Shown here: in pieces, positions 1 to 53,643 of the stretch
Numbering within the stretch: the stretch's first letter is position 1
Layout: every line of letters begins with the position of its first letter
Assembly (NCBI GenBank): GCA_003554865.1
Contig: PWHJ01000029.1
Location: 1 to 53,643 of the forward strand
DNA: 53,643 nt
Reading direction: 5' to 3'
Source of the DNA: Bacteroidota bacterium
GTDB taxonomy: Bacteria; Bacteroidota; Bacteroidia; Bacteroidales; PUMT01
Position numbers and translations under genes: made by a program
Notes under the pieces: generated by a model
The model's database searches: none
The model's input: only the letters and a program-made list of their open reading frames with translations
What the model was told of the DNA's origin: nothing

Positions 1-99
1 GAAATCTTCGGCTTCCTGTCCAAAGACTCCCCCCACGGTGAAAAGGAAGGCTAAAAGTGTTGCAAAAAATTTGAGTGTTAATTTTCTTTCTGTTTTCAT
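1..99 (-). CDS. Secreted protein, N-terminal fragment cut by window edge
   Basis: Only the first 33 codons are inside the window. They read as a classic export signal: a basic start (MKTERK), a hydrophobic core rich in Leu, Phe and Ala, and a VFGQ cleavage region, followed by an acidic mature start (EAEDF). The start codon is 55 bp downstream of the stop of the secreted 404-residue protein on the same strand, so the two may be co-transcribed. Nothing can be said about function because the rest of the gene lies outside the window. Confidence 0.6.
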   Translation of the reverse strand, partial: MKTERKLTLKFFATLLAFLFTVGGVFGQEAEDF

Positions 100-154
100 G
101 ACTAAAAAATTTAATTTAGAATAATAGTTTATTGTTTGTTTTATCTTTCATTTT

Positions 155-1369
155 TTACTCTTCATTGGCAATGTGAAATTTCGGGCCGGATACCGGCACC
201 CTGTAAACCTTAACCTGAACCCCCTCCCCGGCCACGCTGCCATCTCCCTCTTCGTCGGTTGAAACTGATTTCAACGTATAGAGATAATCGGTGAAAACAT
301 CACCGTTATTGAGCCACTGTGGCGGATCGGGTACAGTGAACTCATAGAGGTAGGGGCCCTCCCCTTCCAGGTCCTCCTTCTCAACAATAATATCCTCCCA
401 CTCCCCACCCTGATCATCCTCAAGGGAAAAAGTAAAAGGAGGAGTGCCGGTGACCTCTATCTCCAGGATAACATCTTCTCCCTCGCAGGCGGGAGTGTTT
501 GTTATAAGGCTTGATATTTCAGCATAAGGCAGGTCAATTACCTCAACATTAACAGCCTCAGAAACATGACAACCAACCTCACTGAAAACCAGGAAAGTAT
601 AACCTCCGCTCATCTGTTTTGTTACATCTTCTCTTGCAGTCTCTTTTTCGTCAGAAAAAAAACCCTGAGGACCTCTCCACTCGTAAGTCAGCTCTCCCCC
701 ATCATCATCCTGTGCATCACCTTCAAGTTCAATGGTAGCACCGGTGGTAACCGGACTGTTTGACCATACAGATGTAATCTCAACAGGACACCCTTCCTGG
801 AAAAAATCATAGGCATCGCTCTCCTTGACATCTTCCATATCCCCGTAATTACAGCCGCTGCTTTCATGACCTTCATCTTCACAGTCCAATACATCGCTAT
901 CATCAATATCAGGTTTATCGCCGCCTATATATACCTGGGAGGGTTTTTTTTCACTATTGAAACTTCCATGTTGTGAAGCTCCGTCTTTTGTCATATTCCC
1001 CGTTATTATAAGGGTGCCGTCAGCTGCAATATCAACCTGATTGCCAATGTCAAGGTCCCCGTAAATAATAACAACCGATCCGCTGTTGAGAACCAGATCT
1101 GCATTGTTTCCCATATCAAGGTCACCGTGAATAACAAGTGTGTCGTTGACGGTCAAAACACCGGAGTGATAATCCAGTGAGCTATGGGCTGTAATATGGC
1201 CATATATTTCCACGTCTGCCTGAATGTTGTCAGTACCCGGAGAACTACCACCCTCCCAGCTCTCACCTTCAACCCAGTCGCCCTTACCCTGTGATTCATA
1301 ATCCTGTCCCGCAGCAGAAAAGAATGTGCAGATAAATAAGATAACCCCAAAAAAAGACTTCAGATACAT
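155..1369 (-). CDS. Secreted protein with repeat-rich N-terminus and PKD/Ig-like domains, function unknown
   Basis: Residues 1-22 are a signal peptide ending in SAAGQ. The next region has a Trp-rich start (GDWVEGESW) and then short repeats resembling beta-helix rungs (VIHGDLDMGNNADLVL, VIIYGDLDIGNQVDIAA, LIITGNMTKDG). Residues from about 190 look like two Ig/PKD-type beta-sandwich modules, each opening with a Cys-containing strand, as in large Bacteroidota surface proteins. The protein is acidic and probably lies outside the cytoplasm. It ends in GPKFHIANEE without a recognisable type IX secretion C-terminal domain, so export beyond the periplasm is uncertain. No enzymatic motif is visible. 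The family-level call is inference from composition and layout. Confidence 0.6.
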   Translation of the reverse strand: MYLKSFFGVILFICTFFSAAGQDYESQGKGDWVEGESWEGGSSPGTDNIQADVEIYGHITAHSSLDYHSGVLTVNDTLVIHGDLDMGNNADLVLNSGSVVIIYGDLDIGNQVDIAADGTLIITGNMTKDGASQHGSFNSEKKPSQVYIGGDKPDIDDSDVLDCEDEGHESSGCNYGDMEDVKESDAYDFFQEGCPVEITSVWSNSPVTTGATIELEGDAQDDDGGELTYEWRGPQGFFSDEKETAREDVTKQMSGGYTFLVFSEVGCHVSEAVNVEVIDLPYAEISSLITNTPACEGEDVILEIEVTGTPPFTFSLEDDQGGEWEDIIVEKEDLEGEGPYLYEFTVPDPPQWLNNGDVFTDYLYTLKSVSTDEEGDGSVAGEGVQVKVYRVPVSGPKFHIANEE

Positions 1370-1776
1370 TGTTGCCTTTATTAAAATCCCGACCTGAAAA
1401 ACAGCTCTTAAAAATCATTGCCCGGCTTTATTTAACCAAGTCTTTAAAACGTGATTAACTTAAAGCAAAAGCAAATTCACAATTATCTACGTGAGTGCAG
1501 TCCGAAGGTTTTAAAAAATAAGTGGTTGTTTTGTGAACGGTACAATTTTGATGATAAAACCAACCATTTGCTAAATAAAAATTGCCGCTGGCCTGGCAGG
1601 GGATGGAAAATTTCACACTTAACTTTATATAGCCTTTCAGTAATAATTTGAATTTTTCCAGCTTAATTAAAAGCCTGCGGCAAACATGTGGCCATACTAA
1701 TACTGAGCAAATGAACATTTACTATAGCTCAATTGTTATATATATAGAGTTGTTAAATAATTAAAATAAATTTGAT
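1370..1776. other. 407-bp intergenic region between divergent genes
   Basis: AT-rich spacer between the secreted protein (minus) and the pterin dehydratase (plus). It holds an imperfect inverted repeat at 1523-1566 (TGGTTG-TTTT pairing with AAAAC-CAACCA, one bulge, loop about 23 nt). The two short overlapping reading frames here have no recognisable protein features and I do not call them genes. Promoters for both flanking genes should lie here, but I could not place one with confidence. Confidence 0.5.
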
Positions 1777-2100
1777 ATGGATCTGGGTAAGAAAAAATGT
1801 AAACCTTGTGAAGGAGGAACACCTCCGATGGACAAAAAGGAAATTGAGAAATACCTGCAGGAGATAAATGAAGAATGGAAGGTTGTGGATGACAAGAAAA
1901 TAAGCAGGGAGTTCAGGCTTGTCAATTTCAGGCAAGCAATGGATTTTGTAAAAAAAGTTGCTGATCTGGCCGAGGATGAAGGACACCATCCTGATATACA
2001 CATATTCTACTCCAGGGTTGTGATAGAACTTAAAACACATGCAATCAATGGTTTGTCAGAGAATGATTTCATTCTTGCCTATAAAATTGATCAGCTGTAA
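1777..2100 (+). CDS. phhB: 4a-hydroxytetrahydrobiopterin dehydratase (pterin-4a-carbinolamine dehydratase)
   Basis: The 107-residue protein matches the PCD/DCoH family in length and motifs. The EGHHPD motif at residues 68-73 and a further His at 88 (KTHA) are the family's active-site histidines. The N-terminal CKPCEGGTPP stretch (residues 8-17) is common in bacterial members and supports the first ATG as start, even though an internal Met at 18 exists. The enzyme dehydrates 4a-hydroxytetrahydropterin so the pterin can be recycled; in some bacteria it instead serves molybdopterin or other pterin pathways. No phenylalanine hydroxylase gene is nearby, so its partner is unknown. It stands alone between two intergenic gaps. 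Confidence 0.92.
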   Translation: MDLGKKKCKPCEGGTPPMDKKEIEKYLQEINEEWKVVDDKKISREFRLVNFRQAMDFVKKVADLAEDEGHHPDIHIFYSRVVIELKTHAINGLSENDFILAYKIDQL

Positions 2101-2244
2101 ATTCAATTATTTAAGCAAAGGTGTTTTTAAATGTTAAAAGCACCTCGTTGCTATTTTATGTGAATTACTGCGGCAGAAGAACCGTTTAGTTTTTCCGGCA
2201 AAAGCTATGTTAAACTCTATTTTTAAATTTAAAATCTAGCTGAT

Positions 2245-2469
2245 ATGTTTATTAATACTCTTATAGCAACAATCATTCTCTTTGCGCTCATAGTGATCGC
2301 ACTGGGGATTAAAATGTGGTTTAATCCGGATGCAGAATTTACAGGTCATTCATGTGCACTTGGCAGCGGTCATGCCGATAATGATGGTGCATGCCCCAAG
2401 TGCCAGTTGACTGATCTGGAAGAATGCCCGGAAGGCGATAGAGCTACATCAAAAGAACGATATAAATAA
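2245..2469 (+). CDS. Small single-span membrane protein with cysteine motif
   Basis: 74 residues: an N-terminal transmembrane helix (about residues 3-23), then a soluble tail with four cysteines (SCALG, CPKC, EEC) and an acidic end. The layout, one helix followed by a SC...C..C pattern, recalls the NqrM (DUF539) family that helps assemble the Na+-translocating NADH:quinone reductase, but no nqr gene is in the window and the match is by design only. The cysteines could bind a metal or form disulfides. It sits 124 bp before another small membrane protein on the same strand. Real coding is likely because the hydrophobic segment and Cys spacing are orderly; function is unassigned. Confidence 0.6.
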   Translation: MFINTLIATIILFALIVIALGIKMWFNPDAEFTGHSCALGSGHADNDGACPKCQLTDLEECPEGDRATSKERYK

Positions 2470-2593
2470 TATAATTTTTAATATCACAGGAAAGCTGAAG
2501 AAGTTTTATAATGCATTAAGAATATGGCTGGTTTGATTTTTATTCATTAAAGTAACGAGCTATTATTAAAACAATATTAAAGAGGAGGTAATT

Positions 2594-2815
2594 ATGTTTC
2601 ACGGAATGCATGAGCACGTTTGGGCAATGGGATGGGTCTGGATAATAGCCATACTGTTCATTATTATTGTAATTTGGTTTATTGTAAAAGTGGTAAACCT
2701 AAATAATCAGCAAGGGAGTAACTCTAAAACTCCCCTTGACATTTTAAAGGAAAGATATGCAAAAGGTGAAATAGATAAAGAGGAATTCGAAGAGCGAAAA
2801 AAAGATTTATTATAA
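2594..2815 (+). CDS. SHOCT-domain small membrane protein
   Basis: 73 residues. Residues 12-34 form one transmembrane helix (WVWIIAILFIIIVIWFIV) and the C-terminus (about 46-73) is a SHOCT domain, recognised by PLDILKERYAKGEI followed by DKEEFEERKKDL. SHOCT modules are short two-helix C-terminal units that mediate oligomerisation or interactions; the biochemical role of such stand-alone versions is unknown. The gene has a very strong Shine-Dalgarno sequence (AGAGGAGG, 2582-2589) eight bases before the ATG, which is unusual in Bacteroidota and fixes the start. Confidence 0.8.
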   Translation: MFHGMHEHVWAMGWVWIIAILFIIIVIWFIVKVVNLNNQQGSNSKTPLDILKERYAKGEIDKEEFEERKKDLL

Positions 2816-3011
2816 AACTTGTGGCATTAGGAATAAAGCAGTTGATGATCATCATCCACAAACACCATAATGATCACAGCCAAACCATGAACACTGGTCC
2901 AGAGTACCGGCAAACTATATGTTTATGAAGTATTATATTGATAAAGTGTTGAACACGGAAGGCTTTCACATTTTCAAAATAAGAGGAATAAATAATTGAT
3001 ATTGAATTCTT

Positions 3012-3656
3012 ATGAACTCCGCCTTAAAACAGCAAACAAAAGGTGATGAAATTTTCAATAGTGTAACACACGGCATTGGTACAGGACTGGCTGTTGCTGC
3101 AACTGTGTTGTTAATAGTCCGCGCATCACTTCTGGGAACGGTCTGGCACATTGTTTCATTCAGTATTTTCGGTGCCGGGATGATATTATTATACACATCA
3201 TCAACCCTTTTTCACGGCACCTACAACCCCAGACTGAAATACAAACTGAATAAACTGGATCATTCATCAATTTATGTTCTGATAGCGGCAACTTATACAC
3301 CGCTGACATTTACTACTATACGCGGCCCCTTTGGCTGGGTTGTATTTGGTATTATCTGGGCGGTTGCAATTGCAGGGGTAATTTTCAAGGTGTGGTTTTA
3401 TTCAAACAAAATGCGCCTGTTGTCAACAATTTTGTATGTGGCAATGGGATGGTTAATAATTATTGCCATTGTTCCTGTTATAAGGAATACTCCCCAACTT
3501 ACCCTGTGGTTCCTCCTGGCAGGATGCCTTTTTTATACTTTTTCACCTTTATTTTACATGTGGCGGTCAAAACCTTATATGCACGGGGTTTTTCATATTT
3601 TTATACTATTTGGCACCGGCTGCCATTTTTTTGGATTCTGGTTTTTACCTCAATAA
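3012..3656 (+). CDS. Hemolysin III family (PAQR) membrane protein, TrhA/YqfA type
   Basis: 214 residues with seven hydrophobic segments, the usual length and topology for the bacterial HlyIII/PAQR family. Diagnostic motifs are NSVTHGIG near residue 17-24, SSTLFHG around 62-68, LDHSSIYVLIAATYTP around 84-99 and a late His-containing segment (HGVFHIFILFGTGCHFFGFW) whose histidines are the expected metal ligands. Bacterial members are inner-membrane proteins; E. coli TrhA/YqfA has been linked to membrane lipid homeostasis, and the old haemolysin name is misleading. It is a single-gene unit followed by a hairpin terminator. Confidence 0.92.
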   Translation: MNSALKQQTKGDEIFNSVTHGIGTGLAVAATVLLIVRASLLGTVWHIVSFSIFGAGMILLYTSSTLFHGTYNPRLKYKLNKLDHSSIYVLIAATYTPLTFTTIRGPFGWVVFGIIWAVAIAGVIFKVWFYSNKMRLLSTILYVAMGWLIIIAIVPVIRNTPQLTLWFLLAGCLFYTFSPLFYMWRSKPYMHGVFHIFILFGTGCHFFGFWFLPQ

Positions 3657-3700
3657 TATCTGTCAAATATTATAGATCATGCTAAGAATATTGAAATAAA

Positions 3701-3746
3701 CACCCCACACCGCCAGTTTACCGCCTAATTTGATGGGGTGCTTTTT
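3701..3746 (+). terminator. Hairpin terminator after the HlyIII gene
   Basis: CACCCCA (3701-3707) pairs with TGGGGTG (3734-3740), followed by CTTTTT. The loop is long (26 nt), so this is a moderate-strength call. Confidence 0.55.
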
Positions 3747-3889
3747 GAATTTTAACAAAGATTTTGACAGAGAGCACTTTTCCATGCAAGCACTTTATTA
3801 TCTGTTATGTTTTATCAGTTTGAAATTTTATTTACTTTTATCCTGTAAAAAAGAGTAAGTAAATTTTGTTAATCAAACGACCCTACACC

Positions 3890-5578
3890 ATGAAAAGACT
3901 TTTACTTTTATTATTTCTAATCACTTATTCGCTGAGTATGTTTTCACAAGACCGTATCACCGGCAAGAATTTTGCCACCCGCTCAGAGGTGCTCGGCCAA
4001 AACGGGATGGCAGCTACCAGTCAGCCTCTGGCTACACAGGTTGCTCTCGATATATTAAAGGAAGGGGGATCAGCCGTTGATGCCGCTATTGCCGCCAATG
4101 CGATGCTGGGTCTTACAGAGCCCACAGGTTGCGGCATAGGAGGTGACCTTTTCGCCATTGTCTGGTGCGCCGAAACCCAGCAGCTTTACGGCTTGAATGC
4201 CAGCGGCCGCTCGCCTAAATCGCTTACCCTGGAGTGGTTCAGGGAAAACGATTACGAAAGGATCCCCTCTTACGGTCCGCTTTCGGTAAGTGTGCCCGGA
4301 GCGGTTGACGGATGGTTCGAATTGCACGAGAAGTTCGGCAAACTGTCAATGAAAGAGATACTGGGGCCCTCGATTAAATACGCAAGGGAAGGATTCCCGG
4401 TAACGGAGGTTATAGCCTATTACCTTGAGCGGGGCATAAATATGCTTTCCAGCTATCCCAATTTTTCCGAAACTTTTGCCCCTGACGGCGAAGCTCCTTC
4501 CAAGGGTGAGATATTCAGAAACCCTGACCTGGCAAATACTTATGAAAAAATTGCCAGAGACGGACGCGATGAATTTTACAAAGGAGACATTGCAAGAACA
4601 ATAGACGAGTACATTGATGAGCAGGGCGGTTTTTTGTCATACGAGGACCTGGCTGACCATTACTCGGAGTGGGTAGACCCTGTCTCGACAAATTACAGGG
4701 GATACGATGTGTGGCAAATCCCGCCCAGCGGACAAGGGATTGCTGCCCTGCAGATACTGAATATCCTCGAGGACTACGATATTGCGGAAATGGGATTCGG
4801 CAGCGCCGAATATATGCACCATTTCATTGAAGCCAAAAAACTGGCTTTTGAAGACAGGGCAAAGTATTATGCAGATATGAACTTTGCAGATGTTCCCCTG
4901 GAAGAGCTAATATCAAAGGAATATGCTGAAGAAAGAAGGAAACTGATTGACCCTGAAAGAGCTGCAAGGACTTATGAGCCGGGTATGCCGGAAGCTCCCA
5001 ACACTATTTACCTGACAACAGCAGACGAGGACGGGAACATGGTATCCCTCATTCAAAGCAACTACCGGGGAATGGGCTCGGGCATGACTCCATGGGGATT
5101 AGGTTTTGTGCTTCAAACCCGCGGCGAAGCTTTTAACCTGGAAGAGGGGCACTTTAACACCTATGAGCCAGGCAAACGTCCTTTTCATACAATAATCCCG
5201 GGATTCGTAACCAAAGACGACAGACCCTTTATGAGCTTCGGTGTTATGGGCGGAGCATTTCAGCCACAGGGCCATGCACAGATAATTATAAACATGATCG
5301 ACTTTGGAATGAACCTGCAGGAGGCTGGAGACGCTCCCAGAATGAGGCATGTGGGATCTTCGCAGCCGACAGGACAAACAATGACCGGAGGAGGCAGCGT
5401 AAATCTTGAAAGCAGTTTCGAATGGGAGACTGTACGAGAGCTTATGGGCAAAGGTCACAGCATCCGGGCTAATGTAGGCGGATTTGGAGGCTATCAGGCT
5501 ATTATGGTAGACTGGGAAAACAGGGTCTACTACGGGGCATCCGAATCCCGCAAGGACGGTCAGGCCGCAGGATATTAA
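3890..5578 (+). CDS. ggt: Gamma-glutamyltransferase family protein, secreted
   Basis: 562 residues from the ATG at 3890; a TTG eight codons upstream would disrupt the signal peptide (MKRLLLLLFLITYSLSMFSQ), so the ATG is preferred. The protein is an N-terminal nucleophile hydrolase: a large subunit, then autocleavage before the nucleophile Thr, here Thr372 in NTIYL, followed by DEDGNMVS and GMGSGM. The early segment VALDILKEGGSAVDAAIAAN and GCGIGGD are typical of the family. The GKRPFHTIIPG motif places it nearer the YwrD/acylase-like branch than classical E. coli GGT, so substrates may be gamma-glutamyl peptides such as glutathione or other acyl amides. It is periplasmic or secreted. A hairpin terminator follows at 5707. 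Confidence 0.93.
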   Translation: MKRLLLLLFLITYSLSMFSQDRITGKNFATRSEVLGQNGMAATSQPLATQVALDILKEGGSAVDAAIAANAMLGLTEPTGCGIGGDLFAIVWCAETQQLYGLNASGRSPKSLTLEWFRENDYERIPSYGPLSVSVPGAVDGWFELHEKFGKLSMKEILGPSIKYAREGFPVTEVIAYYLERGINMLSSYPNFSETFAPDGEAPSKGEIFRNPDLANTYEKIARDGRDEFYKGDIARTIDEYIDEQGGFLSYEDLADHYSEWVDPVSTNYRGYDVWQIPPSGQGIAALQILNILEDYDIAEMGFGSAEYMHHFIEAKKLAFEDRAKYYADMNFADVPLEELISKEYAEERRKLIDPERAARTYEPGMPEAPNTIYLTTADEDGNMVSLIQSNYRGMGSGMTPWGLGFVLQTRGEAFNLEEGHFNTYEPGKRPFHTIIPGFVTKDDRPFMSFGVMGGAFQPQGHAQIIINMIDFGMNLQEAGDAPRMRHVGSSQPTGQTMTGGGSVNLESSFEWETVRELMGKGHSIRANVGGFGGYQAIMVDWENRVYYGASESRKDGQAAGY

Positions 5579-5706
5579 TATTGCCGGAAGATTGGCTGTA
5601 AGTCACCGGATATTGATATTCCGGGCAAAAACAGCTGCCGGAAATATTAAAGGTTTGACCCCCTTATATTATAATAAGTATCTCTCCGTTTATTTAATAT
5701 AACTAT

Positions 5707-5747
5707 AAAAGGGGAATGTCACACAGGTGCCATTCCCCTTTCTAAAA
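5707..5747 (+). terminator. Hairpin terminator between ggt and the nitroreductase gene
   Basis: AAAAGGGGAATG (5707-5718) pairs with CATTCCCCTTT (5731-5741) around a 12-nt loop. The U-tract is short (TTTCT), so efficiency is uncertain. Confidence 0.6.
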
Positions 5748-5767
5748 ACATTTAAAGCCAATAAGCT

Positions 5768-6358
5768 ATGGTATCACCACAGGATTTTCTGGAAATGATA
5801 AAAAGCAGGCAAAGCGACCGCAGATATGAGAGCACCCCGGTTGAAAAGGAGAAACTTGACCGCTGCCTGGAAGCGGCCCGACTGGCTCCTTCTGCATGCA
5901 ATTCGCAGCCATGGACTTTCATAGTGGTTGACAGACCGGAGCTTAAAAATGCAGTTGCCGATACCACGGCAAACAAAATGCTCCCGCTGAACCACTTTAC
6001 CAAACAGGCACCCGTGCATGTGGCAATTGTGATGGAAAGCCCCAATATTACCTCAAAATTCGGAGAGGTGATAAGGGATAAAAAATATACTCTTATGGAC
6101 GTTGGCATCGCCGCAAGTCAGTTTTGCCTGCAGGCCGAGGCGGAAAACCTCGGCACCTGCATGATCGGCTGGTTCAACGAAAAAAAGGTTAAAGAGCTGC
6201 TCAGTGTACCTGCCGGCAAAAGGGTGATGCTTATTATAACATTAGGTTATCCGGCAGGTAAAAAAAGAAAAAAGATCCGGAAAGAGTTCGGCAGGGTGGT
6301 ACGCCATAATTATTACAATAATGAGTACAAAGATAGACAAGATACTGAAAAAGGATGA
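5768..6358 (+). CDS. Nitroreductase family flavoprotein
   Basis: 196 residues with the nitroreductase fold signature: the FMN-binding RQSDRRY at residues 14-20, LAPSACNSQPW around 41-51, and the late LGTCMIGWF segment. It is an FMN-dependent, NAD(P)H-using oxidoreductase; the physiological substrate of this subgroup is unknown. Its last 38 bp overlap the start of hydE in another frame, so the two are translationally coupled. That coupling suggests a role in redox or anaerobic metabolism, but I know of no established role for such a protein in hydrogenase maturation. The C-terminal tail (YNNEYKDRQDTEKG) is polar and is encoded mostly by the overlap. Confidence 0.88.
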   Translation: MVSPQDFLEMIKSRQSDRRYESTPVEKEKLDRCLEAARLAPSACNSQPWTFIVVDRPELKNAVADTTANKMLPLNHFTKQAPVHVAIVMESPNITSKFGEVIRDKKYTLMDVGIAASQFCLQAEAENLGTCMIGWFNEKKVKELLSVPAGKRVMLIITLGYPAGKKRKKIRKEFGRVVRHNYYNNEYKDRQDTEKG

Positions 6359-7424
6359 TTTCAACCGTGAAGAGCTGAAGATCCTCCTTGAAACCTCCGG
6401 TGAAGAACAAAGTAAGATATACAAAAAGGCTGCCGAAATAAAGTCCAAATATGTTGGCAACAGGGTGTACTTAAGGGGACTGGTGGAATTTTCCAATGTA
6501 TGCTCCAAAAATTGCTATTACTGCGGAATAAGAAGGGATAACGCCGGGGTGGAAAGATATAACCTAACTGATGATGAAATACTCGGTGCAGCAATGTATG
6601 CCCACGAAAAAAATTACGGCTCCATTGTTCTTCAGTCAGGAGAGGTTGAAAACGAGCAATTTTCGGCACGTGTGGAAAAACTGCTCAAAGAGATAAAAAA
6701 AACAACAGCCGACAAACTGGGAATAACAATATCTCTGGGTGAGCAAAACGGGGATGTCTACCAAAGATGGCTCGATGCCGGGGCACACAGATATCTTTTA
6801 CGGATAGAGACATCCAATCCTGAACTTTTTGAAAAGATCCACCCCCGGGATTCCAAACATAATTTCACCCGAAGGCTTTCTTGTCTGAAAGCCCTGCAAA
6901 AGACGGGTTACCAGACCGGTACAGGGGTGATGACCGGACTTCCTTTTCAAACAACTGATGATATTGCCAGAGATATTCTTTTCATGAGGGATTTTGATAT
7001 AGATATGGTAGGTCTGGGTCCTTACATAGAACACCGCGACACTCCCCTGTTCCGGTACCGCCATATGCTGCCTTTAGCGGAAGAGCGACTGCACCTTGCA
7101 CTTAAAATGACCTCCCTTTTGCGCATAATAATGAAAGATATCAACATTGCAGCGGCTACCGCATTGCAGGCGATTGACCCAATGGGACGCGAAAAGGCGT
7201 TAATGGCCGGCGCCAATGTAATAATGCCAAACATTACCCCCTCAAAATACAGAAACAGCTACCTTCTCTACGAAAACAAGCCCTGCACAGACGAAGCCCC
7301 TGATGATTGTTCTGCCTGTCTTCGCGCAAGGGTCCAAATGACAGGCAATGAGATCTGTTATGGTGAATGGGGGGACTCCCGCCACTTTTTCAGAAGAACA
7401 AACCCGGATGAAAAGGGAAAATAA
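6321..7424 (+). CDS. hydE: [FeFe] hydrogenase maturase HydE, radical SAM
   Basis: 367 residues. The radical SAM cluster motif is Cys61-X3-Cys65-X2-Cys68 (CSKNCYYC) followed by GIRRDN, which is the HydE/BioB-like form. A second cluster motif typical of many HydE proteins is present near the C-terminus (Cys322-X7-Cys330-X2-Cys333). HydE acts with HydF and HydG to build the 2Fe subcluster of the H-cluster; current models place it in converting the Fe(CO)2(CN)Cys precursor. It overlaps the nitroreductase gene upstream. hydG and a putative regulator lie 3.2 kb downstream on the opposite strand; hydF and the hydrogenase itself are not in the window. Confidence 0.95.
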   Translation: MSTKIDKILKKDDFNREELKILLETSGEEQSKIYKKAAEIKSKYVGNRVYLRGLVEFSNVCSKNCYYCGIRRDNAGVERYNLTDDEILGAAMYAHEKNYGSIVLQSGEVENEQFSARVEKLLKEIKKTTADKLGITISLGEQNGDVYQRWLDAGAHRYLLRIETSNPELFEKIHPRDSKHNFTRRLSCLKALQKTGYQTGTGVMTGLPFQTTDDIARDILFMRDFDIDMVGLGPYIEHRDTPLFRYRHMLPLAEERLHLALKMTSLLRIIMKDINIAAATALQAIDPMGREKALMAGANVIMPNITPSKYRNSYLLYENKPCTDEAPDDCSACLRARVQMTGNEICYGEWGDSRHFFRRTNPDEKGK

Positions 7425-7636
7425 CCTTCACTATTTTTTAAACATTGTCAGGTTAAAACAACAAAAATTTGAAATATTTTCAACAGTTTAAACCAGGGTT
7501 AAAAAATTAATAATAAGGATTCTGGCTCAATTAAGAACAAACGTTCGGTAAATGTAGGTAGTCCGATAATACAAATTTTAATCAAAAATATTATAAATTG
7601 GCGGATAATAAAATTATCAACCAAATACTAAAGACC

Positions 7637-10225
7637 ATGAAAAAACTTTTTTTAATCCCTTTACTGTTTTTTACTTTTATCAGACTTGATGCTAAGCAGG
7701 AGGATATGGATCTGAAAGTAGATCTGGACTATTACCTGCCTTCTATTGAGTTTGACGAGTCGGTTCCCACACCGGAATCTTTCCTGGGATACCAGGTGGG
7801 CGAGTGGCATATGCAACATGCTTCTCTTTACCATTATATGAAAACCATTGCTGAAAGCTCCGACAGGGCTATGATATATGAATACGCCCGCTCCTATCAG
7901 CAAAGACCTCTGGTGCACCTTGTAATAACATCCGAGGAGAACCAGAGAAACCTTGAAACCATAAGAGAAAACCATCTGGCACTAACTGACCCCGAGAAAT
8001 CAGGCGAAATGGATGTAAGCGATATGCCGCTGGTTGTCAGACTGGGTTACGGTGTTCATGGCAATGAATCCAGCGCCCATAATTCATCACCCCTTGTAGC
8101 ATACTACCTTGCAGCAGGTATGAGCAATGAGGTTGACGAGATTCTCGACAACATGGTGATTATAATTGACCCCTCACTTAACCCCGACGGAATGGACAGG
8201 TTTGCAAGCTGGGTTAACAGACACAGAAGCCATACACTGAACACTGATCCAGGTGACAGGGAATTCAGCGATGTGTGGCCGGGTTCGAGGACAAACCATT
8301 ACTGGTTTGACCTGAACCGGGACTGGCTGCCGGTTCAGCATCCCGAAAGCTATGGCAGGGTAAAAGCCTATCATGAATGGATGCCCAATATTAACACCGA
8401 CCATCACGAGTTTGGCTCCAACAGCACTTTTTTCTTTCAGCCCGGGGTTCCCGAGCGAGTAAATCCACGTATACCGCAAAGAACTGATGATCTGACTTAT
8501 GATGTGGGGATGTACCATGCCGAAGCATTTGACAGAATAGGCCAGACATATTACACACAGGAAGGTTTTGACGACTTTTATTTCGGCAAGGGCTCTACAT
8601 ACCCGGATGTTCACGGAAGTATTGGCATACTTTTCGAGCAGGCTTCATCACGCGGACACCTGAGGGAGACAGTGCACGGACTGCTCAGCTTCCCAAAAAC
8701 AATAAAGAATCAGGTCGTTGTCTCACTTTCAACCATTGAAGCGGGACTGAACATGAGGGAAACCCTGCTTGATCACTTGCGCTGGTTTTACACCTCCGCT
8801 ATAGAAGAAGCCGAGCAGGAGCCTTTTGAAGCATATATATTCGGCGACCAGCATGACCAGGGTAAAAACTACCACCTGCTTGATATGATGAAAACTCACC
8901 AAATAGATTTCTATGAAATCAATGAAAGTGTCGAAATCGACGGAAAGGAGTTTTCTCCCGGAAAATCATGGGTGGTACCCCTGAAGCAGCCTCAATACAG
9001 GTTTGTACAATCCATGTTTGAAAAGGTTCTGGAATTCGAAGACAGTCTGTTTTACGATGTCTCAACATGGACAAAACCCCTGGCCTTTAATATGCAATAC
9101 GATAAAATTACTTCTTCAAGGCAACTTTCAAATATTCAGGGAAGTCCCGTTGAAGAGGTAACATTCCCCCAGGGAGAAGTTATAGGCGGGAAATCAGAAA
9201 ATGCCTATATTTTCGAATGGGACGAGTACTACACTCCAAAAGCTCTATACTACCTGCAAAAACACGATATAAGGGCAAAAGTGGCCACCCAGCCCTTTAG
9301 CATTCCCAACGCCGAAGGAGATATGATAGATTTTAATTTCGGGGCCATATCGGTTCCTGTGCAGGTACAGGACATGGATCCAGGCAAGGTATATGAGCTG
9401 GTCCAGAATGCAACGGCCGAAACGGGCGTTAATATCCATTCTGTCGAAACCTCACTTGCACAGGAGGGAATACACCTTGGAAGCAGAAGCTTTGCTTCGC
9501 TTGATAAACCAGAGATTTTACTCCTGATAGGATCCGGCACCAATAGCCGTGAAGCCGGCGAAGTGTGGCACCTTCTGGATCAAAGGTATAACGTACCTTC
9601 TACAAAAATGGAGCTTGACAGATTTAACAATGCCGATCTGAGCAGGTACAATACTATTATAATGGTATCGGGCAGCTACGGAAACATAAGCGAATCGGGC
9701 AAGGAAAACCTTGAAAGGTGGCTGCGGGGAGGCGGCAACCTGGTTGCATTCGGTACCGCCAACAGGTGGCTAGAGAGAAATGAACTGGTTAACATGGAAT
9801 TTGTTTCGACCCCTGAAGTGGAAGAGCCTGAAATGCTTCCCTATGAAATACGTTCGCCGCACCGCGGTGCAAGAAGGATATCGGGTACAATATTCCAGGC
9901 AGAGCTGGATACAACCCATCCTATCGGCTACGGCTACAGGGATGAAATGTTACCGGTTTATGTATCGGGTACTTTTGCAGCCAAACCCGAGGAAGGCAAT
10001 CCCTTCTCAAACCCGCTTATCTTTACCGATGATGCACTTATGAGCGGTTATGTATGGGACCCCTACAAGGAGATTGTAAATAACTCGGCCGGGGTTTTGA
10101 TCAACTCGAGAGGAAGAGGTAGTGTAGTATCAATAATACACAACCCCAACTTCAGGGCTTTCTGGTTCGGTAACAGCAAACTGTTTGCCAATTCAATTTT
10201 CTTCGGCCCGATTATGGGAAGATAA
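7637..10225 (+). CDS. Secreted M14-family zinc carboxypeptidase-like protein
   Basis: 862 residues from the ATG at 7637, which begins a good signal peptide (MKKLFLIPLLFFTFIRLDA); an upstream TTG adds a polar leader and is less likely. The M14 zinc motif is HGNE, His141 and Glu144, with a third ligand probably in the TDHHEFG segment (His256/His257). A DLNRDW motif at about 230 also fits the family. Downstream of the catalytic domain (residues about 60-370) lies a long C-terminal part with a glutamine-amidotransferase-like Rossmann segment (ILLLIGSGT, NTIIMVSGSYG, LERWLRGGGNLVAFG), as seen in large Bacteroidota members. It probably trims peptides in the periplasm. It is convergent with the hydG group and shares a bidirectional terminator. 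Confidence 0.88.
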   Translation: MKKLFLIPLLFFTFIRLDAKQEDMDLKVDLDYYLPSIEFDESVPTPESFLGYQVGEWHMQHASLYHYMKTIAESSDRAMIYEYARSYQQRPLVHLVITSEENQRNLETIRENHLALTDPEKSGEMDVSDMPLVVRLGYGVHGNESSAHNSSPLVAYYLAAGMSNEVDEILDNMVIIIDPSLNPDGMDRFASWVNRHRSHTLNTDPGDREFSDVWPGSRTNHYWFDLNRDWLPVQHPESYGRVKAYHEWMPNINTDHHEFGSNSTFFFQPGVPERVNPRIPQRTDDLTYDVGMYHAEAFDRIGQTYYTQEGFDDFYFGKGSTYPDVHGSIGILFEQASSRGHLRETVHGLLSFPKTIKNQVVVSLSTIEAGLNMRETLLDHLRWFYTSAIEEAEQEPFEAYIFGDQHDQGKNYHLLDMMKTHQIDFYEINESVEIDGKEFSPGKSWVVPLKQPQYRFVQSMFEKVLEFEDSLFYDVSTWTKPLAFNMQYDKITSSRQLSNIQGSPVEEVTFPQGEVIGGKSENAYIFEWDEYYTPKALYYLQKHDIRAKVATQPFSIPNAEGDMIDFNFGAISVPVQVQDMDPGKVYELVQNATAETGVNIHSVETSLAQEGIHLGSRSFASLDKPEILLLIGSGTNSREAGEVWHLLDQRYNVPSTKMELDRFNNADLSRYNTIIMVSGSYGNISESGKENLERWLRGGGNLVAFGTANRWLERNELVNMEFVSTPEVEEPEMLPYEIRSPHRGARRISGTIFQAELDTTHPIGYGYRDEMLPVYVSGTFAAKPEEGNPFSNPLIFTDDALMSGYVWDPYKEIVNNSAGVLINSRGRGSVVSIIHNPNFRAFWFGNSKLFANSIFFGPIMGR

Positions 10226-10250
10226 ACCGGAATAAGGGAGTTTGACCTAT

Positions 10251-10288
10251 AAAAAAGGGGCTGTCTCAAAAGGACAGCCCCTTTTTAT
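10251..10288. terminator. Bidirectional terminator between convergent M14 peptidase and hydrogenase regulator
   Basis: AAAAAGGGGCTGTC pairs perfectly with GACAGCCCCTTTTT around a short loop (tcaaaag). A-tract and T-tract flank the stem so it can act on both strands. Confidence 0.9.
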
Positions 10289-10310
10289 TGATTAAAAATT
10301 CTATTATTTA

Positions 10311-10580
10311 TCAATCCTCGAACATAAATGACATTTTCTTTGTTTCAATACCCTCCAGGGCATTAAGCTCTTTTTCAAGATTCTCCATATCCTGGGGATT
10401 TCCGTAAAGCTCAAGTAAGATCAGTCCGTAAGGGGTGCAGGGATTTTTTGCATTTTCATGCAAACCGAGCCTCATTTTAATACAACAACCGAATCTTGTC
10501 AATATCCGCTGAACGGTTTCAGCTTCCTGGTTACGATTGGTGACCTTTACTCCAAGAATTCGTATCTCTTTGTTTTCCAT
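10311..10580 (-). CDS. TM1266-family putative regulator of [FeFe] hydrogenase system
   Basis: 89 residues with an ACT-like beta-alpha-beta pattern: IRILGVKVTNR at the start, a central RLGLHENAKNP and a final strand-helix YGLILLELYGN...LEKELNALEGI. Length and pattern fit the iron-only hydrogenase system putative regulator family, whose genes usually sit beside hydE, hydF or hydG. It lies 55 bp downstream of hydG on the same strand, which supports the call. No DNA-binding domain is visible, so if it regulates it may do so by binding a ligand or protein. The family's biochemical role is not established. Confidence 0.82.
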   Translation of the reverse strand: MENKEIRILGVKVTNRNQEAETVQRILTRFGCCIKMRLGLHENAKNPCTPYGLILLELYGNPQDMENLEKELNALEGIETKKMSFMFED

Positions 10581-10635
10581 AGTAAATTATATTTAGGTTA
10601 AAAAATAGTGAGCAGCAAATAACCTCTTAAATATA

Positions 10636-12099
10636 TCAAAAATAAAGATCTCTTTTACCCTCTTTCAGCAATTGAATCCTTCTTCTTATTTCATTGGCCG
10701 TTCGGCTATTTTCACCCATTTCCCAAAGGTTTTCTTCAATTACTTTCCACCCTTTCCTGGCAGTGCTTTCGGGTGCATAGTCCTCTAAATATTCCGCCAG
10801 GGTAAGTATTGCATTTGGCGTACAATAACGTTTGATAAAGCCCGGAACCGAAAATTCCATAAAATGCTGGCCAGTGCGCCCCAAACGGTAACATGCAGTA
10901 CAAAACGAAGGTAAATAACCGTTCTCAAGAAGCTCGTCAATTATTTCATTTAGCGAACGGGAGTCATTAATCCTGAACTGTTCCCTGTTGAGATCCTGAT
11001 CCTCATTGAGGCTTTCGGAATAACTCCCCATCTCAAGCCTGGTCCCCCCGTCAATTTGTGAAACACCGAATTTCATAACCTCCCTTCGCACATCAATATT
11101 TTCCCTTGCAGTAAGTATCAGACCGGTATATGGAACAGCCAGCCTCAAAATAGCGATAAGTCTTACAAAATCGCTGTCGTTTACTATATAACGTGGGTCA
11201 ATGTCGGCGGCAGCGGCATCCTGTATCCTGGGAAACGATATGGTATGAGGGCCCACATTATAGCATGCCTCGAAATGATTCGCATGCCTTACAAGTCCCA
11301 TAAGCTCAAAACGCCAGTCATACAAACCAAAAAGTGCTCCTATACCCACATCATCCAGACCTGCCTCCTGCGCCCTGTCAAGCGCGGTAAGCCTGTAATC
11401 AAAATCCCTTTTTTGCCCTCCAAGGTGATACTTTTTATAAGTTTCACGGTGATATGTTTCCTGGAATATTTGATAAGTGCCTATTCCGGAATCCTTTACA
11501 ATACGGAAGCCCTCGATATCAAGCGGTGCAGCATTTATGTTCACGCGGCGGATCTCGCCGTTACCTTTCTTAACCGAATAAACCAGCTTAACGGTACGGG
11601 CAATATAATCAGCACCATAGCCGGGATGCTCACCATAAACAAGTATCAGGCGCTTCTGGCCGTTATCCTCGAGGGCTTCAACCTCTTTTACTATCTGCCG
11701 GCCGGTAAGAGTACGCCTTTGTGCAAACTTATTGGATACCCTGAACCCACAATACTTGCAATCATTTGTACAGTGGTTCCCTATATACAAAGGGGCAAAC
11801 AATACTATACGGTTTCCGTAAATCTTTTCCTTAAGCTCACTGGCACCCTTTTTAATCTCTTCGATCAAAGCAGGATCATCTGCATTTATAAGCACTGCAG
11901 TCTCCCCGAGAGTAAGTCTTTTCCTCTGGAGCGACCTGGCAATCACCTCCCTGACCCGCTCAGGGGTTGAATGTGTATTGTTAATATATCCCCACAACTC
12001 TTCGCTGTCGATGAAGGATTTCATCCTTTCATCGGCTATATTGCATTTTTCAGGTTCAAATTGCATTTGTTCCTTTGGAATTTCGGTAATTAGATGCAT
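10636..12099 (-). CDS. hydG: [FeFe] hydrogenase maturase HydG, tyrosine lyase
   Basis: 487 residues, standard for HydG. The radical SAM motif is Cys110-X3-Cys114-X2-Cys117 (CTNDCKYC). The C-terminal auxiliary cluster motif CX2CX22C is intact (CTAC, YRLGRTGQHF, ending KRYC), which separates HydG from its relative ThiH. HydG cleaves tyrosine to p-cresol and a glycine-derived fragment that becomes CO and cyanide on iron, the precursor for the hydrogenase H-cluster. It is the first gene of a two-gene unit with the TM1266-type regulator. hydE lies nearby but on the other strand behind an unrelated peptidase, so the maturation genes are split into two units here. Confidence 0.97.
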   Translation of the reverse strand: MHLITEIPKEQMQFEPEKCNIADERMKSFIDSEELWGYINNTHSTPERVREVIARSLQRKRLTLGETAVLINADDPALIEEIKKGASELKEKIYGNRIVLFAPLYIGNHCTNDCKYCGFRVSNKFAQRRTLTGRQIVKEVEALEDNGQKRLILVYGEHPGYGADYIARTVKLVYSVKKGNGEIRRVNINAAPLDIEGFRIVKDSGIGTYQIFQETYHRETYKKYHLGGQKRDFDYRLTALDRAQEAGLDDVGIGALFGLYDWRFELMGLVRHANHFEACYNVGPHTISFPRIQDAAAADIDPRYIVNDSDFVRLIAILRLAVPYTGLILTARENIDVRREVMKFGVSQIDGGTRLEMGSYSESLNEDQDLNREQFRINDSRSLNEIIDELLENGYLPSFCTACYRLGRTGQHFMEFSVPGFIKRYCTPNAILTLAEYLEDYAPESTARKGWKVIEENLWEMGENSRTANEIRRRIQLLKEGKRDLYF

Positions 12100-12289
12100 T
12101 TATAAATTGAAAACGAAGTTACATCAAAAAAATTGAATCATAAAAATTGACACTATACTGTTCATTCCACGAAAAGACCAATAATTTCAATATGAGTTCG
12201 TTTTGCCGGAATTATTTTCTAAATTTGTTAAGACAATAATTAGTCGGCAGTTTAATAATACCTTTGAATTTCGAAGCACACTGCAAAAA

Positions 12290-13039
12290 ATGATTAAAAA
12301 AGCAATCAGGCCAATAGCTACAATAGCTTTTCTTATTCTTATTGCTACCACGGGTTTGCATAACGGGAACTATTCCTTTGGCAATTCACCAAAAAAGAGC
12401 AGCTTCGAAGAGTTGCTGGATCACGAAGAAGTTGAAGAGGAAGGAACAGTTACCGATATTGACGGGAACGAGTATAAAACCGTAAAAATTGGTCACCAAA
12501 TATGGATGGCAGAAAATTTAAGAGTCACCCACTACAGCAACGGGGATCCGATTCCCCGGGTAAGAAGGCATAGTGAATGGGCCTCGCTTGAAAATGGCGC
12601 TTATACATATTATATGAACTTCCGGCTCTTCTCGCGCATCTACGGAGCCCTCTACAACTGGTATGCAGTTGATGATGACAGGGGTTTGTGTCCCGAGGGC
12701 TGGAGGGTACCAGATTACGACGACTGGTGGGAACTTATTTACCACCTTGGAGGCAAGGAGGTTGCCGGTGGTAAGCTGAAATCTACATCGAGAAGATGGC
12801 GCAGCCCCAACTACGGGGCAACAAACGAAAAAGGTTTCAACGCCTTACCGGGGGGGTATCGCTACAGCAACGGAAGCTTTTACTTCCTTGGGAGTTACGG
12901 TGACTGGTGGACCTCCTCAGCTTTTGACTCATCCTATGTCTGGTTCAAAACTATTGGATATGACGGTGAAGACATAGAAGAGGGAACTTTTCACATGAGA
13001 AACGGCCTGTCGGTCAGATGCATAAAAGATCAGCAATAG
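12290..13039 (+). CDS. FISUMP-domain exported protein
   Basis: 249 residues from the ATG at 12290, which starts a hydrophobic export signal (MIKKAIRPIATIAFLILIATTG); an upstream TTG extension is polar and unlikely. After an acidic linker (EELLDHEEVEEEG) the rest is one Fibrobacter succinogenes major paralogous domain: DIDGNEYKTVKIGHQIWMAENL, then ALYNWYAVDDDRGLCPEGWRVP, and the closing GLSVRCIKD. These domains are widespread on Bacteroidota surface proteins; their function is not known. The gene is divergent from hydG and convergent with the ProX-like gene, with no operon partner. Confidence 0.9.
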   Translation: MIKKAIRPIATIAFLILIATTGLHNGNYSFGNSPKKSSFEELLDHEEVEEEGTVTDIDGNEYKTVKIGHQIWMAENLRVTHYSNGDPIPRVRRHSEWASLENGAYTYYMNFRLFSRIYGALYNWYAVDDDRGLCPEGWRVPDYDDWWELIYHLGGKEVAGGKLKSTSRRWRSPNYGATNEKGFNALPGGYRYSNGSFYFLGSYGDWWTSSAFDSSYVWFKTIGYDGEDIEEGTFHMRNGLSVRCIKDQQ

Positions 13040-13116
13040 CCGCACAAAAACGGATTTAACTTCAAGTCCGCAGTCAAAAACATAGAGTGACATTCCCGGA
13101 TCTCATTTGTTGCTGA

Positions 13117-13626
13117 TCAATCGTAAAGCTTTACATACTCATAACTGTTGCCTGTCGATTCAAGAAAACGAATAAAATCACTGTATGAAATAATAATAGA
13201 CGCAGTGTTCAGATTGGGGTGAAAACTAATTTTTTCGCAATCCTTAAGGTTTTCATCTATAAAAAGGTGAACATGGTTGTCTGTATCATTTATCAGTCCG
13301 AAAGGGGAAACTGATCCCGGGTCAAGACCCAGGTACTTATTCAGTCGCCTTGGCGACGCAAATGAAAGCTTACCCTGCTTTAACCTTTGTTCGAGATCCC
13401 CTATGTTAAGATCTTTTGAATATTCTATAATAACCAGGTAATGCCTGTTTCCCTTGTGATTTCTGAAAAAAAGGTTCTTACAGTGAGCAGCTTCAAGATC
13501 CTTCCAGTATTTTGAAGCCTCCTCAACAGTAGCAACCGGGGGATGCTCATGGTAGTCAAATTTTATGTCAAGCTCCTCAAGTAATTTATAAAGTTTTGGG
13601 TCTCCTCTCATATCTGTGTAATGCAT
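13117..13626 (-). CDS. ProX/YbaK-type aminoacyl-tRNA deacylase
   Basis: 169 residues, a single YbaK/aminoacyl-tRNA synthetase-associated domain. The FDYHEHPPVATVEEA opening, KNLFFRNHKGNRHYLVI in the middle and SPFGLINDTDNHVHLFID near 105-122 fit the ProX (ProXp-ala, PrdX) branch, which hydrolyses mischarged Ala-tRNAPro in trans because many prolyl-tRNA synthetases lack the editing domain. The first ATG is used, but MRGD five codons downstream would serve equally well. It stands alone, convergent with the FISUMP gene. The substrate is inferred from family, not from the sequence. Confidence 0.88.
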   Translation of the reverse strand: MHYTDMRGDPKLYKLLEELDIKFDYHEHPPVATVEEASKYWKDLEAAHCKNLFFRNHKGNRHYLVIIEYSKDLNIGDLEQRLKQGKLSFASPRRLNKYLGLDPGSVSPFGLINDTDNHVHLFIDENLKDCEKISFHPNLNTASIIISYSDFIRFLESTGNSYEYVKLYD

Positions 13627-13739
13627 ATATGTTATTTTTTGCCAAAAATAAAAATTATGTTTAAAGTCTCGCTTATTTTGATTCTAAAATAAAATTTCTC
13701 TTTTTATGCAAATCGTTAAATTGATTTAAATTTAAATAA

Positions 13740-13747
13740 TATATTTG
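13740..13747 (+). promoter_or_regulatory. Candidate -7 box TATATTTG for the M3 peptidase gene
   Basis: TATATTTG matches the Bacteroidota -7 consensus TAnnTTTG and lies 120 bp before the start. The nearest upstream TTG (13721-13723) leaves only a 16-nt spacer instead of about 20, so this is a weak call. Confidence 0.3.
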
Positions 13748-13867
13748 TTGTTTTAAACCAATTAAAATTAAGCCTTTAAACAGGTCTCTTCATGCAAAAG
13801 CTAAAAATTTTGCAACCGGCCTGTCCCGGTTCAACAGACCAAATTTATAACATTAAACCATTTTAAA

Positions 13868-15970
13868 ATGAGACAATTTTTTTTACTGTTTGTTACTTTA
13901 ATTATTTTCATTGGAGGATGCGGTGATCCGTCAGTCAAAGATAACCCGCTTTTGTCGGATTTCGACACCCCTTTTGAAGCTCCTCCCTTTGACCAAATCG
14001 ATGATGAGCATTACCTTCCGGCAATTGAGGAGGCCATTAAGCAGCACAACGAGGAAATTGATGCCATTATCGAAAATCCGGAGGAACCCACCTTTGAAAA
14101 CACTATCGTTGCCTATGACAATGCTGGTGAATTGCTGAGCCGCGTAAATTCCATTTTTGGCGGAATACGCAGTGCAGAAACTAATCCCAGACTGCAGGAG
14201 ATATCCCGTGAAACAACCCCCATGCTCTCGGCTCACAGAAACAAGATAAGCATGGATCAGGACCTTTTCGAACGCATTAAAACCGTCTATGAGCAGCGTC
14301 ATGAAAAAGACCTTAACCGGGAACAGATCCGCGTGGTAGAAAAGTATTACGAAGATTTTGAGCGAAACGGTGCCGCCCTGCCTGATAAGGAGCGAGAGAG
14401 ACTAAAAGAGCTCAATGACAGAATGTCTATGATCTCCCTGGAACTCAACGAGAATGTTTTAGCGGAGACAAATGATTTCATCCTTGTACTGGAAGATGAA
14501 GAGGATCTTGCAGGGCTGCCCGAAAGTGTGATTTCTGCTGCGGCCGAAGCTGCAGAAGATGCCGGCAAAGAAGACAAATGGGTTATCACCCTGCACAAAC
14601 CAAGCTGGATCCCATTTGTCCAATACTCGGAAAGAAGAGATCTGCGCGAGAAGATATTTACCGCATTTATAAGCCGGGGAAATAATGACAATGAAAATGA
14701 CAACAAGGAGCTTTTTGCCGAGCTTATGCAGCTGCGTCAGGAAATGGCACAGCTGATGGGCTTCGAAAATTATGCCGAATATTTCCTGGATATACAAATG
14801 GCCGAAAACCCTGAAAATGTATATGAATTCCTCCATGAGATATGGGAGCCGTCAATTGCAAGAGCAAATTCGGAGATCAGTCAGAAGCAGGAGATAATTG
14901 AAAGGGAAGGCGGAGATTTCAGCCTCGAGCCATGGGACTGGTGGTATTATGCCGAAAAGATACGCCAGGAAAAATATGAGCTTGACGACGATGAGCTCAA
15001 CCCCTACTTCACAATAGATAATGTAAGGGAAGGGTGTTTCACCCTTGCCGATAAGCTGTTCGGACTCTCATTTGAAAAGAGACCTGAAGTTCCCGTATAT
15101 CACGAAGAAGTTGAAGCCTTCGAGGTTTTTGATAATGACGGCAGCCACCTGGGTATTCTCTATATTGACCCCCATCCGAGGGAGGGCAAAAGGCAAGGTG
15201 CCTGGTGCGGCACATACCGTTCAGGTTCATGGGAAAACGGTGAAAGGATCTCTCCCATTGTAACCATTGTTATGAACTTTAGCCGTCCATCAGGAGGAAA
15301 ACCCGCTATGCTGAGCTGGGATGAGACCACCACATACTTTCATGAGTTCGGCCATGCCCTGCACAACTTCTTTGCAGAAGGTAAATACAACAGGACCAGC
15401 AGAAGCGTTCCAAGGGATTTTGTTGAACTTCCCGCACAAATACTGGAAAACTGGGCCAGCGAGCCTGAAATGCTGAGAATGTATGCAAGGCATTACGAAA
15501 CAGGCCAGCCTATGCCGGATGAGCTTATCGAACGTTTAAACAGGGCCGAACACTTCAACCAGGGATTTGCCATGACAGAATATCTCGCTTCGGCTTTCCT
15601 GGATATGGACTGGCACACTACGGATCACGAAGACAAAGTAGATGTGATGGAATTTGAAAAAGAGTCAATGAACAGGATAGGTTTGCCAGATGAAATTGTA
15701 CCCCGCTGGCGTACCACCTATTTCGGACATGTATTCGGAACCGGTTACGCGGCAGGTTATTACGTTTACAGATGGGCCGGTGTTCTGGATGCCGATGCTT
15801 TCATGGCTTTCAAGGAAACAGGTGATCTGTTCAACCAGGAAGTGGCTGAAAGATTCAGAAAATATATTCTTGCTGAAAATGCACTGTGGGAGGGAATGGA
15901 CGCCTACGTTAAGTTCCGCGGCAGGGAGCCTGATATAGAACCTTTCCTTGAGCAAAGAGGACTAAAGTAA
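13868..15970 (+). CDS. dcp: M3 family peptidyl-dipeptidase Dcp, lipoprotein
   Basis: 700 residues. The N-terminus is a lipoprotein signal with Cys18 in the lipobox (FIGGC), so the mature enzyme is likely anchored in the outer or inner membrane on the periplasmic side. The zinc metallopeptidase motif HEFGH is at residues 492-496, preceded by TTYF as is usual in M3 peptidases, and the third ligand Glu is expected in the ELPAQILENW helix about 25 residues on. Length and order match dipeptidyl carboxypeptidase II, which removes C-terminal dipeptides. It is a single-gene unit with a strong downstream hairpin. Oligopeptidase A is the alternative family name, but the export signal favours Dcp. Confidence 0.94.
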   Translation: MRQFFLLFVTLIIFIGGCGDPSVKDNPLLSDFDTPFEAPPFDQIDDEHYLPAIEEAIKQHNEEIDAIIENPEEPTFENTIVAYDNAGELLSRVNSIFGGIRSAETNPRLQEISRETTPMLSAHRNKISMDQDLFERIKTVYEQRHEKDLNREQIRVVEKYYEDFERNGAALPDKERERLKELNDRMSMISLELNENVLAETNDFILVLEDEEDLAGLPESVISAAAEAAEDAGKEDKWVITLHKPSWIPFVQYSERRDLREKIFTAFISRGNNDNENDNKELFAELMQLRQEMAQLMGFENYAEYFLDIQMAENPENVYEFLHEIWEPSIARANSEISQKQEIIEREGGDFSLEPWDWWYYAEKIRQEKYELDDDELNPYFTIDNVREGCFTLADKLFGLSFEKRPEVPVYHEEVEAFEVFDNDGSHLGILYIDPHPREGKRQGAWCGTYRSGSWENGERISPIVTIVMNFSRPSGGKPAMLSWDETTTYFHEFGHALHNFFAEGKYNRTSRSVPRDFVELPAQILENWASEPEMLRMYARHYETGQPMPDELIERLNRAEHFNQGFAMTEYLASAFLDMDWHTTDHEDKVDVMEFEKESMNRIGLPDEIVPRWRTTYFGHVFGTGYAAGYYVYRWAGVLDADAFMAFKETGDLFNQEVAERFRKYILAENALWEGMDAYVKFRGREPDIEPFLEQRGLK

Positions 15971-15989
15971 TTCAATTATACAGCATTGT

Positions 15990-16029
15990 AATAGGAGGGA
16001 AATATAATGTTTTCCTCCTATTTTTTTTA
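15990..16029 (+). terminator. Intrinsic terminator after dcp
   Basis: AATAGGAGG pairs with CCTCCTATT around a 15-nt loop, followed by a run of T ending at 16028. Confidence 0.85.
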
Positions 16030-16051
16030 GGTCTCCCACTCAGATTAAAAA

Positions 16052-16146
16052 CTGCTTGTTTTTCGTATTATTTAATAAAAAACTCCATTTTTAGATTAAA
16101 GACATAAACAAAAGCTGCTTGTTGTTTGTATTATATATAATAAAAA
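16052..16146 (+). repeat. Pair of imperfect direct repeats upstream of msrBA
   Basis: Two copies of a roughly 31-bp motif, 16052-16082 and 16115-16146, share CTGCTTGTT, GTATTAT and ATAAAAA in the same order. They start 63 bp apart, about six helical turns, and the second ends 20 bp before the ATG of the methionine sulfoxide reductase gene. They may be tandem operator sites or a local duplication. Confidence 0.6.
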
Positions 16147-16166
16147 CCTATAATTTAAAAAAGGCG

Positions 16167-17051
16167 ATGAGAGACAAATACGGAAATAATGAAAAGTCCA
16201 GGCACAATTTTTTGAGTCAGTTCGAGGAGTTTGTAATAGAGGGTAAAGGGACTGAAGGACCGTGGACGGGCGAGTATAACGAAAACAAGAAAGACGGGGC
16301 ATACATCTGTAAAAAGTGCGGACAGGCTCTTTTCAGATCGGATGACAAATTTGATTCGCAATGCGGATGGCCGAGCTTTGACAATGAGATCAGCGGCGCA
16401 ATAAAAAGACTCCCGGATGTGGACGGCGTGAGGACCGAGATAGTATGCTCAAATTGTGATGCTCACCTCGGACATGTTTTCAGGGGAGAAGGTTACACTA
16501 AAAAAGATACACGCCATTGTGTAAATTCGGTTTCAGTTGATTTTATACCTGAAAAACTTGAAAGCGGTATTTATGAAAAAGCTTTGCTGGCCGGAGGTTG
16601 TTTCTGGGGTGTTGAGTATTATCTGAAAAAACTTGAAGGTGTGGTCAGCATTACATCGGGGTATACCGGAGGACATGTTAAAAACCCCTCTTACAGGGAA
16701 GTTTGCAAGGGAATCACGGGCCATGCCGAGGCGGTAAAAGTAGTTTATGACCCCTTAAAAATATCATATGAGCAAGTAGTAAAAAACTTCCTCGAAATAC
16801 ACGACCCCACCCAGCTGAACCGTCAGGGGCCGGATACCGGCAAACAGTACAGATCCGAAATCTTTTATCTTAATGATTACCAGAAAGAAATCGCTGAAAA
16901 GCTATTGAACATACTCAGAGAGAAAGGATATGATGTGGTTACAAAGCTGACCAAAGCTTCGGAGTTTTACCAGGCGGAAGATTACCACCAGGATTATTAC
17001 TTTAAAAACGGGGCAACCCCCTATTGCCACTCTTACACCAAAAGGTTCTGA
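16167..17051 (+). CDS. msrBA: Bifunctional peptide methionine sulfoxide reductase MsrB-MsrA
   Basis: 294 residues from the ATG at 16167; a TTG 16 codons upstream gives a poor leader. Residues 15-128 are MsrB: zinc ligands Cys48, Cys51, Cys94 and Cys97 (CKKC, CSNC) and the catalytic Cys118 in RHCVNS. Residues about 138-290 are MsrA with catalytic Cys145 in GGCFWGVE. MsrB reduces R- and MsrA S-methionine sulfoxide in proteins, using thioredoxin. The order is B then A. There is no signal peptide, so it is cytoplasmic. Two imperfect direct repeats lie just upstream and a strong bidirectional terminator follows. Confidence 0.96.
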   Translation: MRDKYGNNEKSRHNFLSQFEEFVIEGKGTEGPWTGEYNENKKDGAYICKKCGQALFRSDDKFDSQCGWPSFDNEISGAIKRLPDVDGVRTEIVCSNCDAHLGHVFRGEGYTKKDTRHCVNSVSVDFIPEKLESGIYEKALLAGGCFWGVEYYLKKLEGVVSITSGYTGGHVKNPSYREVCKGITGHAEAVKVVYDPLKISYEQVVKNFLEIHDPTQLNRQGPDTGKQYRSEIFYLNDYQKEIAEKLLNILREKGYDVVTKLTKASEFYQAEDYHQDYYFKNGATPYCHSYTKRF

Positions 17052-17072
17052 TCAGGTCAGTTAAGATAAATG

Positions 17073-17111
17073 CAAAAAGGGCCGTCTCAGTTTTGAGGCG
17101 GCCCTTTTTTG
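17073..17111. terminator. Bidirectional terminator between msrBA and amidohydrolase gene
   Basis: AAAAAGGGCCG-TCTCA pairs with TGAGG-CGGCCCTTTTTT around a TTT-type loop; the flanking A and T tracts serve both convergent genes. Confidence 0.88.
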
Positions 17112-17132
17112 AAAATCAAAAATATTACCGGA

Positions 17133-18431
17133 CTATCTCTCTGCCTGCCTTTGCTTTTCTTTGTACTTCTCGTACAATCGGCGCTGCTTGTCCATCATGT
17201 CATCCTCACGTCCCTGAATGTAAACTTGCTCCACCCGGGTCCACAATTCCAGGGGGTTGCCGTTTGTTACAATCAAAGTTGCATCCTTGCCTTCTTCGAT
17301 TGAACCTACCTTGTCATCTATCCCCAGTATACGTGCAGCATCAAGTGTTAACGATTTTATTCCCTTCTCTTTGGACAGTCCAAATGCAACAGCCGATCCG
17401 GCATGATGCATGAGCCTGTAGGCGTAAGCAGCTGAAGATTCACCGCCGATACAAAAGTCAACTCCGGCTTCATACAGTTCAAGCGGAGTGGTATATGAAG
17501 CATCATATCCTTCCCAGCTGCGGGACGGACCCGATATAACTGGTGTAAGTATTACAGGTATATCTCTTTCTGCCAACTGGTCTGCAACATAACCGGCATC
17601 TCTGCCTCCCACAAGCACCATGCGCAAATCCTCCTTTTCAGCCCAGGCGATTGCAGCCTGTATCTGGCGCAATTCGGAGGCGTTGATAAATACCGGAAGT
17701 TCTCCTTCAAGCACGGGGATCATAGCCTCCAGGCGAACATCATGCAGGTGGCGGGGAACTCCCTCTTCTCCTGCAGCTTTTTTCACCGTTTGGTACATTC
17801 TGGCATCATCGAAAAAATTCTGCAACTTTTCAATATTTTCATCCCGTGTATCTCTCCTGCCCATGTTGGGCCAGTTGATCACCATCCCCACGGGTGCTTC
17901 CAGAGTCATCTGCTCCCATGTCCACCCGTTGGTCATCATTGCAGCAGGCATACCCGAAATGAGTCCGCCGGTGGGGGTCGAAATAACAGTTGTTATGCCG
18001 TTCACCGCCGCTGTCGGTATATGCTCACTCTCGGGATGGAATGCCACCTCTGCCCTGACATTGGGATTGATATCCCCGTGTTCATTTAGGTCAACCGTCT
18101 CACCGACTCTTCCTATCTCACTTAAACCGAGAGTAGTACTGGCATGTATGAGTCCGGGATAAACATGCCTGCCCGAAACATCCACAACATCGGCACCGGC
18201 AGGAATGTCTACATCGGTGCCTACAGCCGTTATTTTACCATCCTCAAAAACAACAGTACCATTCTCAATAACGCCGTTACTTATGGTATGTACAGTTCCT
18301 CCCTCAAGAGCTACTGGCCGATCCTGCGGAGGAGCAGGTATTTGCGCCTGCACTGCAGATACGCAAAAAAGAAACGCTACCGGCAAAATCAAACCGGAAA
18401 TTGTTTTATTTATATTTTTTAATTGTCTCAT
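17133..18431 (-). CDS. Secreted amidohydrolase-family protein lacking the HxH metal motif
   Basis: 432 residues from the ATG at 18431; the upstream ATG at 18473 adds 14 residues ahead of the signal peptide (SGLILPVAFLFCVSAVQAQ) and is less likely. The fold is the urease-superfamily amidohydrolase: a beta-sandwich start (ALEGGTVHTISNG), VYPGLI at the first barrel strand and a C-terminal LTLDAARILGIDDKVGSIEEGKDATLIV. However the HxH that should follow PGLI is replaced (PGLIHASTTLGL), and other metal ligands are hard to find, so catalysis is doubtful. It follows the 997-residue relative immediately, almost certainly in one operon. Confidence 0.88.
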   Translation of the reverse strand: MRQLKNINKTISGLILPVAFLFCVSAVQAQIPAPPQDRPVALEGGTVHTISNGVIENGTVVFEDGKITAVGTDVDIPAGADVVDVSGRHVYPGLIHASTTLGLSEIGRVGETVDLNEHGDINPNVRAEVAFHPESEHIPTAAVNGITTVISTPTGGLISGMPAAMMTNGWTWEQMTLEAPVGMVINWPNMGRRDTRDENIEKLQNFFDDARMYQTVKKAAGEEGVPRHLHDVRLEAMIPVLEGELPVFINASELRQIQAAIAWAEKEDLRMVLVGGRDAGYVADQLAERDIPVILTPVISGPSRSWEGYDASYTTPLELYEAGVDFCIGGESSAAYAYRLMHHAGSAVAFGLSKEKGIKSLTLDAARILGIDDKVGSIEEGKDATLIVTNGNPLELWTRVEQVYIQGREDDMMDKQRRLYEKYKEKQRQAER

Positions 18432-18475
18432 AACCTGTATAGTTGAATATTTTATTGTTATATTTTTTTTCATAA

Positions 18476-21469
18476 CTAGTTGCGATTTTCCAGCAAATGC
18501 TCAATCAGCTTCAGACGCTCCTCTTTGACTTCTTCACGGCGTTCTTTGTCTTCTTCCCTGTCAAAATATTTCCGGCCGTCAACCCATGTTTGCTCTGCTA
18601 TTGAAAATGAAGAAAGAGGCTCCCCGCTCCAAATAACAAAATCAGCATCCTTGCCTGACTCAAGCGTTCCAACACGATCCTCCACACCAAGGGCAATAGC
18701 AGGATGCTTTGTGATCATGTCAAGTGCATCTTCTTGTGAAAGACCTGTTCTTACAACCTTACCTGCCTCCCAGTTCATTCTTGTTGCAATCTGGGTATTG
18801 TCTGAGTGAAGAGAGGTTACTACACCTGCATCGTTCAAAAGCTTGGCATTGTGAAGAATGCCGTCATAAGCCTCAACCTTGAATGATTGCCAGTCGCTCC
18901 ATACAACCGGAATGGCACCGTGCTCCCTTATCTCATCAGCTATCTTGTAGCCCTCCAGGCCATGCTCAAAGGTACCTACAGTGAAGTCAAACTCCTCAGC
19001 AAGACGCATCATCATCAGCATCTCATCCTGACGGTAAGCATGAACATGAACTTTTCTTTCGCCTTCGAGTACCTCCAGCAATGCCTCAAGCTGCAGGTCA
19101 CGGCGGGGCGGAATACCGGAGGGGTCATCCTCCCACTCCTGCAGCCGCTTTCCATATTCTTCGGCAGCAAGGAAACCGTCTTTTATTATTTGTTCCGCAC
19201 CCATGCGGGTATTGGGATACTGACCGGATCTGCGAACCACATTTTCACCAAGGGCCATTTTCAGCCCGGGTTTTGCCCCCTCAAAAAGCACTTCATCGGG
19301 CAGTCCTCCCCAACGCATTTTTATAACTGCATCCTGACCGCCCACGGGATTGGCAGAACCATGGAAAAGCTTGGCAGTTGTGAGTCCGCCTGCCAGCAAC
19401 CTGTACATCCAGACAGTATTGGGATGTATTACATCCTCTATACGCACCTCTGCCGTCATGTTATATCCCGTTTCATTCACTCCCCCGGCAATAGCACTAT
19501 GCAGGTGCGGATCTATCAGACCGGGTGTAACATGCTTGCCGGTGCCGTCAATAACCTCAGCCCTGCGGGGAACTGAGATATCTCTTCCAACTTCTTCAAT
19601 CCTCCCTTCACTTATAAGGATATCTGCATTTTCCATTTTCCCCTCCGGACCCTGGGTCCATATGGTTGCATTTTGTACCACAACATAGCTGGGTTGTTCA
19701 GGTTTTTCACGTATACCATATTCGACTTGCGGATAAAGAGGTTCAAGAGTAAGATCCGGGGCCTCCCTTCTTTCCCTCTCCTCTTCTTCTTTGGTTATCT
19801 CTTCGGTTCTCTCGGCGGTCCAGTTAAAGATAGTTCCGTCTCCCTTCTCGCCTATTCCCATCAACTCACCTTCACTGTAGTTGGCTGACATTCTTACATT
19901 TCCTTCAAAACCAAGATCTTCGCCTTTGAAACGAAATGACATACGCTGATTGTCAAAACTTACCGAAGCCAGGTCAACACTCTCCTGATCCAGTGTTAAC
20001 GATCCGGACAACCGGGCAGGTGAGCCTTTTATCTCTATTACGGCATTGCGAAGGATATCTTCACCCTCAACCCTGTATTTACCGCTAACATCCTTTTCAT
20101 CTTCAATTACATGTTTGTTCCCGTCAACCCAAACCTGACGTATCGATGTGTTCTCATCAAAAATATTCCCGTCTGCTATAACCAGACTTGCCGCCTTGCC
20201 TTCTCCGATGCTGCCGTATTTGTAGTCAACACCAAGCATTTCCGCAGGAGTTACTGTAAGTGCCTTCAAAGCTTCCTCTTCACAAAGACCTCTCTTTACT
20301 GACGTTCTTAAACGGTTAAGAAAATCTCCTTTATTACGCAAGCCGTTTGATGTAAAAGTGACAGGGACACCTGCCTCCACAAGTCTGGCAGGATTTTCAG
20401 GCTCCAGATACCATTCCCTGAGTTGAGACAACGAAGTGTTCATTGTTTCTTCAGGTTTCTCAACCGAAGGGGCTTGTCTGAAATCAAGGGGTACAATAAC
20501 CGGCATCCCGGTTTGGCTGATAGCGTCAATTCTTTTATATTCATCACCGCTTCCCAGCATCCACATATTCAATGCAAATTCCTTTGAAATATCATGTGCA
20601 CGAAGGAAGGCGATTTCATCGGATGCATCCGCTATGAAAGGAACCTCTTTAAATACAGCATCAGCAAGTGAAGCCAGAGAAATATTCACCTCGGGTTGCT
20701 CAAGTCCGGATTCCTGCCTGTAAGCCTCATGAGCACGATCATACCAGTCGGCATCGTAAAAAGCCTGCCGCATAAGGGCTACAACCCCCATCAGTGAAGT
20801 GGGATATCTCCCCCCAAGCTCCCTTGAAGGACTGAAGGATAAAACCTGTGCAACATCCTCATTCACTATTAAATTACCTGCATCATCGTTGCCAAGGCTT
20901 GCAACGGTGCTGTATCCGCGAAATATACCGTGCTTTGGCACAATATTGGCCATAACAAAACCCTGAGAGCGCATCACAGATGCGGCATCCCTGTCAGGCC
21001 GAAAAACATCGGTGCTCCTGTAAAAGCTTCTCACCTGAGGGTTCCAGTGTGCCGCGAGCCTTCCGGCATCCTCGGTAACCTCTTCACGCATTATACCCTG
21101 GAGCATTTCCATATACTCCTCAGGAATGTCCTGAAAGGCCGTTGCCTGAGGAGGCGAGCCCAAGTCAGGCATCCCGGCATCAGAATACATATCAATGAAA
21201 CCTGGATAAACCCTCTTGCCTTCCAGGTCGATTACAGTAGCATCTTCGGGAACCGAAACCCTTCTGCCCGCATCCTCTATGATCCCGTCGCGTACCACAA
21301 TGGTGGCATTATTTGTAACATTTCCGGGCTCGGTCACCACAGTAGCATTTGTCAATGCAAATACAGCCGGGGTGTTTTCCCTGAGCCCCACCACCTGATC
21401 AGTTTGTGCGTTAAGGTTGTGAATAAACAAAAAACTCACAACCACAATTGAAATAAGAGTTTTAAACAT
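18476..21469 (-). CDS. Secreted double amidohydrolase, degenerate N-terminal plus intact C-terminal domain
   Basis: 997 residues with a signal peptide (MFKTLISIVVVSFLFIHNLNAQ). Two amidohydrolase-like units are fused. The first (about 25-430) has VYPGFIDMYSD in place of the metal-binding HxH and looks inactive. The second (about 600-990) keeps His655 and His657 (PHLHSA), a later HVHAY and FEHGLEG, and the barrel Asp in SLHSDN, so it probably binds metal. A spacer (about 450-590) has beta-sandwich character. Substrate is unknown; imidazolonepropionase- or prolidase-like activity is possible. It is the first gene of a pair with the 432-residue relative. Similar pairs occur in other Bacteroidota. 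Confidence 0.9.
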   Translation of the reverse strand: MFKTLISIVVVSFLFIHNLNAQTDQVVGLRENTPAVFALTNATVVTEPGNVTNNATIVVRDGIIEDAGRRVSVPEDATVIDLEGKRVYPGFIDMYSDAGMPDLGSPPQATAFQDIPEEYMEMLQGIMREEVTEDAGRLAAHWNPQVRSFYRSTDVFRPDRDAASVMRSQGFVMANIVPKHGIFRGYSTVASLGNDDAGNLIVNEDVAQVLSFSPSRELGGRYPTSLMGVVALMRQAFYDADWYDRAHEAYRQESGLEQPEVNISLASLADAVFKEVPFIADASDEIAFLRAHDISKEFALNMWMLGSGDEYKRIDAISQTGMPVIVPLDFRQAPSVEKPEETMNTSLSQLREWYLEPENPARLVEAGVPVTFTSNGLRNKGDFLNRLRTSVKRGLCEEEALKALTVTPAEMLGVDYKYGSIGEGKAASLVIADGNIFDENTSIRQVWVDGNKHVIEDEKDVSGKYRVEGEDILRNAVIEIKGSPARLSGSLTLDQESVDLASVSFDNQRMSFRFKGEDLGFEGNVRMSANYSEGELMGIGEKGDGTIFNWTAERTEEITKEEEERERREAPDLTLEPLYPQVEYGIREKPEQPSYVVVQNATIWTQGPEGKMENADILISEGRIEEVGRDISVPRRAEVIDGTGKHVTPGLIDPHLHSAIAGGVNETGYNMTAEVRIEDVIHPNTVWMYRLLAGGLTTAKLFHGSANPVGGQDAVIKMRWGGLPDEVLFEGAKPGLKMALGENVVRRSGQYPNTRMGAEQIIKDGFLAAEEYGKRLQEWEDDPSGIPPRRDLQLEALLEVLEGERKVHVHAYRQDEMLMMMRLAEEFDFTVGTFEHGLEGYKIADEIREHGAIPVVWSDWQSFKVEAYDGILHNAKLLNDAGVVTSLHSDNTQIATRMNWEAGKVVRTGLSQEDALDMITKHPAIALGVEDRVGTLESGKDADFVIWSGEPLSSFSIAEQTWVDGRKYFDREEDKERREEVKEERLKLIEHLLENRN

Positions 21470-21698
21470 AATTTTTAAAATTTATTGTGACTAATAATTG
21501 ATTAAAAGTAATATAGTTATAATTAAAATTCTCCCGGGGGTGAAGTAAGGATAAAGCCATCTTTTGAAGAATATAAATTAAATGTCAAAGTAAAAAATCA
21601 ACCCGAATGCCTCAAATATATTAATTATTTAATAAAATGTTTAATCACGGGGGTTCACAAAAAAGAGGAAATCTTCAATTGAGTTCTGTATCCGGCTT

Positions 21699-21730
21699 TT
21701 TGATGATTCAAATAAATATGACTATTTTTG
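21699..21730 (+). promoter_or_regulatory. Bacteroidota-type promoter of gapA
   Basis: TTTG (21699-21702), a 20-nt spacer, then TATTTTTG (21723-21730) match the -33 TTTG / -7 TAnnTTTG consensus at the known spacing. Predicted transcription start is about 21735, giving a leader of roughly 30 nt before the ATG. Confidence 0.75.
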
Positions 21731-21747
21731 ATTTTTAACATATTTAA

Positions 21748-22773
<1,026 letters not shown>

Positions 22774-22789
22774 AACTGTTTTCTGTTCT

Positions 22790-22827
22790 GAAAAAAGGGG
22801 GCTCCTGCTACAGGCTCCCTTTTTTAA
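22790..22827. terminator. Terminator between convergent gapA and siaC-like gene
   Basis: AAAAAAGGG-GC-CCTG pairs with CAGG-C-TCCCTTTTTT around a three-base loop, with one or two mismatches. A and T tracts on both sides allow bidirectional action. Confidence 0.85.
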
Positions 22828-22833
22828 GCAATC

Positions 22834-23217
22834 TCAGTCAAAGGAAGTTTCAACGAAATTGAAGGGTATCTTGAAAAGGGAGCTAAAGTACTGTCCAAGC
22901 TCCAGTATATTCTTGTCGTCCTCTTCGTAATGCCAGTTAACAATGCATTTATAGCCCTCATTAAATTTTTTCCTGATAAAGGTAAAGAAATCAAGCAAAG
23001 ACTTAACCGAACCGCTGTTTATGTATTCAAACTTAAAATTGAATGTTGTCACATCGCAGGGTTCTCTATAATAGGATACAAGTGATTCGTAAATTTTCCG
23101 GTAAAAATTGGCCGGATCCTCGGGAAGGGACCTTCCTTCAAATGAAAAGGTTCCTGCCGAGAAATCTGCTGATACAAAAGGTGTCCTCTCTGATTTTTCA
23201 ATTCTTATATCTTCCAT
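22834..23217 (-). CDS. SiaC-family regulatory phosphoprotein (DUF1987)
   Basis: 127 residues forming one DUF1987/SiaC domain: GTFSFEGRSLPEDPANFY, FNFKFEYINSGSVKSLLD and a C-terminal VNWHYEEDDKNILELGQYF. In Pseudomonas SiaC is phosphorylated by the kinase SiaB, dephosphorylated by SiaA, and in the unphosphorylated state activates the diguanylate cyclase SiaD. The matching phosphoacceptor here is Ser68 or Ser70 in INSGS. No SiaA, SiaB or SiaD homologue is in the window, so the partner is unknown. It lies 28 bp downstream of the permease gene on the same strand. Confidence 0.9.
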   Translation of the reverse strand: MEDIRIEKSERTPFVSADFSAGTFSFEGRSLPEDPANFYRKIYESLVSYYREPCDVTTFNFKFEYINSGSVKSLLDFFTFIRKKFNEGYKCIVNWHYEEDDKNILELGQYFSSLFKIPFNFVETSFD

Positions 23218-23245
23218 AACATAACCTGCCTTTCAAAAAAACGGC

Positions 23246-24502
23246 CTATTCATACCTCAAAGCAACTATGGGATCAAGCCTGGCAGCTTTTACCGCGGGT
23301 AAATAACCCGATACAAGTCCCACGCCAAAACACAAGGCAACTCCGCCAATAATCCACATCCACGGAACCACAAAAGGTGATCCGGTAAGCAGGGAAACAA
23401 CATTGCCGATGAATATTCCCAGTACAATCCCGGCCAATCCGCCAATCTGGCCAATAATGACAGCCTCAAGAAGAAACTGGTGCTTTATTGAATGGGCTTT
23501 TGCACCTATGGCCTTGCGTATCCCAATTTCAGTGGTCCTCTCGGCAACCGAGACCAGCATAATATTCATCAGTCCCACGGCAGCTCCCATAAGTGTTATC
23601 ATCCCTATAAAAGTTGCAGCCAGTGTAACATAACGCAAATTTTCAATCAGCATATTAACAAGACTGTCACTTTTCACAATCCTGAAATCCATATCATCAC
23701 CGGGGCGAAGGTTTCTGATAATACGGAAAAGTCCCTCGGCCTCCCCCACTGACATGTCAAGCAAATTGCCCATCGCCGGTGTAACATTGACATTAAAATT
23801 CATATTTGGCCTGGAAAAATTCCTCCTCACTGTAGATACAGGCAGCAAAACCATGTTGTCACCGCCTATCATGCTCGTTCCCCTTTCCCTGAGAACGCCC
23901 ACCACCCTGTATCTTGAACCGCCGATCGAGACAAACTTGTCAAGGGGGTCAGTGCCATGGTCAAAAATATTGCGCACAACCTGTGTGCCTAACACGGCAG
24001 TATTGGCACCCATCTCAACGTCTTGAGCACTGATGTGCCTGCCTCTGCCCATATCGTATCCTGAAGTAAACAGGTAATTTTCGTCCACACCTATAACATT
24101 CACATTGGGATTGCTTTCGTTGGAACCGTGAGTAACCGTGGCTGAACCTGACGCCTGTGTTGAAACCGATACTGTTGAGGGAAAATCAAAACGTTCCTTG
24201 AACTCTCTTGCCTGATGAAAATCAATATAAGCATAATTTCTCACAGGCTGGCGGCCCGAGCCGGTAGTTGTTACAGTTCGTCCCTCAATTGTAAAAGTGT
24301 TTGCACCCAGGGTCATAAAAGAAGTTGTGATGGAGGTTTTGATCGCATCAATGGCTGTCATTATTCCCACAAGAGCCATTATTCCGATAGCCATAATAAA
24401 CACCGTGAGGATAGTACGCAACCTGCTGCTGAGTATGGCCTGAAAAGAGATCCTGACATTCTCAAAAAAGAGCTGAATCCTTCTGTAATATTTACCGAAC
24501 AT
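23246..24502 (-). CDS. MacB-like ABC transporter permease
   Basis: 418 residues. The first transmembrane helix (about 27-50) follows the FtsX-type start ([23 protein letters not shown]); residues about 50-285 form a MacB-type periplasmic domain; then three more helices follow (about 290-315, 340-370, 380-405), with the conserved [19 protein letters not shown] loop. The C-terminus [17 protein letters not shown] is the family standard. Such proteins act as mechanotransmission permeases with an ATPase and usually an adaptor. Neither gene is adjacent, so the partner must be encoded elsewhere. It is upstream of, and probably co-transcribed with, the SiaC-like gene. Confidence 0.93.
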
Positions 24503-24674
24503 GACTTTAGTTAAAGATGCAAAAACAAAAGTAAAAAAAATAACTGAAAAACCTCCGTATAATACAAGTTATAAACGCTAAAAACATAAAGCAGGTATGT
24601 GAGCAGGATTTAACACTAATATTTTTTTAATAAACGTTGAAGTGAAGACCTTTTTTTTCATCTTTACAATTGCT

Positions 24675-25775
24675 ATGGACATTGAAAAAAGAAAAGAAAC
24701 TTTTATAACACTCGGTCATTTTTTAAGGCAGTTTGACCCGGATAATCCGGCTGAAGTATCTTCCGGGGGAGTTGACAAGCTGAACCGTGAATTCATGGAG
24801 TCTGTAAAGGAGGTAGTCTCTTCCGCCCACCTCTACAATCCCTGGTTCACCGAAAGGAATGTAAGGCTTGCACTTGCATCGGCAGGAAAGATGCTTTCAC
24901 CTGAAAAGATGGAAAAGTGGTTATCCGGCTACAACTTTAGCCAAAAACCCAGCCGCAAAATGAGGATAGGGGTGATAATGGCCGGCAATATACCTCTGGT
25001 GGGCTTTCATGACATGCTTTGTGTTCTAATCTCGGGACACTCCTTTGCCGGAAAGCTCTCCTCCAAAGACGATAAGCTGCTGCCTCTTCTTGCCCGGATT
25101 ATCTCCTGCTTAGAGCCTGAAATTGAAAGGGATATTCATTTTGAAAGTGGCTTTCTAAAAGAGTTTGACGCCGTTATCGCAACAGGCAGCAATAACTCTG
25201 CCCGCTATTTTGATTATTATTTTGGCCAATATCCCCATATTATCAGAAGAAACCGCAATTCTGCAGCCATTTTAAGCGGCGATGAAACGGAAGCTGAGCT
25301 TGAAAAGCTGGCAGATGATATCTTCCGGTATTTCGGACTGGGATGCAGAAGCGTATCCAAATTGTATCTGCCCGAAAATTTCGATTTTACCTCTTTACAA
25401 AGAGCTTTTTCGGTCTATTCCCACTTGTCTGAGCACCATAAATGGGACAATAATTACCGCTACCGCAAAGCCGCTTTTCTTATGAATAAAATACCTTATT
25501 GCGATTTTGGTTTTGTTCTCCTGAAAGAGGATAAAAATTTATTCTCCCCCATAGGTGTTATATATTACGAACACTTTGCAGGCAAAGATGAAGCCTGGAG
25601 GGAGCTTTACGAGAATAAGGAAGAGCTTCAATGCATAGTATCTCAGGAAAAAGGGCCACTGGGTACCGTTCCTTTCGGAAAAGCGCAGGAGCCGGAGTTA
25701 TGGAACTACCCCGACAATGTCGATACTATCGATTTTCTGCTAAACCCCCATCAGCCTTTGGCAGACAAAACATGA
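24675..25775 (+). CDS. LuxC-like acyl-CoA reductase
   Basis: 366 residues from the ATG at 24675; the GTG start 11 codons earlier would add a hydrophobic stretch with no clear purpose. The protein belongs to the LuxC/acyl-CoA reductase family (aldehyde-dehydrogenase-like fold): IGVIMAGNIPLVGFHDMLCVLISGH is the nucleotide-binding start, GLGCRSVSKLYLP carries the catalytic Cys. It should reduce a fatty acyl thioester to the aldehyde with NADPH. The natural end appears to be DTIDFLL; the last ten residues (NPHQPLADKT, 357-366) are encoded by the left half of a repeat that also occurs upstream of HMG-CoA reductase, so the C-terminus has probably been altered by that repeat. Confidence 0.88.
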   Translation: MDIEKRKETFITLGHFLRQFDPDNPAEVSSGGVDKLNREFMESVKEVVSSAHLYNPWFTERNVRLALASAGKMLSPEKMEKWLSGYNFSQKPSRKMRIGVIMAGNIPLVGFHDMLCVLISGHSFAGKLSSKDDKLLPLLARIISCLEPEIERDIHFESGFLKEFDAVIATGSNNSARYFDYYFGQYPHIIRRNRNSAAILSGDETEAELEKLADDIFRYFGLGCRSVSKLYLPENFDFTSLQRAFSVYSHLSEHHKWDNNYRYRKAAFLMNKIPYCDFGFVLLKEDKNLFSPIGVIYYEHFAGKDEAWRELYENKEELQCIVSQEKGPLGTVPFGKAQEPELWNYPDNVDTIDFLLNPHQPLADKT

Positions 25776-25879
25776 TGAACAAACATGGGGGTTCATTCAG
25801 AAAAAAGAAATGAATTTAATTGACATATTGTGTTAAATTGCTGAATAGTAGTTTAATTAACCTAATTTGTACGAATAAA
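25743..25879 (+). repeat. Repeat copy A, upstream of miaA
   Basis: About 135 bp and close to 85-90% identical by eye to copy B (50399-50536). The left half (25743-25793) is bounded by an inverted repeat AACCCCCAT / ATGGGGGTT and encodes the last ten residues and stop of the acyl-CoA reductase. The right half (25792-25879), beginning TTCATTCAGAAAAAAG and ending TTTGTACG, is shared by all three copies. It ends 20 bp before the miaA start. No convincing TAnnTTTG box is conserved among copies, so promoter function is not proven. Confidence 0.85.
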
Positions 25880-25899
25880 CCTTTAAATTCCTAATCAAT

Positions 25900-26826
25900 A
25901 TGTCTGGCAAAGAAAAAGGTGTTCTGATTGTTATTGGCGGACCGACAGGCTCGGGTAAAACAGGGGTTGCCATTAATATGGCCAGACAACTCAATACCGT
26001 TATCATCTCGGCAGATTCAAGACAAATCTACCGGGAGCTTAAGATCGGTACCGCCGCACCCACGCAGAATGAGGAAAAACAAGCAAAACACTATTTGACC
26101 GGGAACAAATCGATCCACGATTACTATAACGCAAGCATATTCGAAAAAGAGGCTCTTTCACTGCTGGAGGAATTGTTCCGGCGGCACCGGGTGGTTTTGG
26201 CTGCAGGGGGGTCGGGGCTCTACATTGATGCCCTTTGCAGGGGAATAGATGAAATGCCTGATATAGACCCGCAATTGCGTGAAAATCTCATAAAAGAGTA
26301 CCGGGAAAAAGGGATCGAACCCCTCCAAAATAAATTAAAAAAAGTTGACCCTGATCATTACAGAAAGGCAGATTTAAACAACCCGAAAAGACTGCTAAGG
26401 GCAATTGAGGTGTCTGTGATGACAGGCACACCTTATTCGCAACATCTGACCGGCCAGTGTAAAAAAAGGGATTTCAAAATAGTAAAAACTGCAATAACTC
26501 TTCCCCGTGAAGAGCTTTACAGCCGTATAAACCAACGCACAGACAGAATGATAGAAAAAGGACTTGTTGATGAAGCCCGCAAATATTACCGGTTCAGACA
26601 CCTCAATGCGCTCAACACGGTAGGATACAAAGAACTTTTCTCCTATTTCGACGGTGATATTGATTTTCAGGAAGCGGTAAGGCTGATCAAAAGGAACACG
26701 AGACGATATGCAAGAAGACAGATAACATGGTTTAAAAAAGACAATGATATTAAATGGTTCAGCGCGGATGATGACGGCGCAATATTATCTTATATTGAGT
26801 CTGTTGCAAAAAATCATAACGGTTAA
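25900..26826 (+). CDS. miaA: tRNA dimethylallyltransferase MiaA
   Basis: 308 residues, full length. The P-loop GPTGSGKT is at residues 14-21, SADSRQIYRELKIGTAAP at about 38-55 is the conserved dimethylallyl/tRNA site, and LNTVGYKELFSYF near the C-terminus is diagnostic. It transfers the dimethylallyl group of DMAPP to A37 of tRNAs reading UNN codons; MiaB may then add methylthio. It ends 8 bp from the convergent GT4 gene. The start lies 20 bp after the end of repeat copy A, so its leader is largely made of that repeat. Bacteroidota often carry a second MiaA, which I cannot check here. Confidence 0.97.
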   Translation: MSGKEKGVLIVIGGPTGSGKTGVAINMARQLNTVIISADSRQIYRELKIGTAAPTQNEEKQAKHYLTGNKSIHDYYNASIFEKEALSLLEELFRRHRVVLAAGGSGLYIDALCRGIDEMPDIDPQLRENLIKEYREKGIEPLQNKLKKVDPDHYRKADLNNPKRLLRAIEVSVMTGTPYSQHLTGQCKKRDFKIVKTAITLPREELYSRINQRTDRMIEKGLVDEARKYYRFRHLNALNTVGYKELFSYFDGDIDFQEAVRLIKRNTRRYARRQITWFKKDNDIKWFSADDDGAILSYIESVAKNHNG

Positions 26827-26834
26827 AAATAAAA

Positions 26835-27980
26835 TCATTCCTTCCCTTCAATTTGACATGTCAGTGACTCAATTCCCTCAACCATGGCATCCCATGTAAA
26901 CCTTTTCCTTTCAATTTCTACATTTTCGGTAAATTCCTTTTCACGCTCGTTGATATAAAAATCATAAATGGCATCCGCTATTTCAACCGGTGAAGGATTT
27001 GTAACATATCCCACACGGCCGTCAGGAACCATCCCGGGTAATCCGCCGACACCGGTCACCAGCATCGGGCGGGCAAAATGATAAGCAATCTGGGTAACAC
27101 CGCTTTGTGTTGCCGACCGGTACGGCTGCACTACCATATCGGCCGAGCAGAAATAATATTTTACCTTCTCTTTTGGAACAAAGCCTTCGGTAAAGCCTAC
27201 CTTCCCTTTAAGATTCAAATCTCTTACCATTTGCTTGTAATAATCCGGATCTTCATAAAACTCGCCTGCAACGATCAGATTCACGTTCATATCTTTGAGC
27301 CTTTCATCTGACAAAGCTTTCAGCAGAAGATCAAGCCCCTTGTATTTTCTTACTATACCGAAAAAAAGAATATACCGTTTTGCGGGGTCAAGTTTCAGAA
27401 AACTGCATGCATCCTTTTTATCCACTGCCTTACCGAATGTATCATAGACCGGATGGGGTACACATACCGAAGGGCGGTTTATGCCCAGATTTTCAATATC
27501 CTGTTTAACACTTTCAGACATTACAACAAACCCGTCGCATCCCTTTAAAAAATAGCGGGTGAAGCGTTTTGCCAAGGGAAATCTGTCATGGGGGTCAACA
27601 TTGTGCACCAGACCTATTATCTTAACATTGAACCTTTTTTTTAAACGTCTTAGTATAAAACCATAGGCGGGAGCAAAAAAGGGAAGCCAGTAATGTACGA
27701 TCAAACAACAAGGATGCAATTTTGCTGCATAAGCGGCTGTTTTAAACCAGGAAAAAGGATTTAGAGGATTTATTATCCTTTTGATATTGATATCGCCCGG
27801 GGGAGCTCCTTTTTCAAACTGGGTTTTTCCCGGAAAAAGCAATGAGGGATACTGAAGTGTGAAACTTACAATTTCACTGCTGTGTCCTGATGAGGACAAG
27901 CTTCTGCAAAGAGCTTCATTAAAATTCGCTATACCCCCCCTGAAGGGGTAAGCCGGACCAATTAGCAAATATCGCAACAT
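26835..27980 (-). CDS. Glycosyltransferase family 4 (group 1)
   Basis: 381 residues with the GT-B fold. The start (YLLIGPAYPFRGGIANFNEAL) is the acceptor-side Gly-rich loop, the middle has YILFFGIVRKYKGLDLLLKAL, and the C-terminal nucleotide-sugar site is QSGVTQIAYHFARPMLVTGVGG with YVTNPS later. It probably transfers a sugar in cell-surface glycan synthesis; donor and acceptor cannot be read from sequence. It is the last gene of a three-gene operon: its ATG directly abuts the stop of the GT2 gene. Confidence 0.92.
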   Translation of the reverse strand: MLRYLLIGPAYPFRGGIANFNEALCRSLSSSGHSSEIVSFTLQYPSLLFPGKTQFEKGAPPGDINIKRIINPLNPFSWFKTAAYAAKLHPCCLIVHYWLPFFAPAYGFILRRLKKRFNVKIIGLVHNVDPHDRFPLAKRFTRYFLKGCDGFVVMSESVKQDIENLGINRPSVCVPHPVYDTFGKAVDKKDACSFLKLDPAKRYILFFGIVRKYKGLDLLLKALSDERLKDMNVNLIVAGEFYEDPDYYKQMVRDLNLKGKVGFTEGFVPKEKVKYYFCSADMVVQPYRSATQSGVTQIAYHFARPMLVTGVGGLPGMVPDGRVGYVTNPSPVEIADAIYDFYINEREKEFTENVEIERKRFTWDAMVEGIESLTCQIEGKE

Positions 27981-28934
27981 TTACACGTTAATCTTTTCTT
28001 CAATGAGGTATCTGTCCTTATAAGGAGAGTTACGTGATATAAGCTCACCCAGAAAGCCCGCCACAAAAAGCTGGGTGCCCATTACCATGGCAGCAAGGGC
28101 AATATAAAAATAGGGGCTTTCTGTTACAAGTCCCAGTCTTATACCATGATAGAGATAATAAATCTTTTGACCTCCCAGCCAGGCCGCCATCAAAAAACCA
28201 AGTATAAACATCAGGGTGCCCATAGTGCCGAAAAGGTGCATAGGCCGCTTTCCGAAGCGAAGTACAAAGGTGAGAGAGATAAGGTCAAGAAAACCTTTCA
28301 TAAAGCGTCCTAAACCGAACTTGGTGGAACCGTATTTCCTCTGCCTGTGGGGAACGACCTTTTCGGCTATGGCTGAAAAACCGGCCTTTTTAACCATCAC
28401 AGGCAGATAACGGTGCATCTCACCGTAAACCTCTATACTTTTAACCACCTCACTTCTGTATGCTTTCAGCCCGCAATTGAAATCGTGCAAGGGAATGCCG
28501 GTTGCAATACGCGCAGTCTTGTTGAAAATGCGGCTTGGAATTGTTTTGCTGAGAGGATCATAGCGGCGCTTTTTCCACCCCGAAACCATATCGTACTTCT
28601 CCCCGGTTATCATACGGTAAAGCTCAGGTATCTCTTCCGGACTGTCCTGCAAATCGGCATCCAATGTGATAACTACATCTCCTGATGCAACCTCGAAACC
28701 ACAATAAAGAGCGGCCGACTTGCCGTAATTCCTCCTGAATTTTATTGCTTTGATTGTGTCATACCTGGCAGAAAGCTCCTGTATAACCTTCCATGAACGG
28801 TCATCACTCCCGTCGTCAATCACAATTATCTCATATGACAGATCATGACTCTCCATTACACTGTTTATCCAGTCAATCAGCTCCGGAACAGACTGCTCTT
28901 CATTATACAGGGGAACAACTATTGATATATCCAT
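27981..28934 (-). CDS. Glycosyltransferase family 2, polyprenyl-phosphate sugar transferase type
   Basis: 317 residues. The GT-A domain (1-225) has SIVVPLYNEE, VIDDGSDD and TLDADLQDSPEEI, the signature of DPM1/GtrB/ArnC-like enzymes. Two transmembrane helices follow (about 236-258 and 270-292). This group makes polyprenyl-phosphate-linked sugars on the cytoplasmic side of the inner membrane. It is 11 bp downstream of the DUF4199 gene and adjoins the GT4 gene without a gap. The exact sugar is not predictable. Confidence 0.92.
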   Translation of the reverse strand: MDISIVVPLYNEEQSVPELIDWINSVMESHDLSYEIIVIDDGSDDRSWKVIQELSARYDTIKAIKFRRNYGKSAALYCGFEVASGDVVITLDADLQDSPEEIPELYRMITGEKYDMVSGWKKRRYDPLSKTIPSRIFNKTARIATGIPLHDFNCGLKAYRSEVVKSIEVYGEMHRYLPVMVKKAGFSAIAEKVVPHRQRKYGSTKFGLGRFMKGFLDLISLTFVLRFGKRPMHLFGTMGTLMFILGFLMAAWLGGQKIYYLYHGIRLGLVTESPYFYIALAAMVMGTQLFVAGFLGELISRNSPYKDRYLIEEKINV

Positions 28935-28945
28935 TGTAATGACTT

Positions 28946-29470
28946 TTAAGCTTGAAGTATTTTAGTTTTTTTCAAAAAGATCGAAGTTATAAGTGAAAAA
29001 AGAAATCCCATAAACACCGTATTAAATAATTGGCCAATAGCTATAACAAAAGGAGTCAGCACCCTTTCCTGCAACTGCATTGCCGTATCAATTTGTTCTT
29101 CCGTGAAGCCACCCTCATAAAGGCGCCTTGAAACCTCGGCAAGGGATTTATCCACCAGGCCGGGATCAATAAACTTGTGCAAAACATAAATAAAAACAGA
29201 CAAAACTATGGATGCAAAAAGGCTTACAAGAAGTCCCGTGGCAAGAGACTTGCCGTATGTGATAAAACCGCCAAGCTCATTATCACGAAAAGCCTTGGTT
29301 GCCAAAACAATACCGGCAATCAAAATCAGATAGCCAATGTAACCTGTAATATTTTCAATGGTCAGGCCCAGCATCCACATAATTGTTTGATAGATGACAA
29401 AAACAAGGCCCAGCGTTACACCATAATTGAAGGTACTCTTAAGAATGGAGACTTCTCTTTGTTCTTCCAT
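28946..29470 (-). CDS. DUF4199 membrane protein
   Basis: 174 residues, four hydrophobic helices (about 12-33, 40-58, 73-95, 140-163) with a helical periplasmic loop between the third and fourth. The pattern and the FRDNELGGFITYGKSLATGLL segment fit DUF4199, a family almost confined to Bacteroidota. It has no known activity. It is often found directly upstream of a GT2 gene in this phylum, as here, which suggests a role in membrane-linked sugar handling; that is inference from neighbourhood. Confidence 0.88.
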   Translation of the reverse strand: MEEQREVSILKSTFNYGVTLGLVFVIYQTIMWMLGLTIENITGYIGYLILIAGIVLATKAFRDNELGGFITYGKSLATGLLVSLFASIVLSVFIYVLHKFIDPGLVDKSLAEVSRRLYEGGFTEEQIDTAMQLQERVLTPFVIAIGQLFNTVFMGFLFSLITSIFLKKTKILQA

Positions 29471-29596
29471 ATTTTTTAAATTTAGTATGATTTATTGCCA
29501 CCGTCACAAGTCTGATCAATAAACCTGAAAAAACAGCAGGGAAACATGTACAATAAAAAAACAAATATATCGGTTTTTCAAAAATAAAGATATAAA

Positions 29597-29628
29597 ATTG
29601 GAAAATGGCTTCTTAGTTATTACTTTTG
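29597..29628 (+). promoter_or_regulatory. Promoter of SRP RNA gene
   Basis: ATTG (29597-29600), a 20-nt spacer and TACTTTTG (29621-29628) match the Bacteroidota -33/-7 pattern. The RNA's first paired base is 29633, five bases after the -7 box, as expected. Confidence 0.8.
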
Positions 29629-29632
29629 CATT

Positions 29633-29733
29633 GTGGGCAAGTCTTATACGGCCAGCTCCCGTCGAACTCCCCCAGGTCCGGAAGGAAGCAAGGGTAGACG
29701 GTTGTAGCGGTGCGATATAAGGAGCTTGCCCAC
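29633..29733 (+). ncRNA. ffs: Signal recognition particle RNA, small bacterial type (4.5S)
   Basis: About 101 nt. The apical Ffh-binding domain is recognised by CAGGTCCGGAAGGAAGCA, the universally conserved GGAA-loop hairpin with its asymmetric internal loop. The ends close with GTGGGCAAG pairing with CTTGCCCAC (29725-29733), followed by a seven-T terminator tract. With Ffh it targets nascent membrane and exported proteins to FtsY. It is a free-standing gene with its own promoter at 29597-29628. Confidence 0.96.
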
Positions 29734-29823
29734 TTTTTTTGTCTTAACACCTTGCCTCGCGGAGACTTAAAAACTACCACCCAGTTATAAAAGGATAATT
29801 AACCCTGATCTGTTTATATCTGT

Positions 29824-29855
29824 TTTATTTTTTTAAAAAGAGATTGTTAAATTTG
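29824..29855 (+). promoter_or_regulatory. Candidate promoter of the transaldolase-like gene
   Basis: TTTA (29824-29827), 20-nt spacer, TAAATTTG (29848-29855). The -7 box is perfect, the -33 box matches three of four positions. Confidence 0.5.
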
Positions 29856-29903
29856 TAAAGATCAAAATAAGCAGTTTATCTAACCACTAAAACTCTTGAA
29901 TAA

Positions 29904-30560
29904 ATGAAGTTCTTTATTGATACCGCCAACATAGATCAGATCAAAACAGCCCAAAGCCTGGGCATTATTGACGGAGTTACAACCAACCCTTCCCTTATGG
30001 CCAAAGAAGGTATCAAAGGGGAAAAAAATATTTCAGATCACTACTTAAAGATTTGCAATAGTGTGAAAGGTGATGTCAGCGCCGAGGTTATCTCAACCGA
30101 TTTTGAAGGGATGATCGGCGAAGCCGAGAAACTTGCCTCACTGCATTCGCAGATCGTGGTAAAGATACCTGTTATAAGGGAAGGTATAAAGGCGATCAGG
30201 TACCTCTCATCAAAAGGAATAAGAACAAACTGTACGCTGGTTTTTAACCCGGGTCAGGCACTTCTGGCTGCAAAAGCAGGTGCATCGTATGTCTCGCCCT
30301 TTATAGGCCGTCTTGACGACATAGGCGAAAACGGAATAGAGCTGATTGAAAAGCTGGTTGACATATTCAACTACTACGGTTTCGGGACCGAAGTTCTTGC
30401 CGCCTCCATCAGGAATACCAATCATATATTAAGGTGCATGGAAGCCGGGGCCGATGTTGCGACTTGTCCGCTCGAGCCGATTCTGGGACTGCTCAGGCAT
30501 CCCCTGACCGAGAGCGGACTTGAAAAATTCCTTGCCGATCATAAAAAACTAAACGATTGA
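29904..30560 (+). CDS. tal: Transaldolase / fructose-6-phosphate aldolase (TalC/Fsa subfamily)
   Basis: 218 residues, the short transaldolase form. FIDTANIDQIKTA at the start and GVTTNPSLMAKEG at 24-36 are diagnostic; the Schiff-base lysine is Lys87 in VVKIPV. TNCTLVFNPGQALLAAKAGA and SPFIGRLDDIG follow. Enzymes of this size are annotated either as transaldolase or as fructose-6-phosphate aldolase; Glu61 in AEVIST favours transaldolase. It would work in the non-oxidative pentose phosphate pathway with rpe, which is also in this window but unlinked. It may share a transcript with the YciO-like gene 46 bp downstream. Confidence 0.92.
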   Translation: MKFFIDTANIDQIKTAQSLGIIDGVTTNPSLMAKEGIKGEKNISDHYLKICNSVKGDVSAEVISTDFEGMIGEAEKLASLHSQIVVKIPVIREGIKAIRYLSSKGIRTNCTLVFNPGQALLAAKAGASYVSPFIGRLDDIGENGIELIEKLVDIFNYYGFGTEVLAASIRNTNHILRCMEAGADVATCPLEPILGLLRHPLTESGLEKFLADHKKLND

Positions 30561-30606
30561 TCAGCAGGTCAAAGCAAGCAATTTTTAACCAGTTAAAAAC
30601 AGGCCT

Positions 30607-31224
30607 ATGCTTTTAAAGATCTATCCGGAAAACCCCAATATGAGGCACGTTTTGAAAGTAGCGGATATACTTAAAAACGGGGGGATAATTATTTACCCGA
30701 CCGATACTGTATACGGGATGGGATGCGATATTTCAAATACCAAAGCCGTGGAAAAGATAGCCCGTCTTAAGGGTATAAAACTTAAAGATGCTGATTTCTC
30801 ATTCATCTGTAACGATTTCAGCACTCTTTCAAATTACACGCAACATTTCAGCAACGCCACCTTCAAGCTTCTGAAAAAAAACCTGCCGGGTCCTTTTACA
30901 TTCATACTGCCTGCTTCAAGCAACGTGCCCAAAATACTTCACAGGAAAAAGAAAACGGTTGGTGTACGCATCCCCGACAACCCGATAATTCTAAAAATTG
31001 CTGAAACCCTGGGCAGGCCGATTCTGAACACCTCCATTTATGATGAAGACGAAGTTGTGGAATACACAACCGATCCGGAGCTGATACATGAAAATTTCGA
31101 AAAAAAGGTTGACGCGGTCATAAACGGCGGATATGGCGGCAACATCCCATCAACCGTGGTGGATTGCACCGAAAACGAAGAGCCTGTAATAATCCGTGAA
31201 GGCAAAGGGGTGCTTGAATTATAG
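30607..31224 (+). CDS. YciO-type member of the TsaC/Sua5/YrdC family
   Basis: 205 residues with the YrdC fold: GGIIIYPTDTVYGMGCD opens the domain, then FSFICNDFSTLSNYTQ, PGPFTFILPAS and GVRIPDNPI. The spacing and the FSFICNDFSTLS segment resemble E. coli YciO rather than TsaC. TsaC makes threonylcarbamoyl-AMP for the t6A37 tRNA modification; YciO has the fold, but its ability to support t6A synthesis is doubtful. Another family member should exist elsewhere if this one is not functional in t6A. It ends 4 bp from the convergent trkH stop. Confidence 0.87.
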   Translation: MLLKIYPENPNMRHVLKVADILKNGGIIIYPTDTVYGMGCDISNTKAVEKIARLKGIKLKDADFSFICNDFSTLSNYTQHFSNATFKLLKKNLPGPFTFILPASSNVPKILHRKKKTVGVRIPDNPIILKIAETLGRPILNTSIYDEDEVVEYTTDPELIHENFEKKVDAVINGGYGGNIPSTVVDCTENEEPVIIREGKGVLEL

Positions 31225-31228
31225 AATT

Positions 31229-32677
31229 CTACTTTCTCCAAAAGGAGGGTGAAAAGAGTACAAGCACGGTAAACAGCTCCAGGCGCCCAAGCATCATAAG
31301 GAACGAGAGGTACCATTTTCCGGATACCGGTATGTGTGAATAATTTTCTACCGGTCCCACATCCCCTATCCCCGGACCGACATTGCCCAGAGTTGCAGCC
31401 ACAGCTCCAAAAGATGTGTCAAGGTTGTAACCCATCGATGCTATAACGCCTACACTGATTAGAAGTATTACGATGTAAAAAAACACGAATGCCATCACAT
31501 TGTTTATAATATGGGACGGTACAACCTGGTTGTTGTAACGCACCTGTACGACGGCACTGGGGTATATAAGCCTTTTCAGCTCCAGGTAGCTGTTCCTGAA
31601 TATAAGCAGTACCCTTATCATTTTAACCCCGGCGGCGGTAGAACCGGCACTCCCGCCAAAAAACATAAGAATAAAAATAATAATTGAAAAAAGCGGAAAC
31701 CACTGAAGATAGTCGGAGGTAACATAACCGGTTGTTGTAACAATAGATACCACCTGAAAAGCAGCTTTTCTAAATGAATCCTCAACTGAAACTTCACCCA
31801 GTATTATAAAGCCTGCCGTTATTATCACCGTAAAAAAAACTATAACGGTAAAATAAAACCTGAATTCATCGTTTTCCCATGCTTTTTTAAACTTTCCATG
31901 CAAGGCAAAATAAGAGAGAGTAAAATTTGTGCCTGCTGCAATCATGAAAAAAATGATGACATATTGAATGTATGCCGAGTCGAAATGTGCAATGCTGGCC
32001 TGTTTTGTTGAAAATCCGCCGGTTGCCATTGTGGTAAACGCATGGTTAACCGCATCAAAAAGATCTACTCCCCCAACCATCATAAGTATTATCTGGGCAA
32101 GTGAGAATATAATATAGATACCCCAGAGTCTTTTGGCTGTTTCCTTAACGCGTGGATGGATCTTCTCTTTGGTGGGACCGGGCACTTCGGCCACAAAAAG
32201 CTGCATGCCGCCTACACCAAGTATAGGCAAAATGGCCAGTGAAAGAACAATTATGCCCAGTCCGCCGATCCACTGTGTAAGGCTCCGCCAGAAAAGCAAT
32301 CCGTGCGGGAGTGATTCAATATCTTCAATTATGGTTGCCCCGGTTGTTGTAAAACCTGACATTGTCTCAAAAAATGCATCGGTTACCGAGGAGAAGGTGC
32401 CGCTTAAAACAAAAGGCATAGAGCCAAATATTGAAAACATCACCCAAACCAGTCCAACGATTATAAAACCCTCCCTTTTCCCGATAAAAGTGTCTTCTCT
32501 GCGGGTGGGCAACCATGCACTGCCTCCTACAACAAGTATGGCGATAAAGGTCAGCAAAAAAGCCTGAAAATCCTCTCCTCCATAGGCCAGGGAAACAATA
32601 ATGCACAAGCCTATGAAAAAGCCTTCTATCAGCAAAAGCAGGCCGAGGATATTGATTATTTTTTTCCAGTTAACCAT
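31229..32677 (-). CDS. trkH: Trk-type potassium uptake membrane subunit TrkH
   Basis: 482 residues, multi-spanning, with the four pore-loop repeats of the Trk/Ktr/HKT family: ETMSGFTTTGATII, FTTMATGGFST, SIVTTTGYVTSDY and ATLGNVGPGIG. Each carries the Gly that lines the selectivity filter. It imports K+ together with the cytoplasmic gating subunit TrkA. trkA is upstream on the same strand, 271 bp away, so they may be one transcription unit with an inverted repeat between them. Confidence 0.96.
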   Translation of the reverse strand: MVNWKKIINILGLLLLIEGFFIGLCIIVSLAYGGEDFQAFLLTFIAILVVGGSAWLPTRREDTFIGKREGFIIVGLVWVMFSIFGSMPFVLSGTFSSVTDAFFETMSGFTTTGATIIEDIESLPHGLLFWRSLTQWIGGLGIIVLSLAILPILGVGGMQLFVAEVPGPTKEKIHPRVKETAKRLWGIYIIFSLAQIILMMVGGVDLFDAVNHAFTTMATGGFSTKQASIAHFDSAYIQYVIIFFMIAAGTNFTLSYFALHGKFKKAWENDEFRFYFTVIVFFTVIITAGFIILGEVSVEDSFRKAAFQVVSIVTTTGYVTSDYLQWFPLFSIIIFILMFFGGSAGSTAAGVKMIRVLLIFRNSYLELKRLIYPSAVVQVRYNNQVVPSHIINNVMAFVFFYIVILLISVGVIASMGYNLDTSFGAVAATLGNVGPGIGDVGPVENYSHIPVSGKWYLSFLMMLGRLELFTVLVLFSPSFWRK

Positions 32678-32703
32678 GAAAAAATAAAATTGCCGGAGCT
32701 TAC

Positions 32704-32749
32704 GGCAGGGAAAAACTGCAATCCCCGGCCAAGGGTTATCCCTGCCTCT
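32704..32749. repeat. Inverted repeat between trkA and trkH
   Basis: GGCAGGGA (32705-32712) pairs with TCCCTGCC (32741-32748) across about 28 nt, in a GC-rich island of an otherwise AT-rich spacer. A further GCCTGCCGG follows. It could be an attenuator or stability hairpin in the trkA-trkH transcript, or a dispersed intergenic repeat. Confidence 0.5.
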
Positions 32750-32948
32750 GCCTGCCGGTCATTTTACAATCAAAAACAAGAAGGCAAGGTTATGATATTT
32801 TATTTATATTTCAAAACCAAAAACTTTAAATCGGGATATGTTTTACGGATTCTGTTCATACGGGCCTGGCTGCCAAAGACTCAAAGTATAACTCCCGGTT
32901 ATTGAGATTATCAGTCCTTTTACCATCACAGCGCAATAATGAGGGGGT

Positions 32949-34292
32949 TCAGGAACTGAAAAATTTGCCCACTTTAAAGATTGCAGAGGGCAGGGCAAAA
33001 ACAACAACACGGTCATTCTCCTTTATTTGTGTCTCACCGCGGGCAACAAAACTTGACTTGCCGCGAATTATACCTCCTATTATGGCATCTTTTGGAAAAT
33101 TGATATCCTTAATAGGACCCTTTGTTGCGACACTACCGGGTTTGGCAATAAACTCGAAAACTTCGGCTTCTGTGCCTGTAAGACATTTTATGGAGGTGAC
33201 CTCATCTGTCATTGTAAACCTGAATATACGGCTTGCGGCACTAACCTTTTTATTTATTATGGTATCAAGGCCCATATTTTCGGCAATGCCAATGTAGTCA
33301 AAATTCTCAACCTCGCAGATCACCTTCTTGACACCCATTTTTTTAGCCATCAGACAGGAGAGGATATTTGTCTCCGAATTTCCTGTAACGGCAATAAATG
33401 CATCCATACCCTTTATGCCTGAGTCCCTTAGTAACTCAATATCTCTGCCATCACCGTTGATTACAAGAGTTTTGTCGACCAGATCGGATATTTTCTCGCA
33501 CTTTTCCCCGTTTATCTCAATAAGCTTGATATTTGTATCAGCTTCCAGATCAAGTGCCGTTCTTATACCTATCCGGCTGCCACCCATTATCAGGATATTC
33601 CTGACCGGAAACTCCTCCTTTCCTGCATACCTCATAATCTGCTTAATACTCGACTGGTTTGTAACGACATAAACCAGGTCGTTTGACTGGAAAATATCGT
33701 CTCCTGACGGGATGATTGTATCCCCGTTACGGGTTATTGCAACAGCCCTGTATTCGTGTTTTTTCTCATCATACTGTATATCCTTCAGCTTTTTGTTTAT
33801 AACCGGTGCGTTTTCTTCAAGTTTTATAACATACATTGATAGCCTTCCGCCTGTAAAATCCACAAAATCGGTTGAGGAGGTCTTGTTAAGCAGCGTTATT
33901 ATCTCCTTTGAGGCTATCCTTTCGGGGTATATCATATAGTCAATCCCCATAGATATAAAATGCTCCTTGTTTCTTGGAACAAGGAATTCCGAGCTGTCAA
34001 TACGTGCAATGGTCTTTTTGGCTCCCAGCCTTTTTGCCAGCAGTGCACCGGTTAAGTTGGTGTTTTCAAAATGCGATACCGCAATAAACAAATCGCACTT
34101 TTCAACATTGGCATCTTTCAGGGTCTTAAATGAGGTGACCGATCCCTGAACAGTCAAAACGTCGGAAACCGAATCGAAAAGTTTCAGCTTCTTACCGTCA
34201 GGGTCTATGACTGTTATATCATGCTTTTCATTGCTGAGCATCTTGGCAAGATGAGCTCCAACATCCCCGACTCCGGCAACAATGATGTCCAT
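32949..34292 (-). CDS. trkA: Trk potassium transport gating subunit TrkA
   Basis: 447 residues made of two RCK units. Each begins with a Rossmann nucleotide site: IIVAGVGDVGAHLAKML at residue 2, and ILIMGGSRIGIRTALDLE at about 231. The C-terminal subdomains (TrkA-C) end each half. It binds NAD(H)/ATP and gates the TrkH channel from the cytoplasmic side. trkH follows on the same strand. The double-RCK layout is that of E. coli TrkA, as opposed to the single-RCK KtrA. Confidence 0.96.
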   Translation of the reverse strand: MDIIVAGVGDVGAHLAKMLSNEKHDITVIDPDGKKLKLFDSVSDVLTVQGSVTSFKTLKDANVEKCDLFIAVSHFENTNLTGALLAKRLGAKKTIARIDSSEFLVPRNKEHFISMGIDYMIYPERIASKEIITLLNKTSSTDFVDFTGGRLSMYVIKLEENAPVINKKLKDIQYDEKKHEYRAVAITRNGDTIIPSGDDIFQSNDLVYVVTNQSSIKQIMRYAGKEEFPVRNILIMGGSRIGIRTALDLEADTNIKLIEINGEKCEKISDLVDKTLVINGDGRDIELLRDSGIKGMDAFIAVTGNSETNILSCLMAKKMGVKKVICEVENFDYIGIAENMGLDTIINKKVSAASRIFRFTMTDEVTSIKCLTGTEAEVFEFIAKPGSVATKGPIKDINFPKDAIIGGIIRGKSSFVARGETQIKENDRVVVFALPSAIFKVGKFFSS

Positions 34293-34492
34293 AAGGAAAT
34301 GTTTTTATTGTTAAACCCTGCCGGTTAATAAACCGGATGAAAATTTAAAATTCAATAAATCTACAAACTTAAACAAACAGATGTTTATTATCCAAACCTC
34401 AATATATTTTAAAGCATATCTGGCGCAAGCTTCTGCCGGTTCTTTTGCAATACCGCCAAAGTGTGCACAAAGCTACGGCCCCTTATCAGCCC

Positions 34493-36622
34493 CTATCTTA
34501 ACCACACGGTATAGGCTCCATGAGCTGATACAAAGTGAAAGTCAATATCTTTATCAAGACAAATCTGCTCAATGGTACCTGCAGTATAAAACGGGACGGA
34601 TGAATCGGCAATCACCTTGCCAGGCTTAAAAAGACTGAAAAAATGAGAAGGGGAAATATTTGTGTGGCCCGTCAAAACCAGGTAATCCAGCGGGAATTTC
34701 TCTGTAGTCACTCTATCTTTCAGCTCTTTATCAACAGCAAAATAAAAACTCTTGTCCCCGAATGCCACAAAATTTTCCTGTCTACAGAAAGAGGGCAAAA
34801 AATTGCCGGAAGCCCTCTTTTCCACAGGCAGGTCAAAGGGGATTGGTTCGGGCTGACCAAGTCCTCTTTTTAAAGCCACATTGCCTGCAGTATAGCTTAC
34901 ATCGGGCGGGGAAGACCAGTCCAGCCCATAGCCAAGCAAAAGGCTGCATTCCCCTTCTATGAAATGGTAAAGTGAGGTGCCCGGGGAATTATAGATTATA
35001 TACCCTTTTTGATGCGATATCATTATCTTTTGCATTCCGTTCAAAAACATACCGGCTATAGCCACAACAAGAAAAGCTTTCAAAAATACCGCCCTTTTTT
35101 CGATAATAAACAAAGTTCCCGACACTATAGCTGCATAGATAAGAATAAGCCCGGCAGGGGAAATATTTACATTTGAAAAGGTCGAATAAGGCAGCTGTTC
35201 AACAATCGCCACTGCAGAATTGAGGGTTTTAATGAAAAAGTTGCACACCCATGCAACCACCCCGGCACCAAAACCAACAGGTGAAAGTATCAGCAGTGCC
35301 ATACCACTGTATATTATTAATATGGCCAATGGAATGGCAAAAAGATTGGTAAGCATAAAATAAACTGGAAACTGATTGAAATAGTAAAGGGCAAGCGGGA
35401 ATGTCCCCAGCTGAGCTGAAAGGGAGACCGAAATTAATGACCACAGTGAGAGCGCAAACCGGTTTTTCAAACTTAAAGCTGAACTTATGCGGGGATAAAA
35501 TATAACAATACCGAAAACTGCAAGATAAGACAACCTGAAGCCGACGGAAAAAAGCATGAAAGGATCACTCAGAAGAAGAAAAAAGGCTGAAGCGGCCAAT
35601 GTATTTATAATATTGGTTTCACGTTTAATTGCAAATCCCGCGCAAACAAAAGTAAACATGGCCGAGGCACGCAAAACTGATGGGGAAAGACCGGTCAGCA
35701 ATGCGTAAAACCATATACAGCCGATAATTATCACAGCCTTTATAATTCTGCCATGCGGAAATTTCTCAATGAACATAAAGGTAAAATGGAGAACCATAAA
35801 AAAAATTCCCACATGCAACCCCGAAACGGCCAGTATATGTGTTGCACCGGAGGATGCAAAAGATGTGCGAAGCTCCTCATCCAAACCCTCCCTGTAGCCA
35901 AGGGTCAGTGCTGATGCAACAGCCAGTTCATTACCGGAGAAGTTGTATTGACGGTAAATATCAATGAGGTTTTCCCTCATCCTAAAAGCAAACAGTCGTA
36001 GAGCACTGCCCCTTGAAGAATCGATTTTCAGCCATTGTGAATCCTCAAAAAATGCCGTTCTCCTTACTCCCCTCATCTCCATATAGCCTCTGTAATCAAA
36101 CTCCCAGGGGTTGCCTGAATTGGTGATCTCCCGAAGACGGTTGTACAAAATCAGCCTGTCGCCTGCCCTGAGTGAGCGGGAACGGTCGCCGGAGCGGAAA
36201 TAGGCAACAAAATCCCCGCAAGTGGGATAAGTTTCAAGAGAATCCAGGTAATATCTTGCCGTAAGCAACACTCCAGTGCTTCTGTCTTTCTCCTCAGGTG
36301 GCTCTGTTATATCTGCAACAATAAAACCGCTTCCTTCCCTTATATTTTCAAGGTAAGGCCTGTTTTGCCTTTGATAGACAAGAAAAACACCCGTAAGCAC
36401 GAACAAGAGGTTTAAAACAGCCCCGCTGAACCATCTCAAATGATAAAAGTGACGAACTTTTTTGTGAAGCCATATAAAAAGTGTTAAAACAAGAGGAAAA
36501 AGCACGATAAAATACATATGTGCCAAAGAGAAGGAAAAGTGCCTCTGAATGGCTATTCCAGCAATCAGCGGCAACAGAAACCGCAGAAAGGGGGCTTTAC
36601 GCAATTCTCTGTAAAGGTGCAC
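34493..36622 (-). CDS. comEC: ComEC/Rec2-family DNA uptake channel, degenerate C-terminal domain
   Basis: 709 residues. N-terminal helices and a DUF4131-type region (about 1-190) precede the competence domain (about 220-500), recognised by SSGATHILAVSGLHVGIFFMVLH and SPSVLRASAMF. The final 200 residues correspond to the metallo-beta-lactamase-like domain, but the HxHxDH metal motif is missing: the matching strand reads YLVLTGHTNISPSHF. ComEC transports single-stranded DNA across the inner membrane. No comEA or ssb partner is adjacent. The gene stands between trkA and def, all on the minus strand but with sizeable gaps. Confidence 0.9.
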   Translation of the reverse strand: MHLYRELRKAPFLRFLLPLIAGIAIQRHFSFSLAHMYFIVLFPLVLTLFIWLHKKVRHFYHLRWFSGAVLNLLFVLTGVFLVYQRQNRPYLENIREGSGFIVADITEPPEEKDRSTGVLLTARYYLDSLETYPTCGDFVAYFRSGDRSRSLRAGDRLILYNRLREITNSGNPWEFDYRGYMEMRGVRRTAFFEDSQWLKIDSSRGSALRLFAFRMRENLIDIYRQYNFSGNELAVASALTLGYREGLDEELRTSFASSGATHILAVSGLHVGIFFMVLHFTFMFIEKFPHGRIIKAVIIIGCIWFYALLTGLSPSVLRASAMFTFVCAGFAIKRETNIINTLAASAFFLLLSDPFMLFSVGFRLSYLAVFGIVIFYPRISSALSLKNRFALSLWSLISVSLSAQLGTFPLALYYFNQFPVYFMLTNLFAIPLAILIIYSGMALLILSPVGFGAGVVAWVCNFFIKTLNSAVAIVEQLPYSTFSNVNISPAGLILIYAAIVSGTLFIIEKRAVFLKAFLVVAIAGMFLNGMQKIMISHQKGYIIYNSPGTSLYHFIEGECSLLLGYGLDWSSPPDVSYTAGNVALKRGLGQPEPIPFDLPVEKRASGNFLPSFCRQENFVAFGDKSFYFAVDKELKDRVTTEKFPLDYLVLTGHTNISPSHFFSLFKPGKVIADSSVPFYTAGTIEQICLDKDIDFHFVSAHGAYTVWLR

Positions 36623-36688
36623 AGGGAGTTATTTAAATTAATAGATAAAAATCCTGACCCTTACAGTAAAGTTATAAAAAAAAAATTA

Positions 36689-37246
36689 TCAGCGGGGGGT
36701 TTTAACCTTGTAATTGACCTCTACCTTACCCCTTGAAATAGAGTTCAGCTTACCTCTGAGCAATCGTCTTTTAATCGGGGAAATAAGATCGGTAAAAAGG
36801 CGACCCTGAAGATGGTCATACTCATGCTGTATTATGCGGGCTGCATATCCTTCATAATATTCGTCATGAAAATTAAAATTTTCATCATAATAGCGTATCC
36901 GTATCCTTGATTTTCTCTCAACTTCTTCCCTTATCTCGGGTACACTAAGGCATCCTTCCACATACACGGAACTATCTTCTTCATATGATACAATTTCGGG
37001 ATTGATAAAAACCTTTTTTAGGTCCTTAAGTTCCGGCTCCTCCTCACTCTCCAAAGGGGAGGCATCCACTATGAAGATACGATCAGACCTTCCTACCTGC
37101 GGGGCTGCAAGCCCGATGCCCTCCGAATGGTACATGGTCTCAAACATATCAGATATAAATTCTTTAAGCCCTTTGTAGTCTGAGGAGATTTCGGAAGCCT
37201 TCCGGCGCAAAACCGGTGAGCCGTATAAATATACCGGCAATATCAT
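36689..37246 (-). CDS. def: Peptide deformylase
   Basis: 185 residues with the three defining motifs: GIGLAAPQVG (residues about 43-52), EGCLSVP (113-119) and QHEYDHLQG (154-162), which supply the active-site Gln and Glu and the metal ligands Cys and two His. It removes the N-formyl group from nascent proteins. It lies 33 bp downstream of ruvX on the same strand; this ruvX-def pairing is common in Bacteroidota and suggests one transcript. Confidence 0.97.
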   Translation of the reverse strand: MILPVYLYGSPVLRRKASEISSDYKGLKEFISDMFETMYHSEGIGLAAPQVGRSDRIFIVDASPLESEEEPELKDLKKVFINPEIVSYEEDSSVYVEGCLSVPEIREEVERKSRIRIRYYDENFNFHDEYYEGYAARIIQHEYDHLQGRLFTDLISPIKRRLLRGKLNSISRGKVEVNYKVKTPR

Positions 37247-37279
37247 AATAAATAGACTTTATCTTATAACAAAAAAGTA

Positions 37280-37693
37280 TCACATTTTGTTGCACTGCTC
37301 CATATAGGATTGCAATATAATGACTGCACTAATTTTATCTACCGTTTCCTTGTTTTGGCGAGCTTTCCTTCCCAGTCCGCCTTCCAGCATAGCCTTTTTG
37401 GCCATCCCTGAAGTAAACCTCTCATCTTCAAACTTCACCTCTTTAGCGGGATATCTCTTTTGCAGCTTTTCGACAAAAGCATCAAGTTCTCCCCTCATCT
37501 GAGATGGCCGGGTGTTCACCGGATCACCCACAACAAAACAATCCACGGTCTCTTTTTCCAGGTAATCATCAAGAAAATCAAACAGCTCGTGCGTCCTGAC
37601 TGTAGCCAAACCGTTAGCCGTGATCCGCAAAGGGTCACTTACGGCCAAACCGGTTCTCTTTCGCCCGTAATCTATAGCCATTATCCTTCCCAT
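37280..37693 (-). CDS. ruvX: Putative pre-16S rRNA nuclease / Holliday junction resolvase YqgF
   Basis: 137 residues, single RNase H-like YqgF domain. AIDYGRKRTGLAVSDP at residues 6-21 holds the first catalytic Asp, VVGDPVN in the middle is the usual VVGLP strand, and FEDERFTS and DKISAVIILQSYM carry the other acidic residues. In E. coli YqgF helps mature the 5' end of 16S rRNA. It is the first gene of a likely ruvX-def unit. Confidence 0.95.
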   Translation of the reverse strand: MGRIMAIDYGRKRTGLAVSDPLRITANGLATVRTHELFDFLDDYLEKETVDCFVVGDPVNTRPSQMRGELDAFVEKLQKRYPAKEVKFEDERFTSGMAKKAMLEGGLGRKARQNKETVDKISAVIILQSYMEQCNKM

Positions 37694-37745
37694 ACCAAAA
37701 TTGCAAATTTACTAAAAAATAAAATCATGCACGGCGCACCACCCC

Positions 37746-37778
37746 AAAAAAAGGGCACCCTTTTGGGCACCCTTTTTA
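37746..37778 (-). terminator. Terminator after nifJ
   Basis: Read on the minus strand, AAAAAGGGTGCCC, a short A-rich loop and GGGTGCCCTTTTTTT form a hairpin (outer AAAAAGGG with CCCTTTTT, inner CCC/GGG) ending in a T-tract, 20 bp after the nifJ stop. Confidence 0.8.
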
Positions 37779-37797
37779 TCAGGTAGTTTTGGTTTGC

Positions 37798-40700
37798 TTA
37801 CTTATCACCTTCGTATTTAATCGAGGCTTTTTGAACGTAAGAGTTATACCTCCATTTTGCATTCTCCTCGGCAGCCCTGAACAACTCTTCTGCCTGCTCG
37901 GGAAAAGCTTTTTTAACGGAAGTGTAACGAACTTCGGAGTTGAGGAAATCCTGGAACTTGTTCCAGTCCGGCTCCTTCGAATCCAGAATAAAGGGGTTCT
38001 TGCCCTGCTCTTCAAGACGGGGATCATAGCGGTACAATGTCCAGTAACCGGCTTCAACAGCCTTCTTGGTCTGCTCTATAGCCTTGCCCATTCCGCTTCT
38101 CAACCCGTGGTTAATACAGGGTGAATATGCAATGATCACCGAGGGACCCGGATAAGCTTCAGCTTCCCTGATTGCCTTCAGGTATTGAGCCTGACTTGCA
38201 CCGATCGCCACCTGGGCAACATAGACATATCCGTAGTTCATTGCCATCATTCCCAGATCCTTCTTGCGGATACGCTTGCCTGCAGCTGCAAATTTTGCAA
38301 TGGCTCCAACCGGTGTGGCTTTGGAAGCCTGACCGCCGGTATTACTGTAAACTTCGGTGTCCATAACCAGCATATTAATATCCTCGCCTGTGGCAATAAC
38401 ATGGTCCAGTCCACCGTAACCGATATCATAAGCCCATCCGTCACCTCCGAATGACCATATCGATTTTTTAACCAAATAGTGTTTACGCTTAAGTATCTCT
38501 TGGGCATAAGGCTCCTTTTTGCCCTCAAGTGCTTTTATAACCTTTTGCGAAGCTTCCCTGGATTTTTCGGCATCATCTTTATTTGCCATCCATTCTTTGA
38601 AAGCCTCCTTAACATCGGACTCAAGGTCACCCTTCATAGCCTCTTCCATAGCCCCTTCTATGTGCCTGCGCATCTGGTTAACTCCCAGTGCAAAGCCAAA
38701 GCCATATTCGGCGGTATCTTCAAAAAGCGAGTTAGCCCATGCCGGACCTTCACCATTTTGGTTGGTCCTGTAAGGAGTGGAAGGAGCGGAACCACCGTAA
38801 ATAGAGGAGCAACCCGTAGCATTGGCTATCATCATACGGTCTCCGAAAAGCTGTGTTATAAGCTTTACGTAGGGTGTCTCACCGCAACCTGCACATGCAC
38901 CCGAGAATTCAAAGAGAGGCTGAGCGAACTGTGAATTTTTTACATTTTTGGTTTTGTCAAGAAGAGCATCTTTGTAGCCCACTTTTTCATGCATATAATT
39001 CCATCGCTCATCTTCCTTCATCTGGCTTTCAAGCGACTTCATTTCAAGTGCCTTTTCCTTGGCCGGACAAACATCAACGCAGTTTCCACAACCGGTGCAG
39101 TCAAGCGGACTTATCTGGATGCGGTAACGATAATCTTTAGTAGGACCGAGCCCTTTAATTGTTTTTGTTCCGGCCGGAGCATTTTCAGTCTCCTCTTCAG
39201 TTAGCAGGAAAGGTCTTATAACTGCATGAGGGCAAACATATGAACACTGGTTGCACTGTATACAGTTCTCCGGTATCCACTCGGGAACATGTACGGCAAT
39301 TCCGCGTTTTTCATAAGCCGTTGTCCCGGGCGGGAAAGTACCATCTTCCCTGTTCAGGAACGCGCTCACGGGCAACTGGTCACCCTTCTGGGCAACTATG
39401 GGATTCATAACGTTCTTGATAAACTCAGGCAAATCACCGTTCTCATCTTTCTTTACCGACTGCGGCTCAATATTTTTCCACTCGGAAGGAACTTCTACTT
39501 TTGTAACATCTCCTCCGCGATCCACTGCAGCATGGTTCATTTTTACTATTTCCTCGCCTTTCATGCTGAAGGTCTTCACAATAGCATCCTTCATCTCCTT
39601 TACAGCCTTGTCGTAAGGGATCACCTCAGATGTTTTGAAAAAGGCCGATTGCATAATTGTGTTGGTTCGTCCCCCAAGGCCTATCTCTTCGGCAATTTTC
39701 GTTGCATTTATGCAGTAAAATTTTATATCGTTATCAGCCATGTACTTTTTCATGTGATCCGGCAGGTGCTTTTTTGTCTCCTCTTCATCCCATATGCTGT
39801 TAAGAAGAAAAGTGCCTCCTTTTTTCAACCCGTCAAGCAGATCGTATTTTTCCAGATAAGCCGGAACGTGACAGGCAATAAAATCTGCCATCTTAACAAG
39901 GTACGGCGAGCGAATGGGATGGTCGCCAAAACGCAGGTGAGAGACTGTCAAGCCTCCCGATTTTTTAGAATCGTAAGCAAAGTATGCTTGTGCAAATTTA
40001 TCGGTTGTCTCCCCTATGATCTTTATAGAGTTCTTGTTGGCACCAACGGTTCCGTCACCGCCTATACCATAAAACTTAGCAGCATACGTACCTTCCGAAG
40101 AAACGTCAATTTCAGGCTTCAAAGGCAGTGAATGATAGGTTACGTCATCAATGATCCCGACGGTGAACTGGTCTTTGGGTTCCGGCAGCTTAAGATTGTC
40201 AAAAACTGATTCTATCATCGCCGGCGTAGTATCCTTGGAGCTTAGTCCGTAACGGCCGCCTACAATAAGGGGTGCGTTCTCCTGTCCATAAAACAGATCT
40301 TTGACATCCATATACAGGGGTTCACCGTTAGCACCAAGCTCTTTGGTCCTGTCAAGAACAGCTATACGCTTAACCGAGTCAGGCAGCGCCCTGAAGAAAT
40401 ACTTGGAAGAGAAAGGACGGTAAAGATGTACAGTTATCATACCCACTTTTTCTCCCTTACTGTTCAGGTAATCCACAACCTCCTTAATTGTCTCGGTTAC
40501 CGAGGCCATTGCAATAACTACATTTTCTGCCTCCGGATCCCCGTAATAAGTAAAGGGGTGATATTCGCGTCCGGTTATCTTATTGATCTCCTGCATGTAC
40601 TCTTCGACAATATCAGGAACAACCTCGTAAAACCTGTTGGCTGCCTCCCTTGACTGGAAATAAATGTCAGGGTTCTGAGCCGTACCTCTTGTAACGGGAC

Positions 40701-41340
40701 GCTCCGGATTGAGAGCATTATCACGGAACGCCTGTACCGCATCCTGATCTATAAGCTTTGACATTTGTTCCGGGTCACAGGGCTCAACTTTCTGTACTTC
40801 ATGAGATGTGCGGAAACCGTCAAAGAAATGGAGAAAAGGTACCCTGCTCTTTATGGAAGCAAGATGAGCAACAGGAGCAATATCCATAATCTGCTGAGCA
40901 CTGGAGGTAGCCAGCATTGCAAAGCCGGCCTGCCGGCAGCTCATCACATCACTGTGATCACCAAAAATCGAAAGCGCCTGCGCAGCAAGGCTCCTTGCAC
41001 TTACATGAAACACACCAGGCAGAAGCTCCCCTGAGATTTTGTACATATTGGGGATCATAAGCAGCAATCCCTGGGATGCCGTATAAGTTGTAGTCAAAGC
41101 ACCAGCCTGCAGGGAACCGTGAACTGCTCCGGCCGCTCCCGCTTCGGACTGCATTTCAATAACCTTGAGAACATCCCCGAAGGAGTTCTTTTTCCCCGTT
41201 GCTGCCCATGCATCAACGTTTTCTGCCATGTCAGATGACGGGGTGATCGGGTAAATAGCCGCAACCTCACTGAATATGTAAGACACATGTGAAGCTGCAT
41301 AATTTCCGTCACAAACTATAAATTTCTTTTCTTTTGTCAT
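37798..41340 (-). CDS. nifJ: Pyruvate:ferredoxin (flavodoxin) oxidoreductase, single-chain
   Basis: 1180 residues, the full single-polypeptide form. The pyrimidine-binding domain begins CDGNYAASHVSYIFSEVAAIYPITPSS; a gamma-type domain (about 410-630, GIGGDGTVGANK) follows; two 4Fe-4S motifs lie at about 693 (CIQCNQCSYVCP) and 743 (CTGCGNCVDVCP); the C-terminal thiamine diphosphate domain starts CAGCGETPYVKL near 815 and includes NATGCSSIYGGS. It converts pyruvate and CoA to acetyl-CoA, CO2 and reduced ferredoxin in anaerobes; the ferredoxin can drive an [FeFe] hydrogenase. The start has a clear Shine-Dalgarno (AAAGGAG). It is monocistronic with its own terminator. Confidence 0.98.
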   Translation of the reverse strand: MTKEKKFIVCDGNYAASHVSYIFSEVAAIYPITPSSDMAENVDAWAATGKKNSFGDVLKVIEMQSEAGAAGAVHGSLQAGALTTTYTASQGLLLMIPNMYKISGELLPGVFHVSARSLAAQALSIFGDHSDVMSCRQAGFAMLATSSAQQIMDIAPVAHLASIKSRVPFLHFFDGFRTSHEVQKVEPCDPEQMSKLIDQDAVQAFRDNALNPERPVTRGTAQNPDIYFQSREAANRFYEVVPDIVEEYMQEINKITGREYHPFTYYGDPEAENVVIAMASVTETIKEVVDYLNSKGEKVGMITVHLYRPFSSKYFFRALPDSVKRIAVLDRTKELGANGEPLYMDVKDLFYGQENAPLIVGGRYGLSSKDTTPAMIESVFDNLKLPEPKDQFTVGIIDDVTYHSLPLKPEIDVSSEGTYAAKFYGIGGDGTVGANKNSIKIIGETTDKFAQAYFAYDSKKSGGLTVSHLRFGDHPIRSPYLVKMADFIACHVPAYLEKYDLLDGLKKGGTFLLNSIWDEEETKKHLPDHMKKYMADNDIKFYCINATKIAEEIGLGGRTNTIMQSAFFKTSEVIPYDKAVKEMKDAIVKTFSMKGEEIVKMNHAAVDRGGDVTKVEVPSEWKNIEPQSVKKDENGDLPEFIKNVMNPIVAQKGDQLPVSAFLNREDGTFPPGTTAYEKRGIAVHVPEWIPENCIQCNQCSYVCPHAVIRPFLLTEEETENAPAGTKTIKGLGPTKDYRYRIQISPLDCTGCGNCVDVCPAKEKALEMKSLESQMKEDERWNYMHEKVGYKDALLDKTKNVKNSQFAQPLFEFSGACAGCGETPYVKLITQLFGDRMMIANATGCSSIYGGSAPSTPYRTNQNGEGPAWANSLFEDTAEYGFGFALGVNQMRRHIEGAMEEAMKGDLESDVKEAFKEWMANKDDAEKSREASQKVIKALEGKKEPYAQEILKRKHYLVKKSIWSFGGDGWAYDIGYGGLDHVIATGEDINMLVMDTEVYSNTGGQASKATPVGAIAKFAAAGKRIRKKDLGMMAMNYGYVYVAQVAIGASQAQYLKAIREAEAYPGPSVIIAYSPCINHGLRSGMGKAIEQTKKAVEAGYWTLYRYDPRLEEQGKNPFILDSKEPDWNKFQDFLNSEVRYTSVKKAFPEQAEELFRAAEENAKWRYNSYVQKASIKYEGDK

Positions 41341-41524
41341 TTTTATCTCCTTTCAGTTAAATATTTAAAAAATTGTCTGTTGGCCGGTTTGGCCTATGGA
41401 ATTTAGATTTTCTAAGTTAAACATTTTTAATAAAAAGCAAAAATAAACAGGCTGGGATTTATGGAATATGACATTTTTCATCTGTATACGACCATATCCG
41501 GCATTTTACCTTTCCTTTTACCTG

Positions 41525-41559
41525 AAAAAAAAAGGCATACCCTACAAGCGGTACACCTT
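41525..41559 (-). terminator. Intrinsic terminator downstream of rho
   Basis: On the minus strand AAGGTGTACC pairs with GGTATGCCTT (two wobble pairs) around an eight-base loop, followed by nine T. It lies 27 bp after the rho stop. Confidence 0.88.
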
Positions 41560-41585
41560 ATGTCAGATTTTCAAAGAGCCCGGAT

Positions 41586-43313
41586 CTATCCTGTGTTCAT
41601 TGAAATGAGAAACTCCTCATTGGACTTTGTCTTCATCATTCGATCCCTGAGAAACTCCATTGCTTCTATAGGAGTCATATCCGCCAGGTAATTGCGAAGG
41701 ATCCATACCTTGTTCATCACATCCTCTTCAAGAAGAAGCTCTTCACGTCTTGTACTGGAAACGTTGACATCTACAGAGGGGAATATCCGCTTGTTGGACA
41801 ACTTCCTGTCAAGCTGCAGCTCCATGTTTCCGGTTCCTTTAAATTCTTCAAATATAACGTCATCCATTTTGGAGCCGGTCTCAGTGAGAGCTGTGGCAAG
41901 AATGGTAAGGGAGCCTCCTTTCTCTATATTGCGTGCAGCGCCAAAAAAGCGTTTCGGCTTTTGCAGTGCGTTGGCATCCACCCCACCCGAAAGAACTTTT
42001 CCGGATGCGGGAGATACGGTATTGAAAGCTCTTGCCAGCCTTGTTATCGAATCAAGGAGAATAAAAACATCATGCCCGCATTCAACCATCCGCTTGGCCT
42101 TCTCTATAACCATGTTTGCAACCCTTACATGCCTTTCAGCCGGCTCATCAAAAGTGGAGGATATAACCTCAGCTTTTACATTTCTTGCCATATCGGTCAC
42201 CTCTTCGGGGCGCTCATCAATTAGCAACACCATCATATAAACTTCAGGATGATTGACTGCAACGGCATTGGCAACCTCTTTGAGTAAAACTGTTTTACCG
42301 GTTTTAGGCTGTGCAACAATCAGGCCCCTCTGACCTTTTCCGATTGGTGTAAACATATCGACCACTCTCACCGAAAGGCTGTCGCTTGCAGGGCTGACCA
42401 GCCTGAACTTTTCATCAGGGAAAAGCGGAGTAAGATAGTCGAAAGGTACGCGGTCACGAATAAATTCAGGATTGCGGCCGTTTATCTGCTCAACTTTGAT
42501 AAGAGGGAAGTACTTCTCCCCTTCCTTCGGAGGCCTGATATTTCCTTCAACGTTATCACCTGTCTTTAAGCCAAAAAGCTTTATTTGTGACTGGGAAACA
42601 TATATATCATCGGGCGAGTTAAGATAGTTGTAATCCGAAGAGCGCAAAAAACCGTAACCATCGGGCATTATCTCAAGGACCCCCGAAGCGTAAATAATAC
42701 CGTCAAAGTCAAACTCGCGCATACCGTTTCTTCGATCCTGCGGCCTTCTTGATGATGTATCCTTATCGGCAGTCTTCTCCTGGGCCTTATCAGTTGCCTT
42801 CTCTTTCTGCTTATCAGCAGTTTTTTCTCTCTGTTTATCAGTTGCCTTCTCTTTCTGTTTATCAGCTGGCTTCTCCTGAGACTTGTCGGTTGCCCGATCT
42901 GGTTCCTGACTCTCCTGTTTTTTTTGGTTTTCAGAGATTTCTTTGGTTTTTTGTTGTTTAGGGCGCTCCTTAGTCTCTTCTGCCTTTTCAGAAACTTCAA
43001 CAGTTTCTTCCTTCTTTTTTGCCTGAGCCTGCTCCGTTTTCCCCTTTGCCTCCTCGCGGGATTTTCTGTTGCTTTCTTTGTCAACCGGCTGTTCCTGCTC
43101 TTTTCTGGAAGATGGTCTGCCCGGACTCCGGGTGGATTGCTTTGTTTTCTGATTTTGATTTTCTTTCCCGGAGGATATAATAGCCTGCTGGTCCAGGATC
43201 TTGTATATCAAATCCTGTTTTTTTAATGAATCAACTCGCTTAATGTTAAGATTTTTAGCAATTTCTCTCAACTCGGAAACAAGCTTCTTGTTCAGTTCAA
43301 GAATGTCGTACAT
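41586..43313 (-). CDS. rho: Transcription termination factor Rho with large disordered insert
   Basis: 575 residues, about 155 longer than E. coli Rho. Residues 1-45 are the Rho N-terminal helix domain ([19 protein letters not shown]). Residues about 46-205 are low-complexity, rich in Lys, Glu and Gln, with tandem units such as [16 protein letters not shown] and DKAQEKTA. The RNA-binding cold-shock domain ([14 protein letters not shown]) follows, then the ATPase with P-loop QPKTGKT near 330 and [12 protein letters not shown]. It is a hexameric RNA translocase that ends transcription. A comparable insert in Bacteroides thetaiotaomicron Rho drives phase separation, which is established for that species; here it is inference. 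Confidence 0.97.
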
Positions 43314-43758
43314 AGATTTAATAAATGTTGGAATTTTGTATATAAGTTAGTAATATATTAATTTTTTCAGATAAGATTCCCACGGGATAAAACTGCAATA
43401 TAATCAACAATTAGTTGGGAATAAATAAATTAAGGTTTATTATTGACCGGGAAGTTATTTTGCAATAATAACCAATTAACTCTAATTATCCAAATAATTG
43501 GAAAAAAAATAGTAAAAATTTTATCTACCCTCTTTTTTATATTAAACAAATAATTAAGTTTGTTATTGATTACAAGATAATTTCAAAACCTCTAATGAAA
43601 ATATAAGTGCCTGAAAGGCAGGTGTTTTGTCTGAGGCAAAATAATTTTTTGGTTAAATATGTTGTGCTTTTTAGCTCTTTGTTTAAATATTTATATATTA
43701 AATGAACATTTTTGGTCTTTACAACGTACTAAAATTAACGACTAATCTTCTCCGCTAA
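43314..43758. other. 445-bp intergenic region between divergent rho and primary sigma factor
   Basis: Very AT-rich spacer that must hold promoters for both genes. A perfect -7 box TAAGTTTG is at 43555-43562 on the plus strand, but no TTTG sits about 20 bp upstream of it. A small stem GCCT/AGGC lies near 43612-43622. I see no gene or RNA I can name; the length leaves room for a long regulated leader. Confidence 0.5.
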
Positions 43759-44622
43759 ATGAGGCAACTGAAAATTATCAAACAAGTAACCAACCGGGAA
43801 ACACCTTCATTGGACAAGTATCTGCACGAAATAGGAAAAGTCGAACTTATTTCGGCCGAAGAAGAGGTTGAGCTGGCAAAAAGGATCAGGAATGGTGACA
43901 AGGAAGCCTTGAATAAATTGATAAAAGCCAACCTGAGGTTCGTTGTTTCAGTCTCAAAGCAGTATCAGAATCAGGGATTGTCGCTGCCGGACCTGATCAA
44001 TGAAGGGAATGTCGGCCTGATCAAGGCTGCACAGCGTTTCGATGAAACAAGGGGATTTAAATTCATCTCATATGCCGTTTGGTGGATCAGGCAATCTATT
44101 CTCCAGGCACTGGCCGAGCAGGCACGTATTGTAAGACTGCCTCTAAACAAGATCGGTTCTCTTAACAAGATCAACAAAGTCTTTTCAGAACTTGAGCAAC
44201 AGCATGAAAGAGAGCCATCAGTTCTTGAAATCGCTCAGGCCCTGGAGCTATCGACTAAAGATGTTAAAGAATCGCTGATGGGTTCAGGACGCCATGTATC
44301 TATGGATGCACCAATTTCCACTGATGAAGAAGCCAACATGCATGAAGTTTTATTTGATGAAGAGACCCCCGAACCCGACAGGGAGCTGTTGAACGAATCA
44401 CTTCGCAAGGAAATTGAAAGCACCCTCTCTATGCTTACCTACAGAGAGGCAAATATTGTAAAATTATACTTCGGGCTTAACGGAAAATACCCGCATACAC
44501 TGGAGGAGATCGGCGAAAGATTCAGCCTTACCCGTGAAAGGGTCAGGCAAATAAAAGAAAAGGCCATAAAGAGGTTAAAAGGGACAACCCGTAACAAAAT
44601 ACTCAAAACATATCTTGGGTAG
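43759..44622 (+). CDS. rpoD: RNA polymerase primary sigma factor, short Bacteroidota type
   Basis: 287 residues. Region 1.2 ([17 protein letters not shown]), region 2 ([38 protein letters not shown], then [13 protein letters not shown]), region 3 and region 4 ([41 protein letters not shown]) are all present. The acidic region 1.1 of E. coli RpoD is absent, as is usual in Bacteroidota, whose primary sigma reads TTTG/TAnnTTTG promoters. This agrees with the promoters seen before ffs and gapA. It is divergent from rho. Confidence 0.96.
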
Positions 44623-44705
44623 CAAAGAAAGCAAAACTTGTCCCGGCCGGTTTATTGTAAAAAATTAGAGCTATATTTGAGCCGTCAAATTTTTAACTTT
44701 CAATT

Positions 44706-45410
44706 ATGGTCTCTTCTCTATCAGCCTTTGACAACCAAAAACAAAAAGACAAAGCAATTGTAGCCCCCTCGGTTTTATCAGCCGATTTCGGTCATCTCGA
44801 CAGCGAGATTGAGATGATAAACAACAGCGAGGCCGACTGGTTTCATATTGATGTAATGGACGGTGTTTTTGTTCCCAACATCTCCTTTGGCTTTTCAGTT
44901 ATTAAACATATAAAGGAAAAAGCACTAAAACCCCTGGACGTGCATCTGATGATTGTCGACCCTGACCGTTATATTGAGGAATTTAAAAATGCGGGGGCAG
45001 ATATACTGACCGTTCATTATGAAGCTTCCATTCACCTCCACCGCACCTTGCAGTATATCAAGTCACTTGGGATGAAAGCCGGGGTTTCGCTGAATCCCCA
45101 CACACCTGTTAGCTGCCTTGAGGAGATTCTGCCGCACACCGACCTGGTACTGATCATGTCGGTTAATCCCGGGTTTGGCGGACAAGAATTTATTGAAGAA
45201 AGTCTTGAAAAAATTAATAAGCTCAAAAAACTCATCGGCAATAAAAGGACGCTTATCGAAGTGGACGGGGGAATCAACACAGACAACGCAAAAGGCCTTG
45301 TAAAGGCCGGCACGGATGCACTGGTTGCAGGAAACGCTGTATTCAAATCACCCGATCCTTCCGGTACAATTTCAAAGCTTAAGGGTCCCTACTCCTTTCC
45401 TTCGAGATAA
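44706..45410 (+). CDS. rpe: Ribulose-phosphate 3-epimerase
   Basis: 234 residues, a TIM barrel with the family motifs: APSVLSADFGHL at residues 20-31, WFHIDVMDGVFVPN at about 45-58, VHLMI, VMSVNPGFGGQEF-type (here LIMSVNPGFGGQ) and EVDGGIN. These supply the metal-binding His and Asp residues. It interconverts ribulose-5-phosphate and xylulose-5-phosphate. The first 17 residues are polar and may be an extension of the usual start. Its stop overlaps the convergent dehydrogenase gene by 22 bp. Confidence 0.96.
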   Translation: MVSSLSAFDNQKQKDKAIVAPSVLSADFGHLDSEIEMINNSEADWFHIDVMDGVFVPNISFGFSVIKHIKEKALKPLDVHLMIVDPDRYIEEFKNAGADILTVHYEASIHLHRTLQYIKSLGMKAGVSLNPHTPVSCLEEILPHTDLVLIMSVNPGFGGQEFIEESLEKINKLKKLIGNKRTLIEVDGGINTDNAKGLVKAGTDALVAGNAVFKSPDPSGTISKLKGPYSFPSR

Positions 45411-46603
45411 TCCTGCAAATATGAAAAATGGGGGGTAAGCCTTCCGTTTTTCACAATTGTCGCCCTCTCTATAATTCCTTCACTGTCATTTAATATCGAT
45501 GGAAAAATATGCTCTATGAGCTTTTGTGAAAAATCCACAGAGGCATCACGCGGCAACTCCCCCGGCAAATTGTCCACGGCCATTACAGTTATGTTCTTTT
45601 GGTCAAAAGGTTCACCTTCTTTACCCGTTTCAGGATTATACCCGTAAAAAGGCTCACCGATAGTGGAAGCTCTTAAGGTAGATGCTATAGGCTTGCCTAT
45701 ATCACAGCTAATATCGGCAATGACAGATATTTTAAAACCGGGCTCCATGTAATCCTCCTTTTCGAGAAAAACCGGTGAACGGGGATCCCAGTAGTGACAG
45801 GGCATGAAAATATCGGTCACTTTTGTGTAGGGATTAAAGGTTGATTCATACTCTTCCGGGTAATAAAAGAAATGCTGCAGGTCAAATTCACTGCCGTCTT
45901 TTCTTTTTACATAGTGCCAGGGCTCAATCTGGCAAAGCACAGGTTCGTCAAATGTTTCATTGAGAAACTCCTCCGGCTTTACCTTTCTCAAATTCAATAT
46001 TTCGAGTGTTTCAAGCGCACCTTTGGCAACACGCCCTCCGCCGGTTATAAGTATTTTAACGGGAGGAAGTGATACCTTGCTTAGTTCTCCCATCATCTCC
46101 CGCATATCAAAGCACTCATAAGCCCGCTTTAAATTGTATTCTCCCGTGCGCAATCCATAAGCTATAAGCCCGTTATAGGCACCCACAATCCCTGCAAACC
46201 TTCCGAAAGCGACAAGGCGAATATTATCACGATCAGTGAGGTATTCATAATCTATAAGTGTGATATTTTTACGGGCTATCTCCTGGAGAAGCTTGCGGTT
46301 ATGCGGCTGTTTTTTCCCCGTATGTGAAAAAAACATATAGGATTTTCCTGAAATCAAAGTTTCCACGGCAACCTCTTTCACCCCTATAAGCAGATCACAG
46401 TCACTCAGATCATTTGCAACCCTTAAACCTTTATCTTCATACTCTTCATCTTTGTAGCACCTTATATCGCTGCTCTGAACAACTATATCAAATTCGGGGA
46501 ATTTATCAAGCAGCTCAACCGAATGTTTTGGGGTAAGCGGGACTCTCCTGTCAATCGGAACCTTGGTTTCCTTTAAAATACCGGCTAAAAATTTTTTGTT
46601 CAT
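45389..46603 (-). CDS. Saccharopine dehydrogenase (LYS1)/alanine dehydrogenase-like oxidoreductase
   Basis: 404 residues from the ATG at 46603 (MNKKFLAGILKETKVPIDRRVPLTP); an upstream ATG at 46753 would add 50 residues that do not fit the family. The N-terminal part is the alanine dehydrogenase/transhydrogenase-like fold (GVKEVAVETL, FFSHTGKKQPHNR, LIDYEYLTD, AFGRFAGIVGAYNG), and the Rossmann site is ILITGGGRVAKGALE. The arrangement is closest to the lysine-ketoglutarate reductase/saccharopine dehydrogenase (LYS1) branch. Substrate is therefore probably a saccharopine-like or related amino acid, but this is not certain. It is convergent with rpe. Confidence 0.8.
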   Translation of the reverse strand: MNKKFLAGILKETKVPIDRRVPLTPKHSVELLDKFPEFDIVVQSSDIRCYKDEEYEDKGLRVANDLSDCDLLIGVKEVAVETLISGKSYMFFSHTGKKQPHNRKLLQEIARKNITLIDYEYLTDRDNIRLVAFGRFAGIVGAYNGLIAYGLRTGEYNLKRAYECFDMREMMGELSKVSLPPVKILITGGGRVAKGALETLEILNLRKVKPEEFLNETFDEPVLCQIEPWHYVKRKDGSEFDLQHFFYYPEEYESTFNPYTKVTDIFMPCHYWDPRSPVFLEKEDYMEPGFKISVIADISCDIGKPIASTLRASTIGEPFYGYNPETGKEGEPFDQKNITVMAVDNLPGELPRDASVDFSQKLIEHIFPSILNDSEGIIERATIVKNGRLTPHFSYLQDYLEGKE

Positions 46604-46797
46604 AAAATAACAGTTTAATGAATACGCTGAAAATGTAAGCATGACATAAGCCTGACGCCTTGTCGTATATTTCGCAGTTATGGCAGATTTTTTAATGGCC
46701 TGATCATTTGCTTGTTTACAAAAATAAAGTTTTTGTGTAAAATTTTCAGCCATTTTTAACGTTAAATCTTTGGCATTGACTTTGCACCTGTAAAAAT

Positions 46798-47193
46798 GGG
46801 GCTGACTGGTTTTGACAGCAAGGTGAACGGATATGTAAGCATGCCGAGCTAAGCATTTTTATCTCGTAAAACTGAAATGCAAAAAATTAAGAGGCGAAAA
46901 CAACTTCGCGCTTGCAGCATAACCTTCAGTAAGGTATGCTAATCCCAGGGTCAAGGAACCCGGGGCAAGCTGTCTCTCAAAAACCCCGCTCAACGGTTTT
47001 TGGTAAAGAGGCATTCGAAAAGTTGAGCTGCACGGGGAACAGTCCCGGTTTCCCCGTTAAGACCAAAGGGACTCGGGTTGCAGGTTGGTTGTCTGTTGCC
47101 GCCCTGCTTCCGACAACAAACAACAGACTAAGCATGTAGAAAGCATATTGGTTCCTTGTTTGGACGAGGGTTCGAATCCCTCCAGCTCCACCA
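46798..47193 (+). ncRNA. ssrA: Transfer-messenger RNA (tmRNA)
   Basis: 396 nt, one-piece form. The tRNA-like domain is closed by GGGGCTG at the 5' end and CAGCTCC-A-CCA at the 3' end, with the CCA encoded and a T-loop GGTTCGAATCC. The mRNA-like part encodes the tag GENNFALAA, from GGC at 46893 to the TAA at 46920-46922. It rescues stalled ribosomes with SmpB and marks the peptide for proteolysis; the ALAA end is the protease signal. A hairpin terminator follows within 5 nt. Confidence 0.97.
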
Positions 47194-47197
47194 CATC

Positions 47198-47221
47198 ACC
47201 CGGCCCTTAGCCGGGTTTTTC
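47198..47221 (+). terminator. Intrinsic terminator of ssrA
   Basis: ACCCGGC pairs with GCCGGGT around a five-base loop, followed by TTTTTC. Confidence 0.88.
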
Positions 47222-47255
47222 ATGATAAAAAGTCATTACACAACTATCGCAATCC

Positions 47256-47930
47256 TTAAAGGGCAATAATTAGAACAATCATAACACTCATGGGGATAGT
47301 AAGATTATCCAGGCCTTTCCAGCTAATCATTTCAACAATGGCCCCCACAACAGCTACCAGCAAAGCAAGCCAGAAAACCTTGGGCTCAAAGCTCATAAAC
47401 CTGAAGTAGAGAGCAATAATGCTGATAATAAAACATGAAATAAGAAAAGAGATTGAGCCCAGCCAGGTTTTCTGCAGCTTCCTTTTAAATATGCGTATTT
47501 TATGATTGTATTGCTGAAGGTTGAGTCCGAGAACACCTGCCACAGGATCACATATAGCCAGAACCATCATGGGCAAAATGAAAAGCAGCCTGTCATCAAG
47601 CAAATTGGATATTAAAAAAGTCAGGTATATTGAAAGCGGCAAAAGGTAGCTTCCGGCAGAAATTCTGTCTATGTCATGAATTGATTTCAGGTATGTTGAA
47701 TTGCGGCTTACAAGCAACAAAATAAAAAAAATGGCAGCCAGAGCCAGTACATACCAGTGATCTTCAAAAAGATACGGAAAGGTGACAGTTGACAAAGTTG
47801 CAGTAAAATGCGCAAACTTTCGTGTTATTTCACCTTTAAGGCCGAGCCTTCTGTAAACCATTTCATTAAAAGTGAGCAGCAAACTCAGTGCAATCAAAAA
47901 TAATATTGCTATACCTACCTGATTGTCCAT
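47256..47930 (-). CDS. Phytol/dolichol kinase-like CTP-dependent membrane protein
   Basis: 224 residues with about six or seven transmembrane helices. Motifs of the SEC59/VTE5 (phytol kinase, dolichol kinase) branch of the CdsA superfamily are visible: RKFAHF at 37-42, AICDPVAGVLG at about 127-137, KTWLGS and VEMISWKGLDNLTIP near the C-terminus. Such enzymes use CTP to phosphorylate a lipid alcohol or make a related lipid phosphate. The substrate here could be an isoprenoid alcohol or diacylglycerol. It is the last gene of the lipid-related run and lies 18 bp after the CdsA gene. Confidence 0.82.
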   Translation of the reverse strand: MDNQVGIAILFLIALSLLLTFNEMVYRRLGLKGEITRKFAHFTATLSTVTFPYLFEDHWYVLALAAIFFILLLVSRNSTYLKSIHDIDRISAGSYLLPLSIYLTFLISNLLDDRLLFILPMMVLAICDPVAGVLGLNLQQYNHKIRIFKRKLQKTWLGSISFLISCFIISIIALYFRFMSFEPKVFWLALLVAVVGAIVEMISWKGLDNLTIPMSVMIVLIIAL

Positions 47931-47948
47931 TTTAGCTGTTTTAGAATT

Positions 47949-48689
47949 TTAAAAAAGTATTTTTTCAAAATATCCACCTGAGAGCCAGGCTATAAAAGCT
48001 CCTCCCGCAACAAGACTGTCGAAACGGTCAAGAAACCCACCATGTCCGGGAAGAAGATTGCTGAAATCTTTTACATTATACTTCCTCTTGTATAATGAAG
48101 TGGCCATATCACCGGCAAACGCAAATATAACAATTCCGGCGGCCAGAATTAAAGTATTGAAAATCTGTGTTTCAATAAGTCCTCTAAGCAGCAAAGAACT
48201 TGCAACAGCAATCAAAGCACCGCCAATGAAACCCTCATATGTTTTCCCGGGACTTACTGCAGGAAAGATTTTTCTCCTGCCCATTAACTGTCCGCTTATC
48301 TGACTGAAAGCGTCAAAAATTGAAAGCACCAGAAAGGTGAAAAGCAAAATTCCCTTCTCCATCTGGCTAAACCGGTAAAACCCGGCAGAGAAAACCAAAA
48401 AAAGAAACAGAAATACAAAAAAGAAATATTTTCTCCTGAAATCCGAACGGCGGAACAAGAGAAAAATCTCTGCGAACCCGGTCAGTATGATTAATATTGC
48501 AAGGTAATGAAAAAAGGCAGTGTTAAAGATTATTGAAAAAAACAATACGTGTATAATAAAAAAATATGTAATGTACTTTACAAGGATCTCACGTGCCTGA
48601 TCACGGCTCTTTTTTCTGCCGATCAAATAAAAGCCGGCTCCTCCGAGTATGAAATATATCAGAATTATAATATAAATTGTAAGTATCAT
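47949..48689 (-). CDS. cdsA: Phosphatidate cytidylyltransferase (CdsA family)
   Basis: 246 residues with multiple membrane helices and an intact CdsA signature near the C-terminus: SLYKRKYNVKDF then LLPGHGGFLDRFDSL. PGKTYEGFIGG and FAGDMATS also match. It activates phosphatidic acid with CTP to CDP-diacylglycerol on the inner membrane, the substrate of the CDP-alcohol phosphatidyltransferase encoded 1 kb upstream in the same run. The protein is on the short side for CdsA because the N-terminal helices are reduced in number. Confidence 0.9.
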   Translation of the reverse strand: MILTIYIIILIYFILGGAGFYLIGRKKSRDQAREILVKYITYFFIIHVLFFSIIFNTAFFHYLAILIILTGFAEIFLLFRRSDFRRKYFFFVFLFLFLVFSAGFYRFSQMEKGILLFTFLVLSIFDAFSQISGQLMGRRKIFPAVSPGKTYEGFIGGALIAVASSLLLRGLIETQIFNTLILAAGIVIFAFAGDMATSLYKRKYNVKDFSNLLPGHGGFLDRFDSLVAGGAFIAWLSGGYFEKILF

Positions 48690-48728
48690 ATATGTGGCTT
48701 CAAATATAAGTTAAATCCGGTCACCTTC

Positions 48729-49529
48729 TCAGGTGAGGATCATTAATATTCCGAAAGCAAGTATCACATATGCAAATGAATCTCTGAGCGCCCCCTCTTT
48801 TTTGGCAAAATTTATTCTTCTTGTCAGCAACGGACCAAAAATTGCCCCCAGCAGGGAACCGGAAGTGAGAAACAAAACAAGTGTCATATTTATATTTCCA
48901 AGAAACAGGTGGCCTGTCAAAGCCGAAAGCGTATTTATAAACAATATCATCAAAGAGGTGCCGGCCACAAGCTTTATGGGCAGTTTAACGGCAAACAGTC
49001 CCGCTAGCACCGGTGCTGTTCCGCTGGTGCCAAAGGTCCCCGAAATCATTCCCCCCACAAAACCGTAAAACGAGCCTGCGGGCACCTTATTGAAAAGACG
49101 GAGAAAAAATGAGCTGCTTTTTTCCGCTTTAGCCTCTCTCTCTTTTTTCCGGTTGTTGTACATTATCAATAAAGCAAGCAGTATGGAATAAATGCCAAAG
49201 CCCGACCTGAGCTGCTCCGGATCAAGCAGTCCGGTTACCGAAGCGCCCGCTATGGCGCCCATAATACCTGCAATGGCAAAGATCAAGCCGGTATTTAAAT
49301 GCAAATTCCCGTGGCGGTAATGACCTAAAGCCCCGATAAAACATATCGGAAGAGTGGCCGCAAGAGAAGTTGAAACCGCCACATGGGCAGGGACCTGAAA
49401 AAAGAGCATGAGTGCGGGGGGGAAGAAAAAACCCCCGCCTCCACCAATCATTGTTGCCAGCAACCCTATCACAAAGCCGATTAAAGGCAACCAGAGGTAA
49501 CTGGACTCGAATGTGGAGTAAAATACCAT
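48729..49529 (-). CDS. TauE/SafE family membrane transporter
   Basis: 266 residues from the ATG at 49529, which lies 8 bp after the upstream stop; a start 19 codons earlier would overlap the preceding gene and adds a polar leader. The protein has about eight helices and the two family repeats: GLLATMIGGGGGFFFPPALML with STSLAATLP, and GMISGTFGTSGTAPVLAGL with GTSLMILFINTLS. Members export sulfite, sulfoacetate or other organic anions. There is no sulfur gene nearby, and its place between two lipid genes may be accidental. Confidence 0.9.
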   Translation of the reverse strand: MVFYSTFESSYLWLPLIGFVIGLLATMIGGGGGFFFPPALMLFFQVPAHVAVSTSLAATLPICFIGALGHYRHGNLHLNTGLIFAIAGIMGAIAGASVTGLLDPEQLRSGFGIYSILLALLIMYNNRKKEREAKAEKSSSFFLRLFNKVPAGSFYGFVGGMISGTFGTSGTAPVLAGLFAVKLPIKLVAGTSLMILFINTLSALTGHLFLGNINMTLVLFLTSGSLLGAIFGPLLTRRINFAKKEGALRDSFAYVILAFGILMILT

Positions 49530-49536
49530 ATTATAA

Positions 49537-50118
49537 TTATTTATCTCCGGAATCTTCTTTAAGCACCCAGTAAAGCCCCTTTGCATTTGTTCTCATCTCG
49601 GGTATTATAATTTGTATAATCAGGTGCTCCAGGGCTGAGAGAATCCCCCAGACAACCATAATATAATAAAAAGGAGTTATAAAGCCGTAGGTAAAAAGCA
49701 CAATGAAAAAAGCCCCCTGAATATAACCCCCTATCTTGGTCGAATACAAATGAAGACTGGGTGTTTTTTTGAATTTTATCAGTGAAAAAATCACGAATGA
49801 AAAGGTCATTCCTATAAACAATAAGAAGCTTTCAATATGGGGCATGAAATCATCCAGCTTAAATACAAAGATACCCGTGAAAGCCAGCAAATATGTCAGA
49901 TTATCGGCAAATGAGTCAAGCTTTGCCCCAAATTCAGTTTCAAGGCCGAATTTTCGGGCAATATAGCCGTCGGCAACATCTGAAAGCAGGTTAATTACAA
50001 TGAATATTGCAAAAAGGGTTTCCCAGCCCGACAATGCAAACCATAAAATAAAAGGAAAAGCTATCACCCTGTAAAATCCAAGCAGATTAGGAATTGTAAA
50101 TATCTCGCGCCTGTTCAT
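49537..50118 (-). CDS. CDP-alcohol phosphatidyltransferase
   Basis: 193 residues, about six helices. The catalytic motif D-x2-DG-x2-AR-x8-G-x3-D-x3-D is complete: Asp47, Asp50, Gly51, Ala54, Arg55, Gly64, Asp68 and Asp72. It replaces CMP in CDP-diacylglycerol with an alcohol acceptor such as glycerol-3-phosphate, serine or inositol phosphate; the acceptor cannot be told. It is the first gene of a four-gene minus-strand run that also contains cdsA, which would make its substrate. Confidence 0.92.
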   Translation of the reverse strand: MNRREIFTIPNLLGFYRVIAFPFILWFALSGWETLFAIFIVINLLSDVADGYIARKFGLETEFGAKLDSFADNLTYLLAFTGIFVFKLDDFMPHIESFLLFIGMTFSFVIFSLIKFKKTPSLHLYSTKIGGYIQGAFFIVLFTYGFITPFYYIMVVWGILSALEHLIIQIIIPEMRTNAKGLYWVLKEDSGDK

Positions 50119-50396
50119 ACATCCATCCGATATTTGGTTTCCTTATTGCGTAAAGTATGCTTTGTATGCATACCCTTGCCAGTTTTAAGCCTGTAAACTT
50201 AAAACATTTTTAATTATTAAACAAAGAAACCAAAAACTCCTCTTTGTAAAGCACACATATACAATTTTTTATATCAGGCAAATGAGGCAGGTATTAAAAA
50301 ATTAAAACACTTATTGACATTAAAAACCGTTAAAATTATGTATATATGATTTTAAAATATGTATATATTTGCGAAACATAAATACGATTTTTTCAA
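50119..50396. other. Divergent intergenic region before HMG-CoA reductase
   Basis: AT-rich spacer. Two exact 10-bp direct repeats ATGTATATAT (50338-50347 and 50359-50368) lie 21 bp apart, two helical turns, and the second overlaps a perfect -7 box TATATTTG (50364-50371). This could be the promoter and operator of the HMG-CoA reductase gene, giving a leader of about 155 nt that contains repeat copy B. No consensus -33 box is seen. Confidence 0.45.
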
Positions 50397-50477
50397 ATGA
50401 ACCCCCATCAGACTTTGGCAGACAAAACGATGATGAACAAGCATGGGGATTCATTCAGAAAAAAGAAATGTATTTAA
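50397..50477 (+). CDS. Possible 26-codon leader ORF inside repeat copy B
   Basis: ATG at 50397 opens a frame of 26 codons, beginning MNPHQTLADKT and ending FRKKKCI, that runs through the left half of repeat copy B and stops 55 bp before the HMG-CoA reductase start. Copy A carries the same peptide split over two frames by a one-base deletion. Coding is unproven; it may be a by-product of the repeat. Confidence 0.2.
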   Translation: MNPHQTLADKTMMNKHGDSFRKKKCI

Positions 50478-50536
50478 TTGACATTCTATAATAACTTATT
50501 GAATATTAGCTTAATAAACCTGATTTGTACGGATGA
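50399..50536 (+). repeat. Repeat copy B, upstream of HMG-CoA reductase
   Basis: Second full-length copy. Compared with copy A it has an extra G at about 50429, and its hairpin arm reads ATGGGGATT so the inverted repeat is one pair weaker. The right half (from TTCATTCAG at 50450) is almost identical to copy C, including TTGACATTCTATAATAAC and the end TTTGTACGGATGA. The ATG of HMG-CoA reductase lies within this terminal GGATGA. Confidence 0.85.
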
Positions 50537-51693
50537 AGCTGCCAAAAGACAGAAAAAACGATTACTCCAGAACTGCTATTGACAAACGGATTAAATTTTT
50601 AAGCAGTAATAACGGAATTGATATTAAATATTTGAAAGGCAATAAAGTTGATCCGGAAAATGCAAGGGGTAACATCGAAAATATAATTGGCTTTTCTCAA
50701 GTACCCGTAGGGGCGATCGGACCCCTCAAGGTCAACGGAGACCATGCAAAAGGCGATTTTTTTGTCCCCCTCAGCACATCCGAAGGTGCATTGATAGCCT
50801 CGTTTAACCGCGGATCAAGGATTATAACTCTTTCGGGTGGCGCAAACGTTCTTGTATTAAAGAACACCATACAAAGGGCCCCCTGCTTTGAACTGAAGAA
50901 TTTGTCCAAAGTACAGGAGTTTATCGAGTGGATTCAAAACAATTTCAATACTCTTAAGCAGGTTGCAGAAAGCACAACAAAAACCGGCAAGTTGACAGGC
51001 TATAGTACTTATATTCAGGGAAAAATAGTTTTTCTGCGGCTGGAGTTTTTTTCAGGCGATGCAATGGGTATGAATATGGTCTCAAAATCTTCCCAGGAGA
51101 TTTGTAATTACATTAAGGAGCACTTTCCAATTGAGGGATATTTACTTGAAAGCAATATGGCGGTCGATAAGAAGCCCTCCGGCATTAACAGTATTCTGGG
51201 AAGAGGGAAAAGTGTAACTGCTGAGGTTGTATTAAAAAAGGACCTTATCTCAAAATACCTTTACACAACCTCAGAGGCAATTGACAAGGCTTACAGGCAA
51301 CAGCTCATGGGCGGAGTGCTTGCGGGAACCCAGGGGGCCAACGGTCACTTTGCCAACGGTGTTGCAGCTCTGTTTCTGGCATGCGGACAGGATCTTGCCA
51401 ATATAAGTGAATCTAGTGTAGGCTACACTTATATGGAAGATTTAGGCGGTGATCTGTACGTATCTGTAAACTTGCCCTCCCTGGTAGTAGGAACTGTAGG
51501 GGGCGGAACCTCCCTTCCAACACAACGCGAATGCCTTGAAATTATGGGCTGTTACGGCAACGGGAAAGCCCTGAAATTCACGGAAATTGCTGCGGCGACC
51601 GTGCTGGCAGGAGAAATATCTCTGGCTTCCTCGGTTGTGGCAGGCGACTTTATTACCGCTCATGAAAAATACGGGCGCAACCGCCCGAAATAG
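50533..51693 (+). CDS. Hydroxymethylglutaryl-CoA reductase, class I-like
   Basis: 386 residues, a catalytic domain without membrane anchor. Class I motifs are present: NIIGFSQVPVGAIGPL, Glu84 in STSEGAL, GDAMGMNMVSKS at 175-186, Lys213/Lys214 in DKKPSGIN, Asp287 in GQD and His377 in TAHEKY. It reduces HMG-CoA to mevalonate with NAD(P)H, the committed step of the mevalonate route to IPP and DMAPP. The ATG is formed by the last bases of repeat copy B. It is a single-gene unit; other mevalonate genes are not in the window. A lipid-gene run is divergent from it. Confidence 0.95.
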   Translation: MKLPKDRKNDYSRTAIDKRIKFLSSNNGIDIKYLKGNKVDPENARGNIENIIGFSQVPVGAIGPLKVNGDHAKGDFFVPLSTSEGALIASFNRGSRIITLSGGANVLVLKNTIQRAPCFELKNLSKVQEFIEWIQNNFNTLKQVAESTTKTGKLTGYSTYIQGKIVFLRLEFFSGDAMGMNMVSKSSQEICNYIKEHFPIEGYLLESNMAVDKKPSGINSILGRGKSVTAEVVLKKDLISKYLYTTSEAIDKAYRQQLMGGVLAGTQGANGHFANGVAALFLACGQDLANISESSVGYTYMEDLGGDLYVSVNLPSLVVGTVGGGTSLPTQRECLEIMGCYGNGKALKFTEIAAATVLAGEISLASSVVAGDFITAHEKYGRNRPK

Positions 51694-51700
51694 CTTTTTT
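51672..51700 (+). terminator. Terminator overlapping the end of the HMG-CoA reductase gene
   Basis: CGGGCG (51672-51677) pairs with CGCCCG (51682-51687) over a CAAC loop, inside the last codons; a run of seven T follows after six bases at 51694-51700. Confidence 0.6.
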
Positions 51701-51800
51701 TAACTTCAGACTTCGGCAGAAATTTTTGCAACCATGAGGCTGCAATGAAAAGTGCTGTGTTATTGAGATAAAAACCTGTCTAAATTTTAGTAAATTTTTC

Positions 51801-52103
51801 TCAACCTTTTGTTTCTTCCTCCACTTTTTTAAATGTAAGCACCATATCGCCCAATACGATAATTAAAGCGATACTACCAAGAATGGCAGGTATAATATAC
51901 ACATTTTCATAAGCGACACCTTCAAACCAGTGTCCGAACACGGGAGATCCGAGCCATGCACCGATCCATCCGATTACAACTTTTGATATAAAAGAATCGG
52001 GACCGGTTCTTATGTAAAGCTTAAACCCAAAATGCAGTATGGCTGATACAACGATACTTATTACCAGCAATATCAGAAAACTGAGAAAATCCATTCCTAT
52101 CAT
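51801..52103 (-). CDS. GlsB/YeaQ/YmgE-type small membrane protein
   Basis: 100 residues with three helices (about 5-27, 38-58, 70-90). SKVVIGWIGAWLGSPVFG in the second and ILGSIALIIVLG in the third resemble the transglycosylase-associated (GlsB/YeaQ) family. These are small general-stress membrane proteins of unknown mechanism, not transglycosylases. The start has a strong Shine-Dalgarno (AGGAGGG) six bases before the ATG. It is downstream of the cysteine-desulfurase-like gene on the same strand but 154 bp away. Confidence 0.75.
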   Translation of the reverse strand: MIGMDFLSFLILLVISIVVSAILHFGFKLYIRTGPDSFISKVVIGWIGAWLGSPVFGHWFEGVAYENVYIIPAILGSIALIIVLGDMVLTFKKVEEETKG

Positions 52104-52257
52104 ACGCCCTCCTGTTTTTATGGTTTAAAACTAAATTAAAAAATAGTCAATAACACAGCACTTTTAAATATCAACAGGCACATATGCATAATCCTGCCAT
52201 CTTAAACAAAGATATTGTTTAATTCGTTACATACCAAACAAAAAGAGAGCTAATTAC

Positions 52258-53421
52258 TTACCCTTTGATTGAGGCTATCTCCTCTACGGCTTTTATTGCC
52301 GCCTCGATCTGCTCTTCTGTATTGAAAGGGCCGAGACCAAACCTCACTGTTCCCTGAATATCTTTTGTACCGAGTCTTTCATGAACCATCGGAGCACATT
52401 GCAGGCCTGTGCGGCAGGCAATATTGTAATCCACATCAAGCATCATGCCAACATCAGCCGACGACATACCGGTAATATTAAAGCTCAAAACGGGATTTTG
52501 ATTTTCGGTATTTTCCGCACAATAAACTTTAACCCTTTCAATATTCTGAAGTCCGTTCCTCAGTTTGTCCCACAACACCAATTCCTGATTGTGGATGTTT
52601 TCAATACCTTTTTCATTTATCCATTTTACCCCGGCATTTAAGCCGGCCACCCCGGCCATGTTAAGGGTGCCGCATTCAAGCCTGTAGGGAAATTCCTCAA
52701 GATGGGAAAGTTGTGCAGAGCGTACTCCCGTACCCCCAAACCTGGTGGGTTTTACAGGCACCCCCTCCATCACGTAGGATCCGCCAATTCCTGTGGGTCC
52801 CATAAGGGACTTGTGACCGGTAAACACGTAAACATCTATGCCCATTGCCTGCATATCAACATTTACGCAACCGGCTCCCTGAGCTCCGTCAACTATAAAC
52901 AGCACACCGGCATCCTTGCATATTTTACCTATCTCCTCCAGAGGCTGAACTGTACCTATAATATTGGAGCAGTGATTCACCACAACCATTTTGGTATTGG
53001 GCTGCAATGCTTTTTTTATATCACCGGGGTCAACGTAGCCTTTTTCATCGAACGGCACATGCGTGGTCTCCGCAATACCGTCTGTGCCGAGATGGTAAAG
53101 CGGACGAAGAACGGAGTTGTGCTCAAGCATGGTCGTTACAATATGATCTCCTTTACCGGCAAGACCCTGAATGTTCATATTCAAAGAATCGCTGGCATTG
53201 TAACTGAAAGTTAGCCTGTTTGGATCGCCGTCCCCGTTAAAAAGTTCCATCAGCATAGTGCGGGTTTCCATTACAAGCTCCTCTGCTTCTATTGAGGCGT
53301 CAAAACCTGAGCGCCCCGGACTTACCCCTTTACTGGTGCAGAATTCATATATGAAATCATACACCAGCGCAGGCTTTGGAAAGGTGGTGGCAGCATTGTC
53401 CAGGTAAATAAAATTTTCCAT
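52258..53421 (-). CDS. Cysteine desulfurase family PLP enzyme
   Basis: 387 residues, class V aminotransferase fold. The PLP lysine is Lys204 in TGHKSL, the cofactor pocket has EHNSVLRPL and VDGAQGAG, and a Cys-containing active-site segment CRTGLQC (Cys336, Cys342) lies near the C-terminus. The layout fits the NifS/CsdB-related subfamily often annotated simply as cysteine desulfurase family protein; it may mobilise sulfur or selenium from (seleno)cysteine. No iscU or suf gene is adjacent, so its role in Fe-S assembly is open. Its leader is made of repeat copy C. Confidence 0.9.
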   Translation of the reverse strand: MENFIYLDNAATTFPKPALVYDFIYEFCTSKGVSPGRSGFDASIEAEELVMETRTMLMELFNGDGDPNRLTFSYNASDSLNMNIQGLAGKGDHIVTTMLEHNSVLRPLYHLGTDGIAETTHVPFDEKGYVDPGDIKKALQPNTKMVVVNHCSNIIGTVQPLEEIGKICKDAGVLFIVDGAQGAGCVNVDMQAMGIDVYVFTGHKSLMGPTGIGGSYVMEGVPVKPTRFGGTGVRSAQLSHLEEFPYRLECGTLNMAGVAGLNAGVKWINEKGIENIHNQELVLWDKLRNGLQNIERVKVYCAENTENQNPVLSFNITGMSSADVGMMLDVDYNIACRTGLQCAPMVHERLGTKDIQGTVRFGLGPFNTEEQIEAAIKAVEEIASIKG

Positions 53422-53439
53422 AACCGGGTATTTTTTGGT

Positions 53440-53530
53440 TCATCCGTACAAACAAAGTTAATTAAACTAATTTTCAATAAGTTATTATAGAATGTCAATT
53501 AAATTCATTTCTTTTTTTCTGAATGGACCT
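53440..53530 (-). repeat. Repeat copy C, upstream of the cysteine-desulfurase-like gene
   Basis: Read on the minus strand it starts GGAGGTCCATTCAG and ends TTTGTACGGATGAA, about 20 bp before the ATG at 53421. It contains only the right half of the element; the left half present in copies A and B is replaced by sequence resembling the 3' end of a group II intron. Identity to copy B is about 90% by eye. Confidence 0.85.
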
Positions 53531-53643
53531 CCGGGTAGAGCGGTTTGTTGCCTCCCCGCTCCCCCACAGATCCGGACGAGCGCCGTTAACGCATCCGGTT
53601 CCTCGGTAATCAGTTTCGCAAAGACGGAGCATAAGAATTAGAA
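53531..53643 (-). mobile_element. Probable 3' end of a group II intron (domains V and VI), cut by window edge
   Basis: On the minus strand 53601-53569 reads GAACCGGATGCG, a small loop, then CTCGTCCGGATC, which has the length (33 nt) and arms of group II domain V. A second hairpin, GAGCGG/CCGCTC with TACCC after it (53561 to about 53532), matches domain VI with a candidate branch-point A. The catalytic triad position reads AAC instead of the usual AGC, and the expected AY end is not obvious, so the copy may be decayed. The rest of the intron and any reverse transcriptase would lie beyond the window. Confidence 0.6.

Follow-up and report, generated by a model that had tools for sequence, protein, structure and literature searches.

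A small hairpin-forming DNA element of several Bacteroidia groups that sits at A/G-TGAA, often exactly at a start codon

A sequence of about 90 bp occurs in front of three unlinked genes in the DNA analysed here, a window of 53,643 nucleotides that is the entire contig C102 of a draft genome of a Bacteroidota bacterium (3.2 Mb, 243 contigs). In the original prediction it was plausibly a shared cis-regulatory leader, always in sense orientation and just before the start codon, the alternative being a mobile element, small and with a preference for such sites. The question raised by this locus is which of the two descriptions applies.

Extent of the three copies

All three copies exist (Table 1), though an intact one is longer than the proposed 90 bp: it measures about 136 bp and consists, in this order, of a left hairpin, a short guide (TTCATNC) and a right end (..N-ATGAA). 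The left boundary had been placed so as to leave out the hairpin of 57–58 nt that begins at 25740 and 50397. Ungapped identity, estimated by eye at 85–90%, is 83% for 25767–25882 vs. 50425–50540, 91% for 50459–50537 vs. 53439–53517 and 79% for 25801–25891 vs. 53427–53517. The distances to the following start codon, put at 0–25 bp before, are as follows. At HMG-CoA reductase, the last five bases of the copy, ATGAA (50533–50537), are the start codon of the gene plus two bases, so that the right-end ATG itself is the start at 50533; miaA starts at 25900, 20 nt past a right end whose final ATGAA has decayed to ATAAA (25875–25879), the left target RTGAA of the same copy now reading CTAAA. The third gene, described before as cysteine-desulfurase-like and identified here as a class-V aminotransferase, has its start at 53421; the right-end ATG, at 53443, lies 22 nt upstream of it. 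This third copy has no left hairpin, and a group II intron 3' end occupies that place (piece 53529–53603, minus strand; its RF00029 match scores 30.2 bits at E 2.3e-4, short of the gathering score of 40); the contig ends at 53643. Scans of the window for RNA families recovered a tmRNA, an SRP RNA and this intron piece.

Table 1. Parts of the three element copies and the adjoining intron piece in the window
Feature	Position	Strand	Basis
Left hairpin, miaA-side copy	25740..25796	+	R1 match, E 5.5e-17
Guide TTCATTC, miaA-side copy	25792..25798	+	guide/right-end covariation
Middle and right end, miaA-side copy (..TTTGTACGA-ATAAA)	25799..25879	+	
Left target ATGAA (50397-50401) and left hairpin, HMG-CoA reductase copy	50397..50454	+	R1 match, E 1.8e-13
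Guide TTCATTC, HMG-CoA reductase copy	50450..50456	+	
Middle and right end, HMG-CoA reductase copy	50457..50537	+	
Third copy, left hairpin missing: guide, middle and right end with ATGAA 53443-53439	53439..53530	-	
Group II intron 3' end (domains V-VI), at the third copy's left-hairpin place; 3' border approximate	53529..53643	-	

Copy number and gene context

Searching the genome with the miaA-side copy identified 44 sites if the query's own is counted, and 41 of these have E<=0.002; after the query itself the best match reaches an E-value of 3.4e-26, and chance is therefore excluded as the origin of the repeat. The search of the genome and its relatives that had been suggested reveals copies to be far commoner than reported: the left hairpin has 93 matches in its own genome, and matches are present in 16 of 16 genomes of the bacterial family (5–89 each; 37, 29 and 65 in the relatives G002, G003 and G006, respectively) and in 15 of 395 sampled genomes of the class Bacteroidia. 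The repeat belongs to a small hairpin-forming DNA element that occurs in dozens of copies and in several Bacteroidia groups. Its size is about 85–140 bp, which an extra hairpin raises to about 205 bp, and copies form tandem, head-to-tail arrays, one of which stands in front of thiC. The element has spread recently, the family relative G007 containing 20 matches of at least 96% identity, which have sharp borders and 12 distinct sequences on their left. Collections of plasmids, phages and viral contigs yielded no match to the element queries tried.

Gene context was tallied for the best 62 of the 93 matches in the own genome. A gene ATG lies at the right-end position in 18 of these 62, another 17 lie ahead of a sense ORF, 18 have a convergent ORF ahead, and for nine the sequence stretch examined ends before any ORF is reached. 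Hence the statement that copies are always in sense and just before a start fails genome-wide; outside the exact-start class there is no orientation bias (17 sense, 18 convergent). In family relatives, 16 orthologous loci were compared (5 HMG-CoA reductase, 2 aminotransferase and 9 miaA); at none of them does a sense copy precede the gene, and one miaA locus, in G007, has the element in the opposite orientation. The absence of sense copies from these 16 loci, together with the 18 of 62 copies that point at a convergent ORF, therefore argues for a mobile element and not for a conserved regulatory leader, and the near-identical copies of G007 lie at unrelated sites. Thus the alternative named in the original prediction is the favoured one, the preference being for [A/G]TGAA, which includes start codons.

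Borders, hairpin and guide

The left border of the copies reads [A/G]TGAA and the right border ATGAA unless decayed, and most young copies are flanked by ATGAA on both sides. The latter would be expected if a DDE transposase moved a classical MITE and duplicated ATGAA as its target site; this explanation is very improbable, since no terminal inverted repeats are seen by eye (left ATGAANCCCC; right end read backwards TTCATNCG) and three copies (L095, and C4:21151 and C19:372471 of genome G352) combine a left GTGAA with a right ATGAA. These three copies make it probable that the right ATGAA belongs to the element itself, although their left GTGAA could also have arisen by point mutation. In the near-complete genome G352, an ORF of 60 aa or more begins at the right-end ATG in 24 of 42 copies, with about 14 expected; the excess of start-codon positions over the expectation for tolerated sites is moderate (p 1e-3 to 1e-4). 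Eight genes starting at a right-end ATG were tested, and in five of them a Pfam domain begins at residues 1–4; their functions are mixed. The element sits at A/G-TGAA, often exactly a start codon, and its right end carries a new one.

The subterminal hairpin at the left end has undergone strong compensatory change, as revealed by the covariation analysis that had been proposed as a check (0.477 vs. 0.170 ± 0.025 in shuffles). Alignment A1 comprised 37 of 39 selected hairpins and alignment A2 17 chosen hairpins, among them L046, whose 3' end is wrong; RNAalifold returned no pairs on A1. The guide is Watson-Crick complementary to the right end in 26 of 44 comparisons, against an expectation of 11.0; none of 20000 shuffles reached 26. 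The guide also matches the target. Right ends are A/T-rich and were examined by single-sequence folds only; linear folds predict pairing of the guide with the right-end ATG in four of six elements, and the junction of right and left ends is predicted to form one stacked hairpin in six of six. Recent copies of G007 share the same guide and have right ends GG-ATGAA or AC-ATGAA, and the pairing is therefore not always kept. A chain of small overlapping ORFs, noticed by eye inside the element, was set aside.

A guide that pairs with the start codon could also control translation, and the element would then be a cis-regulatory RNA leader that spread because it is useful. The hairpin kept by compensatory change, the pairing predicted by linear folding and the excess of start-codon positions are in line with such a role, which we nevertheless regard as unlikely in view of the orthologous loci, the convergent copies, the lack of orientation bias outside the exact-start class and the mixed functions of the tested genes. 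The element may still have a side effect on translation, to judge from the modelled folds and the hairpin kept by compensatory change. Judging from sequence, a shared promoter does not appear to be the explanation, as right ends vary between genera (..TTTGTACGN vs. ..TATATACAT). It is also rather improbable that the element is an RNA-borne retroelement, its RNA being copied into RTGAA by a reverse transcriptase, for instance the resident group II intron's: the structure is RNA-like, the 3' end is identical to the target and the intron coexists with the element, inside some copies, but G002, G003 and G006 yielded no intron 3' end despite their many hairpin matches, and left-truncated copies are few away from contig ends.

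Known systems and proposed mechanism

A Y1 transposase was sought in 25 genomes, and no such gene was found adjoining any copy. In eight family genomes, PF01797 was absent from six and represented by fragments in two, with no full-length gene; drafts break at these repeats, which makes the failure to find an enzyme-bearing copy weak for the family genomes. Outside the family, 16 of 17 element-bearing genomes, the only ones counted, possess PF01797 genes. This last observation would suit a REP-type repeat that owes its mobility to a host-encoded REP-associated tyrosine transposase (RAYT), as would the chromosomal location of a hairpin repeat missing from the plasmid and phage collections. REPs and REPINs are likewise chromosomal, intergenic hairpins in many copies. 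However, the foot of the element hairpin reads RTGAA where the REP tag is GTAG-type, and the element is about 90–140 bp long, forms head-to-tail arrays and is not beside the PF01797 genes examined: no hairpin match (E<=1) was found at 30 PF01797 loci of other genomes, none of the seven loci of G352 has the element (nearest pair 3.1 kb), and nine RAYT-like loci inspected contain other hairpins, or none of the element's. Together with the missing full-length gene in the family genomes, this leaves a RAYT origin with a low probability.

HEARO elements target ATGA or GTGA, which resembles the RTGAA of the element; no match to RF02033 was obtained in nine loci at E<=10 nor in eight loci at E<=1, and no encoded protein is seen. 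HEARO and other IscB-associated RNA elements are linked to IS200/IS605 (PMC9755519). According to PMC6006769, IS200/IS605 ends have a subterminal hairpin, a fixed short left target and guides, 5' of the hairpin, that pair with the cleavage sites, and they are without terminal inverted repeats or target duplication. The element resembles them in its subterminal hairpin, short fixed left target and short guide and in having neither inverted repeats nor duplication, but its guide is 3' of the hairpin and seems to serve both ends, its right end repeats the target sequence, its favoured sites include start codons, and no Y1 transposase gene was found beside it. Direct TAACTGA repeats, described in PMC4679880 for Beggiatoaceae and some Bacteroidetes, are also concentrated just upstream of start codons; they are heptamers there, whereas the element is a hairpin with defined ends and a guide. 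None of the known RNA families matches the element, and no description of such an element was found in open-licence PubMed Central papers.

Borders, target, copy number, recent spread, conservation of the structure, covariation of guide and right end, tandem arrays, and known protein domains starting directly behind the right-end ATG are established. The copies are probably small non-autonomous mobile elements that insert 3' of 5'-[A/G]TGAA-3', end in ..N-ATGAA and may be moved as a folded single strand by an enzyme acting in trans. The moving form would be this strand, probably via a circle that would join the right and left ends in one stacked hairpin. By analogy with IS200/IS605, the guide may pair with both the element's own right end and the target, where the candidate trans-acting enzyme would cut. 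Upon insertion at a start codon ATGAA, the old ATGAA would stay on the left and a start codon would lie at the right border. Start codons would be common sites since they match the target and tolerate insertion, hits inside genes being purged. More tentatively, these may be representatives of a new class of mobile element, found in Bacteroidia and with a start-codon target in effect, in which one guide pairs with the RTGAA target and with the element's own right end, a folded single strand moves, and insertion rebuilds the start codon and leaves a structured leader able to mask it.

Most mobile elements harm genes at insertion. The present element matches the start codon, of which its right end holds a spare, and can therefore accumulate, even as an array in front of thiC. 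The questions raised are which enzyme moves it and whether the guide steers insertion. Such an element would explain unannotated repeats before Bacteroidia genes as well as the fast turnover of their 5' leaders.

Copies of the repeat and their distribution

Sequence comparison bears out the original prediction that the three stretches of the window, lying upstream of miaA, the HMG-CoA reductase gene and an aminotransferase class-V gene, are copies of a single repeat. The own genome is a 3.2 Mb draft in 243 contigs, one of which is the entire window; used as a query against it, the miaA copy recovers 44 places including itself, 41 of them at E<=0.002, certain places being two pieces of the same copy. 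The order is Bacteroidales, judging from the type of small SRP RNA in the window and from HMG-CoA reductase relatives titled as members of that order. A hairpin model yields 93 matches at E<=0.1. Gene context was counted for the 62 at E<=1.1e-6: 18 present an in-frame ATG at the expected right-end position, 17 precede a sense ORF in some other arrangement, 18 have a convergent ORF ahead and for nine the sequence examined ends before any ORF. None of these 62 copies lies within an ORF of >=90 aa, and outside the exact-start class they display no orientation bias.

Within the family the hairpin is found in 16/16 genomes at E<=0.01, with 5 to 89 matches per genome. Across the order it is matched in 7/295 genomes at E<=1e-4 (four in the family), and across the class in 15/395 at E<=3e-4, own genome included; copies were read in seven of the other 14, leaving out G311, G317, G393, G397, G557, G616 and G655. 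When the family genome G007 is searched with its own copy of the element, 36 matches result, of which 20 have >=96% identity, contig ends cutting many so that halves of one insertion are possibly counted twice; 12 distinct left flanks are present, three of which are the right end of another unit. In head-to-tail arrays (locus L044; genome G336) a single ATGAA is common to both units at each joint. The G336 array (L341, G336:C59; 2.9 units by TRF, four by eye, one diverged) lies downstream of a TPP riboswitch, between thiS, identified by reading the sequence, and a ThiC-type gene (PF13667).

Features located in the window
Feature	Position	Strand	Remarks
Repeat before miaA	25740-25879	+	
Small SRP RNA gene (Bacteroidales)	29628-29735		
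24-bp tandem repeats	42763-42875		inside a predicted gene
tmRNA gene	46798-47193		
Repeat before HMG-CoA reductase gene	50397-50537	+	
Repeat before aminotransferase class-V gene	53439-53530	-	
Group II intron 3' end	53529-53643	-	also in own genome (G000): C225, C40, C10, C174, C159

Hairpin, guide and right end

When the copies are lined up, the left border is [A/G]TGAA. Next comes the left hairpin of roughly 57 nt, whose outer stem (CCCCCAT/ATGGGGG, for example) encloses an inner mini-hairpin (GCCTTTGGC, GACTTCGTC, GTCACTGAGTGAC and other variants); the guide is TTCATNC, the middle varies from genus to genus, and the A/T-rich right end closes in N-ATGAA. In some copies the guide is separated from the left hairpin by an additional hairpin of ~65 bp. 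Separately, tandem 36-bp short left-end units occur at L053 (G008:C70), with ATGAA bounding each and again at the array end.

Changes on both sides of the stem amount to 37 cells in 37 hairpins vs 16.0 in shuffles, but for two of the five measures in the same test 38/500 and 68/500 shuffles do as well. For a set of 17 hairpins, spanning three other families of the order as well, the covariation score is 0.477 vs 0.170 +/- 0.025 in shuffles and <=0.117 for slid versions of the structure, which was itself derived from the tested sequences; 9/13 pairs change on both sides, a figure attained in 26/500 shuffles.

Covariation links the nucleotide that follows TTCAT to the one preceding the right-end ATGAA: the two are Watson-Crick in 26/44 rows vs 11.0 expected, a number equalled in 0/20000 shuffles, related copies not being independent. 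These hand-transcribed rows comprise 24/41 own-genome copies and 20 from relatives; the 17 own copies omitted are unclear or have one part missing, and some of them would weigh against the covariation (C23:102445, C61:15772). In an array of genome G455, each of two adjacent units has a guide matching its own right end (CATCTG/CAGATG; CATGTG/CACATG), and joining right end to left end gives one stacked hairpin in 6/6 folded elements. Against guide pairing, recent G007 copies with an identical guide have GG or AC before the right-end ATGAA.

Candidate enzymes and the group II intron

The layout is similar to that of IS200/IS605 single-strand transposition, whose guides, however, lie 5' of the hairpin (PMC6006769), that of the element lying 3' of it. 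The element is assigned to neither IS200/IS605 nor REP/RAYT. A search of eight family genomes for the Y1/RAYT transposase domain PF01797 gave no match in six and fragments in two, an absence that is weak evidence because draft assemblies are interrupted at these repeats. At L099 (G007:C77) and L084 (G012:C5) the C-terminal part of an IS200-type Y1 transposase is seen as a fragment. PF01797 genes are present in 16/17 other element-bearing genomes; 30 of their PF01797 loci contain no hairpin match at E<=1, and loci inspected as sequence show hairpins other than the element's. In genome G352 the element is absent at all seven PF01797 loci, the nearest distance being 3.1 kb. RAYT-like Y1 genes at L232 (G311:C56) and L228 (G352:C11) are closely flanked on both sides by small repeated hairpins of their own; at L232 a GGTGCAGAGCACC hairpin stands immediately before two ATG codons and is perhaps a parallel start-codon-near repeat.

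A group II intron 3' end, 100% identical across six own-genome places including the third window copy, is followed by element sequence in all six, as judged by eye. It also occurs in family genomes G005, G007, G010 and G012, and 5/9 matches in G007 are followed by sequence other than the element. The intron appears to be a separate element able to use the hairpin as a site.

Start codons and the regulatory reading

Left flanks read ATGAA or GTGAA. Three copies combine left GTGAA with right ATGAA (L095; G352 C4:21151; G352 C19:372471), and the right-end ATGAA is therefore probably part of the element; in other copies with GTGAA on the left, the right end is either decayed or unclear (G352 C7:286596; G567). 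HMG-CoA reductase orthologs start with ATGAA in at least 15/21, some records duplicating genomes of our set, and that of the nearest relative, G001, starts ATGGA.

G352 (20 contigs, 100% complete) was examined for 42/44 matches, two partial ones being omitted. In 24 of these, or 26 counting two upstream units of tandem pairs, an ORF of >=60 aa begins with the right-end ATG; a convergent ORF lies ahead of seven, and one copy (C7:334268) is inside a likely ORF, three further such flags corresponding to two opposite-strand ORFs and one upstream extension of the same ORF. Unmasked ATGAA sites in the G352 element loci, which surround elements and hence are not an independent sample, number 559 inside genes, 38 at starts and 78 intergenic. 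Starts thus make up 33% of tolerable sites, giving p 1e-3 for 24 copies and 1e-4 for 26. Of eight genes with the right-end ATG as start codon, five encode a protein whose Pfam domain starts within residues 1 to 4 (Usp and AAA_15, 1; FAA_hydrolase, 2; Response_reg and Epimerase, 4).

The original prediction had preferred a shared cis-regulatory leader to a small mobile element. Orthologous loci were sought in ten family relatives, and at those found and read (5 HMG-CoA reductase, 2 aminotransferase and 9 miaA) the element is nowhere upstream in sense, the outcome that the prediction itself had named as refuting a leader. One miaA locus (G007, L297) carries the element in opposite orientation, and three additional matches of the hairpin model within the loci read lie at other positions. 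In 4/6 linear folds the guide pairs with the ATG, and a translational side effect of the element is possible.

Follow-up and report, generated by a model that had tools for sequence, protein, structure and literature searches.

The window, the whole 53,643-nucleotide stretch of DNA that was analysed, is one complete contig that is broken inside a group II intron. Besides this intron end, it contains two uninterrupted copies of a hairpin repeat (A and B) and the remaining part of a third (C), located as follows.

25740 to 25879, plus strand: repeat copy A, uninterrupted, with the hairpin at 25740-25796 and the right module at 25803-25879 (alignment)
50397 to 50537, plus strand: repeat copy B, uninterrupted, with the hairpin at 50397-50454 and the right module at 50461-50537 (alignment)
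52258 to 53421, minus strand: gene directly downstream of copy C; two congener orthologues show the locus without repeat and intron
53439 to 53529, minus strand: 3' exon, consisting of the rest of the hairpin 3' arm and the right module of copy C (alignment with copies A and B)
53530 to 53643, minus strand: group II intron 3' end, running off the contig edge (Rfam and five identical contig ends; empty sites and relatives for the boundary)
53530 to 53565, minus strand: domain VI hairpin with a candidate branch-point A at 53536 and the terminus CCCGGA (Rfam match and reading)
53569 to 53602, minus strand: domain V hairpin, 34 nt (Rfam match and reading)
53610 to 53642, minus strand: C-terminal tail and stop codon of the intron maturase, SNSYAPSLRN followed by a stop (in-frame reading)

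Elsewhere, the window carries a Bacteroidales small SRP RNA gene (29628-29735), a 24-bp direct repeat in four copies inside an open frame (42763-42875), and a tmRNA gene with the tag GENNFALAA (46798-47193).

The intron 3' end and its junction

Minus-strand positions 53643-53530 form the 3' end of a group II intron, in which the end of the maturase frame is followed by domain V, domain VI and the terminus CUACCCGGA (to 53530), and then by GGTCCATTCAG, which leads into copy C. Minus-strand 53604-53530 reads GAGGAACCGGATGCGTTAACGGCGCTCGTCCGGATCTGTGGGGGAGCGGGGAGGCAACAAACCGCTCTACCCGGA. Using cmscan on the last 244 nt, we observed a full-model match to RF00029 (Intron_gpII) with 30.2 bits and an E value of 2e-4, a score under the curated gathering score of 40 bits; a scan of the whole window at the Rfam gathering thresholds did not report the intron. 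The domain VI hairpin and CUACCC agree with the Rfam consensus, which points to A53536 as the candidate branch point. The domain V triad is AGC with a G-U pair in most group II introns; the triad position here (53600-53598, minus strand) is AAC, opposite A or G, as in most relatives of this intron, and this may be partly behind the low Rfam score. The domain V/VI match is more than chance, since the sequence recurs with 100% identity at other contig ends and with 81-95% identity in relatives, and since complete introns end in the same block. Moreover, the maturase frames of the complete relatives stop at the same place, just ahead of domain V.

A preliminary description had proposed that domain V-like and domain VI-like hairpins on the minus strand end where copy C loses its homology to copies A and B, and that the 3' exon corresponds to part of copy A. 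The hairpins were confirmed by the full-length, though sub-threshold, RF00029 match and the loss of homology by alignment, and GGTCCATTCAG of copy C indeed matches GGTTCATTCAG of copy A. The intron end thus lies at the edge of the repeat as described, with the 3' splice point best placed at 53530/53529, one base off the 53531 given previously. As for the reverse transcriptase sought in that description, an in-frame maturase tail with its stop codon is present in the window and a maturase in the intact relatives, but there is none in the genome bin.

The boundary that we prefer, with slashes marking the splice points, is ACATGGG/UAGCGCC...CCCGGA/GGTCCAT, which restores the commonest empty site, ACATGGGGGTCCAT. 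An initial boundary one base away, ACATGG/.../AGGTCC, also fits; it was replaced by ACATGGG/.../GGTCC since the A at the intron end is present in all six 3' ends found in the genome (most empty sites have G there), since most relatives end in GGA, and since pairing in the relatives becomes one base longer. The intron thereby starts with U and ends with GA (UAGCG...GGA), differing from the group II termini 5' GUGYG ... AY 3'. Departures from these termini are known among group II introns (PMC4424553), and the atypical ends therefore do not exclude group II membership.

Intron copies and the hairpin repeat in the genome

The 3' intron end of the window recurs at five further contig ends (C10, C225, C40, C174 and C159), 100% identical over the sequence present, and the six 3' ends have six different downstream flanks. 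Searching with the left half of the repeat led to contig ends at which the repeat turns into GTAGCGCCGAGATAAGCC..., the intron start. When the intron start instead of the repeat was used as the query, it was found at four places in the genome, each directly preceded by the left half of the repeat up to ACATGG. One point of the repeat hairpin is thus cut in 4/4 5' ends and 6/6 3' ends, that is, in ten junctions, and a minimum of six intron copies are present in the genome, all at one hairpin position. The assembled parts of the intron amount to about 98 nt at the 5' end and about 115 nt at the 3' end. Neither a reverse transcriptase nor a maturase domain was detected in the bin by profile searches with RVT_1 and GIIM; the assembly lacks the intron body, and the contig break is probably due to a multicopy intron longer than the assembler's reach.

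The exons around these identical introns differ. The 3' exons of C174 and C159 share only the hairpin arm GGTCCAT, followed by a different right module; this module also follows uninterrupted hairpins on C130, C219 and C37, indicating that these two exons are repeat copies too. Altogether, the 3' exons belong to at least three repeat variants (TCAG, ACGACC, TTGACC and CGGAATTG types), each of which is also found uninterrupted elsewhere, and the 5' exons differ as well. This combination of identical introns with differing exons speaks for entry of the intron into repeats that were already diverged, and against joint copying of the two.

The genome carries other traces of group II introns. At least one further intron type is represented by C6 (L037:51-119) and C59 (L038:51-119), which start with the same domain V/VI (37.6 bits) and have different exons, and C11 has a solitary domain V/VI remnant (44.1 bits; L036:1501-1577) in the space between two genes. 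A maturase on C207 of genome G004 was judged, by reading only, to be foreign to the intron of the window.

The hairpin module of the repeat, 57 nt in length, has a small hairpin enclosed by a long outer stem. Among 32 aligned rows, made up of 31 picked copies plus a flank-derived variant, both-sided changes were seen in 11 of 15 hairpin pairs, a number reached by 0 of 500 shuffles, although kinship of the copies can inflate it. As a single strand, the target repeat folds with unremarkable stability (z -0.8). We found 44 blast matches of the left hairpin half and 86 covariance-model matches in the genome, scattered over many contigs and adjoining ordinary genes; the right module of copy C is 94.8% identical to the query used. 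An open reading frame of at least 80 codons starts within 40 nt of the right end in 20 of 34 copies, compared with 23% of random positions, and we take this right end to resemble the Bacteroidota promoter TAnnTTTG. The covariance model detected the repeat in 16/16 genomes of the GTDB family, with 4-86 matches each (E 0.01), and gave no match in the genomes sampled from the other families of the order (E 1e-5, stricter filters). The repeat itself appears to be mobile. REP elements are defined as palindromes of 20-40 bp with a GTAG or CGTC tag (PMC3733652); the present repeat has a 57-nt consensus, ATGAACCCCCAT...ATGGGGGTCCAT, with neither tag at its ends.

The repeat is also modular. Several copies (L012, L014, L020, L030 and others) contain an extra segment, TTGACCTGCGGTCGATTT...GAAATTCATACGACC, between the hairpin and the right module, and the arms of this segment look complementary and vary together. 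Head-to-tail copies sharing ATGAACC at the joint were seen at L108:5202-5393 (G000:C226), L082 and L025. Weak Rfam matches to hammerhead HH9 and CrcZ near other repeat copies were taken as chance.

The gene order of two congeners, G001 and G002, made it possible to look for the other side of the window insertion. The gene at 52258-53421, which from reading we take to encode an aminotransferase/cysteine-desulfurase-like product, has orthologues in both that are 83% identical. Immediately upstream of these orthologues is a gene that shares 71-72% identity with the first gene of C167. This contig is among the four that carry a 5' intron end, and no match came from the remaining three. This gene order makes it very probable that C167 and C102 flank one and the same insertion. 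The rejoined sequence (ACATGGG/GGTCCAT) and an uninterrupted copy on C23 share 95.8% identity over 142 nt. The preliminary description had suggested extending the sequence past the contig edge to look for a reverse transcriptase ORF, domains I-IV and the 5' exon, and had named absence of the left half of the repeat beyond the intron's 5' end as a point that would weaken the target-site idea. The 5' intron end is indeed present at four other contig ends, C167 is indicated as the other side, and the left half of the repeat is in place. In G001 and G002, the spacer between the two genes is short and contains no repeat and no intron. Since both congeners lack repeat and intron at this locus, the repeat probably came first and the intron then entered a pre-existing repeat, the alternative being a loss in the congeners.

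Relatives of the intron

From other families of the order, we recovered complete introns of about 1.9-2.0 kb with frames reading as group II maturases. The maturase of the one relative tested matched TIGR04416 (361.8 bits), RVT_1 and GIIM, and no endonuclease domain was matched in it; PDB matches do not separate the intron classes. In two distant relatives, the end of the 5' exon pairs over 9 bp with intron nt 220-229, and pairing in the others is weaker or ambiguous. These 9 bp exceed the exon-intron pairing known for group IIC introns.

The targets of three related genomes could be compared with that of the window. In G006, both 5' ends occupy the corresponding point of a hairpin of this kind, and a 3' exon is in agreement. 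For G013, another site on the same hairpin, CATCA/GCCTTCGGCAG, is indicated by three 5' ends together with one 3' exon. The intron flanks of G007 appear to belong to other hairpins, with the pairing of these flanks being assumed; if they are paired correctly, the junction lies in the apical loop of a strong long-stem hairpin (z -6.6). The G007 flank loci are L215 and L224 (5' exons) and L053, L058, L060 and L061 (3' exons), and a sequence like the G007 hairpin, without an intron, is found on C83 of the source genome (L021:1557-1652).

Only short intron fragments are left in G001, and such fragments are common in relatives. Among the remnants at L050:2104-2215 (G001:C31), L216, L217 and L220, one consists of about 56 nt of the 5' end running straight into the domain V/VI end, whereas several others are 5' fragments of about 65-70 nt. 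G201 contains an 832-nt version of the intron (L204:429-1260, minus strand) without most of the maturase frame, next to a 1,987-nt copy in the same genome.

The repeat as a proposed homing site

The suggestion of the preliminary description that repeats of this family may be homing sites is supported by the cutting of the hairpin at one point in every 5' and 3' end of the genome and by the use of the same hairpin in relatives. Judging from sequence comparison, we propose, with a probability of roughly 0.88, that this is a multicopy mobile group II intron that spreads by retrohoming, with a single fixed point in a dispersed intergenic hairpin repeat as its target. Its maturase, as extrapolated from the relative, would have about 400 amino acids and no endonuclease domain. 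Splicing, EBS1-IBS1 pairing, reverse splicing and reverse transcription are established steps of group II biology. By these steps, splicing would form a lariat that is bound by the maturase, EBS1 of the excised intron RNA would pair with the IBS1 exon bases beside the cut in the repeat, and the intron RNA would reverse splice into the repeat. The reverse transcriptase would then copy the intron from replication-derived primers, a priming mode that we propose because the maturase of the tested relative gave no endonuclease-domain match. Every repeat copy would be a further target. The cost of insertion to the host is probably low, given the intergenic position of the repeat and an entry point upstream of its promoter-like right half. 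The exact target varies across the family, as illustrated by the other sites in G013 and G007.

As a rival reading, folded hairpins might be recognized by their structure, with sequence pairing being secondary and the repeat being one of several substrates, as for class C introns. Such recognition would suit the G013 site elsewhere on the same hairpin and the G007 exons in other hairpins, and IIB introns at attC-like structures have been reported from a soda lake (PMC7923331). However, all ten junctions in the genome agree in sequence and not in the hairpin alone, the target repeat does not fold with exceptional stability, two relatives show 9 bp of exon-intron pairing, and the G007 junction in an apical loop depends on an assumed pairing of flanks. 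We thus consider recognition by structure unlikely. Similarly tentative is the idea of a non-IIC lineage that is specialized on host hairpin repeats as a class and for which folded DNA is part of recognition, which is suggested by the shift of site within one hairpin in G013 and the move to other hairpins in G007. If true, hairpin-repeat recognition would add another mode of targeting to those already known, namely homing sites, terminators and attC.

The identity of the intron ends in all copies and the apparent mobility of the repeat could also fit a single entry of the intron into one repeat copy, followed by copying of intron and repeat as a unit; this is very improbable, given that the six 3' exons fall into at least three repeat variants that also occur uninterrupted and that the 5' exons differ. 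An origin of the junctions as assembly chimeras, or of the domain V/VI match by chance, would agree with the sub-threshold Rfam score, the location at a contig edge and the common intron fragments in relatives, but is effectively refuted by six 3' and four 5' junctions at one point with the same arrangement in G006, by complete homologous introns with a maturase, and by the congener gene order that backs one flank pair.

Retrohoming into the repeat can be set beside several known systems. Bacterial TIGR04416 introns lack the endonuclease domain and home by IBS-EBS pairing. The intron resembles them in its domain V/VI end and, as judged from its complete relatives of about 2.0 kb, in a frame ending before domain V and in exon-intron pairing; it differs from them in having its homing site in a dispersed family-restricted repeat, in its U..GA termini and in its AAC triad. 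RmInt1, a group II intron without an endonuclease domain, uses the repeated element ISRm2011-2 as a stock of sites. Both introns thus exploit another repeated mobile element, which is an insertion sequence for RmInt1 and a hairpin repeat of about 150 bp here. Group IIC introns sit at terminators and integron attC sites (PMC4424553), and the present intron is likewise inserted at intergenic hairpins, away from coding sequence; its junction, however, lies inside the 3' arm of the hairpin and not after the hairpin, where a group IIC insertion would be expected. Insertion sequences and, in P. putida, 2/9 group II introns have been reported in REPs (Tobes and Pareja 2006, PMC1525189), which are dispersed extragenic palindromes serving as insertion targets as the present repeat does; here, in contrast, 10/10 junctions lie in the repeat, which is longer, modular, gene-proximal and not REP-like. 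In the open literature searched, we found no description of the repeat, of the intron-repeat association or of an intron strictly specialized on a hairpin repeat confined to one family. Group II introns are already known from REP repeats, terminators and attC hairpins, and the present case is not a new kind of association.

The intron probably accounts for where the assembly breaks. Equally interesting may be the repeat itself, which combines a hairpin with a promoter-like end and is missing from this locus in G001 and G002. With dozens of empty sites and several filled ones in a single genome, and with shifted sites in relatives, the system constitutes a natural experiment on how an intron chooses and changes its target. 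Landing in another repeated element allows a retroelement to increase its copy number in a compact genome while leaving genes intact.
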